A stretch of DNA of 64,000 nt from Warburgia ugandensis (taxonomy: Eukaryota; Streptophyta; Magnoliopsida; Canellales; Canellaceae), in NCBI GenBank assembly GCA_035236585.1, contig CP141127.1, positions 51,582,001-51,646,000 on the forward strand, in the 5' to 3' direction. Of this stretch, positions 1 to 64,000 are shown piece by piece. The notes under the pieces are model-generated. The model was not told where the DNA came from. It worked only from the letters and a program-made list of their open reading frames with translations, and did no database searches. The first letter of the stretch is position 1. Every line of letters starts with the position of its first letter. Made by a program: the position numbers and the translations under genes.

Positions 1-3000
1 TCAAAAGATTCAAAAAAAAGGAGTCAAAATGTAGGGACCATTTTGATGATGACACCCTCCCTCCATCTCACGTCTACCCCAAGAAAGAAGGTAGGCTATC
101 ATGCTACCCACCTCAAGTCACAGTTTGTAGCCTTGAGAAATAATGTTACTACATAAATTTTAAAGTTCTATTTGGAAGATTGGATTGAATAGGAAGATGA
201 ATGTCTTATAAATTCTAATTTTAGAAGATAGAATTTGTTGATAATATTCACATAATTACATTATATTCAAAAAAATAGAGTCCAATGTCACAAAGAACAC
301 TGAAGATGGAGTTTGGATGAAAAAGTTATGAACATTTGAATATGAAGGGTATTTTAGAAATTAAAACAAGGATTCAAATTGGATAGGGCCATTTGAATGT
401 GAAGGGAACTTTTAAAGATGAAGTGCATTTAAGTAATTAAAGGATAAAAAAAAATTGATTCAAAATGCATGGGGCCATTTTGATAACAACACCCTCCCTT
501 TGTCATTGCATCTGCACCCCATTCTGTAGGGAAAGACGATAGGCGGTAGTGATGCCCATTTGGAAGATTGGATTAAATAGGAGGATGAATGTTTTATAAA
601 GATTGAATTAAGAATTTGTTAATGGATTCCAACGGCTCAAAGAACACTGAAAACAGAGTTCGTATAAAACATTTGTGAGCATTTGATGTTGAAGGTCATT
701 TTGGTAATCGAAAGATTCAAAAAAAAAAAAAAAAGGTGTCAAAATGTGGGGAGCATTTTGATGATGACACCCTCCCTCCATCTCATGTCTCCCCCAAGAA
801 AGAAGGTAGGCTATCATGCTACCCACTTCCAGTTACAGTTTGTTACATTGAGAAATAATGTAACTACCTAAATTATAAAGTCCTATTTGGAAGATTGGAT
901 TGAACAGGAAGATGACTGTCTTATAAATTTTAATTTTAGAAGATATAATTTTTTGTTAATATTCACATAATTAGATTCTATTCAAAAAATGGAGTCCAAT
1001 GTCACAATGAACACAGAAAGTGGAGTTCGGATGAAAAAGTCATGAACATTTGAATATGAAGGGCATTTTAGAAATTAAATAAAAAATGGCTTCAAAACGC
1101 ATGGGCCCATTTGAATATGAATGGCACTTTTAAACATGAAGGGCATTTAAGTAATAAAAATATTTTTAAAAAGGATTCAAAATGCATGGGCCCATTTTGA
1201 TAACAACACCCTCCCTTTGTCTTTGCATCTACACCCCATTGCGTAGGGAAAGACGATAGGCAGTCGCGATGACCACCTCCTGTCACTGTTTCCAAGGTTG
1301 GGAAGTAATGTAACTACCCCAATTTTAAGGTCCTATTTGGAAGATGTGATTAAATATAAGAATCAATGTTTTATAAAGATTGAATTAGGAATTTGTTAAT
1401 GGAATCCGATGGCTCAAAGAACACTGAAATCAGAGTTTGTATAAAAAATTTATGAGCATTTGTAGTTGAAGGTTATTTTGGTAATCAAAAGATTCAAAAA
1501 AAAGGAGTCAAAATGTAGGGACCATTTTGATGATGACACCCTCCCTCCATCTCACGTCTACCCCAAGAAAGAAGGTAGGCTATCATGCTACCCACCTCAA
1601 GTCACAGTTTGTAGCCTTGAGAAATAATGTTACTACATAAATTTTAAAGTTCTATTTGGAAGATTGGATTGAATAGGAAGATGAATGTCTTATAAATTCT
1701 AATTTTAGAAGATAGAATTTGTTGATAATATTCACATAATTACATTATATTCAAAAAAATAAAGTCCAATGTCACAAAGAACACTGAAGATAGAGTTTGG
1801 ATGAAAAAGTTATGAACATTTGAATATGAATGGTATTTTAGAAATTAAAACAAGGATTCAAATTGGATGGGGCCATTTGAATGTGAAGGGAACTTTTAAA
1901 GATGAAGTGTATTTAAGTAATTAAAGGATAAAAAAAAATTGATTCAAAATGCATGGGGCCATTTTGATAACAACACCCTCCCTTTGTCATTGCATCTGCA
2001 CCCCATTCTGTAGGGAAAGACGATAGGCGGTAGTGATGCCCACCTCTTGTCACTATATGCAGCATTGGGAAGTAATGTCACTACCCCAATTTTAAGGTCC
2101 CATTTGGAAGATTGGATTAAATAGGAGGATGAATGTTTTATAAAGATTGAATTAAGAATTTGTTAATGGATTCCAACGGCTCAAAGAACACTGAAAACAG
2201 AGTTCGTATAAAACATTTGTGAGCATTTGATGTTGAAGGTCATTTTGGTAATCGAAAGATTCAAAAAAAAAAAAAAAGGTGTCAAAATGTGGGGAGCATT
2301 TTGATGATGACACCCTCCCTCCATCTCATGTCTCCCCCAAGAAAGAAGGTAGGCTATCATGCTACCCACTTCCAGTTACAGTTTGTTACATTGAGAAATA
2401 ATGTAACTACCTAAATTATAAAGTCCTATTTGGAAGATAGGATTGAACAGGAAGATGAATGTCGTATAAATTTTAATTTTAGAAGGTAGAATTTGTTGAT
2501 AATATACACATAATTACATTTTATTCAAAAAATGGAGTCCAATGTCACAAAGAACATTGAAAATGGAGTTTGGATGAAAAAGTTATGAACATTTGAATAT
2601 GAAGGGCATTTTAGAAATTAAAATAAGGATTCAAAATGATGGGGCCATTTGAATATGAAGGGCACCTTTAAAGATGAAGGGCATTTAAGTAATTAAAACA
2701 TTAAAAAAAAAGGAGTCGAAATGCATGCGGCCATTTTGATAACAACACCCTCCCTTTGTCTCTACATCTACACGAAATCTGCACCCCATTGCGCAGGGAA
2801 AGTTGATAGGCGATCGCGATGCCCCCCTCTTGTCACTGTTTGTAGCATTGGGAAGTAATGTAACTACCACAATTTGAAGGTCCTATTTGGAAGATTGGAT
2901 TAAATAGGAGGATGAATGTTTTATAAAGATTGAATTAAAAATTTGTTAATGGAATCTAACGGCTCAAAGAACCCTTAAAACAGCGTTCATATAAAAAATT

Positions 3001-3899
3001 TATGAGCATTTGATGTTGACGGTCATTTTGGTAATCAAAAGAATTAAAAAAAGAAAAGAAAAAAGGGGTCAAAATGTACAGAGCATTTTGATGATGACAC
3101 CCTCCCTCCATCTCCCGTCTCCCCTAAGAAAGATGGTAGGCTATCATGCTACCCACCTCCAATCACAGTTTCTTACATTGCGAAATAATGTAACTACCTA
3201 AATTATAAAGACCTATTTGGAAGATTGGATAGAACAGGATGATGAATGTCTCATAAATTCTAATTTAGAAGATAGAATTTGTTGACAATATTCACATAAT
3301 TATATTCTATTCAAAAAATGGAGTCCAATGTCACAAAGAACACTGAAAATGGAGTTCTGATGAAAAAGTTATGAACATTTGAATATGAAGGGCATTTTAG
3401 AAATTAAAATAAGGATTCAAAATGCATGGGGCCATTTGAATATGAAGGGCACTTTTAAAAATGAAGGGCATTTAAGTAATTAAAAGAGAAAAAAAAAGGA
3501 TTCAAAATGCATGCGGCCATTTTGATAACAACACCCTCCCTTTATCTCTACATCTGCGCACATTTGGACCCCATTGCGCAGGGAAAGACGATAGGCGATC
3601 CCAATGCCCACCTTTTGTCACTGTTTGCAGTGTTGGGAAGTAATGCAACTACCCCAATTTTAAGGTCCTATTTGGAAGATTGGATTAAATAGGAGGATGA
3701 ATATTTTTTAAAGAATGAATTAAGAATTTGTTAATGGTATCTAATGGCTCAAAGAACACTGAAAACGGAGTTCGTATAGAAAATTTATGAGGATTTGATG
3801 TTGAAGGTCATTTTGCTAATCAAAAGATTCAAAAAAAAAAAAAACGTTGTCAAAATGTGGGGAGCATTTTGATGATGACACCCTCCCTCCATCTCACGT
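1..3899. repeat. Satellite array, segment 1 (about 5 units of a 770-785 bp dimeric repeat)
   Basis: Tandem repeat recognised by the recurring anchor gatgatgacaccctccctcc, which starts near 45, 760, 1529, 2303, 3090 and 3871. Between these lies a second, related anchor, gataacaacaccctccct. Each unit therefore has two related halves: one has the gatgatga anchor preceded by a long A-run, the other has the gataacaa anchor. The first unit is shorter (715 bp) because about 60 bp of the second half is absent. Positions 1-900 are nearly repeated at about 1485-2440, so there is a two-unit higher-order repeat here. No protein-coding content is credible; the short frames recur only because the DNA recurs. 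The array stops at the CACGT target duplication of element E1 and resumes in phase at 21797. Confidence 0.95.
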
Positions 3900-4256
3900 T
3901 GTAATGACTCCATTTTTGTAACATTGATAACCCAAGTTAGTAATGAAAAGTTCACTTTTTGAAGATAAGGGTATTTTGGTTATTTCACTATTCACCCTGA
4001 CTGGACCCAGAAATTTGGTCCTAAGAGTGGTACCTATAGGTGCGTCTCGGAAAAAGAAATCCAACAAGACTAAAATCACTCAAAATGGAGTTAAAATGAG
4101 CAAGTTATGGCCCTTTGAAGTTCAAGGGCAAAAGTGTAATTTATATTAAAAATGGATTTAGCCTGAGAAACACAGGGTCCCTTTTTGATACGGGCACCCC
4201 TCTTGTTCAACCTCCTCGAGGGTTCTAGAACGGTGGTGTTTAGGGGTGAAACCACC
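3900..4256 (+). repeat. E1 5' LTR, first piece (U3 start)
   Basis: This piece matches the start of the E1 3' LTR at 19356-19712, with about 7% differences by hand count. It contains the U3 block around 4055-4205 that resembles the satellite. It ends at the CCACC target sequence (4252-4256) used by the nested element E2, and the LTR resumes after the second CCACC at 12999-13003. Confidence 0.93.
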
Positions 4257-6894
4257 CGTGACGACCCGGGTTTTTCCATGCATTTTTAAATGCAATATCT
4301 AATTCCTAAGGTGAGATGCATCCCTATTTTGAAAACCATTTTATAAAAACCATGCAATGCAGCGGAAAACCTTTAGTTTTAAACTCATTTTGAAAACCCC
4401 GAGTGTCATTTGCTTTCACAACAACCAAAGCAATTTTTGAAAAACTATAGAAACCATAAATGTTTTTCCCCAGGTCTTCCTAGTTACAGCACACAGCCCA
4501 ACTATAAATTAATACAAATACATGTCCAAAGGGTTGAGAGTTTACTTACAGGTATAACTGTCTCCTTTTTAATTCACTTGCTCACAGTACTAATATCTCC
4601 TGAGGCGTCGTCTATCTGTGAGTGGAACTATCCTGAAAAATGTTAAGGATAGGGTGAGTATACACTATACTCAGTAGGAGTCTATCACTACTAGTTTTGC
4701 AATGCATACTATGTTTAAAATCATGTGCTCATAAAAACATATGCATGTTTGAATAATCATCTTCAATATCGATATTAAAAACCACTGTCAAACCGGAATA
4801 CTGACGACTTAAAGAAATATCATAATCCAAGTCGAAAGTATCGTATATCATAAACATAAAGATATGCATCAGATGCTCAACTGAATCCAACTCATAGATA
4901 TCTGGTATGGTATGGTCGACCAACCTCATATCATGCCATATGTAATGCAAATAAGTCCATAAACCATAAGGTCCAACTATGCCCACGACCTCGCAGCCGT
5001 GTGGTCCCCGGGTACCTGAGGACACAGCTTCATAGCCTCCACGGGGCATATGACACATCGACCCAGTGCTGTGACACTAGTGGTAGTACCCTGTACCACT
5101 TGCAGTCGACATAGGGAGATGCTCTTTTCGGGCGTGGTACCCATCCACCTAATAGTGGTAGAGATTGGAGGCCAACCCAAACCTCTCGGCATAGCGCCCA
5201 CGAGCTTATTAACCCAAATCATAATCTGATCAAACAAGCGAAAACCTCTCTTTTTTCAAAACCTGTCCTCTTTGGGTCCCTCATAATCGCCTGGCCCTCG
5301 GAACTCCAGCGTCTTTTGGTAACCCCCATGGATATGCAATTTTTGCAAGAACTTAATGTTCACAAATCATACAATGTATGCAGTAGTTTGCAAAACATAT
5401 CTATGCATATGTATATGCAATTATTTACAAAACATGTCTATGCATAAAGCATTTATCACATGCATGCTGAATTAAGTCATGCTAAACAAGTTATATACTT
5501 AAAACATGTATTCGCAAAACAATCATAGTTCTTTTAAAAGAATTTAGTAGCGATAGAGCACCTACCTGGCTAGGTCGCGCTATTCCCTTTGTCCTCGTAC
5601 GCTCCTAAACATGGTTTGGGGAATCAAGGTTAGTTTGGCCTATCTTTTATGGGTTTTATAGTGGTTGGTCTTATTACTTAGGTATTAGGGGTCCATCCCT
5701 ATGCCTATGGGTGTCCTAAGGTCCTAATTGGGCCTTGGTATCCGCAGTTTTCCAAAGGTCTAGCGGCCACGCGCTAGAATCCTATACTAAGGGTCATGCC
5801 CACCTTTGATTGGGCCTTGATTAGGGATTTTATAGTTTGATTATGTCCGCGTCGTCAACACAGACACAACACCTTTGCAGCGCCTCAATCAGAGCTCTAG
5901 ATCTCAAGTTATAAGCTTTTTAGTGTCACATGTACATAAGGACCTTAAGAGTGAAAAGAGGAATGCTAACGCGCTGCTCGTCAGCATCATGCGTCCCTCT
6001 GTTCTTGAGAAGCAGAAAAATCCCCAATTGCTAGCACGCTGTGCGTCTATGGCATGCACCTGCAGATGCGCTGAACTTTCTGCCCAATGTTTCATTTTGC
6101 GGTGGACGCGCCCGTTTCATTCTCTTCGAACACAGTCGACGTGTCCTTTGCGGTAAGGAGCGTTTCACTCGTTCGGGGGACCGAGGCGTCCTCAGGGCAC
6201 CCTGGTTCTACCCTGTCGTACTAGTGTGGCCCAGGGAATGTCCCTGGGTCCTTGGTGACTCTCCAGGGCTCTATTTTGCATGATTTTTCATGCAAAAACT
6301 TAGGGAAAATGATCCTATGACTACTATGAAGACGGGTTTTGAGGGATCTTGGGCATACCTGGCTCGTTGTTGGGTTTTTCTCCTTGTTTCTCCTCTTGGT
6401 TGCTTCTCCAAAACGGGTTTTCCTCAAGCTTTTGGGCTACTAATGGCGCCCAAGAGCTCTATTTATAGAGCTATAAGAGGGTTCTGGAGGGGACTCTCAC
6501 TGCCCTTGAATGGTAGTGGAGAAACCTCCAGAATGGCGGTGATTTCTCCTCCAATCACCGTCGTTCTAGAACCCTCTAGGAGCTTGAAGATGAAGGGTGC
6601 CCGTATCAAAACGGGCCCCTGTGTTTTGCACGGTAAATCCGTTTTTAATAAAAATTACATTTTTGCCCCTGAACTTCAAAGGGCCATAACTTGCTCATTT
6701 TAACTCCGTTTTGGGTGATTTTGGGCTTGTTGGATTCCTTTTTCCGAGACGCACCTAATGGTACTTTTTTTAGGACCAAATTTCTGGATTCAGTCAAGGT
6801 GACTAGTGAAATGACCAAAATACCCTTATTTCCAAAAGATGAACTTTGCATTGCTAACCTGGGATTTTAATGTTACAAAATTGGAGTCATTACA
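4257..6894 (-). repeat. E2 3' LTR (type A U3)
   Basis: This LTR of about 2.64 kb reads, on the minus strand, from TGTAATGACTCC (ending at 6894) to its TCGTCAC terminus at 4257. It pairs with 10350-12998. The minus strand shows a TATA box near 6460-6467. Downstream come a GC-rich leader, the AGGTAGGTGCTCTATCGCTA block (rc near 5550-5570) and a conserved palindrome at 4656-4672. The U3 type matches E1 and E8. Confidence 0.92.
6460..6467 (-). promoter_or_regulatory. TATA box of E2 3' LTR
   Basis: The minus strand reads TATAAATA in the context CTCTATAAATAGAGCTC. The same box, at the same LTR position, occurs in E1, E5 and E8. Confidence 0.7.
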
Positions 6895-6936
6895 TTATTA
6901 CTCCCTTAAGAGAATTTCGTCCTCAAAATTTCATAA
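6895..6936 (-). other. E2 polypurine region
   Basis: On the minus strand, a GAATTT..GAGGACGAAATTC motif and a purine run lead directly to the LTR start TGTAATG. This is the plus-strand primer region of plant Ty3 elements. Every reverse-oriented element in the window shows it beside its 3' LTR. Confidence 0.8.
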
Positions 6937-9900
6937 ATTATCATCTTCCTGGTATTTATCTCTTAGATAACTTCTTGGTGAATGCATTCTCCCCCTTAGG
7001 AATCAAATCTAGGCTCATCCTCAATTTATCATTTATATTGTTCTTCCTACAAGGCCTTACCTATAAGGGCCGCTTTCGCTGCTTACTCTAATGCATACTC
7101 CCATACGTGCTAGTTTAACAATACTGGTTTCTAGCGGTAAGTCATCTATCTCAAAATCCTTAAATGCCTGTACTTTTCTCATTGTGTATAGGATAATCTC
7201 CTCGTAGGATCATGCTTCTTTATTCATGTGTAAATTACTCCATACTTCTTTGAGATCATATGATCTTATTTCTCCTTTTTTAAATATCATAGGATGATTC
7301 CTTTCATCTAGTGATCTCTTTCATCATCCACAAGTCCAAAAAGTTACCTTCTTTCCATTGTGTCTCACTTTGCTTCTTGTCTTTTATATTTGTCCCCAAG
7401 ATACTTCAATAAATGACATGGTATCATGTGCTCTATAGCCAAACCTTTGATTAACTTCGAATGACTTGATTCCTCGACCAAAATTATATTAAAAAATGAA
7501 AGCTAATTAGTAGCATCTTCCATCGAAGACCTTATCATATACTGAAAGTAAAATGTCCTAACTCTATATCCAATTTCATAATTATTGAATTCATTAAACG
7601 CTTTCCTCTATGAGGATTTTATCCCAACAAATGTCAAATGTTAATGGTCGATTCATCATCATGGGTCTCCAGAAGCCTATCTCACTATTCACATCCATTT
7701 GTCATTAGGATTTTCAATAATGTTCCCATTCATGTAAGGCAACAAGTCTCTTATTCATAACCGAGTACCCTTACTAGGTCATGGTTGAATCCTTTGTCAT
7801 CATCCTCTTTGTCCTTTCTTTGCTTGATGGTTTTCTTCGTAACCTTTCAGTACAAAAGTTCTATACTCAATCTGGTAGGGTTAGTCCTTAGAAAATTCTT
7901 TCAATTGATTTTTAGTACTTGGTATATGCTCATAACAACTAACTATTTGTCTAAAGGTAATGTAACATCAAATCTCACCTTATAGTGTGCTAGCCATCTC
8001 TCCTTTTCTCCTTCCATCCCCTATGTCAATATATTGTTCAATCTTTTACCAAGGCTTTATCGTCATCCATGCAGTCTGTATTGTCAGGAGGTATCCTCAT
8101 AAGTAGTGATTTTCTCAATTCCTCAAATTTTATTTTTCAAGTGCCTCCTTATTTTATCTTTCAAGTGCCTTCTCATACTTAGCTTATAATAGCAATAATT
8201 CTCCTTCAATAGCAATTATATCAAATTGTACTGAAGTTGTTAACTCAACAAGTTCAACAATACTCAGATAAGCATAAACATTTTCTTAGACATAGAAAGA
8301 CTTTATTTGATTACCTATTGATCTCTTCCTAGATATATCCATGTCATAAGCTCAAGGGCCTCCAAAGTGATCAATCCTTATTTGCCTTTCTTTCCAATCC
8401 AAGTCAGCAGTATTTTTTAGACTCGAAGTAATTTCTTTACCTTGTCATGGTAGCCATTAAGGTTTGAAAAATCTTTCACATTGGTTTAGATCACTTTTTT
8501 TTTTTTTTTGCTCCTATCTCAGCTGCAACTGTTCTCATCAACTGACCTCATACCCTCAATTGACTTATTTTAACAAGTACTTTCCAGGAAAACTCAAGTC
8601 TAAAGACTTATATCATCCTTTTGAGTATATAACTTCGACTACTAACTTATAGATACTAACATACTTGATTAATTAGGGTGGGATACCTTTATTTAGTCAA
8701 TAGTACTCTAAAGGTAATGACTAAATAATGGTCTTAAGATTTTTGGTCTTCCAATCTATGATAGCAAGACCTCAATTTGATCCTTAATGGTACCCTAGTT
8801 GCTAAATGGATAAGTCACTGTCCCGGCTTAATTCCTTTTTCAATATTTTATTGACAAGGTGAGATATCACCAAAAAAATTTCCTTTTTATTATATCCATT
8901 GGTGTTCCCCACAAGCTAATGGATCTGATAAGAATCTAATTGATATCAAACCATTTGTAGAAGTTTAACTTCTAGTTGGTCGCCATTCTTCTTTGAAAAT
9001 TTCTTGTCACATAATCTCCTGAAATTCGATACTCTACTCAAAGTCTTGAACCCCATATGCTTTCTCTCTATTATACTTATTTACAATAACATCATTGCCA
9101 ACTCAACTATTATTATTCCTTTGAAGTTGATTGGTTTATCTTCCCACTTGATTCAAGATAAATTCATGATCTTCTTCTTTTGAATATTCAATATTCATTG
9201 AATAGTGGTAGTTACATCCATATCCCTTTCTCTCTTTTCTTCAAAATCCTTACTTTTGTCTTCCTAGATCAATGTATCCTCATTTTTGTCTACCTAGATC
9301 AATGTCTTCATGTGCTTTGTTGCATATAATTGACACTTCATCTATTCCTTTACGTAACATATATGATAAATTGAATGCTTCTCAGAAATTCTAAACTGTC
9401 TTAAGATCATTGAAATCCTCGATTACCTATAGCCTCAATAAAATTCATACAATGTCTTAATAATGGCATTGACATTTTGGTCATGCTATACTTTTCTTAC
9501 AAGTTCGTGTTAGAACCAATCTATTATCATCCCTAGTATTATCATCAAAATCTTTTCATAACTCGGGCAAATTCATTTCCCCATCATATTCGTGTTATAT
9601 TTCTCTTAATCACATACTATGTCAATTGCACACATCTTCTAAAATTATTATTCAATAGCATTTTACTCTCCTGAATAGTATCCAAAATTGAGCTAAGTCC
9701 TTCAAGATCCTTACCTTTGTGACCTAGTTCGAGTCACAGTTATTTCCCAATATCATCTTGCATTCTCATTCCTCTTAGATTATCATTAAAATCTTCAAAG
9801 TCTGTCTTTTACATCCCCTGTCATACTTACATCATATCCTTGTACTCATATTCTGGTATTCTTTACGATGGTAAGATAGCCGTCTAGGTTCTTCAATTTT

Positions 9901-10330
9901 CTCACCTTTGATGAGATTACTTTATTGATGGTAAGATAGTCATCTAGGTTCTTCAATTTTCTATCCTTTGATGAGATTACTTTAGTGCAGGTCAGAACTA
10001 TCTACTAACAAGTTCACTAACATCCTCATTCATCATTCTCATAATATCATCCATATATGAGTTTTTATATTTGCACCACACAACAATCCTTAATCCTTAA
10101 GTTGTCTTAGACTGGATTTTGGATAAGGGTTGCACTATCCTTTGCTTAATTATTTGTTAAACCAAGCTATGTTTCACCTATTTATTTATGGTGAAATGCC
10201 TTGAGCATTAATATGGTAATCCTCAAATAGAAGGAGTCATCTCTACTACTCCTTTTTATACTACTTATTCTTGATTTTCTCTATTGTCCATGACCCTTGG
10301 ACATGCTGGACTGGCTGTAAAAGGATAAAA

Positions 10331-10347
10331 CCTGGGCTCTGATACCA
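10331..10347 (-). other. E2 primer binding site (initiator tRNA-Met type)
   Basis: The plus strand reads cctgggctctgatacca, so the minus strand is TGGTATCAGAGCCCAGG, the usual complement of the 3' end of plant initiator tRNA-Met. Two bases separate it from the LTR end at 10350. Confidence 0.88.
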
Positions 10348-10349
10348 AC

Positions 10350-12998
10350 TGTGACGACTCGGGTTTTTCCATGCATTTTTAAATGCAATATCTAATTCCT
10401 AAGGCAGGATGCATCCCTATTTTGAAAACCATTTTATAAAAACCATGCAATGCAGCGAAAAACCTTTAGTTTTAAACTCGTTTTAAAAACCCCGAGTGTC
10501 ATTTGCTTTCACAACAACCAAAGCAATTTTTGAAAAACTTTAGAAACCATAAATGTTTTTCCCCAGGTCTTTCCAATCACAGCACACATCCCAACTGTAA
10601 ATTAATACAAATACATGTCCAAAGGGTTGAGAGTTTACTTACAGGTATAACTGTCTCCTTTTTAATTCACTTGCTCATAGCACTACTATCTCCTGAGGCG
10701 TCATCTATCTGTGAGTGGAACTATCCTGAAAAATGTTAAGGATAGGGTGAGTATATACTATACTCAGTAGGAGTCTATCACTACTAGTTTTGCAATGCAT
10801 GCTATGTTTAAAATCATGTGCTCATAAAAATATATGCATGTTCAAATAATCATGTTCAATATCGATATTAAAAACCACTGTCAAACCAGAATACTGACAA
10901 CTTAAAGAAATATCATAATCCAAGTCGAAAGTATCATATATCATAAACATAAAGATATGCATCAGATGCTCAACTGAATCCAACTCATAGTTATCTAGTA
11001 TGGTATGGTCGACCAACCTCATATCATGCCATATGCAATGCAAATAAGTCCATAAACCATAGGGTCCAACTATGCCCACGACCTCGCAGCTGTGTGGTCC
11101 CCGGGTACCTGAGGACACAGTGTCATAGCCTCCACGGGGCATATGACACATCGACCTAGTGCCGTGACACTAGTGGTAGCCCCCTGTACCACATGCAGGG
11201 ACATGCCCTTTTTGGGCGTGGTACCCATCCACCTAATAGTGGTAGAGGCTGGAGGCCAACCCAAACCACTCGGCATGGCGCCCACGAGCTTATCAGCCCA
11301 AATCATAATTTGATCGAATAAGCGAAAACCTCTCTTTTTTCAAAACCTGTCCTCTTCGGGTCCCTCACAATCGCCTGGCCCTCGGAACTCTAGCGTCTTT
11401 TGGTAACCCCCATGGATATGCAATTTTTGCAAGAACTTAATGCTCACAAATCATACAATGTATGCAGTAGTTTGGAAAACATATCTATGCATAATGTATA
11501 TGGAATTATTTACAAAACATGTTTATGCATAAAGAATTTATTACATGCATGCTGAATTAAGTCATGCTAAACAAGTTATATAATTAAAACATGTATTCGC
11601 AAAACAATCATAGTTCTTTTAAAAGAATCTAGTAGCGATAGAGCACCTACCTGGCTAGGTCGCGCTAACCCCTTTGTCCTCGTACGCTCCTGAACATGGT
11701 TTGAGAAATCAAGATTAGTTTGGCCTATCTTTTATGGGATTTAGAGTGGTTGGTCTTATTACTTAGGTATTAGCCCAATGCCTATGGGTGTCCTAAGGTC
11801 CTAATTGGGCCTTGGTATCCTCAGTTTTCCAAAGGTCTAGCGCCCACGCGCCACTATCCTATTCTAAGGGTCATGCCCACCTTTCATTGGGCCTTGATTA
11901 AGAATTTTATAGATTGGGTGTGTTCGCATCATCGACACGGACACAACGCCTTTTCCGGCACCTCAATCAGAGCTTTAGATCTCAAGTTATAAGCTTTTTA
12001 GTGTCAGATGTACATAAGGACCTTAAGAGTGAAAAGCGGAATGCTAGCGCGCTGTGCGTCAGCGTCATGCGCCCCTCTATTCTTAAGAAGCGAAAAAATC
12101 CCCAATTACTAGTGTGCTGCGTGTCTGTGGATTGCGCCTCAGCAAGCGCGCCTGCAGACGCGCTGAACATTCTGCCCGGTGTTTCATTTTGTGGGCGCAC
12201 CCACGGACGCACCTGTTTGGTTCTCTTCGAACATGGTCGACGTGTCCTGTGCGGTAAGGAGCGTTTCGCTCGTTTGGGGGACCGGGGCATCCTCAGGACA
12301 CCCTGGTTCAACCCTATCAAACCAGTTCGGTCCAGGGAACGTCCCTGGGTCCTTGGTGACTCTCTAGGGCTCTATTTTGTATGATTTTTCATGCAATAAC
12401 TTAGGGAAAATGATCATAGGACTGCTGTGAAGACGGGTTTTGAGGGATCTTGGGCATACCTGGCTCGTTGCTGGGTTTGTCACCTCGTTTTTCCTCTTGG
12501 TTGCTTCTCCAAAACGGGTTTTCCTCAAGCTGTTGGGCTGCCATTAGAGGCGCCCAAGAGCTCTATTTATAGAGCTATAAGAGGGTTCTGGAGGGGGCTC
12601 TCACCGCCCTTGAATGGCTGTGGAGAAACCTCCAAAATGGCAGTGATTTCTCCTCCAATCATTGCCATTCTAGAACCTCTAGGAGGTTGAAGATGAAGGG
12701 TGCCAGTATCAAAATGGGCCCCTGTGATTTGCACGTTAAATTCGTTTTTTAATAAAAATTATATTTTTGCCCCTGAACTTCAAAGGGCCATAACTTGCTC
12801 ATTTTAACTTCGTTTTGGTTGATTTTGGTCTTGTTGGATTCCATTTTCTGAGACGCACCTATTGATACCAGTTTTAGGACCAAATTTCTGGGTTCAATCA
12901 AGGTGACTAGTGAAATGACCAAAATCCCCTTATTTCTAAAAAGTGAACTTTTCATTGCTAACCTTGGATTTTAATGTTACAAAATTGGAGTCATTACA
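10350..12998 (-). repeat. E2 5' LTR (type A U3)
   Basis: Direct partner of 4257-6894, 2649 bp. On the minus strand it starts TGTAATGACTCC at 12998 and ends GAGTCGTCACA at 10350. The TATA box is near 12564-12571, and the conserved palindrome GAGTATA-TAC-TATACTC is at 10749-10765. The right border abuts the CCACC duplication and the rest of the E1 LTR. Confidence 0.92.
12564..12571 (-). promoter_or_regulatory. TATA box of E2 5' LTR
   Basis: TATAAATA on the minus strand. This is the copy that would drive E2 genomic RNA, and it is identical to the box in the other E2 LTR. Confidence 0.7.
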
Positions 12999-13003
12999 CC
13001 ACC

Positions 13004-14838
13004 GCCATTCTGGAGGTTTCTCCACCACCATTCAATGGCAGTAAGAACCCATTCCAAAACCCTCTTCTAGCTCTATAAATAGAGCGCTTGGGCGCCTCTA
13101 ATGGCAGCCCAAAAGCTTGGGAAAAACCCATCGTGGAGAAGCAAATAAGAGGAGAAAACATGCGAAAAACCCTGCCACGAACCAGGTATGCCCAAAACCC
13201 CTCCAAACCCGTCTCCCCCTTAGTCCTAGGCTAAGTTTTCCCAAGTTTTTGCATGAAAAATCATGCAAAAAGGGGCTCTAGGGAGCCACAAATGACCTAG
13301 GGACGGTGCTACTCAAACCATAAAATACCTGATCAAGGCCCTATCTACAGTGGGCATGACCCTTAAACCATAATAGTGGCGTAGGGCCACTAAACCTTTG
13401 TAAAACTAACTATACCAAGGCCCAATTAGGGACCTTAGGAGACCCTTAGGCATGGGTATGAACCCTTAATGCCTAAGTAGTGTGGTAAACTATTCTAAAA
13501 CTTATAGAAATAGGCCAAGCTAACCTTGTTCCGCCAAACCATGTTCAGGAGCATACGAGGACAAGGGGATTAGCGCGATCTAGCCAGGTAGGTTCTCTAT
13601 TGCTACTAGACTTTTTAAAAGAACCCATGATTGTTTTGAGAATGCATGTTTTAAGTTTAAGTTATATGACTTGTTTAGCATGACTTAATTTTATAAATGA
13701 ATTCAGCATGCATATGACAAATACATTATGCATAGACAGGTTTTACAAACAATTGCATATATTACATGATTTGTGAGCATTGAGTTTTTGAAAATTTGCA
13801 TGTCCTTGAGGGTTACCAAAAGACGTTGGAGTGCCCAAAAGACACTGGGTAGGCAGTTGTGAGGGACCCAAAGAGGACAGGTTTTTAAAAAGAGGTTTTT
13901 GCTTGTTTGATAGTATATGATTCCGGCTAGTAAGCTCGTGGGCTATGCCGAGAGGTCTGGGGTGGCCTCCCAGCCTCTACCACTATTAGGTGGAATGGGT
14001 ACCACACCCAAAAAGGGCATGTCCCTACGTCGACTGCATGTGGTACAGGGGGCTACCACTGGTGTCACGGCACTGGGTCGATGTGTCATATACCCCATGG
14101 AGGCTATAACCGAGTGTCCCTAGGTAGCCGGGGACCACGCGGCGGCGAGGTCGTGGGCATAGGGGGCCCTATGTTTTCGTGGATTTACTTGCATTGAATA
14201 TGGCATGACATAAGGTTGGTTGACCACACCATTTATCCATGAGTTGGATTCAGCTGAGCATTTTATGCATATCATTATGTTTATGATATATATATGATAC
14301 TTTTGACTTGGATTATGCGATTCTTTAAGTTGTCAGTATTCCAACAATGGTTTTTAATATCGATATTGAACATGAGTGTACAAACATGCACATGTTTTAA
14401 AGAGCATATGATTTTAAATATAGCATGCATTGTAAAACTGGTAGTGATAGACACCTACTCAGTATAGTATATACTCACCCAATCCTTAACATTTTTTAGA
14501 CACAAAGTAATCACTTAAGGACAGGATATACAGCGACAGACCCGTGATAGAGAACGTCCAAACTAAGTACAAGTGAGTAAACCCCTACCTTATCTTTCAG
14601 TGTTACTTGATTGTAGTTACTCTCTATAACTGAGGCTGTGACTAACACTTTCTTAGGAATAGAGTCAACTTAAAACTATACCATGGCTGTATGATTTGAA
14701 AATGTGTTTTGACACTCGGGGTTTTATACGAAAGATTACTTTCCAAAAAGAAAAAGAATTTCATGCATTTCATATTTCCAAAACAAGAGATCTCGCCTTT
14801 TCATCAAATTTGCATCATATAAAACCTGGGTTGTCACA
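13004..14838 (+). repeat. E1 5' LTR, second piece
   Basis: The E1 LTR continues in phase after the E2 insertion and runs to GGGTTGTCACA. It carries a TATA box at 13074-13081, the conserved gtaggt/tctatt block near 13590-13610 and the conserved near-palindrome around 14460-14476. It is somewhat shorter than the corresponding part of the 3' LTR. Confidence 0.92.
13074..13081 (+). promoter_or_regulatory. TATA box of E1 5' LTR
   Basis: TATAAATA within agctctataaatagagc. It follows a U3 region rich in short inverted repeats of the ccaccgcc and aggtttctcc type. E2 now separates it from the beginning of U3. Confidence 0.7.
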
Positions 14839-14840
14839 AT

Positions 14841-14856
14841 TGGTTTCAGAGCGCAG
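14841..14856 (+). other. E1 primer binding site
   Basis: TGGTTTCAGAGCGCAG lies two bases after the LTR end. It resembles the initiator tRNA-Met primer site (TGGTATCAGAGC). It fixes the element as plus-strand and marks the LTR boundary. Confidence 0.85.
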
Positions 14857-14979
14857 TTTAACATTACTCACAGCCCAGTTATGAGGAGAATAACTTATAA
14901 TCAAGTTTCATCCATGAAAGAGTAAGGGGTAATAGGATAACACATACTAAGGTCTTGTGAATTACCTTGTGATTTACAG

Positions 14980-15960
14980 ATGCCTAGAAAGAAAGGAAGC
15001 AATGCTCCAAGACCTAGAGCCCCACCAGTGGACTCCACTGGGTCGGGCAATGGGATGGCTGAATTATTCCAGCAATTTCTACAACATATGGGATAATACA
15101 TGAGTAGTCAAATCGAAACCCCTACCACCCGAGATCCTTCCCTTGATAAAGTAATAAATAGGACTGAGGTTCAGTTAGAAAGGTTTCAGAAATTAGCTCC
15201 CTCATTCACAGGAGAAGATGAAGCATCTACTGCTGAAAAATGGTTAATTGATATTGAAAAGATATTTAAAGCCATGAACATAGCTGAAGAAAGAAAAGTA
15301 CCCATGGTCACATTTGTGTTTAGGGGAGAGGCTACCTTTTGGTGGGAAACAGTGGAAAGGACTTATTTTGACCAGTAAGAAACAATAGGATGCGAAGAGT
15401 TTTAAAAGGTCATTAATGACAAATATTATCCTAAACACGTAAGAAAACAGAAAGAAAAGGAATTTATGGACTTAGAACAAGGGAACATGACTGTCCAACA
15501 ATATGAAAATAGATTCATTAGCCTCCGAAGATTTGCACCATGTGCTTGTGCTGATGAGTAAGATGCGGTAGAAAGATTTGTAGATGGGCTCAACCCAGGA
15601 CTCAGGAACAGAGTTCTAGGTTTCCAACCTTCCACCGTAGCCAAGGTAGTAGAGATGGCCTCCCTATATGAAATAAAGGAAGGAGACCATTTCAGTCATC
15701 TGGACCCAGACCACCTTTCAAGAAGTCGTTTGCAAACAAAGGAAAAAGGCCAGACTGGAAGACATGCCCTAGGTGTAACAGGAATAATTTAGGCAAACCA
15801 TGTCCCATTTTCAACATCACTTGCTATAGTTGTGGAGAATTAGGACATTTTGCTAATAATTGTCCTAAAAGGAAAGTTGAAGAGCGTAAAGAAGATCGGG
15901 TTCCAAGGAGCCAAGGACGTGTCTTTGCCCTCACTTCTAGTCAAGCCCAGGCTTCAAATG
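14980..15960 (+). pseudogene. gag: E1 gag remnant (capsid and CCHC zinc knuckle)
   Basis: The first plausible start is the ATG at 14980 (MPRKKG...), just downstream of the primer site. A capsid-like stretch at about 15130-15380 shows the retrotransposon-gag features LERFQKLAPSFTGEDE and a GEATFWWE-type motif. A nucleocapsid CCHC knuckle, CYSCGELGHFANNC, is encoded at 15822-15863, followed by basic residues. Gag would package the element RNA in cytoplasmic particles. The frame is broken; treat as fossil. Confidence 0.85.
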
Positions 15961-16425
15961 CAGTAGTTGAAGGTATTCTTTCTATCTATGATACACCTAT
16001 TAAAGTTCTATTCAATACAGGCTCCACTCATTCTTTCATTTCCCGGGAGTTTGCATCAAGCTTGAACATTGTACCACAGGACCTGGACTTCACTCTAGAA
16101 GTCATGACTCCTGTAGGCCAGGCACTTCCCACCTATTCTTATCTCTAGGATGTCCCCATTTTGACCAAGGATCATTTGCTACATGCCAATCTTATTCACT
16201 TAGATATGAATGACTTCGACATCATCCTAGGTATGGACTGGCTAGCCTTTCATCAAGCCTTTGTTAATTGCTGCCAGAAACGTGTCACTTTTACCCTACC
16301 TAATGGAGACACTTTCACCCTCCAAGGAAGAAAGGATTATACTAGAGCATGTGTTATTTCTTCCATGAAAGCAATTAAGCACATTCCTCAGGGATGCCCC
16401 TTCTTCTTAGCCAAGATTGAATCTG
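15960..16425 (+). pseudogene. E1 protease remnant
   Basis: A retropepsin-like region follows the zinc knuckle. A TGSTHSF-type active-site neighbourhood lies near 16018-16040, and the hallmark ILGMDWL of the domain's C-terminal part is at about 16225-16245. In plant chromoviruses the protease cuts the Gag-Pol polyprotein. The domain runs straight into the RT linker. Part of a broken element. Confidence 0.8.
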
Positions 16426-16429
16426 TCGA

Positions 16430-17810
16430 GAGTCCCCAACCAAAGCTAGAGGATGTCGAGGTAGTCCGAGAATTTCCTGACGTATTCCCTGAGGACTTAC
16501 CAGGGCTACCTCCACCAAGAGAAATTGAGTTTATCATTGACCTTATACTCGGTACTTCCTCCATTTCCAAAGCTCCTTACCGAATGGCTCCTGCAGAACT
16601 AAAAGAACTAAAGACCCAGTTACAGGAACTACTTGATAAAGGGTTCATACGACCTAGCGTATCTCCGTGGGGAGCTCCAGTCCTTTTTGTTAAGAAAAAG
16701 GATGGCTCCATGAGATTGTGCGTAGACTATCAGATGCTAAATAGGGTCACCATTAAGAATAAGTACCCCCTTCCCCGAATTGATGATCTTTTCGATCAAC
16801 TTCAGTCAGCTAGAGTCTTCTCTAAGATTGATCTACGATCCGGATACCATCAACTTCGAGTTAGAGAAGAAGATATTCCCAAGACAGCCTTCAGGACTCA
16901 ATACGGCCATTATGAATTCAGAGTGATGTCCTGTGGTTTAACAAATGCTCCAGCCACATTTATGGACCTCATGAATAGGGTGTTTAAGGAGTACTTAGAT
17001 AAATTCATCATAGTGTTTGTGGATGATATCTTGATATATTCAGAAACTCCTGAAGACCATAAGGAACATCTAAGGATAACATTAAACACCTTACGAGCAC
17101 ACAAGTTATATGAAAAATTCAGTAAGTGTGAGTTTTGGCTAGAAAAGGTTAATTTCTTAGGACACATTATTTCTCAAGATGGCATAGCAGTTGACCCCGC
17201 TAAGGTTGAATCAGTACAAAAATGGGAAAGACCTAAGACAATCACAGAAATAAGAAGCTTCTTAGGACTTGCCGGATATTACAGGAGATTCATCGAGGGT
17301 TTTTCACAAATTGCTTCACCTCTAACTAAGTTGACCAGGAAAGACACAAGATTTGAATGGACTGATAAATGTGAGGAAAGCTTCCAGGAACTAAAGAGAA
17401 GGTTAACTACAGCACCTGTCCTTACCTTACCTTCAGGAAGTGGCGAATTTGAGATATACAGCGATGCCTCGCAACAAGGACTAGGCTGCGTAGTTGCTTA
17501 TGCTTCTCGGCAACTCAAGAAGCATGAAGTCAATTACCAGACCCATGACTTGGAATTAGCGGCCATAGTCTTTGCCTTGCGAATCTGGAGACATTATTTA
17601 TATGGGGAAAAGTTTGAAGTTTTTACAGATCATAAGAGTCTTAAATATATCTTTTCCCAACAAGACTTAAACATGCGACAAAGAAGATGGATGGAATACT
17701 TAAAAGACTATGACTTCTCCATTCATTATCACCCTGGAAAAGCCAATGTGGTAGCCGATGCATTAAGTAGAAAAACCCAGGGGATGTGTGCATGTTTATT
17801 GACTAAGTGA
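16430..17810 (+). pseudogene. pol: E1 reverse transcriptase and RNase H region
   Basis: This lies within the longest open stretch of the window (16161-17810, 549 codons), which begins in the protease tail. RT features in order are the [13 protein letters not shown] linker, an [20 protein letters not shown] block, a [13 protein letters not shown] block and the FVDD catalytic box at 17016-17027 (about residue 286). The connection follows, with [12 protein letters not shown]. RNase H starts with EIYSDAS near 17451 (about residue 431) and continues through [10 protein letters not shown] to ADALSR. Block order and wording are those of chromoviral Ty3/gypsy pol. The enzyme copies element RNA into DNA and removes the RNA strand. 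The parent element is broken overall. Confidence 0.93.
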
Positions 17811-17989
17811 TGGAAGCTATTACAAGAAGTAATAACGTGGAAACCGGACATAAGTAAGCACAAGATCATTATGGTAGGTCTAACAATAAAATTGGCTGTT
17901 AATGAAAAGGTTAAGTAAGAACAGAAAGGAGATTCGGATATACAAGCTTTCATAGGAAAACCAAGGTTTACTAAAGGGGAAGATGGTAG

Positions 17990-18960
17990 TGTTTACATGC
18001 AAGGAAGATTAGTGGTACCGACTAATGAAGAATTAAGACAAGAAATCTTAAAGGAGGCTCATCGGTTTAAGTATACTATACACCCGGGAGGAACTAAGAT
18101 GTATCAAGACTTAAAGAGGCAATATTGGTGGGATGGTATGAAAAGAGACATAGGGGAATTTGTGGCAAAGTGTCTAACATGTCAACAAGTAAAGGCTAAA
18201 CATCAAAGACCTGCGGGATTGTTACAACCCCTTGAGTTACCCGAATGGAAATGGGACCATATTACCATGGACATCATCGTAGGGTTACCCAGGACATCTA
18301 AGGGTCATGACATGATCTGGGTAATTGTTGATAGATTGACTAAGACAGCCCATTTCCTTCGTATATGCCATACCCAATCCACTGACAGCCTATCTTAGCT
18401 ATACATCAAAGAGATAGCGAGTTTACATGGCATACCCCTTACTATTACTTCAAATAGGGATAGCCACTTTACTTCACAACTCTGGAAGTCCGTCAAAAAA
18501 TCCTTAGGATCTTCCTTGAACTATAGCACAGCCTTCCATCCACAGACTGATGGACAGTCAGAGCACACGATCCAGATAGTCGAAGATATGTTGCGAACCT
18601 GTGCCCTCGATTGGAAGCATAGCTGGGATGAAAACCTACCGGTAGTAGAGTTCGCATACAACAACAGCTTTCAGTGGAGCATTGGCATGGCTCCGTACGA
18701 GGCGCTCTATGGGAGACCCTGTCGATCACCCACCAGTTGGAGTGAAGTTGGAGAGTCCAGGGTGCTCTAGTCCGAGCTGGTGGAGCAATGCGCCGAGAAG
18801 GTCAAACTCACAAGGAGATACCTCCTCACAACTCAAACCCGGCAAAAGAGCTATGCTGATCAAAGGAGGAGACCATTAGAATTCGACATAGGAGAGCACG
18901 TTTTCCTGAAGATATCTCCCACTAAAGGAGTTATGCGGTTCAGTATCAAAGGCAAGCTTA
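17990..18960 (+). pseudogene. E1 integrase remnant
   Basis: The N-terminal HHCC zinc domain is visible at about 18055-18195 (EAHRFKYTIHPGG ... KCLTCQQVK). The catalytic core follows with WDHITMDIIVGLP, the IVDRLTKTAHF block and the FHPQTDGQSE block near 18530-18565. The integrase inserts the element DNA and makes the 5-bp target duplications seen here. Part of a broken element. Confidence 0.87.
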
Positions 18961-18969
18961 GTCCACGTT

Positions 18970-19304
18970 ACATAGGACCTTTTGAAATCTTGGAGAAAGT
19001 GGGAAAAGTGGCCTATAGGATCGCACTACCCCCTCAGCTATATGAAGTGCATAATGTATTCCATATATCTATGCTAAGGAGGTATGTGCCTGACCTTGCT
19101 CATGTCATTAACCAAGTACCCATAGAGTTGACGGAGGATCTCAAGCTAGAGACGAGACCAGTTGAGATTCTGGATCGTAAGAGTAAGAAGCTGCAGAACA
19201 AGGACATACACTTAGTTAAAGTTTCGTGGAGAAATGCGCACATGGAAGAAGAGACTTGGAAACCAGAGTCAGAAATGCGAGAAAAGTACCCCGAGATCTT
19301 TTGA
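18970..19304 (+). pseudogene. E1 integrase C-terminus: GPY/F module and chromodomain
   Basis: The open stretch 18780-19304 (174 codons) carries a GPF motif in YIGPFEILEKVG at about residues 64-75. A chromodomain of about 48 residues ends the protein (from about residue 127, nt 19158), with the typical core VKVSWRN followed by EEETWKPESEM and a terminal YPEIF. Chromodomains define the chromovirus clade and in Tekay/Del elements are thought to read heterochromatic histone marks. That would fit this element lying inside a satellite array. Targeting is inferred here, not shown. Confidence 0.9.
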
Positions 19305-19317
19305 CTGTATATATTGT

Positions 19318-19355
19318 AGAATTTTGGGGACAAAATTCCCCTGAGTGAGTAAGAA
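19318..19355 (+). other. E1 polypurine region
   Basis: Just after the coding end, gaattttggggacaaaattc is followed by a purine-rich run (gagtgagtaagaa, 19343-19355) touching the LTR start TGTAATG. It has the same design as the GAGGACGAAATTC motif next to the other elements. Confidence 0.8.
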
Positions 19356-21796
19356 TGTAATGACTCCATTTTTGTAACATTGAAATCCCAAGTTAGTAAT
19401 GAAAAGTTCACTTTTTGGAGATAAGGGTATTTTGGTCCTTTCACTATTCACCCTGACTAGACCCAGAAATTTGGTCCTAATAGTAGCACCCTTAGGTGTG
19501 TCTTGGAAAAAGGAATCCAACAAGACCAAAATCACTCGAAACGGAGTTAAAATGAGCAAGTTATGGCCCTTTGAAGTTCAAGGGCAAAAGTGTAATTTAC
19601 ATTAAAAACGGATTTCGCCTGAGAAACACAGGGGCCCATTTTGATACGGGCACCCCTCTTCTTCAACCTCCTGGAGGGTTCTAGAACGGCGGTGTTTAGG
19701 GGAGAAACCACCGCCATTCTAGAGGTTTCTCCACCGCCAATCAACGGCGGTAAGAACCCCCTCCAGAACCCTCTTCTAGCTCTATAAATAGAGCTCTTTG
19801 GTGCCTCTAATGGCACCCCAAAAGCTTGGGAAAAACCCATTGTGGAGAAGCAAACAAGAGGAGAAAATGTACGAAAAACCAGGCCACGAACCAGGTATGA
19901 CCAAACCCCACAAAGGACCCAGGGATGGTCCTTGGGGCGCACTGGTTTGACAAGGTCAGACCAGGGCATCCTTAGGACGCCCAGGTCCCTGTCAAACCAA
20001 AACGCACACCGTGCATGGAGAAAACCCGACTGGTGCGTACGTGGACATGCCTGCAGATGAGAATCATAGGCGAAAGTCCAGTGCTTCGGCAGACGCGCCC
20101 ACTGGGGCGCACGCCCCTGACGCGGGACGCGTTAGTGTCCCAAGGAAACCTCTTAAAGGTCTTCTATGTACACCTGGTACTAAAAAGCCTATAACTTGAG
20201 TTCTAGGACTCCGATTGAGGCACCGCGAAAGGCGTTGTGTTTGTATTGATGACTCGGACACACTCAAACTATAAAATACCTAATCAAGGCCCTATCTAAG
20301 GTAGGCATGACCCTTAAATCATAATAGTGGTGCAGGGCCACAAAACCTTTGTAAAACTAACTATACCAAAGCCCAATTAGGGACCTTAGGAGACCCTTAG
20401 GCATGGGAATGAACCCTTAATGCCTAAGTAGTGTGGTAAACTATTCTAAAACTTATAGAAATAGGCCAAGCTATCCTTGTTCCCCTAAACCATGTTCAGG
20501 AGCATACGAGGACAAGGGGATTAGCGCGATCTAGCCAGGTGGGTGCTCTATGGCTACTAGACTTTTTAAAAGAACCCATGAATGTTTTGAGAATGCATGT
20601 TTTAAGTTTAAGTTATATGAGTTTTTTAGCATGACTTAATTATATAAACAAATTTAGCATGCATATGACAAATACATTATGCATAGACATGTTTTGCAAA
20701 CAATTGCATATATTGCATGATTGGTGAGCATTGAGTTTTTGAAAAATTGCATGTCCTTAAGGGTTACCAAAAGATGCTGGAGTGCCCAAAAGACACTGGG
20801 TAGGCAGTTGTGAGGAACCCAAAGAGGACAGGTTTTGAAAAAGAGGTTTTTGCTTGTTTGATCGTATATGATTTGGGCTAGTAAGCTCGTGGGCGCTATG
20901 CCAAGAGGTCTGGGGTAGCCTCCCAGCCTCTACCACTATTAGGTGGAATGGGTACCACGCCCAAAAAGGGCATGTCCCTACGTCGACTGCATGTGGTACA
21001 GGGGGCTACCACTGGTGTCACGGCACTGGGTCGATGTGTCATATGCCCTGTGGAGGCTATGACCGAGTGTCCCTAGGTACCCGGGGACCACACGGCGGCG
21101 AGCTCATGGGCATAGTGGGCCCTATGTTTTCGTGGATGTACTTGCATTGAATATGGCATGACATAAGGTTGGTCGACCATACCATACCATATATCCATGA
21201 GTTGGAGTTTGCTGAACATTTTATGCATATCATTATGTTTGTGATATATATATGATACTTTCGACTTGGATTATGCAATTCTTTAAGTTGTCAGTATTCC
21301 AACAATGGATTTTAATATCGATATTGACCATGAGTGTACGAACATGCACATGTTTTAAAGTGCATATGATTTTAAACATAGCATGCATTGTAAAACTAGT
21401 AGTGATAGACGCCTATTGGGTATAGTATATACTCACCCAATCCTTAACATTTTTCAGACACAAAGTAAACACTTAAGGACAGGATATATGGCGACAAACC
21501 CGTGATAGAGAATGTCCAAACTAAGTACAAGTGAGTAAACCCTTACCTTATCTTTCAGTGTTACTTGATTGTAGTTACTATCTATAATTGAGGCTGTGAC
21601 TAACACTTTCTGGGGAACAAAATCAACTTAAAACTACGCCATGGCTGTATGATTTGAAAATGTGTTTTGACACTCGGGGTTTTATACAAAAGATTACTTT
21701 CCAAAAAGAAAAAGAATTTCATGCATTTCATATTTCTAAAACAAGAGATCTCGCCTTTTTATCAAATTTGCATCATATAAAACCAGGTCGTTACAC
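19356..21796 (+). repeat. E1 3' LTR (type A U3), uninterrupted, 2441 bp
   Basis: Runs from TGTAATGACTCC to GTCGTTACA and then the CACGT duplication. U3 holds a satellite-like block at about 19505-19645. A perfect 9-bp inverted repeat follows (GGAGAAACC 19701-19709, GGTTTCTCC 19724-19732). The TATA box is at 19783-19790. Downstream are a GC-richer leader, the gtgctctat..ctactagact block near 20550 and a near-palindrome gggtata-gta-tatactc at 21418-21434. It is the best local reference for this LTR family. Confidence 0.93.
19783..19790 (+). promoter_or_regulatory. TATA box of E1 3' LTR
   Basis: TATAAATA in tctataaatagagctc, about 430 bp into the LTR. It separates the satellite-like U3 from the leader. 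Confidence 0.7.
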
Positions 21797-24173
21797 ACGT
21801 CTCCCCCAAGAAAGAAGGTAGGCTATCACGCTACCCACCTCCAGTCACAGTTCGTTACGTTGAGAAATAATGTAGCTACCTAAATTATAAAGTCCTATTT
21901 GGAAGATTGGATTGACCAACAAGATGAATGTCTTATTAATTTTAATTTTACAAGATAGAATTTGTTGACAATATTCATGTAATTACATTCTATTCAAAAA
22001 ATGAGTCCAATAACACAAAGAACATTGAAAATGGAGTTCGGATGAAAAAGTTATGAACATTTGAATATGAAGGGCATTTTAGAAATTAAAATAAGGATTC
22101 AAAATGCATGGGGCCATTTGAATATGAAGGGCACTTTTGAAGATGAAGGGCATTTAAGTGATTAAGAGATAAAAAAAAATAGGATTCAAAATTTGCATCC
22201 ATTTTGATAACAACACCCTCCCTTTGTCTTTGCATCTGCACCAAATTGTGCAGGGAAAGATGATAGGCCGCCGCGCTGCCCACCTTTTGTCACTGTTTGC
22301 AGCGTTGGGAAGTAATGTAGCTACCCCAATTTTAACGTCCTATTTGGAAGATTGGATTAAATACGAGGATGAATGTTTTGTAACGATTGAATTAAGAATT
22401 TGTTAATGGAATCCAACGGCTCAAAGAACACTAAAAACACAGTTCATATAAAAAATTAATGAGCATTTGATGTCGAAGGTCATTTTGGTAATCAAAAGAT
22501 TCAAAAAAAAAAAAAGGAGTCAAAATGTTGGGAGCATTTTGATGATGACACCCTCCCTCCATCTCACATCTCCCCCAAGAAAGAAGGTAGGCTATCGCGC
22601 TACCCACCTCCAATCACAGTTTCTTATGTTGCGAAATAATGTAACTACCTAAATTATAAACTCCTATTTGGAAGATTGGATTGAACAGGACGATGAATGT
22701 CCTATAAATTTTAATTTAGAAGATAGAATTTGTTGATAATATTCACATAATTACATTCTATTCAAAAAATGGAGTCCAATGTCACAAAGAACACTGAAAA
22801 TGGAGTTCGGATGAAAAAGTTATGAACATTTTAATATGGAGGGCATTTTTGAAATGAAATAAGGATTCAAAATGCATGGGACCATTTGAATATGGAGGGC
22901 ACTTTTAAAAATGAAGGGAATTTAAGTAATTAAAATTTAAAAAAAAGGATTCAAAATGTATGCGGCCATTTTGATAACAACACCCTCCCGTTGTCTCTAC
23001 ATCTGCACCCCATTGCACAGGGAAAGTTGATAGGCAGTCACGATCCCCCCCTCTTGTCACTGTTTGCCGCATTGGGACGTAATGTAACTACCACAATTTG
23101 AAGGTCCTATTTGGAAGATTGGATTAAATAGGAAGATGAATGTTTTATAAAGATTGAATTAAAAATTTGTTAATGGAATCCAACGGCTCAAAGACCGCTG
23201 AAAATAGCGTTCGTATAAAAAATTTATGAGCATTTGATTTTGAAGGTCATTTTGGTAATCAAAAGATTGAAAAAAAAAAAAAGGTATCAAAATGTAGGGA
23301 GCATTTTGATGATGACACCATCCCTCCATCTCACGTCTCCCCCAAGAAATAAGGTAGGATATGACGCTACCCACCTGCAGTCATAGTTTGTTACTTTGAG
23401 AAATAATGTAACTACCAAAATTATAAAATCCTATTTGGAAGATTGGATTGAATAGGAAGATGAATGTCTTATAAATGTTAATTTTAAAAGATAGAATTTG
23501 TTGATAATATTCACATAATTATATTCCATTCAAACATTGGAGTCCAATGTCACAAAGAACACTGAAAATGGAGTTCGGATGAAAAAGTTATGAACATTTG
23601 AACATGTAGGGCATTTTAGAAATTAAAATAAGGATTCAAAATGCATGGGGCCTTTTGAATATGAAGGGCACTTTTAAAGATGAAGGGCATTTATGTAATT
23701 AAAAGGTAAAAAAAGGGATTCAAAATACATGCACTCATTTTGATAACAACACCCTCCCTTTGTCTCTGCATCTGCACCACATCTGCAGCCCATTGCGAAG
23801 GGAAAGATGGTAGGCGGTTGTGATGCCCACCTCTTGTCACTGTTTGCAGCATTGGGAAGTTATGTAACTACCACAATTTGAAGGTCCTATTGGGAAGATT
23901 GGATTAAATACGAGGATGAATGTTTTGTAAAGATTGAATTAAAAATTTGTTAATGGAATCCAACGGTTCAAAGAACACTGAAAACAGAGTTCATATAAAA
24001 AACTAATGAGCATTTGATGTCGAAGGTCATTTTGCTAATCAAAAGATTCAAAAAAAAAAAAGGTATAAAAATGTAGGGAGCATTTTGATGATGACACCCT
24101 CCCTCCATCTCACGTCTCCCCCAAGAAAGAAGGTAGGCTATCATGCTACCCACCTCCAGTCACAGTTTGTTAC
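21797..24173. repeat. Satellite array, segment 2 (about 3 units)
   Basis: The array resumes in the middle of the half-unit interrupted by E1 (cgtctcccccaagaaagaag). Anchors lie near 22541, 23308 and 24087, spaced 767-779 bp. Subtracting E1 and one target copy, the step from 3871 to 22541 is 768 bp. E1 therefore inserted cleanly into a pre-existing array. It ends at the GTTAC target of E3. Confidence 0.95.
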
Positions 24174-24582
24174 TGTAATGCCCTAGCAATTTACGCTATT
24201 TTTATGAAAAATTGGACATTTTATGGAAACTAAACTCTGTTGAATGTTTCACTTTAGTTAACATTGTAAACGAAGGAATTTTTAAGGAAACTTGGTACCA
24301 TTAGATTCTACTCGAAAAATGGAATCCAACCCCTCAAAAATCACCCAAAATGGAGTTAGTATGAAGAAGTTACGGACATTTAAAGATCAGGGGCATATCT
24401 GTAATTTAAACAGACCACGTTTAAACGAAAAAGGACAAAAAACGCAGGGGGCCGTTTTGATAATGGCACCCCCTATCATCTTCAACCTCAAGAACCCTCC
24501 AAAAAGCCCTTGTTCACGATTTCTCAAGAAAACCCCAGGGGAAAGGGCAGCACCGCCATTGAGGGGCATCGCCTTCTCCCCC

Positions 24583-24590
24583 TATAAAAA
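24583..24590 (+). promoter_or_regulatory. TATA box of solo LTR E3
   Basis: TATAAAAA in ccctataaaaagcccc, the type B counterpart of the TATAAATA box of type A LTRs. A gtaagc stretch resembling a splice donor follows at about 24811 (cccaggtaagcc). Confidence 0.65.
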
Positions 24591-25705
24591 GCCCCAACCC
24601 CCTCTCCAAAAAATGTGATTTTTCGGGATTTTTGGACTGGGTTTCCAACAAAAACCAAAAACCTATCTTTCTGCATTTTCTAGCAATGGCCAGGCCCAAG
24701 TCAGGCTGGCCATCTCGTTCCCATTTCCCCCTCTTCTCTTTTTCGATCTGGGCAATAGGGTTTCCACCTTCTGCGAGTTTTTCAGCGAACAGGCACACTA
24801 GGCAACCCAGGTAAGCCGATTTTCCCTATTTCTCTTCGTTTTGCTCCCCCTAAGCTAGATCCATGCCGGATCTCGTCTCCTTCCAGCGAGTCTTCCCAGC
24901 CGAAAAACAACCAGCCATTTTCCAGCCGGGTTTCCTGGTCGAAAAACATTCCACGACAGCTTGGGCCGGACTTGCACGAGCCAAGCATCCCAAGGATGCC
25001 AAGCACCACGTGCACCTGGGACTGGGTCCCTGGGACGGGTTCCAGGTGTACGACAGTGCGTACATTGCCCAGGTACGGCCTTCAAGTGAGCACGCGACAT
25101 GGGGCACGGGTCCTGGCTCGACCAGGGTGCATGGGGTGCCCTGGGAGTTGAGTCGCGCCATGCTACAAGGTGCATCCGTGCGATGATGCGCGTCATAGCG
25201 TCTCACTTGAGCATGAAGGTGTGCGTACAAAACGCGGTCCCTGGCACGACCTTTAGGCGCGCACGCACGTGAGGCGGTCGCGGTCCAACCAGGATGCGCG
25301 AGTGTCCTAGGAACTGGGACACCAAACCCAATGAGACTTTAAAAATTAGGATTAAAGGATAAATTACAGAGTTAACTATTGAAAAGTAGATCCATGTCAT
25401 AGGATCTAGCCTAGCAATGAATTAGGCAAGGACCATTGACCCTAAATAGCAGATTGAGGGGTCTAATGTCTAAATAAAATGAAATTAATAAGGACTTCTT
25501 GTATCCATTCATACCCAGGAGTTTATAAATGAGACCCAGGGACGGGTTAAAGTGATAAAGGACGTGACTCCAGGAGACTTTGAGGTAGGTGCTCTATCGC
25601 TACTAGACTTTTTAAAAGAGCCATGATTGTTTTATGCATGTTTTAAGTATAAATTATATAACTTGTTTAGCATGACTTAATTCAGCATACATATGATAAA
25701 TGCTT

Positions 25706-25806
25706 TATGCATAGATATGTTTTGCAAATAATTGCATATACATTATGCATAGATATGTTTTGCAAATGATTGCATATACATTATGCATAGATATGTTTTG
25801 CAAGCA
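25706..25806 (+). repeat. 38-bp tandem repeat inside solo LTR E3
   Basis: tatgcatagatatgttttgc recurs at 25706, 25744 and 25782, giving three copies with a 38-bp step. The other LTRs show one copy of this segment, so the expansion is local to this copy or its subfamily. Confidence 0.85.
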
Positions 25807-25978
25807 AATGCATATATTGCATGTCCTTGAGGGTTACCAAAAGACACTGGAGTGCCCAAAAGATGCTTGGTAGGTAGTTGTGAGGGACCCAAAGAGGACA
25901 GGTTTTGAAAAATACATTGCGCATATATTGCCAAGACATGTGCTACATGCATAAATTGCATGATAAGTGTAGCCTTGA

Positions 25979-26033
25979 CCGATGAGGGCGGGCTGAGGAG
26001 GGCGGATCGACGAGGGCGGGCCGATGAGGGCAG
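25979..26033 (+). repeat. 14-bp GC-rich minisatellite in E3
   Basis: About four degenerate copies of gatgagggcgggct (with variants such as gacgagggcgggcc) give a G-rich island in an AT-rich LTR. The same motif appears on the opposite strand in E6 at about 43340-43380. Confidence 0.75.
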
Positions 26034-26549
26034 GCTAGAGAGACCTGACAAGGCTGGCAGGCTTCTAAGCAAGGTTATGACTTTGAATGCAATACTAGCA
26101 TGAGCAGATTTTATGCATTGCATGCATGTTTTGCAATCGATTGCATAAATTGCATGATTTATGACGAAGACGTGTCGTATGCCCAGTGGAGGCTATGACC
26201 GAGTGTCCTCAGGTACCCGGGGACTACACGCTGGAGAGGTCATGAGCATAGTTGGAACCTATGGTTTGAGGATTTATTTGCATTGCATATGGCATGACAT
26301 GAGGTTAGTCAACCATACCAGATATCCATGAGTTGGATTCAGTGGAGCATCTTATGCATATCCTTATGTTTATGATATATGATACTTTTGACTTGGATTA
26401 TGCTATTCTTGAAGTAGTCAGTATTTTGATTTGAAAGTGGTTTTTAGTATCGACATTGACCATGATTGTTCGAACATGCACATGTTTTAAAGAGCATATG
26501 ATTTTAAACATAGCATGCATTGCAAAACTAGTAGTGATAGACTCCTATT

Positions 26550-26566
26550 GAGTATAGTATATACTC
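26550..26566 (+). other. Conserved LTR palindrome (E3 copy)
   Basis: GAGTATA-GTA-TATACTC, a 7-bp perfect inverted repeat with a 3-bp loop. It lies about 380 bp before the LTR end and is followed by cctatccttaacatttttca. Equivalent palindromes or near-palindromes lie at 4656, 10749, 14460, 21418, 36744, 42764, 48481, 51242, 55392 and 59948. Confidence 0.8.
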
Positions 26567-28109
26567 ACCCTATCCTTAACATTTTTCAGGATAGTTCCAC
26601 TCACAAATAGAAGACGCCTTAGGAGATATTAGTGCTACGAGCAAGTGAATTAAAAAGGAGACAATTATACATGTAAGTAAACTCTCAACCCTTTGGACAT
26701 GTATTTATTTATAGTTGGGCTGTGTGTCGTGACTGGATAGACCTGGGGAAAAATTTATGATTTCTGAAGTTCTTCAAAAACTACTTTGAGTATTGTGAAA
26801 GCAAATGACACTCAAGGTTTTCAAGATAAGATTAAAACAAAAGGTTTTTCTGCTGCATTGCATTGTTTTTTTTCAAAATAGGGATCCCACCTTAGGAATT
26901 TAGATTTTTCATTTAAAAATGCATGAGAAAACCTGGGTCATCACAGTTACGTTGAGAAATAATGTAACTACCTAAATTATAAAGTCCTATTTGGAAGATT
27001 GGATTGAACAGGAAAATGAATGCCTTATAAATGTTAATTTTAGAAGATAGAATTTGTTGATAATATTCACATAATTAGATTCTATTCAAAAATTGGAGTC
27101 CAATGTCATAAAGAACACTGAAAATGGAGTTCGAATGAAAAAGTTATGAACATTTGAATATGAAGGGCATTTTAGAAATTAAAATAAGGATTCAAAATGC
27201 ATGGGGCCATTTGAATATGAAGGGAACTTTTAAAGATGAAGGGCATTTAAATAATTGAAAGATAAAAAAAAGGATTCAAAACGCACGTAGCCATTTTGAA
27301 AAAAACACCCTCCCTTTGTCTCTGCATCTGCACCACATCTACACCCCATTGCACGGGGAAAGACGATAGGCGGTCGTGATGCCCAATTTTTGTCACTGTT
27401 TGCAGCATTGGGAAGTAATGTAACTACCCCAATTTTAATATCCTATTTGGAAGATTGGATTAAATAGGAGGATGAATGTTTTATAAAGATTGAATTAAGA
27501 ATTTGTTAATGGAATCCAACGGCTCAAAGAACACTAAAAACAGAGGTCCTATAAAAATTTTATGAGGATTTGATGTTGAAGGTCATTTTGCTAATCAAAA
27601 GATTCACAAAAAAAAAAGGTGACAAAATGTGGGGAACATTTTGATGATGACACCCTCCCTCCATCTCACGTCTCCGCCAAGAAAGAAGGTAGGCTATCAC
27701 GCTACCCACCTCCAGTCACAGTTTGTTATGTTGAGAAATAATGTAACTACCTAAATTATGAAGTCCTATTTGGAAGATTGGATTGAACAGGAAGATGAAT
27801 GCCTTATAAATTTTAATTTTAGAAGATAGAATTTGTTGATAATATTCACATAATTAGATTCTATTCAAAAATTGGAGTCCAATATCACAAAGAACACTGA
27901 AAATGGAGTTCGGATGAAAAAGTTATGAACATTTGAACATGAAGGGCATTTTTAGAAATTAAAATAAGGATTCAAAATGCATGGGGCCTTTTGAATATGA
28001 AGGGTACTTTTAAAGATAAAGGGCATTTAAGTAATTAAAAGATAAAAAAAAGGATTCAAAATGCATGTGGCCATTTTGATAACAACACCCTCCCTCTATC
28101 TATGCATCT

Positions 28110-31100
28110 GCACCACATCTGCACCCCATTGCGCAGGGAAAGACGATAGGCGGTCGCGATGCCCCCCTCTTGTCACTGTTTGCAGCGTTGGGAAGTAATG
28201 TAACTACCACAATTTTAAGGTCCTACTTGGAAGATTGGATTAAAAAGGAGGATGAATGTTTTATAAAGATTGAATTAAGAATTTGTTAGTGGAATCCACT
28301 GGCGCAAAGAACACTAAAAACGCAGTTTGGGTAGAAAATTTATGAGGATTTGATGCTGAAGGTCATTTTGCTAATCAAAATATTCAAAAAAAAAAAAAAA
28401 AAGGGTTTCAAAATGTGGGGAGCATTTTGATGATGACACCCTCCCTCCATCTCACCTCTCCCCTAAGAAAGAAGGTAGGCTATCACGCTACCCACCTCTA
28501 GTCACAGTTTGTCACGTTGAGAAATAATGTAACTAGCTAAATTATAAAGTCCTATTTGGAAGATTGGATTGAAGAGGAAGATGAATGTCTTATAAATTTA
28601 AATTTTAGAAGATAGAATTTGTTGATAATGTTCACATAATTACATTCTATTCAAAAAATGAGTCCAATGACACGAAGAACATTGAAAATGGAGCTCGGAT
28701 GAAAAAGTTATGAACATTTGAAAATGAAGGGCATTTTAGAAATTAAACTAAGGATTCAAAATGCATGGGGCCATTTGAATATGAAGGGCACTTTTAAAGG
28801 TGAAGGGCATTTTAAGTAATTAAAAGATATAAAAAAAAGGATTCAAAATGCATGCGGCCATTTTGATAACAACACCCTCCCTCTGTCTCTAAATCTGCAC
28901 CACATCTGCACCCCATTGCGCAGGGAAAGTTGATAGGCAGTCACGATGTCCCCCTCTTGTCACTGTTTGCAGCATTGGGAAGTAATGTAACTACCACAAT
29001 TTCAAGGTCCTATTTGGAAGATTGGATTAAATAGGAGGATGAATGTTTTATAAAGATTGAATTAAAAATTTGTTAATGGAATCCAATGGCTCGAAGAACC
29101 CTGAGAATAGCGTTCGTATAAAAAATTTATGAGCATTTGATGTTGAAGGTCATTTTGGTAATCAAAAGATTCAAAAAAAAAAAAAGGTATCAAAATGTAG
29201 GGAGCATTTTGATGATGACACCATCCCTCCATCTCACGTCTTCCCCAAGAAAGAAGGTAGGCTATCACGCTACCCACGTCTAGTCACAGTTTGTTACGTT
29301 GAGAAATAATGTAACTACCTAAATTATAAAGTCCTATTTTAAAGATTGGATTGAACAGGAAGATGAATGTCTTATAAATTTTAATTTTGGAAGATAGAAT
29401 TTGTTGATAATATTCACATAATTAGATTATATTCAAAAATTGGAGTCCAATGTCACAAAGAACACTGAAAATGGAGTTCGGATGAAAACGTTATGAACAT
29501 TTGAATATGAAGGGCATTTTAGAAATTAAAATAAGGATTCAAAATGCATGGGGCCTTTTGAATATGAAGGGCACTTTTAAAGATGAAGGGCATTTATGTA
29601 ATTAAAAGATAAAAAAAAAGGATTCAAAATGCATGTGGCCATTTTGATAACAACACCCTCCCTTTGCCTCTGCATCTGCACCCCATTGCGCAGGGAAAGT
29701 TGATAGGCGGTCACGATGCCGCACTCTTGTCACTGTTTGCAGCATTGGGAAGTAATGTAACTACCACAATTTCAAGGTCCTATTTGGAAGATTGGATTAA
29801 ATAGGAGGATGAATGTTTTATAAAGATTGAATTAAAAATTTGTTAATGGAATCCAATGGCTCGAAGAACCCTGAAAATAGCGTTCGTATAAAAAATTTAT
29901 GAGCATTTGATGTTGAAGGACATTTTGGTAATCAAAAGATTCAAAAAAAAAAAAAGGTATCAAAATGTAGGGAGCATTTTGATGATGACACCATCCCTCC
30001 ATCTCACGTCTTCCCCAAGAAAGAAGGTAGGCTATCACGCTACCCACGTTTAGTCACAGTTTGTTACGTTGAGAAATAATGTAACTACCTAAATTATAAA
30101 GTCCTATTTGGAAGATTGGATTGAACAGGAAGATGAATGTCTTATAAATTTTAATTTTAGAAGATAGAATTTTTTGATAATATTCACATAATTAGATTAT
30201 ATTCAAAAATTGGAGTCCAATGTCACAAAGAACATTGAAAATGGAGTTTGGATGAAAAAGTTATGAACATTTGAACATGAAGGGCATTTTAGAAATTAAA
30301 ATAAGGATTCAAAATGCATGGGGCCTTTTGAATATGAAGGGCACTTTTAAAGATGAAGGACATTTAAGTAATTAAAAGATAAACAAAAAAGGATTCAAAA
30401 TGCATGTGGCCATTTTGATAACAACACCCTCCCTTTGTCTATGCATCTGCACCACATCTGCACCCCATTGCGCAGGGAAAGTTGATAGGCGGTCACGATG
30501 CCCCCCTCTTGTCACTGTTTGCAGCATTGGGAAGTAATGTAACTACCCCAATTTTAACGTCCTATTTGGAAGATTGGATTAAATAGGAGGATGAATGTTT
30601 TATAAAGATTGAATTAAGAATTTGTTAATGGAATCCAAAGGCTCTAGGAACACTGAAAACAGAGGTCATATAAAAAATTTATGAGGATTTGATGTTGAAG
30701 GTCATTTTGCTAATCAAAAGATTCAAAAAAAAAAAAAAGTGACAAAATGTGGGGAGCAATTTGATGATGACAGCCTACCTCCATCTCAGGTCTCCGCCAA
30801 GAAAGAAGGTAGGCTATCACGCTACCCACCTCCAGTCACAGTTGGTTACGGTGAGAAATAATGTAACTAGCTAAATTTTAAAGTCCTATTTGGAAGATTG
30901 GATTGAACAGGAAGTTGAATGTCTTATAAATGTTAATTTTAGAAGATATAATTTGTTGATAATATTCATGTAATTACATTATATTAAAAAAATGAGTCCA
31001 ATAACACAGAACGCTGAAAACGGAGTTTGGATAAAAAAGTCATGAACATTTGAATATGAAGGGCATTTTAGAAATTAAAATCAGGATTCAAAATGCATGG

Positions 31101-33340
31101 GGCCGTTTGAATATGAAAGGAACTTTTAAAGATAAAAGGCATTTAAGTAATTAAAAGATAAAAAAAAAGGGATTCAAAATGGATTCGGCCATTTTGATAA
31201 CAACACGCTCCCTTTATCTCTGCATCTGCACCACATCTGCACCCAATTGCGGAGGGAAAGACTATACGCCGTCGCGGTGCCCACCTTTTTTCACCGTTTG
31301 CAGCGTTGGGAAGTAATGTAACTACCCCAATTTGAACGTCCTAGTTGGAAGATTGGATTAAATAGGAGGATAAATGTTTTATAAAGATTGAATTAAGAAT
31401 TTGTTAATGGAATCCAATAGCTCAAAGAACACTGAAAACAGACGTCCTATAAAAAATTTATGAGGATTTGATGTTGAAGGTCCTTTCGCTATTAAAAAGA
31501 TTCAAAAAAAAAAAAAAGGTGACGAAATGTGGGGAGCATTTTGAGGATGACACCCTACCTCCATCTCATGTCTCTGCCAAGAAAGAAGGTAGGCTATCAC
31601 GCTACCCACCTCTAGTCACAGATGGTTACGTTGAGAAATAATGTAACTAGCTAAATTTTAAAGTCCTATTTGGAAGATTCGATTGAACAGGAAGATTAAT
31701 GTCTTATAAATGTTAATTTTAGAAGATAAAATTTGTTGATAATATTCACATAATTAGATTCTATTCAAAAATTGGAGTCCGATGTCACAAAGAACACTGA
31801 AAATGGAGTTCGCACGAAAAAGTTATGAACATTTGAATATGAAGGGCATTTTAGAAATCATAATAAGGATTCAAAATGCATGGGGCCATTTGAATATGAA
31901 GGGCACTTTTAAAGGTGAAGGGCATTTAAATAATTAAAAGATAAAAAAAAAAGGATTCAAAATGCATGCTGGCATTTTGATAACAACACCCTCCCTTTGT
32001 CTCTGCATCTGCACCACATCTGCACCCCATTGCGCAGGGAAAGACGATAGGCGGTCGCGATGCCCCCCTCTTGTCACTGTTTGCAGCGTTGGGAAGTAAT
32101 GTAACTACCACAATTTTAAGGTCCTACTTGGAAGATTGGATTAAAAAGGAGGATGAATGTTTTATAAAGATTGAATTAAGAATTTGTTAATGGAATCCAC
32201 TGGCGCAAAGAACACTAAAAACGCAGTTTGGGTAGAAAATTTATGAGGATTTGATGCTGAAGGTCATTTTGCTAATCAAAATATTCAAAAAAAAAAAAAA
32301 AAGGGTTTCAAAATGTGGGGAGCATTTTGATGATGACACCCTCCCTCCATCTCACCTCTCCCCTAAGAAAGAAGGTAGGCTATCACGCTACCCACCTCTA
32401 GTCACAGTTTGTCACGTTGAGAAATAATGTAACTAGCTAAATTATAAAGTCCTATTTGGAAGATTGGATTGAAGAGGAAGATGAATGTCTTATAAATTTA
32501 AATTTTACAAGATAGAATTTGTTGATAATGTTCACGTAATTACATTCTATTCAAAAAATGAGTCCAATGACACGAAGAACATTGAAAATGGAGCTCGGAT
32601 GAAAAAGTTATGAACATTTGAAAATGAAGGGCATTTTAGAAATTAAACTAAGGATTCAAAATGCATGGGGCCATTTGAATATGAAGGGCACTTTTAAAGG
32701 TGAAGGGCATTTTAAGTAATTAAAAGATATAAAAAAAAGGATTCAAAATGCATGCGGCCATTTTGATAACAACACCCTCCCTCTGTCTCTGAATCTGCAC
32801 CACATCTGCACCCCATTGCGCAGGGAAAGTTGATAGGCAGTCACGATGCCCCCCTCTTGTCACTGTTTGCAGCATTGGGAAGTAATGTAACTACCACAAT
32901 TTCAAGGTCCTATTTGGAAGATTGGATTAAATAGGAGGATGAATGTTTTATAAAGATTGAATTAAAAATTTGTTAATGGAATCCAATGGCTCGAAGAACC
33001 CTGAGAATAGCGTTCGTATAAAAAATTTATGAGCATTTGATGTTGAAGGTCATTTTGCTAATCAAAAGATTCAAAAAAGAAAAAAGGTATCAAAATGTAG
33101 GGAGCATTTTGATGATGACACCATCCCTCCATCTCACGTCTTCCCCAAGAAAGAAGGTAGGTTATCACGCTACCCACGTCTAGTCACAGTTTCTTACGTT
33201 GAGAAATAATGTAACTACCTAAATTATAAAGTCCTATTTGGAAGATTGGATTGAACAGGAAGATGAATGTCGTACAAATTTTAATTTTATAAGATACAAG
33301 TTGTTGATAATATTCACATAATTAGATTATATTCAAAAAT
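28110..33340. repeat. Higher-order duplication in the satellite (offset 3900 bp)
   Basis: 28441-29280 and 32341-33180 match at about 99% by hand count (roughly 7 differences in 840 bp). Copies elsewhere in the array differ by clearly more. The offset is five unit lengths. Similarity extends upstream to about 28110/32010 and fades after about 29340/33240. The neighbouring units at about 29000-29300 and 29770-30070 are also nearly identical (offset 770). Confidence 0.85.
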
Positions 33341-35300
33341 TGGAGTCCAATGTCACAAAGAACACTGAAAATGGAGTTCGAATGAAAAAGTTATGAACAT
33401 TTGAATATGAAGGGCATTTTAGAAATTAAAATAAGGATTCCAAATGCATGGGGCCTTTTGAATATGAAGGGCACTTTTAAAGATGACAGGCATTTGAGTA
33501 ATTAAAAGATAAAAAAAAAAGGATTCAAAATGCATGCGGCCATTTTGATAACAACACCCTCCCTTTATCTCTGAATCTGCACCACATTTGCACCCAATTG
33601 CGTAGGGAAAGACGATAGGCCGTCGCGGTGCCCACCTTTTTTCACTGATTGCAGCGTTGGGAAGTAATGTAACTACCTCAATTTTAATGTCCTATTTGGA
33701 AGATTGGATTAAATAGGAGGATGAATGTTTTATAAAGATTGAATTAAGAATTTGTTAATGGAATCCAAAGGCTCAAAGAACACCGAAAACGGAGTTCGTA
33801 TAAAAACCAAAAAAAGGTGTCAAAATGTGGGGAGCTTTTCGACCATGACACCATCCCTCCATCTCACGTCTCCCCCAAGAAAGAAGTTAGGCTATCATGG
33901 TACCCACCTCCAGTCACAATTTGTTACGTTGAGAAATAATGTAACTACCTAAATTATAATGCCCTATTTGGAAGATTGGATTGAACAGGAGGATCAATGT
34001 CTTATAAATTTTAATTTTAGAAGATAGAATTTGTAGATAATATTCACATAATTGCATTCTATCCAAAAAATGGAGTCCAATGTCACAAAGAACACTGAAA
34101 ATGGAGTTCGGATGAAAAAGTTATGAACATTTGAATATGAAGGGCATTTTAGAAATTAAAATAAGGATTCCAAATGCATGGGGCCTTTTGAATATGAAGG
34201 GCACTTTTAAAGATGACGGGCATTTGAGTAATTAAAGGATAAAAAAAAAAGGATTCAAAATCCATGCAGCCATTTTGATAACAACACCCTCCCTTTATCT
34301 CTGAATCTGCACCACATCTGCACCCAATTGCGTAGGGAAAGACGATAGGCCGTCGCGGTGCCCACCTTTTTCCGCTGATTGCAGCGTTGGGAAGTAATGT
34401 AACTACCTCAATTTTAACGTCCTATTTGGAAGATTGGATTAAATAGGAGGATGAATGTTTTATAAAGATTGAATTAAGAATTTGTTAATGGAATCCAAAG
34501 GCTCAATGAACACTGAAAACGGAGTTCGTATCAAAACAAAAAAAAGGTTTCAAAATGTGGGGAGCTTTTCGATGATGACACCATCCCTCCATCTCACATC
34601 TCCCCCAAGAAAGAAGTTAGGCTATCACGGTACCCACCTCCAGTCACAATTTGTTACGTTGAGAAATAATGTAACTACCTAAATTATAATGTCCTATTTG
34701 GAAGATTGGATTGAATAGGAGGATCAATGTCTTATAAATTTTAATTTTAGAAGATAGAATTTGTAGATAATATTCACATAATTGCATTCTATCCAAAAAA
34801 TGGAGTCCAATGTCACAAAGAACACTGAAAATGGAGTTCGGATGAAAAAGTTATGAACATTTGAATATGAAGGGCATTTTAGAAATTAAAATAAGGATTC
34901 AAAATGCATGGGGCCTTTTGAATATGAAGGGCACTTTTAAAGATGACGGGCATTTGAATAATTAAAAGATAAAAAAAAAGGATTCAAAATGCATGCAGCC
35001 ATTTTGATAACAACACCCTCCCTTTATCTCTGCACTGCACCACATCTGCACCCAATTGCGTAGGGAAAGATGATAGGCCGTCGCGGTGCCCACCTTTTTT
35101 CACTGATTGCAGCATTGGGAAGTAATGTAACTACCCCAATTTTAACGTCCTATTTGGAAGATTGGATTAAATAGGAGGATGAATGTTTTATAAAGATTGA
35201 ATTAAGAATTTGTTAATGCAATCCAAAGGCTCAAAGAACACTGAAAACGGAGTTCGTATAAAAACAAAAAAAGGTGTCAAAATGTGGGGAGCTTTTCGAT
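33062..35300. repeat. Three consecutive short satellite units (727-730 bp)
   Basis: The half-units at about 33767, 34497 and 35220 all lack the same stretch of about 50 bp that normally precedes the A-run (the part with atttgatgttgaaggtcatt). They also share gcttttcga in place of gcattttga. The variant has spread in tandem within the array. Confidence 0.88.
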
Positions 35301-36346
35301 GATCACACCGTCCCTCCATCTCATGTGTCCCCCAAGAAAGAAGCTAGGCTATCATGGTACCCACCTCCAGTCACAATTTGTTACGTTGAGAAATAATGTA
35401 ACTACCCAAATTATAATGTCCTATTTGGGAGATTGGATTGAATAGGAGGATCAATGTCTTATAAATTTTAATTTTAGAAGATAGAATTTGTAGATAATAT
35501 TCACATAATTGTATTCTATCCAAAAAATGGAGTCCAATGTCACAAAGAACACTAAAAATGGAGTTCGGATGAAAAAGTTATGAATATTTGAATATGGAGA
35601 GCATTTTAGAAATTAAAATAAGGATTCAAAATGGATGGGGCCATTTGAATATGAAGGGCACTTTTAAAGATGAAGGGCATTTAAGTAATTAAAAGATAAA
35701 AAAACTGATTCAAAATGCATGTGGCCATTTTGATAACAACTTCCTCCCATTGTCTCTCCATCTGCACCACATTTGCACCCCATTGCGCAGGGAAGGACGA
35801 TAAGCGGTCGCGATGCCCGCCTCTTATCACTGTTTGCTGCGTTGGGAAGTAATGTAACTACCCCAATTTTAAGATCCTATTTGGAAGATTCGATTGAAAA
35901 GGAGGATGAATGTTCTATAAAGATTGAATTAAGAATTTGTTAATGGAATCCAACGGCTCAAAGAACACTGAAAACGGAGTTCATATAAAAAATTTATGAG
36001 GATTTGATGTTCAATGTCATTTTGCTAATCAAAAGATTCACAAAAAAAAGGTGTCAAAATGTGGGGAGCATTTTGATGATGACACCCTCCATCCATTTCA
36101 CGTCTCCCCCAAGAAAGAAGGTAGGCTATCACGGTACCCACCTCCAGTCGCAATTTGTTACGTTGAGAAATAATGTAACTACCTAAATTATAAAGTCCTA
36201 TTTGGAAGATTGGATTGAACAGGAAGATGAATATCTTATAAATTTTAATTTTAGAAATTAGAATTTTTTGATAATATTCACATAATTACATTCTATTCAA
36301 AGAATGGAGTCCAACGTCACAAAGAACACCAAAAATGGAGTTCGGA

Positions 36347-39059
36347 TGTGATGGCCCGGGTTTTCCTATGCATTTTTAAATGCAAGATCTAATTCCTAAG
36401 GTGGGAAGTAGCCCTATTTGAAAACCATTTTTATAAAAACAATGCAATGCAGCAGAAAATCTTTTCATTTAAACTCATTTTGAAAACCCCAAGTGTCATT
36501 TGCTTTCACAACAATCAAAGTAGTTTTTGAAAAACTTCAGAAATCATAAATGTTTTCCCAGGTCTATCCAGTCACAGCTCACAGCCCAAGTGTAAATAAA
36601 TACAAATACATGTCCAAAGGGTAGAGTATTTACTTACATGTATAATTGTCTCCTTTTGATTTACTTGCTCGTAGCACTAATATTTCCTGAGGCATCTTCT
36701 ACTCGACAATGGAGCTGTCCTGAAAAATGATATATATTTGGGTGAGTATATACTATATTCAGTAGGAGTCTATCACTACTAGTTTTACAATGCAAGCTAT
36801 GTTCAAAATCATATGCTCTTTAAAACATGTGCATGTTTGAACACTCATGTTCAATATTGATATTAAAAACCATTATCGAATTGGAATACTGACAACTTAA
36901 AAAATCGCATAACACAAGTCGAAAGTATCATATATATCATAAACATATTGATATGCATAAGATGCTCAACTGAATCCAACTCATGATATATGGTATGGTC
37001 GACCAACCTCATGTCATGCAAGTAAATCCTCAAAACATAGGGCCCCTATGTCGACGACCTCCTCGCCGTGTGGTCCTCGAGTACCTGGGGACATAGGGTC
37101 ATAGCCTCCACGAGGCATATGACACTTCGACCTAATGCCGTGACACCAGTGGTAGCCCCCTGTACCACGTACAGTCGAAGCAGGGACATGCCTTTTTGGC
37201 GTGGTACCCTTTCCACCTAATAGTGGTAGAGGATGGGGGGCTACACCAGACCTCTCGGCATAGCGCCCACAAGCTTACTAGCCTAAATCATATACGATCA
37301 ATCAAGAAAAATCCTCTTTTTCAAAACCTATCCTCTTTGGGTCCCTCACAATTGCTTGGCGCTCACAACTGCCTACCCAGTGTCTTTTGGGCACTCCAGC
37401 GTCTTTTGGTAACCCTCAAGGACATGCAATTTTTCAGGACTCAATAATCACAAATCATGCAATTTATGCAATCGTTTGCAAAACATGTCTATGCATAATG
37501 AATTTATCATATGCATGCTGAATTCATTTATGAGCTTACTTCATGCTAAACAAGTCATGTAACTTAAAACTTAAAACATGCAATCACAAAGCAATCTTGG
37601 GTTCTTTTTAAAAGTCTACTAGTGATAGAGCACCTACCTCGAAGTTTCCTGGAGTTGCGTCCTTCATTACTCAACCCGTCCGTTGTCTCATTTATAAAAT
37701 CCTAGATATGAATGGATAACATGGAGTCCTTATCAATTTCAATCTATTTAGAGATTAGATCGCTAGGTCTTCCTTTTAGGGTTCATGGGTACTTGCCTAA
37801 TTCAGTGTCAGGCTAGATCCTATGATATGGATCTACTATTCAATGGTTAGACTCTATAAATTGTCTTATGATCCTAATTTTATAGCCTCATTAGGTCTGC
37901 GCATCATGGTTTCCAAGACGTGTGCGTGCCCTGGTCGAACCAAGACCCATGCCTGCATGTCGTGTGCGCCCAATGGTCGTGCCAGGGATCACATTCGCAT
38001 GCGTACATGCATGCCCAAGAAACGCGCTATGACGTGCGTCTTGGATGGCATCACGCATACGCATCTTTGGCGTAGCATGACGCGTCTCAGCTCTCAGGGT
38101 ACCCCATGCATCACGGTCGAGCCAGGACCCATGCCCCACGCCATGCGGCAACCCAAAAGCGCACTAGGGACCATGTACGCACTATCGCACGCCTGGAACC
38201 CGTCCTAGGGACCCTGTCCCAGGCGCACGTGAAGCATGGCGTCCCTGGGACACCTTGTTTGCATAGAGCCGGATGGAACCGGCTAGGACGTTCTCTGGCT
38301 AGGAAAACTAACTGGGAAAAACCAGATTCGGCATGGATCTGGCCTAGGGGAAAGAAAAATGGAGAGAGGGAAAGATGGGCTTACCTGCGTAGCGTAGGGA
38401 GTGCCTATCGCCGGTGGTAGACCCCCTTTCCGGTTCTGAAACTCCATGTCACCGGAAAACTAGACGAAGGGGAAAAACCCAGTTTTTGGGTGATTCTAGG
38501 GAAGAAATGGGGAAGAGAAAGAAGGGAAATGGCCAGCCTGAAGGACCTGGCTGTTGTCGGAAATCGCAGGGAAGCTGGAGACGGGTTTCCAATTTTTTGC
38601 TGAAAACCCCAGCCCCAAATGGCCAGAAAAGCCGTGATTCGAAGAGGAGGGAATAAGGGCTTTTTATAGCCTTGCTATGGCGGTGCTGCCAATGGCGGTG
38701 CCGCCATTGGCAGTGGCAGAAACGTTCTGGAGAAATGTACAGGAAGAAGAAGACGGGGTGCCGTTATCAAAACAGCCCCCCTGTGTTTTCTGTCTTTTTC
38801 GTTTTTAATTTAAATTACAGAAATGCCCCTAATCTTTAAACGGCCGTAACTTGTTCATACCAACTCCGTTTTCGGTGTTCTTTGAGGCGTTGGATTCCAT
38901 TTTTCGAGTAGAATCTAATGGTACCAAGTTTTCTTATAAATTCCTTAATTTAATATTTTTAATAAAGTAAAACATTTAACATGGTTCATTTCCCATAGAA
39001 TGTTCAATTCATTTGTGTTAACTGGATGCAAAATAGCGTAAATTGTTCAGGTCATTACA
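36347..39059 (-). repeat. E4 3' LTR (type B U3)
   Basis: On the minus strand it runs from TGTAATGACCTGAAC (ending at 39059) to CCATCACA at 36347. The satellite-like U3 block is at about 38740-38935 on the minus strand. The TATA box (TATAAAAA) is near 38661-38668, with a CG-rich leader at about 37900-38400. It pairs with 50844-53572. Confidence 0.92.
38661..38668 (-). promoter_or_regulatory. TATA box of E4 3' LTR
   Basis: TATAAAAA on the minus strand in ggctataaaaagccc, the same arrangement as in E3 and E7. Confidence 0.65.
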
Positions 39060-41096
39060 TTATTACCCTCTTAAAAGAATTTCGTCCTCGAAATTCCACA
39101 AATCCTTATCTTCAAGTCAGTTATCTTCTTGATAAGACATATTCTTTCTAAGGACTCCCTCGAACTAAGAAAATTCCTTTGCTTCACTCCCATACTTCTG
39201 TTGTCGATGAATCCATTATTCCGTTATCTAATACTTGGAGTAATGTTGTCCTTAAAATGCTAATCATACTATCTTGTAACCAATCATAGGCACGTTCTCA
39301 ATTTATCCTTGTTATAATTCCTTCCACAAGGCCTTACACATATATGTATCATCAATATATCTTATTCGTTTTCTTTAAGTATATATGGGTCGTTTTCGCT
39401 GCGTACTCTGATACATAGTCCCATGCGTGCAGGTTTATCATTACTGGTTTCTATCTGTATTACCCATCCTTAGATGCTCATATTCCTCTAATCATGTACA
39501 GGATAGTCTCCTTAGGTGACCATACTCTCCTACTTGTATATAAATTACTTCATACTTCCTTGAGATCGTATGATCTTATTCCTCCTATTGTATTTTGAAT
39601 AGCATAAGATAATCCCTTTTTCCTTTGTATGTCATTAACAAGAGTCCCAAAAAGCTACATTCTTTCTATTGTGTCTAACTTTGCTTCTTATCTTCTTTGC
39701 TTTTATATTTTTCCCAGAGATACTTCAATAGCTGATATGGTACCATGTGTCCTCCAATTATATTAATGATAAAGCCAAACCCTTGATTAACTTCGAATTT
39801 CACCTGTCTGTCACTTTTCTACTATAACTTGGGTCCTCAACTCATATTATATTCAAAATAAAATCATGAAACAAGTCAAGTAGCATCCTCCATAATATGA
39901 TCTATGATCTCATAGTACGATTAGGATATCTAAGTTGTACATCAAGTTTCATAGAAGCTGAAGCCATCAAATGTTTTTCTCCCTAAAGAGTTTATGCAAA
40001 CTCATGTCAAATGTTTTATGGTTAATTCATCATCATGGGTCAAATGTTCTCGTCCAAAGGCCTACCTCACTATTCACATCAATTTGTCATTAGGATTTCC
40101 AACAATGTTCCCATTTATGCAAAAGGTCTCTTATTCATAACCGAGTACCCTTACTAGGTCATGGTTGAATCCTTTGTCATTATCTTCTTTATCCTTTCTT
40201 TGCTTGATGGTTTCCTTCGTAACCTTTCAGTCCAAAAGTTCTATACTCAATCTAGTAGGGTTAGTCCTTAGGAAATTTCTTCAATTGATTTTTCGTACTT
40301 CGAATACATAACAACTAACTTTTTTGTCTAAAGGTAACATAACATCGAATCTCACCTTATAATGTGCTTGCCACCTCAAATTTTCTCCTACCATTCCCTA
40401 TAACAATATGTTGTTCAATCTTTTATTAATGCTTTATCATCAACCATTTTTGTCTTAATTGTCAGGGGGTATCATCATCATAAGTAGTGGTTTTCTCAAT
40501 TCCTCAAATTTTATCTTTCAAGTGCCTCCTCATACTTAGCTTGTAATAGCAGTTCTCATTCAATAGCTACTACATCAAGTTATGCTGAAGCTGTTAAATC
40601 ATCAAATTTAAAAAACACTTAGGTAAGCACAAAACATTTTCGTAGGCATATAGAAAGAGAATTTATTCGATTACCTGTTGATCTCTGTCCAGATGTATAG
40701 GTTATAAGCTCAACGGTCTCTCTAAAGTGATCAGTGCTTATCTGCCTTTCTTTTCAATCCAAGTCAGCAGCATCTTTCAGACCCACAGTGATTTCTATGG
40801 TTTCTCATGGTAATTTATTTAGGTTTGGAAAAGTCTGTCTCATTGGTGGAGATCGCTCCTTATTTTTGCTTCTGTCTCAGTTGTTATTGTATTCACTGTA
40901 CTTGTAGCTCCTCCATGATGTGGCCTAATCAACAGACCTCATACCCTCAAATGACTTAGTCTAACAAGTAACTTCTTTTAGGTAAAACTCATGTTTAAAT
41001 ACTTATAATATCCCTCTGAGTATATAACTTCGACTAGTAACATATTTGATTCATTTAGGGTGGGATACCTTTATTTAGTCAAAAATACACCAAAGG
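39060..41096 (-). other. E4 interior, part 1, with polypurine region at 39060-39100
   Basis: It begins with the reverse of TTCGAGGACGAAATTC and a purine run beside the LTR, then the shared non-coding LARD sequence. Stretches near 40080-40250 match E2 (7690-7870), E6 and E7. No coding motif is seen. It is cut by the E5 insertion at the AAAGG target (41092-41096). Confidence 0.85.
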
Positions 41097-41428
41097 TGTA
41101 ATCCCTGAGCAACTTATGCTATTTTTAACAAAAATGAATTGGACATTCTATAGGAAATGAAAAGTTCTCTTTTTATAGATAAGGGTATTTTGGTTATTTC
41201 ACTATTCACCCTGAATGGAACTAGAAATTTGGTCCTAATAGTAGTACCTTTAGGTGCATCTTGGAAAAAGGAATCCAACAAGACCAAAATCACTCAAAAC
41301 GGAGTTAAAATGAGCAAGTTATGGCCCTTTGAAGTTCAAGTGCAGGGGAGAAACCACCACCATTTTGCAGGTTTCTCCACTGCGATTCTATGGCCGTAAG
41401 AACCCCCTTCAGAACCCTCTTTGAGCTG

Positions 41429-41436
41429 TATAAATA
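41429..41436 (+). promoter_or_regulatory. TATA box of E5
   Basis: TATAAATA in gctgtataaatagagctc, the type A box. Confidence 0.6.
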
Positions 41437-42127
41437 GAGCTCTTGGGCACCTCCAATGGAAGCCCAAAATCTTGAAAAAAACACATCATGGAGAGGCAGA
41501 CAAGAGGAGAAAACGTGGAGAAAAACCCGGTCACGAACCAGGTATGCCCAAAATCCCTCTAAACCCATCTCCCCCTTAGTCTTAAGATGAGTTCCCCAAA
41601 GTTTTTGCATGAAAAACCATGCAAAATGGGGCTCTAGGGAGCCACAAAGGACCCAGGGACGGTGCCTGGGCATACTGGTTTGACAGGGATGAACCAGGCA
41701 AGTCCGTGGACTCGCCCGCAAATGAGAAAACGGGCATAAGGCCCGGTGCGTCTGTGGACGCGCCCTGTGGGCCTTCCATGTATTCTAAATACTAAAACGC
41801 CCATAACTTGAGTTCTAGGACTCCGATTGAGGCGCCGTGAATGGCGTTGTGTCCGTATCGACAACACGAACACATCAAAATTATAAAATACCTGATCAAG
41901 GCCCTATCTAAGGTGGGCACCACCCATAAACTATGATAGTGGTGCGAGGCCACTAAACCTTTGTAAACCTGACAATACCAAGGCCCAGTTAGGACCTTAG
42001 GAGACCCATAGGCATGGGAATGAGCCCCTAATGCCTAAGTAGTGAGGAACAATAGGCTAATCTAACCTTTTTCCCTAAACCATGTTCAGGAGCGTACGAG
42101 GACAAGGGGACTAGCGTGATCAAACCA

Positions 42128-42232
42128 GGTAGGTGCTCTATCGCTACTAGACTTTTTAAAAGAACCCATGATGTTTTGATGTAGGTGCTCTATCGCTACT
42201 AGACTTTTAAAAAGAGCTATGATTGTTTTGAG
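42128..42232 (+). repeat. 52-bp tandem duplication in E5 LTR
   Basis: gtgctctatcgctactagac occurs at 42133 and again at 42185, separated by cccatgatgttttgatgtag. The same spacer and a 52-bp step occur three times on the opposite strand in E7 (56237-56392), which ties E5 and E7 to one subfamily. Confidence 0.88.
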
Positions 42233-42364
42233 AATGCATGTTTTAAGTATAAGTATATGACTTGTTTAGCATGACTTAATTTTATAAATTAATTCAGCAT
42301 GCATATGACAAATACATTATGCATAGACATGTTTTACAAACGATTGCATAAATTGCATGATTTG

Positions 42365-44639
42365 TATGATGACCCAGGTTTTCCCATGCATTTTTAAATG
42401 CAATATCTAATTCCTAAGGCAGGATGCATCCCTATTTCAAAACCATTTTATAAAAACCATGCAATGCAGCAGAAAAACTTTAGTTTTAAACTCACTTTGA
42501 AAACCCCGAGTGTCATTTGGTTTCACAACAATCAAAGTAGTTTTTGAAAAACTTCAGAAATCATAAATGTTTTTCCCCAGGTCTATCTAGTCATAGCACA
42601 TAGCCCAACTGTAAATAAATACAAATACATGTCCAAAGGGTAGAGAGTTTATTCACATGTATAGTTGTCTCCTTTGTTTATTCACTTGCTCGTAGCACTA
42701 ATATCTCCTGAGGCGACTTCTATTTGTGAGTGGAACTATCCTGAAAAATGTTAAAGATAGGGTGAGTATATACTATACTCAGTAGGAGTCTATCACTACT
42801 AGTTTTACAATGCATGCTATGTTTAAAATCATATGCTCTTTAAAACATGTGCATATTCAATCAGTCATGTTCAATATCGATTTTAAAAACCACTGTCAAA
42901 TCGAAATACTGACGACTTAAAGAAATATCATAATCCAAGTCGAAAGTATCATATATCATAAACATAATGATATGCATTAGATGCTCAACTGAATCCAACT
43001 CATGGATATCTGGTATGGTATGGTCGACCAACCTCATGTCATGCCATATGCAATGCAAGTAAATCCACGAAACCATAGGGCCCAAACTATGCCCACGAAA
43101 CCTAGGGACATAGGGTCATATGCCTCCACGGGACATATGACACTTATTCATTGTAAATCATGCAATTTATGCAATCGGTTGCAAAACATGCATGCAATGC
43201 ATAAAATCTGCTCATGCTAGTATTGCATTCAAAGTCATAACCCTACCTAGAAGCCTGACAGCCTAGAAGCCTACCAGCCTAGAAGCCTGATAGCCTAGAA
43301 GCCTGCCAGCCTAGAAGCCTTGTCAGCTCTCTCTAGCCTGCCCTCATCGGCCCACCCTCGTCAGCCCGCCCTCATCGGTCAAGGCTACACTTATCATGCA
43401 ATCTATGCATGTAGCACATGTCTTGGCAATATATGCGCAATGTATTTTTCAAAACCTGTCCTCTTTGGGTCCCTCACAACTACCTACCCAACATCTTTTG
43501 GGCACTCCAGCATCTTTTGGTAACCCTCAAGGACATGCAATTTTTCAAGAACTCAATGCTCACAAATCATGCAATATATGCAATTGTTTGCAAAGCATGT
43601 CTATGCATAATATATTTGTCATATGCATGCTAAATTAAATTATACTAAACAAGTCATATAACTTAAACTTAAAACATGCATTCAAAACAATCATGGCTCT
43701 TTTTAAAAAAAGTCTAGTAGCGATAGAGCACCTACCTCAAAGTCTCCTGGAGTCGCGTCCTTTATCACTTCAACCCGTCCCTGGGTCTCATTTATAAACT
43801 CCTAGGTATGAATGGACACAAGGAGTCCTTATCAATTTCAATCTATTTAGACATTAGATCGCTATATCTGCCTCTAGGGTCCATGGTCCTTGCCTACTTT
43901 ATTTTCAGGCTAGATCCTATGATGTGGATCTACTATTCCATGTTTAATTCTGTAAATTGTCCTCTAATCCTAACTTTATAGTCTTATTAGGTCCGCGTGT
44001 CCCAGTTCCCAGGACACCTGTACATCCTGGTTGAATCGCGACCGCCTTACGTGCATGTGCGCCCAAAAGTCATGCCAGGGACTGCGTTTTGCACGCACAC
44101 ATGCATGCTCAAGTGACGCGCTATGACATGCATCATTCCACAAACGCACCTTGTAGCAAGGCGCGTCTCAGCTCCCAGGGCACCCCGTGCATCCTGGTCG
44201 AGCTAGGACCCGTGCCCCATGTCACACGTACCCGAAGGCCCACCTGGGGCAGTGGATGCACTGTCGTATGCTCGGAACCCACCCCTTGGCAGTGGCAGTT
44301 CTCTCTGGAAAAATTGGGAGAGGAGGGTTTCTAGAGATGTCTAGAGGTGGAAGACGACAGGGGGTGCTGTTATCAAAATGGCCCCCTGCGTTTTTTGTTT
44401 TTTCATTTTTCTGTTTAAATTCTAGAACTGTCCCTGATCTTTAAACGGTTGTAACTTCTTCATACGAACTCCGTTTTTAGTGATTTTTAAGGCATTGGAT
44501 TCCATTTTTCGAGTAGAATCTAATGGTTCCAAGTTTCTTCACAAATTCCTTTGTTTACTATTTTAAATAAAGTAAAACATTTAACACAGTTCATATCTTA
44601 TAGAATGCCCAAATTAGCGTAAATTGCTCGGGCGTTACA
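42365..44639 (-). repeat. E6 3' LTR (type B U3)
   Basis: On the minus strand it starts TGTAACGCCCGAGC at 44639. It contains a 16-bp minisatellite (43246-43326), the conserved palindrome (42764-42780) and the usual LTR tail. It is shorter than the E4 and E7 LTRs, and I see no clear TATA box. Confidence 0.85.
43246..43380 (-). repeat. 16-bp minisatellite followed by 14-bp GC-rich repeats in the E6 LTR
   Basis: About five copies of cctagaagcctgacag span 43246-43326. They are followed by about three copies of ccctcatcggccca-like units (43340-43380). The 14-bp motif is shared with E3 on the other strand. The 16-bp motif is single in E3, so its expansion is specific to this copy. Confidence 0.85.
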
Positions 44640-47600
44640 TTATTACCCGCTTAAAAGAATTTCGTCCTTGAAATTCCATAAATTATCATCTTCAAGGTAT
44701 TTTGTCTCTTAGATAACTTCTTGGTGAATGCATCCTCCCCTTAGGAATCACATCTAGTCTCAATTCTCAATTTATCATTTTTATTGTTCCTTCTATAAGG
44801 CCTTACCTATAAGGGCCGCTTTCACTGCGTACTGTAATGCATACTCCCATACGTGCCAGTTTAACAATACCGGTTTCTAGCGGTAATTCATTTATCTTGA
44901 AATCCTTAGATTCCTATACTTATCTCATCATGTATAGGATAGTCTCCTCGTAAGATCATGCTTCTTTATTCATGTATAAATTATTCTACACTTCTTTGAG
45001 ATCATATTATCTTATTTCTCCTATTTTGAATATCATAGGATAATCCTTTTCATCTAGTGATCTCTTTCATCATCCACAAGTCCAAAAAAGTTACCTTCTT
45101 TCTATTGTGTCTAACTTTGCTTCTTATCTTTGATATTTGTCCCCAAGATACTTCAATAATTGACATGGTATCATGTGCCCTACATCCAAACCCTTGATTA
45201 ACTTCGAATTTCAATTGTCTGTCGTTTTCCATATGTGACTTTATTCCTCGACCAAAGTTACATTCAAAAATGAAAGCCAATTTGTAGCATCTTCCAACGA
45301 GGACCTTATCATATACTGAAAGTAAAATGTCCGAACTCTATATCCAGTTTCATAATTATTGAATTCATTAAACGCTTTTCTCCGTGAAGATTTTATCCAA
45401 ACTCATGTCAAATGTTAATGGTCGATTCATCATCATGGGTCAAATGTTCTTGTCTAGAGGCCTTATCTTACTATTCACATCAATCTGTCATTCGGATTTT
45501 CAATAATGTTCCCATTTATGCAAAGCAAAATGTCTCTTATAACCGAGTACCCTTACTAGGTCATGGTTGAATCCTTTGTCATCATCCTCTTTGTCCTTTC
45601 TTTTCTTGATGGTTTTCTTTGTAACCTTTCAGTCCAAAAGTTCTATACTCAATCTAGTAGAGTTAGTCCTCAGGAAATTCTGTCAATTGATTTTTCATAC
45701 TTGGTATATGCTCATAACAACTAACTATTTGTCTAAAGGCAACGTAACATTAAATCTTACCTTATAGTGTGCTAGCAATCTCATCTTTTCTCCTTCCATC
45801 CTCTATGTCAATATATTATGCAATATTTTATCAAGGCTTTATCGTCAACCATGTAATCTGTATTGTCAGGGGGTGTCATCATCATCATAAGTAGTGGTTT
45901 TCTCAATTCCTCAAATTTTACCTTTCAAGTGCCTCCTCATACCTAGCTTATAATAGCAGTTCTCGTTCAATAGCTACTACCTCAAGTTATGCTGAAGCTA
46001 TTAAATCATCAAATTTGAAAATCACTCAGGTAAGCATGGAACATTTTCGTAGACATATAGAAAGATTTTATTTGATTACATATTGATCTCTTTCCAGATA
46101 TATCTATGTCATAAGCTCAAGGGCCTCTAAAGTGATCGGTACTTATCTACCTTTTTTTTCAATCCAAGTCAGCAGTATTTTTCAGTCTCAAAGTAATCTT
46201 TTCACCTTGTCATGGTAGCCATTAAGGTTTGAAAAATCTTTCACATTGGTTTAGATCACTTCTTATTTTTGCTCCTATCTCAGTTGCCACTGTCCTCATC
46301 AACTGTCCTCATACCCTCAACTGACTTACTCTAACAAGTACTTTTCTTTTCAAGGCAAACTCAAGTCTAAAGACTTATAACATCCCTTTGAGTATATAAC
46401 TTCGACTACTAACTCATAGATACTAACATACTTAATTAAATATGGTGGGATACCCTGATTTTAGTCAATAGTACTCTAAAGGTAATGACTAAATAATGGT
46501 TTTAAGATATTTGCTCTTCCAATCTATGATAGTAAGACCTCAATTTGATCCTTGATGGTACCCTACTTACTAAATGGACAAGTCACTGTCCCGGCTTAAT
46601 TCCTTTTTCAATATATTTTATTTACTCATGTAGTGGCAAGGTGAGATATCACCAAATTTTCCTTTTTATTATATCCATTGGTGTTCCCCATAAGCTAATG
46701 GATCTGATAAGAATCTAATTGATATCAAACCATTTGTAGAATTTAATTTCTAGTTGGCCACCATTTCTCTTCGAAAATTTCTTGTCGAATAATCTCCTGA
46801 TATTCGATACTCTACTCAAAGTCTTAAACCCCATATGCTTTCTTTCTTTTATACTCTTTTTCAACAAGATCACCAACTCATCTATCATTATTCCTTTGAA
46901 GTTGATTGGTTTATATTCCCAGATGATTGAAGATGAAAGATTTCTATGGATCTATTCTTTCCTCAATAAAGTCATGACCTTTTTCTTTTGAATATTCAAT
47001 GTTGAATACTTATAGTTACATCCATATCTCTTTCTCTTTTCTTCAAAATCCTCGCTTTTGTCTTTCTAGGTCAATGTCTCCATATGCTTTGTTGCATATA
47101 ATCGATACTTCATCTACTCCTTTACTTAATAGATATGATAAACTGAATGCTTCTAAGAAATTCTAAACTGTCTTAAGATCATTGAAATCCTCAATTGCCT
47201 ATAGCCTCAATAAAATTCAAACAATGTCTTAATAATGGCATTGACGTTTTGATCATGCTATACTCTTCTTACAAGTTCATGTTAGGATCAATCTATTATC
47301 ATAGATCTATCATCCCAATATTATCATCAAAATCTTTTGATAACTCGGTCGAATTCATTTCCCTATCATATTCATGTTATGTTTCTCTTATTCACATAAT
47401 CTGTCACTTGTATGCAACTTCTGATTTGCTCCATAATACTCAGGTAGTTATTAGATAGCACTTCACTCTTCATAAGACTCCAATTAAGGTATCCAAAGCT
47501 AAGTCTTTCAAGATTCATACCTTTGGGATCTGGTACGAGTCATAGTCATCTTGCATTCTCATCCCTCTTAGATTATCATCAAAATTCTTCTCAACGTCTG

Positions 47601-48082
47601 TCTTTTCCATCCCCTATCATACTCATATCATATCCTTGTGATAGTGTACTTATATTCTGATATTCTTTACGATGGTAAGATAGCCATCTAGGTTTTTCAA
47701 TGTTCTCATCTTTAGTGAGCTTAATCTATTACAGGTCAGAACTATCTACTAACAAGTTCACTAACATCTTCATTCCTCATTCTCATCATAATATGATCCT
47801 TATATGAGATTTCATCTTTGCACCACTGCACAACGATCCTTATTTCCTATGATTTTGATAGGATTCAAGCAATCCAATATCTAAGTATTTGCTATACCCA
47901 TCTTCTTTTTCACCTATTTGTTCATGGTGAAATGCCTTGAGCATTAATATTGTAATCCTCAAATAGAAGTAGTCATCTCTACTACTCCTATTTATACTAC
48001 TTCTTGGTTTTCTCTATTGTCTATGACCCTTGGACATGCTAGACTGGCTATGAAAGGATAGAACTTGGGCTCTAATACCAAC
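44640..48082 (-). other. E6 non-coding interior (LARD domain) with polypurine region at 44640-44680
   Basis: About 3.44 kb, beginning next to the LTR with the reversed GAGGACGAAATTC polypurine motif and ending at the primer site. Long stretches match E2 (6895-10349). No gag or pol motif is found. Frames such as 45567-45767 are antisense to the element and are also present in E2 and E7 by homology. Confidence 0.82.
48064..48080 (-). other. E6 primer binding site
   Basis: The plus strand reads cttgggctctaatacca, the reverse complement of a TGGTATTAGAGCCCAAG primer site (initiator tRNA-Met type). Two bases separate it from the 5' LTR. Confidence 0.82.
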
Positions 48083-48815
48083 TATGATGACTCAGGTTTT
48101 TCCATGCATTTTTAAATGCAATATCTAATTCCTAAGGTGGGATGCATCCCTATTTGAAAACCATTTTATAAAAACCATGCAATGCAGCTGAAAATCTTTA
48201 GCTTTAAACTCATTTTGAAAACCGCGAGTGTCATTTGCTTTCACAACAATCAAAGTAGTTTTTGAAAAACTTCAGAAATCATAATGTTTTTCCCCAGGTC
48301 TATCCAGTCACAGCACACAGCCCAACTGTAAGTAAATACAAATACATGTCCAAAGGGTAGAGAGTTTACTCACATGTATAGTTGTCTCCTTTGTTTATTC
48401 ACTTGCTCGTAGCACTAATATCTCTTGAGGCGACTTCTATTTGTGAGTGGAACTATCCTGAAAAATGTTAAAGATAGGGTGAGTATATACTATACTCAGT
48501 AGGAGAAGTCTATCACTATTAGTTTTACAATGCATGCTATGTTTAAAATCATATGCTCTTTAAAACATGTGCATATTCAATCAATCATGTTCAATATCGA
48601 TATTAAAAACCACTGTCAAATCGGAATACTGACGACTTAAAGAAATATCATAATCCAAGTCGAAAGTATCATATATCATAAACATAATGATATGCATCAG
48701 ATGCTCAACTAAATCCAACTCATGGATATCTGGTATGGTCGACCAACCTCATGTCATGCCATATGCAATGCAAGTAAATCCTCAAAACATAGGGCCCACT
48801 ATGCCCACGACCTCA
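48083..48815 (-). repeat. E6 5' LTR, inner part only
   Basis: Starts like the 42365 copy (tatgatgac.caggttt) and carries the palindrome at 48481-48497. Recognisable LTR sequence on this strand ends about 48815, where E5 sequence of the opposite orientation begins. Confidence 0.8.
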
Positions 48816-49344
48816 GCAAATGATTTTAAACGTAGCATGCATTGTAAAACTAGTAGTGATGGACTCTTACTGATTATAGTATATACTCACCCAATCCTTA
48901 ACATTTTTTAGACACAAGTAAGCACTTAAGGACAGGATACGCCCATGACAGAAGACACCCAAATATATCATTTTTCAGGACAGCTCCATTCACGAGTAGA
49001 AGACGCCTCAAGAGATGTTAGTGCTACGAGCAAGTAAATCAAAAGAAGAGACATGTAAGTAAACACTCTACCCTTTGGACATGTATTTGTAATTAATTAC
49101 AGTTGGGCTGTGAGCTGTGACTCGATAGACCTAGGAAAACATTTATGATTTCTAAAGTTTTTCAAAAACTAATTTGGTTGTTGTGAAAGCAAATGACACT
49201 TAGGGTTTTCAAAATGAGTTTAAAACTAAAGATTTTCTGCTGCATTGCATGGTTTTCATAAAATGGTTTTCAAATAGGGATGCATCCCGCCTTAGGAATT
49301 AGATATTGCATTTAAAAATGCATGGGAAAACCCAGGTCATCACA
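48816..49344 (+). repeat. E5 LTR, terminal piece
   Basis: Plus-strand LTR tail: gattttaaacgtagcatgc, a degenerate palindrome near 48872-48890, ccttaacattttttagacac, then the conserved end aaaacccaggtcatcaca at 49344. The AAAGG duplication follows directly. Confidence 0.82.
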
Positions 49345-49349
49345 AAAGG

Positions 49350-50843
49350 AAATGACTAATTGATGGCCTTAAAATACTTGCTCTTCCACTCTTCCTCTAA
49401 GACATCATATTGATCCTTGATCACACCCGAGTTGTGAAAAAACAAATGGACTAGTCGCTGTCCTGTCTTGTTTTCTTTTTCAATAGATCTTTATGTACTC
49501 ATGTAGTGGCAAAGTTGGATATCACCAAATTTTCCTTTTTTTGGACTACAACCACTAGTGTTTCTTATATGTTAATGGAATAGTAAATATTGCCATCAAA
49601 CTACTTGTAGAATTTAATTTCTAGTTGGTCACCATTCTACTTTGAAAATTTCCAGCTGCATAATGTCCTTAAATTTGATACTCTACTAAAAGTCTTAAAT
49701 CGCATCTGCTTTGTCTCTATTATACTCTTTTACAATAAAATCACCAACTCCACTAGTATTATTCCTTCAAATTTGATTGGTTTATCTTCCCATCGGATTC
49801 AAGATGAAAGATTTGTATGTATCTCCATAAAGTCATGATCTTCTTCTTTTGAATATTCAATATTCATTGAATACTCGTAGTTACATCTCTATGTCTTTCT
49901 CTCTTTTCATCAAAATCCTCATTTTTGTCTACCTAGATCAATGTCTTTTGTTGCATATAATCGATACTACATCTACTCCGTTACTTAACAGATATGATAA
50001 ACTGAATGCTTCTCAAAAATTCTAAACTGTCTTAAGATCATTGAAATCCTCAGTTGCCTGTAGCCTAAATAAAATTCATACAATGTCTTAATAATGACAT
50101 TGACGTTTTGATCATTCTATACTTTTCTTACAAGTTCATGTTAGGATCAATCTATTATCACAGATCTATCATCCCCAATATTATCGTCAAAGTCTTTTAG
50201 TAACTCTGGCGAATACAGTTCCTTATCATATTCGTGTTCACTTCACTTTTCATAAGACTCCAATTAAGGTATCCAAAATTGAGCTAAGTCTTTCAAGATC
50301 CATACCTTTGTGATCTAGTACGAGTCACAGTTCTTTCCTAATATCATCTTGCATTCTCATCCCTCTTAGATTATCATCAAAATCTTCTCAAAGTTCATCT
50401 TTTCCATCCCCTATCATATTCATATTTTGATATTCTTTAGAAGGGTAAGATAGCCATCTAGGTTCTTCGATTTTCTCACCTACGGTGAGATTACTCTATT
50501 ACAGGTCAGAACTATTTACTAACAAGTTCACTAACATCTTCATTCATCATTCTCATCATAATCTAATTTGTATATGAGTTTCCCTGTTTGCACCACTGCA
50601 CAACAATCCTTATAGATACAATTTAAGCCATCCAATATCTAAGTATTTGCTAGACCCATCTCCTTTTTCACTTATTTGTTTATGGTGAAATGCCTTGAGC
50701 ATTAATATTGTAATACTCAAATAGAAGTAGTCATCTCTACTACTTCTATTTATACTACTTCTTCTTGATTTTCTCTATTGTCTATGACCCTTGGACATGC
50801 TGGACTGGCTGTGAAAGGATAAAACTTGGGCTCTGATACCAAC
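49350..50843 (-). other. E4 interior, part 2
   Basis: Continues the LARD interior after E5 (aaatgactaattgatggcc). It matches E2 from about 8710 to 10349 and E6 from about 46480 to 48082. It ends at the primer site. No coding motif is seen. Confidence 0.85.
50825..50841 (-). other. E4 primer binding site
   Basis: The plus strand reads cttgggctctgatacca, i.e. TGGTATCAGAGCCCAAG on the minus strand, two bases from the LTR end at 50844. Confidence 0.88.
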
Positions 50844-53572
50844 TGTGACGACCCTGGTTTTCCCATGCATTTTTAAATGCAAGATCTAATTCCTAAGGCG
50901 GGATGCAGCCCTATTTGAAAACCATTTTTATAAAAAAAAATGCAATGCAGCAGAAAATCTTTTCATTTAAACTCATTTTGAAAACCCCGAGTGTCATTTG
51001 CTTTCACAACAATCAAAGTAGTTTTTGAAAAACTTCAGAAATCATAAATGTTTTCCCAGGTCTATCCAGTCAGAGCTCACAACCCAAGTGTAAATAAATA
51101 CAAATACATGTCCAAAGGGTAGAGTGTTTACTTACATGTATAATTGTCTCCTTTTGATTTACTTGCTTGTAGCACTAACATTTCATGAGGCGTCTTCTAC
51201 TCGTGAATGGAGCTGTCCTAAAAAATGATATATATTTGGGTGAGTATATACTATACTCAGTAGGAGTCTATCACTACTAGTTTTACAATGCAAGATATGT
51301 TTAAAATCATATGCTCTTTAAAACATGTGCATGTTTGAACACTCATGTTCAATATCGATATTAAAAACCATTGTCGAATTGGAATATTGACGACTTAAAG
51401 AATTGCATAATCCAAGTTGAAAGTATCATATATATCATAAACATAATGATATGCATAAGATGTTCAACTGAATCCAACTCATGGATATGTGGTATGGTCG
51501 ACCATCCTCATGTCATGCCATATGCAATGCAAGTAAATCATCAAAAACATAGGGCCCACTATTCCCACGACCTCCTTGCCGTGTGGTCCCCGGGCACCTG
51601 GGGACACAGGGTCATAGCCTCCAAAGGGCATATGACACTTCGACCTAGTGTCGTGACACCAGTGGTAGCCCCTGTACCACATGCAGTCGAAGCAGGGACA
51701 TGCCTTTTTGGCGTGGTACCCTTTCCACCTAATAGTGGTAGAGGTTGGGAGGCCACCCCGAACCTCTCGGCATAGCGCCCAGGAGCTTACTAGCCCAAAT
51801 CATATACGATCAATCAAGCAAAATCCTCTTTTTCAAAACCTGTCCTCTTTGGGTCCCTCACAATTTCCTGGCCCTCACAATTGCCTACTCAGCATCTTAT
51901 GGGCACTCCAGCGTCTTTTGGTAACCCTCAAGGACATGCAATTTTCCAAGACTCAATAATCACAAATCAAGCAATTTATGCAATCGTTTACAAAACATGT
52001 CTATGCATAATATATTTATCATATGCATGTTGAATTCATTTATGAGCTTACTTCATGCTAAACAAGTCATGTAACTTAAAACTTAAAACATGCAATCTCA
52101 AAGCAATCATGGGTTCTTTCTAAAAGTCTAGTAGCGATAGAGCACCTACCTCGAAGTTTCCTGGAGTCGCGTCCTTCATTACTCAACCCGTCCTTCATTA
52201 CTCAACCCAACCCTGGTCTCATTTATAAAATCCTAGATATGAATGGATAGCAAGGAGTCCTTACCAATTTCGATCTATTTAGAGATTAGATCGTTAGGTC
52301 TGCCTTTCAGGGTTCATGGGTCCTTGCCTAATTTAGTGTCAGGCTAGATCCTATGATATGGATCTACTATTCAATGGTTAGACTCTATAAATTGTCTTAT
52401 GATCCTAATTTTATAGTCTCATTAGGTCCGCGCGTCATGGTTTCCAAGACGTGTGCATGCCCTGGTCGAACTAGGACCCATGCCTGCATATCGTGTGTGC
52501 CCAACGGTCGTGCCAGGGACCTCGTTCGCACGTGCACATGCATGCCCAAGCAATCTGCTATGACGGGCATCCTAGATGGCATCGCGCGGACGCATCTTTG
52601 GCATAGCATGACACGTCTCAGCTCCCAGGGCACCCCGTGCATCCCGGTCGAGCCAGGACCCATGCCCCACATTGCGTGCGCACCCGAAGGTCGCACCAGG
52701 GACTGTGTATGCACTGTCGCACGCCTAGAACCCATCCCAGGGACCCTATCCCAGGCGCACGTGAAGCGTGGCGTCCCTGGGACGCCTTGTTCGCACAGAG
52801 CTGGATGGAACCGGCTAGGACGTTCTTTGGCTAGGAAAATCAGCTGGGAAAAACTAGATCCGGCAAGGATCTGGCCTGGGGGAAAGAAAAATGGAGAGAG
52901 GGAAAGACGGGCTTACTTGCGTAGCCTAGGGAGCACCTATCGTTCGTGGTAGACCCCCTTTCCGGTTCTGAAACTCCATGTCACCGAAAAACTCAACAAA
53001 GGAGAAAAACCCAATTTTTTGGTGATTCCATGGAAGAAATGGGGAAGAGAAAGAAGGGAAATGGCTAGCCTGAAGAACTTGGCCGTTGCCGAAAATCACA
53101 GGGAAGTTGGAGATGGGTTTCCAATTTTTTGCCGGAAACCCCAGCCCCAAATGGCCGAAAAAATTGTGATTTGAAGAGGGAATAGGGGCTTTTTATAGCC
53201 TTGCTATGGAGGTAGCAGAAACCTCTGGAAACTAGGGTTTCTGGAGAAATCTAGAGGAAGAAGAAGACAGGGTGTCGTTATCAAAATGGCCCCCTGCGTT
53301 TTTTGTCTTTTTCATTTTTAATTTAAACTACAGAAATGCCCCTAATAAGTAAACGACTATAACTTCTTCATACCAACTCCATTTTTTACATTCCTTGAGG
53401 CATTGGATTCAATTTCTCAAGTAGAATCTAATGGTACCAAGTTTTCTTATAAATTCCCTCATTTAATATTTTTAATAAAGTAAAACATTTAACATGGTTC
53501 ATTTCCCATAGAATGTCCAATTCATTTGTGTTAATTGGATGAAAAATAGCGTAAATTGCTCGGGTCACTGCA
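50844..53572 (-). repeat. E4 5' LTR (type B U3)
   Basis: Direct partner of 36347-39059, 2729 bp. The conserved palindrome is at 51242-51258. The TATA box is at 53190-53197 on the minus strand. The outer end abuts the TCGGA duplication and satellite sequence. Confidence 0.92.
53190..53197 (-). promoter_or_regulatory. TATA box of E4 5' LTR
   Basis: TATAAAAA on the minus strand in ggctataaaaagccc. This copy would drive E4 RNA. Confidence 0.65.
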
Positions 53573-54945
53573 TCGGATGAAAAAGTTATGAAAATTTGAA
53601 TATGAAGGCATTTTAGAAATTAAAATAAGGATTCAAAATGCATGGGGCCATTTGAATATGAAGGGCACTTTTAAAGTTGAAGGGCATTGAAGTAATTAAA
53701 AGATTAAAAAAAAAGGATTCAAAATGCATGCGGCCATTTTGATAACAACACCCTCCCTTTGCCTCTGCATCTGCACCACATCTGCACCCCATTGCGCAAG
53801 GAAAGACAATAGCCGGTCGCGATGCCCACCTCTTATCACTGTTTGCAGCATTCAGAAGTAATGTAACTACCCCAATTTTAAGGTCCTATTTGGAAGATTG
53901 GATTAAATGGGAGCATGAATGTTTTATAAATATTGAATTAAGAATTTGTTAATGGAATCTAACGGCTCAAAGAACACTAAAAACAGAATTCGTATAAAAA
54001 AATTTATGAGCATTTGATGTTGAAGGCCATTTTGGTAATCAAAAGATTCAAAAAAAAAAAAAACAGGAGCCAAAATGTAGGGAGCATTTTGATGATGACA
54101 CCCTCCCTCCATCTCATGTCTCCCCCAAGAAAGATGGTAGGCTATCGTGCTACCCACCTCCAGTCACAGTTTGTTACGTTGAGAAATAATGTAACTACCT
54201 AAATTATAAAGCCCTATTTGGAAGATTGGATTGAACAGGAAGATGAATGTCTTATAAATTTTAATTTAAGAAGATATAATTTGTTGATAATATTCACATA
54301 ATTTCATTCTTTTCAAAAAATGAAGTCCAATGTCACAAAGAACACTGAAAATGTAGTTCGGATGAAAAAGTTATGCACATTTGAATAACAAGGGCATTTT
54401 AGAAATTAAAATAAGGATTCAAAATGCAAGGGGCCATTTGAATATGAAGGGCACTTTTAAAAATGAAGGGCATTTAAGTAATTAAAAGAATTTTTAAAAA
54501 AAGGATTCAAAAAGGGTTGGGCCATTTTGATAACAACACCCTCCCTTTTGTCAGTGCATCTGCACCACATATGCACCCCATTGCGCAGGGAAAGATGATA
54601 GGCGGTCGCGATGCCCACCTTTTGTCACTGTTTGCAGCGTTGGGAAGTAATGTAACTTCCCCAATTTTAAGGTCCTATTTGGAAGATTGTATTAAATAGG
54701 AGGATGAATGTTTTATATAGATTGAATTAAGAATTTGGTCATGGAATCCAATGGCTCAAAGAACACTGAAAATGGAGTTCGTATAAAAATTTTATGAGCA
54801 TTTGATGTTGAAGGTCATTTTGGTAATCTAAAGATTCAAAAAAAAAAAAAAAGGTGTCAAAATGTAGGCAGCATTTTGATGATGACACCCTCCCTCCATC
54901 TCATGTGTCCCCCAAGAAAGAAGGTAGGCTATCATGCTACCCACC
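53573..54945. repeat. Satellite array, segment 4 (just under 2 units)
   Basis: Resumes in phase after E4 (tcggatgaaaaagttatg), with anchors near 54111 and 54878. The step from 36075 to 54111, corrected for E4 and one target copy, is about 805 bp. The array therefore continued uninterrupted before E4 inserted. It ends at the start of E7. Confidence 0.95.
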
Positions 54946-56236
54946 TGTGACGACCCGTGTTTTCTCATGCATTTTTAAATGCAAGATCTAATTCCTAAGG
55001 CGGGATGCATCCCTATTTGAAAGCCATTTTATAAAAACAATGCAATGCAGCGAAAAATCTTTTGTTTTAAACTCGTTTTGAAAATGCCGAGTGTCATTTG
55101 CTTTCACAACAACCAAAGTAGTTTTTGAAAATTTCAAAAATCATAAATGTCTTCCTAGGTCTATCCAAATACAAATACAAATTTCAACTATAATTAAATA
55201 CAAATACATGTCCAAAGGGTAGAGTGTTTACTTACATGTATAATTGTCTCTTTTTTATTTACTTGCTCCTGAGGCGTCTTCTACTCGTTAGTGGAGTTGT
55301 CCTAAAAAATAATATATTTGGGTGTCTTCTATCATGCGCATATCCTGTCCTTAAGTACTTACTTGTGTTTGAAAAAAGTTAAGGATTGGGTGAGTATATA
55401 CTATACTCAGTTGGAGTCTATCACTACTAGTTTTACAATGCATGCTATGTTTAAAATCAAGTGCTCTTTAAAACATGTGCATGTTTGAACACTCATGTTC
55501 AATATCGATATTAACAACAATTGTCGAATTGGAATACTGACGACTTAAAGAATTGCATAATCCAAGTTGAAAGTATCATATATATCATAAACATAATGAT
55601 ATGCATAAGATGTTCAACTGAATCCAACTCATAGATATATGGTATGGTCGACCATCCTCATGTCATGACATATGCAATGCAAGTAAATCATCAAAAACAT
55701 AGGGCCCACTATGCCCACGACCTCCTTGCCATGTGGTTCCCGGGCACCTGGGGACACCCGGTCATAGCCTCCACGTGGTATATGACACCTCGACCCAGTG
55801 CCATAACACCAGTGGTAGCCCCCTGTACCACATGCAGTTGACGTAGGGACATGCCTTTTTTTTTTGGCGTGGTACCCTTTCCACCTAATAGTGGTAGAGG
55901 CTGGGACGCCACCCCAGACCTCTCAGCATAGCCCCCACAAGCTTACTAGCCCAAATCATATACAATCAATAAAGCAAAAACCTATTTTTCAAAACCTGTC
56001 CTCTTTGGGTCCCTCACAACTGCCTACCTAGCGTCTTTTGGGCACTCTAGTGTCTTTTGGTAACCCTCAAGGACATATAATTTTTCAAAACTCAATAACC
56101 ACAAATCATGCAATTTATGCAATCGTTTGCAAAACATGTCTATGCATAATATATTTATCATATGCATGCTGAATTCATTTATAAACTTAAGTCATGCTAA
56201 ACAAGTCATATAACTTATACTTAAAACATGCATTCT

Positions 56237-56392
56237 CAAAACAATCATGGGCGCTTTTTAAAAGTCTAGTAGCGATAGAGCACCTACATCAAAACATCAT
56301 GGGTTCTTTTAAAAAGTCTTGTAGCGATAGAACTCCTACATCAAAACATCATGAGTTCTTTTAAAAGGTCTAGTAGCGATAGAGCACCTACC
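56237..56392 (-). repeat. 52-bp tandem triplication in E7 LTR
   Basis: The motif gtctagtagcgatag (with variants) starts at 56264, 56316 and 56368, an exact 52-bp step, joined by catcaaaacatcatg. E5 has two copies of the same unit, while E1, E2, E3 and E4 have one. Confidence 0.9.
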
Positions 56393-57406
56393 TCGAAGTT
56401 TCCTGGAGTCACGTCCTTCATTACTCAACCCGACCCTGGTCTCATTTATAAAATCCTGGATATGAATGGATAACAAGGAGTCCTTATTAATTTCGATCTA
56501 TTTAGAAATTAGATCACTAGGTTTACCTTTTAGGGTTCATGGGTCCTTGCCTAATTCAGTGTCAGGCTAGATCCTATGATATGGATCTACTATTCAATGG
56601 TTAGACTCTATAAATTGTCTTATAATCCTAATTTTATAGTTTCATTAGGTCTGCGCATCATGGTTTCCAAGACGTGTGTGCGCCCTAGTTGAACCAGGAC
56701 CCATGCCTGCACGTCGTGCGCCCCCAAAGGCCGTGCCAGGGACCGAGTTCGCATGTGCACATGCATGCCCAAGTGACGCGTTATGACGCGCGTCCCGAAT
56801 GGCATCGCGTGGATGCATCTTTGGCGTAGCATGATGCGTCTCAGCTCCCAGGGCACCCTGTGCATCCCGGTCTAGCCAGGACCCATGCCCCACATGGCGC
56901 GTACACCCAACAACCGCACCAGGGACCGTGTATGCACTGTCGCACGCCTCGAACCCATCCCAGGTGCACGTGAAGCGTGGTGTCCATGGGATGCCTTGTT
57001 CGCACAGAGCCGGATGGAACGAGCTTTCCCCGGCATGTTTTTTGGCTGGGAAAAGCCAGATCCGGCATGGATCTAGCCTGGAAGAAGTAAAAACAAAGCG
57101 AGATTGAGAGAGGGGGAGAAAACCTACCTGGGTAGCCCCAACATGGTGCCCTCTTCCGGTGGTGCATTTCCCTCTATGCCTGCCGGAAACCCCTGTTGTC
57201 TGGAACCCACGACGAAGGGGGAAAACCCCAACTTCCGATGAGGCCAGAGGAAGAAGAGGGGAGGTGGAGAGATGGGAATGGCCGGCCTGACTCGGGCCTG
57301 GCCAAAATGTGCAGGGAAAGCTAGAGACGGGTTTTTTTATTTTTGCCAGAAACCCCAGCCTCAAATGGCCGAAAAAATCTTGATTCGATGAGGAGGGAAT
57401 AGGGGC

Positions 57407-57414
57407 TTTTTATA
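57407..57414 (-). promoter_or_regulatory. TATA box of E7 LTR
   Basis: TATAAAAA on the minus strand in ggctataaaaagccc, as in E4. Confidence 0.65.
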
Positions 57415-57794
57415 GCCTTACTATGGCGGTGCTGCCAATGGCTATACCGCTATTGGCAGTGGTGGAAACCTTTGGAAACTAGGGTTTCTGGAGAAATCTA
57501 GAGGAAGAAGAAGACGGGGTGCTATTATCAAAACGGCCCCTTGCGTTTTCTATCTTTTTCGTTTTTAATTTTAATTACAAAAATGCGCCTAATCTTTAAA
57601 CGGCCGTAACTTCTTCATCCGAACTCCATTTTCGTTGGATTCCATTTTTCGAGTAGAATCTAATGGTATCAAGTTTTCTTATAAATTCCTTTGTTTAATG
57701 TTTTTAATAAAGTAAAACATTTAACATGGATCATTTCCCACAGAATGTCCAATTCATTTGTGTTAACTGGATGTAAATTGCTCGGGGCATTACA

Positions 57795-59548
57795 TTATTA
57801 CCCCCTTAAAAGAATTTTGTCCTCGAAATTCCACAAATTCTTACCTTCAAGTTAGCTGTCTTCTTTTGCTCCAACCCTATATGTCTGTTTGTTAATTCCT
57901 CAAGTTAGTACGTAGAGGAAATGTGTCCTTAAAACCCTTTCACATTATCATGCAACCCATCCTAGGCACATTCTCACTTTACCATCTTTGTAATTCCTTC
58001 CTCAAGACCTTACATATATATATATATATATCGTCAATATATCTTATCCGTTTACTTTAAGTATATATGGACCGCTTTCGCTGCGTACTCTGATACATAG
58101 TCCCATGCGTGCCAGTTTATCATTACTGGTTTCTATTTGTATTTGTATTAGTTACCCATCCTTAGATGCTCATATTCCTCTGATCATGTATAGGATAGTC
58201 TCCTTAGATGACCATACTCTCCTAGTCGTATATAAATTACTTCATACTTCTTTGAGATCATATGATCTTATTCCTCCTATTTCATTTTGAATAGCATAGG
58301 ATAATCCCTTTTTCCTCTTGTCTTCCATCTAGTGACCTCTTCATCATCCACATCTCCTACTAATGGTTTGTTGTATGTCATTAGTAAGTGTTCAACAAAA
58401 AAGGTTACATTCTTTCTATTGTGTCTAACTTTGCATCTTATCTTTCATATTTGTCCCCAAGATACTTCAATAGCTGATATGGTGTCATGTGTCCTCCATT
58501 TATATTAATGATAAAGCCAAACCCTTGATTAACTTCGAATTTCAACTGTCTGTCGCTTTTCTACTATAACTTGGGTCCTCAACCCATATTATATTCAAAA
58601 TAAAATAATTCAAGTAGCATCCTCTATCACTAATACTATCTCATATTACGATTAGGATATCCAAACTGTACATCAAGTTTAATAGATGTTGAAGCCATCA
58701 AAATTTTTTTTTTTTTTTTTCCCTTAAATGTTTATGCAAACTCATGTCAAATGTTTTATGGTTAATTCATCATTATGGGTCAAATGTTCTCGTCCAGAGG
58801 CCTATCTCACTAGTCACATCAATTTGTCATTAGGATTTCCAACAATGTTCCCATTTATGCAAAGAGTCTCTTATTCATAACCGAGTACCTTTACTAGTTC
58901 ATGGTTGAATCCTTTGTCATTATCCTCTTTGTCCTTTCTTTGCTTGATGGTTTTCTTCGTAATCTTTCAGTCCAAAAGTTCTATACTCAATCCTATAGGG
59001 TTAGTCCTTAGGAAATTCCTTCAATTGATTTTTCATACTTGGTATATACACATAACAACTAACTATTTGTCTAAAGGCAACGTAACATCAAATCTTCACC
59101 TTCTAATGTGATGGCCACCTCAACTTTTCTCCTTCCATTCCCTATATCAATATATTGTTCAATCTTTTATCAAGGCTTTATCGTCAACCATGCAGTCTGT
59201 ATTGTCAGGTGTTATCCTCATAAGTCGTGGTTTTCTTAATTCCTCAAATTTTATCTTTCAAGTGCCTCCTCATACTTAGCTTATAATAGCAGTTCTCATT
59301 CAATAGCTACTACATCAAGTCATGCTGGAGCTGTTAATTCATCAAATTTGAAAAACACTCAAGTAAGCATAGAACATTTTCGTAGACATATAGAAAGAGA
59401 ATTTATTTGATTACCTATTGATCTCTGACCAGAAGTATAGGTTATAAGCTCAACGATCTCTCTAAAGCGATCAGTGCTTATCTGCCTTTCTTTTCAATCC
59501 AAGTTAGCAGTGTCTTTCAGACCCACAGTGATTTCTATGGTTTGACAT
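57795..59548 (-). other. E7 interior, visible part, with polypurine region at 57795-57835
   Basis: The reversed TTCGAGGACAAAATTC polypurine motif and LARD sequence, closest to E4 (39060-40790). A (ta) stretch lies near 58015-58030 and a T-run near 58698. No coding motif is seen. It is broken off by E8 at 59549. Confidence 0.83.
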
Positions 59549-62175
59549 TGTAACGACCCGGGCTTTCTCATGCATTTTTAAATGCAATATCTAATTTCCT
59601 AAGGCAGGATGCATCCCTATTTGAAAACCATTTTATAAAAACCATGCAATGCAGCGGAAACCTTTAGTCTTAAACTCATTTTTGAAAACCCCGAGTATCA
59701 TTTGCCTTCACAACAACCAAAGTGGTTTTTGAAAAACTTCAGAAATCATAAATGTTCTTCCCTAGGTCTATCGAGTCACAGCACACAGCCCAACTCTAAG
59801 TAAATACAAATACATGTCCAAAGGGTAGAGAGTTTACTTACATGTACAATTGTCTCCTATTTGATTCACTTGCTCGTAGCACTAATATCTCCTGAGACAT
59901 CTTCTATTTGTGAGTGTAACTATCCTAAAAAATGTTAAGGATAGGGTGAGTATATACTATACTCAGTAGGAGTCTATCACTACTAGTTTTGCAATGCATG
60001 TTATGTTTAAAATCATGTGCTCTTAAAAACATATGCATGTTCGAACAATCATGTTCAATATCGATATTAAAAACCACTGTCAAACCAGAATATTGAGGAC
60101 TTAAACAAATATCATAATCCAAGTCAAAAGTATCATATATCATAAACATAATGATATGCATACGATGCTCCACTGAATCCAACTCACGGATATATGGTAT
60201 GGTCAACCAACCTCATGTCATGCCATATGCAATGCAAGTAAATCCACGAAACCATAGGGCCCAAACTATGCCCACGACCTCGCCGCTGTGTGGTCCCCGC
60301 GTACCTGAGGACACAGTGTCATAGCCTCCACGGGGCATATGACACATCGACCCAATGCCGTGACACCAGTGGTAGCCCCCTGTACCACATGCAGCCGACG
60401 TAGGGACATGCCCTTTTTGGGCGTGGTACCCATCCACCTAATAGTGGTAGAGGCTGGAGGCCAACCCAAACCTCTCGGCATAGCGCCCACGAGCTTATCA
60501 TCCCAAATCATATTTGATCAAACAAGCGAAAACCATATTTTCAAAACCTGTCCTCTTTGGGTCCCTCACAATTGCTTGGCCCTCACAATTGCCTACCCAG
60601 CGTCTTTTGGTAACCCTCAAGGACATGCAATCTTTCAAAAACTCAATGCTCACAAATCATGCAATATATGCATTTGTTTGCAAAACATATCTATGCATAA
60701 AGCATTTATCATATGTATGCTGAATTAAGTCATACTAAACAAGTTATATAACTTATACTTAAAACATGCATAAAACAATCATGGCTCTTTTAAAAAGTCT
60801 AGTAGCGATAGAGCACCTACTTGGCTAGGTCGCGCTAACTCCTTTGTTCTCGTACGCTCCTGAGCATGGTCTGGGGAATCAAGGTTAGTTTGGCCTATCT
60901 TTTAGAGGTTTTAGAGTGGTTGGTCTTATTACTTAGGCATTAGGGGTCCATCCCTATGCCTATGGGTGTCCTAAGGTCCTAATTGGGCCTTGGTATCCTC
61001 AGTTTTCCAAAGGTCTAGTGGCCACGCACCACCATCCTATTCTAAGGGTCATGCCCACCTTTGATTGGTCCTTGATCAGTGATTTTATAGTTTGGGTGTG
61101 TCCGCGTCATCGACACGGACACAACACCTTTTGCGGCACCTCAATCAAAGCTTTAGATCTCAGGTTATAAGCTTTTTAATGTCATATGTACATAAGGACC
61201 TTATGAGTGAAAAGGCGGAATGCTAGCACGCTGCGCGTCAGTGGCATGCGCCCCAGCTGCCTTAAGAAATGGAAAATCCCGGATCGCTAGTGTGCTGCGC
61301 GTCTATGGCATGCGCCTCAGCTGACGCGTCTGCAGACACGCTAAACTTCCCGCCCGATTTTTCATTTTGCGAGAGCCTCCACGGACGCGCCCGTTTGGTT
61401 CTCTTCGAACGCGGTCGACGTGTTCTGTGCGGTAAGGAGCGTTTCACTCGTTGGGGGACCAGGGCGTCCTCAGGACACCCTGGTTGGACCCTGTTGAACT
61501 AGTGCAGCCTAGGGAACGTCCCTGGGTCCTTGGTGACTCTCCAAGGCTCTATTTTGCATGATTTTTCATGCAAAAACTTAGGGAAACTGAGCCAAGGACT
61601 ACTGTGAAGACGGGTTTTGAGGGATCTTGGGCATACCTGGCTCGTTGCTGGGTTTTTCTCCTCGTTTCTCCTCTTGGTTGCTTCTCCAAAATGGGTTTTT
61701 CTCAAGCTTTTGGGCTGCCATTAGAGATGCCCAAGAGCTCTATTTATAGAGCTATAAGAGGGTTCTGGAGGGAGCTCTCACCGCCCTTGAATGGCGGTGG
61801 AGAAACCTCCAGAATGGTGGTGATTTCTCCTCCAATCACAGCCATTCTAGAACCCTCTAGGGGGTTAAAGATGAAGGGTGCTCATATCAAAATGGGCCCC
61901 TATGTCTTGCAGGCTAAATCCATTTTTTGTAAAAATTACATATTTGCCCCTGAACTCTAAAGGGCCATAACTTGCTCATTTTAACTCTGTTTTCGGTGAT
62001 TTTGGTCTTGTTGGATTCCTTCTTCTGAGACACACCTAATGGTACTATTTTTAGGACCAAATTTTTGGGTTCAGTCAAGGTGAATAGTGAAATGACCAAA
62101 ATGCCCTTATCTTCAAAAACTGAACTTTTCATTGCTCACTTGGGATTTTAATATTATAAAATTGGAGTCATTACA
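59549..62175 (-). repeat. E8 3' LTR (type A U3), 2627 bp
   Basis: Closest to the E2 LTRs in length and sequence. The palindrome is at 59948-59964 and the TATA box at 61741-61748 on the minus strand. The satellite-like U3 block is at about 61870-62030 and the short inverted repeats GGAGAAACC/GGTTTCTCC at about 61797-61830. Confidence 0.9.
61741..61748 (-). promoter_or_regulatory. TATA box of E8 LTR
   Basis: TATAAATA on the minus strand in ctataaatagagctc, the type A box. Confidence 0.7.
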
Positions 62176-64000
62176 TTATTACCCCCTTAAAAGAATTTTG
62201 TCCTCTAAATTCCATAAATTATCATCTTCCTAGTATTTGTCTCTTAGATAACTCCTTGGTGAATGCATTCTCACCCTTGGGAATCAAATCTAGGCTCATC
62301 CTCAATTTATTATTCCTATAGTTCCTCCTACAAGGCCTCACCTATAAGGGCCGCTTTTGCTGAGTACTCTGATGCATACTCTCATACGTGCCAGTTTAAC
62401 AATACCGATTTCTAGCGGTACTTCATCTATCTCGAAATCCTTAGATTCCTATACTTATCTCATCATGTATAGGATAATCTCCTCGTAAGATTATGCTTCT
62501 TTATTCATGTATAAATTACTCCATACTTCTTTGAGATCATATTATCTTATTTCTCCTATTTTGAATATCATAGGATAATCCTTTTCATCTAGTGGTCTCT
62601 TCCATCATCCACAAGTCCAAAAAGTTCTATACTCAATTTAGTAGGGTTAGTCCTTAAGAAATTCCTTCAATTGATTTTTTTGGTATATACTCATAATAAC
62701 TAACTATTTGTCTAAAGGCAACGTAACATCAAATCTTACCTTATAATGTGCTGGCCGCCTCAACTTTCTCCTTTCATTCCCTATATCAATATATTGTTCA
62801 ATCTTTTACCAGGGCTTTTTTGTCAACCATGCAATCTGTATTGTCAGGAGGTATTCTCATAAGTGGTGATTTTCTTAATTCCTCAAAAAAAAATTTATTT
62901 TTTATTTTTTATTTTTTTCAAGTGCCTCCTTATTTTATCCTTCAAGTGCCTTCTCATACTTAGCTTATAATAGCAATAATTCTCCTTCAATAGTGATTAT
63001 ATCAAATTGTACTGAAGTTGTTAACTCAACAAGTTTAACAATACTCAAGTAAGCATCAACATTTTCTTAGACATAGAAAGACTTTATTTGTTTTCCTATT
63101 GATCTCTTTCTAGATATATCTATGTCATAAGCTCAAGGGCCTCTAAAGTGATCAATACTTATTTGCCTTCTTTTTCAATCCAAGTCAGCAGTATTTTTCA
63201 GACTCAAAGTAATTTCTTTATCTTGTCATGGTAGCCATTAAGGTTTAAAAAAAATGTTTCCCATTTGTTTAGATCACTTCTTGTTTTTGCTCCTATTTTA
63301 GATGCAACTGTTCTCATCAACTGACCTCATACCCTCAATTGACTTATTCTAACAAGTACTTCTTTCTAGGAAAACTCAAGTCTAAAGACTTATAACATCC
63401 TTCTAAGTATATAACTTCGACTACTAACTCATAGATACTAACATACTTGATTAATTAGGGTGGGATACCTTTATTTAGTCAACAGTACTCTAAAGGTAAT
63501 GACTAAATAATGGTCTTAAGATTTTTGGTCTCCCAAATTTATCATAGCAAGATATCAATTTGTTCCTTGATGGTACCCTATTGCTAAATGGACAAGTTAC
63601 TGTCTCGACTTAATTCCTTTATTCACTGATGTAGTGGCAAGGTAGGATATCACCAAAATTTTCTTTTTATGGACTATATCCATTGGTGTTCCTCATAAGC
63701 TAATGGATTTGATAAGAATCTAATTGATATCAAACTATTTGTAGAAGTTTAACTTCTAGTTGGTCGCAATTCTTCTTTGAAAATTTGTCACATGATCTTC
63801 TAAAATTCGATACTCTACTCAAAGTCTTAAACCCCATATGCTTCCTCTCTCTTATACTCTTTTACAATAAGATCATCAACTCACCTAGTATTATTCCTTT
63901 GCATTTGTTTGATCTTCCTTCCTATAGGATTCAAGATGATAGACTTGTATGTGTCTTCATAGAGTCATGATCTTCTTCTTTTGATTATTCAATATTCATC
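62176..64000 (-). other. E8 interior, visible part, with polypurine region at 62176-62216
   Basis: LARD interior sequence. It includes a low-complexity A/T stretch at about 62886-62928 not seen in E2. No coding motif is found, and it is cut by the window end. Confidence 0.82.

Follow-up and report, generated by a model that had tools for sequence, protein, structure and literature searches.

A dimeric satellite of Warburgia ugandensis shares ancestry with the U3 region of the LTR retroelements that interrupt it

The route from LTR to satellite is already established by CRM1TR and CRM4TR, Sobo, and RPCS, and the satellite described here is probably another case. In maize, the ends of LTR retroelements gave rise to the tandem arrays CRM1TR and CRM4TR, the former with internal duplications and variant ends (Sharma et al. 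2013, PMC3648361). RPCS of Ctenomys has a 348-bp unit that is reported to be like an LTR U3 and to carry a polypurine tract, and Sobo of Solanum bulbocastanum is a plant satellite similar to a gypsy LTR (PMC3648361, PMC9659126). The Ogre 3′UTR-derived satellites of Lathyrus and pea were likewise born from plant Ty3/gypsy elements (Vondrak et al. 2019, PMC7004042). We analyzed an AT-rich window of 64,000 nucleotides from Warburgia ugandensis (contig CP141127.1, positions 51,582,001 to 51,646,000), which holds one array of a 782-bp dimer composed of two half-units, A and B (consensus lengths, 324 and 458 bp).

Like the maize repeats, this is probably an array of retroelement-end sequence; in both, retroelements are inserted between the repeats, and the internal duplications and variant ends described for CRM1TR are a further likeness (PMC3648361). 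CRM1TR and CRM4TR join part of the LTR to UTR, whereas the present satellite uses the U3 side of the LTR; CRM4TR is described as 95 to 98% like its parent, whereas the parent here appears old and the tail of each half-unit is without an element match (PMC3648361). No LTR match was found for that tail, which follows a CACCC block (81 bp in A, 103 bp in B), and we therefore do not file the satellite with the stricter CRM1TR/CRM4TR type, in which the whole unit comes from one parental retrotransposon. RPCS is closest in anatomy to half-unit A; it derives from a rodent retroviral LTR in which TATA and CCAAT boxes are reported, whereas the LTR here is of Ty3/gypsy type and no TATA-like box was found by eye in the tail (PMC3648361, PMC9659126). 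Sobo differs in having a composite unit of 4.7 kb, whose amplification is recent by a cited title (PMC3648361, PMC9659126). The Ogre satellites are described as expanding short tandem repeats within the 3′UTR, whereas the likely source here is the LTR itself, and the segment concerned is single in ten LTRs (PMC7004042).

The array was mapped by self-BLAST (among the matches listed) and by a unit map, and consists of four segments, all on the plus strand. Segment 1 (1 to 3899) ends in the target site duplication (TSD) copy CACGT; segment 2 (21796 to 24173) starts with CACGT and ends with GTTAC; segment 3 (26946 to 36346) starts with GTTAC and ends with TCGGA; and segment 4 (53573 to 54945) starts with TCGGA. 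The units are arranged head to tail and are homogenized, with a mean within-type identity of 0.903 for A (n = 20) and 0.908 for B (n = 21). An example of A lies at 27414 to 27736 (plus strand, 323 bp), with its U3-like segment at 27508 to 27656; the adjoining B lies at 27737 to 28193 (plus strand, 457 bp), with its U3-like segment at 27873 to 27996. The second half of the U3-like segment is present twice in B, and in this example the duplicate is at 28006 to 28091.

LTR retroelements interrupt the array, each with 5-bp target duplications. Element I (3900 to 21795, plus strand, TSD CACGT) carries LTRs of family 1, and its U3 segments lie at 4053 to 4200 in the 5′ LTR (E1; profile match E = 3.2e-40, itself a member of the profile described below) and at 19508 to 19656 in the 3′ LTR (plus strand, also a profile member). 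A nested minus-strand element (4257 to 12998), flanked by CCACC, divides the 5′ LTR; it has family 1 LTRs at approximately 4258 to 6894 and at 10350 to 12998 and U3 segments at 6742 to 6594 and 12846 to 12697; at its outermost base, 4257, C is read where T is expected. Solo LTR II (24174 to 26945, plus strand, TSD GTTAC) belongs to family 2, and the LTR-only profile places its U3 segment (E3) at 24317 to 24472 on the same strand. Element III (36347 to 53572, minus strand, TSD TCGGA) has family 2 LTRs at 36347 to 39059 and approximately 50844 to 53572, with minus-strand U3 segments at 38902 to 38755 (E4) and 53414 to 53270. Further repeats are nested within it (among the self-BLAST matches listed), including a family 2 LTR whose U3 segment matches the profile at 44361 to 44506 (minus strand) and a truncated family 1 LTR with a partial U3 segment at 41267 to 41345 (plus strand; profile, and self-BLAST among the matches listed). 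The 3′ LTR of element IV (54946 to 57794, minus strand, family 2; U3 segment, 57647 to 57516) abuts the end of satellite segment 4; the other end of this element was looked for within the window and not found. A family 1 LTR starting at 62175 has a minus-strand U3 segment, matched by the profile, at 61875 to 62022. The window thus holds ten full copies of the U3 segment and one partial copy by the LTR-only profile, where the sequence-only reading had named three, E1 in family 1 and E3 and E4 in family 2. Scanning the window for Rfam families and tRNAs gave no matches. After removal of one TSD copy, the half-units rejoined across the three insertions in the array measure 326, 323, and 457 bp, which is normal; locally, therefore, the array is older than the insertions.

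Among the elements of the window, pol pieces were found in element I only, in the order PR, RT, RNase H, integrase zinc-binding, and C-terminal pieces. The stretch between the last two (18399 to 18767) gave no Pfam match, and a Chromo match scored 24.0 bits, below the Pfam cut-off of 25.1. By coordinates, the LTRs measure 2440 bp (3′ LTR of element I), 2637 and 2649 bp (nested element), 2772 bp (II), and 2713 and 2729 bp (III), and the LTR starts read TGTAATGAC or its variants. Tekay/Del elements are described as having LTRs of 1.1 to 4.4 kb and a U3 att like TGTAACACCC, and by this description the inserted elements have both the long LTR and the U3 att (PMC4029996). The elements are of Ty3/gypsy type and probably Tekay/Del-like, as the parent of the satellite would be.

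A profile built solely from the ten LTR U3 segments was searched against the excised half-units and the window. It matched 20/20 A and 21/21 B half-units, on the plus strand only and at the same place, with E values as low as 1.2e-19 in units that were outside profile building; the reversed window, used as a control, gave no match at E ≤ 1. We also aligned the A and B consensuses with the first 450 bp of the ten LTRs, with 200 dinucleotide shuffles each. In this check, which the sequence-only reading had called for, 18 of the 20 comparisons scored above every shuffle, and the LTR that starts at 39059 gave the highest z values, 20 with A and 31 with B; A against the LTR at 12998 (score 27, shuffle maximum 31) and B against the LTR at 62175 (32 and 32) did not exceed all shuffles. 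The aligned stretches are confined to satellite positions 95 to 263 and LTR positions 114 to 308; the matching part of the LTR is the U3 side only. The word series that had been read in E1, E3, and E4 holds in order and orientation, and the profile places all three within the bounds first assigned to them or at most 2 bases off. The satellite and the LTR U3 therefore clearly share ancestry, as had been proposed: shuffles, reversed sequence, strand, register, and position agree, and the unit is homologous to a defined part of the LTR beyond chance.

Over the 147 columns of this core, consensus identity between satellite and LTR is 59 to 80%. The satellite core is closer to family 2 (68 to 80%) than to family 1, and the two families are 62 to 75% identical to each other. 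When one LTR per family was compared, the core formed an island of 64 to 71% identity (approximately LTR 100 to 300) in surroundings of 32 to 51%, followed by 75 to 91% further 3′.

Outside the core, A and B both begin, in collinear register, with sequence like a PPT/LTR junction. The likeness of satellite AATGTAACTACCCCAATTTT to the LTR start TGTAATGACTCCAATTTT, noted earlier by eye, was upheld: for 6/6 PPT-bearing LTR starts, the starts of A and B outscore every other same-strand place in the dimer, with a summed score of 144; 1000 shuffles reached at most 129, and 42 other offsets in those elements at most 124. The individual matches are short and weak, and two of the six LTRs run contrary: for element I a reverse-strand place scores 24 versus 21 and 20 at the two expected starts, and for the LTR at 62175 a reverse-strand place scores 21 versus 20 at the B start. 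Consensus A reads TGTAACTACCC, which differs by one inserted base from TGTAACACCC, the commonest U3 att described in Del elements of maize and sorghum (PMC4029996); of 2000 shuffled dimers, 95 also contain a one-edit att match at some position. A permutation of the head columns (as high in 1/5000 for A and 0/5000 for B) was set aside because the alignment had been optimized beforehand. For the tails, 18 comparisons with LTRs gave inconsistent places, the best two with 22/300 shuffles as high, and an LTR origin of the tail was rejected; the idea of a TATA-box remnant there was dropped for the same lack of signal. BLAST of the tails against the satellite-masked window returned only words of 12 to 15 bp (E of 0.22 or worse).

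The stretch upstream of the core is common to B and the LTRs and missing from A, whereas the B duplication is missing from both A and the LTRs. The ancestor shared by A and B would therefore have had the LTR arrangement, and this, together with the LTR-terminus-like starts of both half-units, favors amplification of LTR promoter-side DNA over capture of satellite by an LTR. Very probably, then, the satellite is the front end of a Ty3/gypsy (probably Tekay/Del-like) LTR, amplified in the distant past, dimerized and homogenized, into which related elements inserted later. The source would have comprised the beginning of the LTR and the greater part of U3, extending from the PPT/LTR junction to a point shortly beyond the CACCC block. 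This piece, with some 80 to 100 bp of other DNA, would have become tandem, perhaps by illegitimate recombination followed by unequal crossing-over or gene conversion. The copies A and B, already diverging, may then have been amplified jointly as the 782-bp dimer, A having lost about 33 to 40 bp upstream of the core and B having duplicated about 88 bp of it, before homogenization to approximately 90% within each type; relatives of the parent, and not the parents themselves, entered the array once it was finished.

The reverse course, in which an ancestral element gained a satellite unit in its U3 and spread it with the LTR families, is unlikely. Elements do insert into the array, and the core is the best-aligned stretch in the first 1.45 kb between families (one LTR per family), as an exchanged module would be; capture requires, however, a satellite that already started like an LTR terminus at the right distance, and both the A deletion and the B duplication are missing from all ten LTR copies. 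In a tree of 41 satellite cores and the ten LTRs, the satellite forms one clade (support, 100/99), so no sampled LTR falls within the diversity of the array, although this three-group tree has no outside root. Nesting of the satellite inside family 2 seemed supported initially, as family 2 came out as a single clade in 2% of the bootstrap replicates (6% without the LTR of element IV), yet the AU test on the LTRs and satellite cores of this window was non-significant each time (P = 0.354, 0.478, and 0.361). With the LTR head added, family 2 was one clade in 56% of bootstrap trees; we do not claim the nesting, given the failed AU test and this weakened signal.

A widespread U3 regulatory module whose copies are kept alike by constraint, with either the satellite seeded from another LTR family or recombination having spread the module, is very unlikely, and would still be an LTR origin. 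The identity island speaks for it, as does the satellite head, which is partly like family 1 (up_of_A against the LTR at 6894; 5/500 shuffles as high), in contrast to the core with its greater closeness to family 2. As the core is the best conserved part of U3 in the one pair of LTRs compared between families, selection could make a third-party origin resemble direct descent; against this, the satellite core is about as close to family 2 as the two families are to each other, or closer. Chance similarity of AT-rich repeats that share common short words, to which the AT-rich window and the 2/20 failed comparisons could be credited, is practically excluded, being already refuted by the shuffles, by the reversed window, and by the LTR-only profile, with its E values and its match in 41/41 units on one strand and in one register.

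Elsewhere, neither the U3 word nor the satellite word searched for had a match in the viral_contigs collection, and the RT protein gave four pattern matches in public collections, none confirmed as a relative. A 22-base satellite word occurs in two contigs (L001 and L002) of one gammaproteobacterial MAG; it was taken as chance because a partial reading shows only that word and a few adjacent bases in common. Six U3 words searched in paper texts matched 11 papers, none of them on plants judging by title.

We conclude that amplification of an LTR front end best accounts for the array. The part of the LTR used can be named to a base range, from the LTR start to approximately position 305, upstream of a TATA-like box; the history of the dimer is readable from its indels, and relatives of the source later landed in the array. 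The LTR starting at 39059 and the array have a 25-base exact word in common, and for 4 of the 10 LTRs, between 6 and 19 out of 330 21-mers are found in the array when one mismatch is allowed. It is very unlikely that the U3 core retained in the satellite is a regulatory island under constraint and that the array serves as a lasting supply of small RNAs silencing the promoters of the related LTR elements in trans. The locus nonetheless suggests that satellites can be seeded by a conserved island within U3, and the satellite and the elements may have small-RNA targets in common.

The window, whose 64,000 bases include no N, holds one satellite family among the matches listed by self-comparison, in four stretches all on the + strand: 1-3899, 21796-24173, 26946-36346, and 53573-54945. 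The element content suggests plant DNA. The satellite unit is a tandem dimer. Cuts at the word AATAATGTAACTACC, with up to 2 mismatches allowed, gave 42 intervals. Of these, 20 are type A half-units (consensus 324 bp) and 21 are type B (consensus 458 bp); the remaining one, 715 bp long, is probably a pair whose boundary was missed. Counts omit this interval and the cut units at both ends. Mean pairwise identity within type is 0.903 for A and 0.908 for B, and the two consensus sequences are 81% identical over a U3-like core, the segment common to the half-units and the LTR front ends. Three A units of 271-272 bp, found in successive dimers at 33663-35391, lack the same ~52 bp and form a single branch (100/97) in the core tree; these three units represent a local amplification. 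A 16-bp minisatellite (43246-43320, 4.7 copies) and short arrays at 25705-25816 (38 bp) and 56236-56391 (52 bp) are also present.

The DNA between satellite segments is bounded by TG...CA LTR ends, and exact 5-bp duplications of satellite sequence flank each of three insertions: element I (3900-21795, CACGT), the solo LTR II (24174-26945, GTTAC), and element III (36347-53572, TCGGA). Segments were joined, with one duplication copy dropped per site, to measure the site-spanning half-units; these are 326, 323, and 457 bp, as in other units, and the array is therefore older than the three insertions. K2P distances between the LTRs of a pair are 0.077 and 0.062 for element I (two pieces), 0.079 for the element nested in it, and 0.100 for element III. 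A further element, IV, begins at 54946; its far end was not found within the 64-kb window. At 15097-19304 (+), element I retains pieces of zinc-knuckle/PR, RT-RNase H, and integrase; they follow the order usual for Ty3/gypsy and are interrupted by stops. A tblastn search of the window with these pieces (E<=1e-3) gave no other match, and on that basis the other elements look non-autonomous.

The sequence-only reading held that the satellite shares ancestry with the U3 part of the surrounding LTRs, and alignment bears this out. Each half-unit consensus was aligned with the opening 450 bases of 10 LTRs, using 200 dinucleotide shuffles per comparison; all shuffles were exceeded in 18 of 20 comparisons, and reverse-complement scores (17-29) lay in the shuffle range. 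With the satellite masked, BLAST matched consensus B to 38919-38808 (E 6.8e-22) and consensus A to 38901-38795 (E 6.6e-14). A profile made from ten LTR segments only, with no satellite sequence, matched all 20 A and all 21 B cut-out half-units (E<1e-3) and gave no match on their opposite strand at E<=10; match starts fall at unit positions 95-97 for A and 133-141 for B. Every B unit has a second match, the duplicated second half of the core. The reversed window gave no match at E<=1; in the real window, chance-level matches at 20216-20167 (E 0.76) and 41837-41788 (E 0.28) mark where noise sets in. For the tail, which runs from CACCC to the following start and measures 81 bp in A and 103 bp in B, the window contains no LTR relative. 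Two contigs of a single gammaproteobacterial MAG (L001:329-350 and L002:119-140) each contain a 22-base word of the satellite as an exact match. The contigs have common sequence around this word, and neither resembles the satellite further than the word itself and a few adjoining bases.

Two families account for the ten LTRs. Those of element I and of its nested element, together with the LTR that starts at 62175, make up family 1; family 2 comprises those of II, III, and IV plus the LTR that starts at 44639. Core identity is 62-75% between families, 68-80% between satellite and family 2, and 59-65% between satellite and family 1. Aligned end to end, one LTR per family (4258-6894 and 36347-39059) gave 64-71% identity at ~LTR 100-300, 32-51% in the other intervals up to ~1450, and 75-91% beyond. 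The 3' halves of this pair are similar and, outside the U3 island, the 5' halves are mostly dissimilar, a pattern that would fit an exchange of LTR halves. It is this island that the satellite retains; it lies upstream of a sequence read by eye as a TATA-like box at ~LTR 390-430. Family 1 LTR fragments with an internal deletion lie inside element III at 41156-41698 (+).

In a tree built on 155 columns from 10 LTR cores and 41 satellite cores, the satellite cores form a single clade (100/99), as does family 1 (100/100). Rooted on family 1, which is a choice, the satellites join LTR IV (85/90) within family 2. Keeping family 2 together was not rejected, however (AU p 0.354; 0.478 with the LTR head, 0.361 without LTR IV), so nesting of the satellite in family 2 is not established.

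The suggested likeness between satellite and LTR starts also found support. Single scores are weak: in 12 local alignments of upstream-of-core sequence with LTR heads, 0-312 of 500 shuffles scored as high, and the sole comparison with 0 was an out-of-register match. The A and B starts are nonetheless the two top-scoring same-strand positions of the dimer for six of six PPT-bearing LTR starts, although a reverse-strand place outscores one or both in two of the six (24 versus 21 and 20 for element I; 21 versus 31 and 20 for the LTR at 62175). The summed score at the two starts is 144, against maxima of 129 in 1000 shuffles and 124 at 42 other offsets. Consensus A has TGTAACTACCC, one inserted base relative to TGTAACACCC, the commonest Del U3 att in maize and sorghum according to PMC4029996. 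An equally good att match occurs somewhere, on either strand, in 95 of 2000 shuffled dimers.

Either an LTR segment was amplified into the satellite or an LTR captured satellite, as first proposed; we favor amplification on three points, none of which proves direction. Half-units begin with LTR-terminus-like sequence, and LTR ends are fixed by the element's own replication; capture would require a satellite already bearing such a start. The LTR stretch upstream of the core is kept in B and missing in A, and the B duplication is missing from A and from the LTRs, which places the LTR arrangement in the ancestor of A and B. Finally, both LTR families carry the core. In the amplification from an LTR, illegitimate recombination would have produced the first tandem copy, tail included, and unequal exchange or gene conversion would have extended and homogenized the dimer. 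Illegitimate recombination and gene conversion also figure in the proposal of Sharma et al. for CRM1TR/CRM4TR (PMC3648361).

Satellites derived from an LTR or UTR have been reported from maize, potato, Lathyrus, pea, and rodents (PMC3648361, PMC7004042, and PMC9659126), so this kind of satellite is known. The present one is unnamed in titles among the matches listed from the open-licence literature, and may still be published. The array and one LTR have a 25-base exact word in common, and four LTRs (39059, 44639, 53572, and 57794) contain 21-mers that differ from the array by no more than one mismatch; for family 1, the longest exact words in common with the array are 11-15 bases. Judged from these shared words, small-RNA cross-talk between the array and the LTRs is possible.
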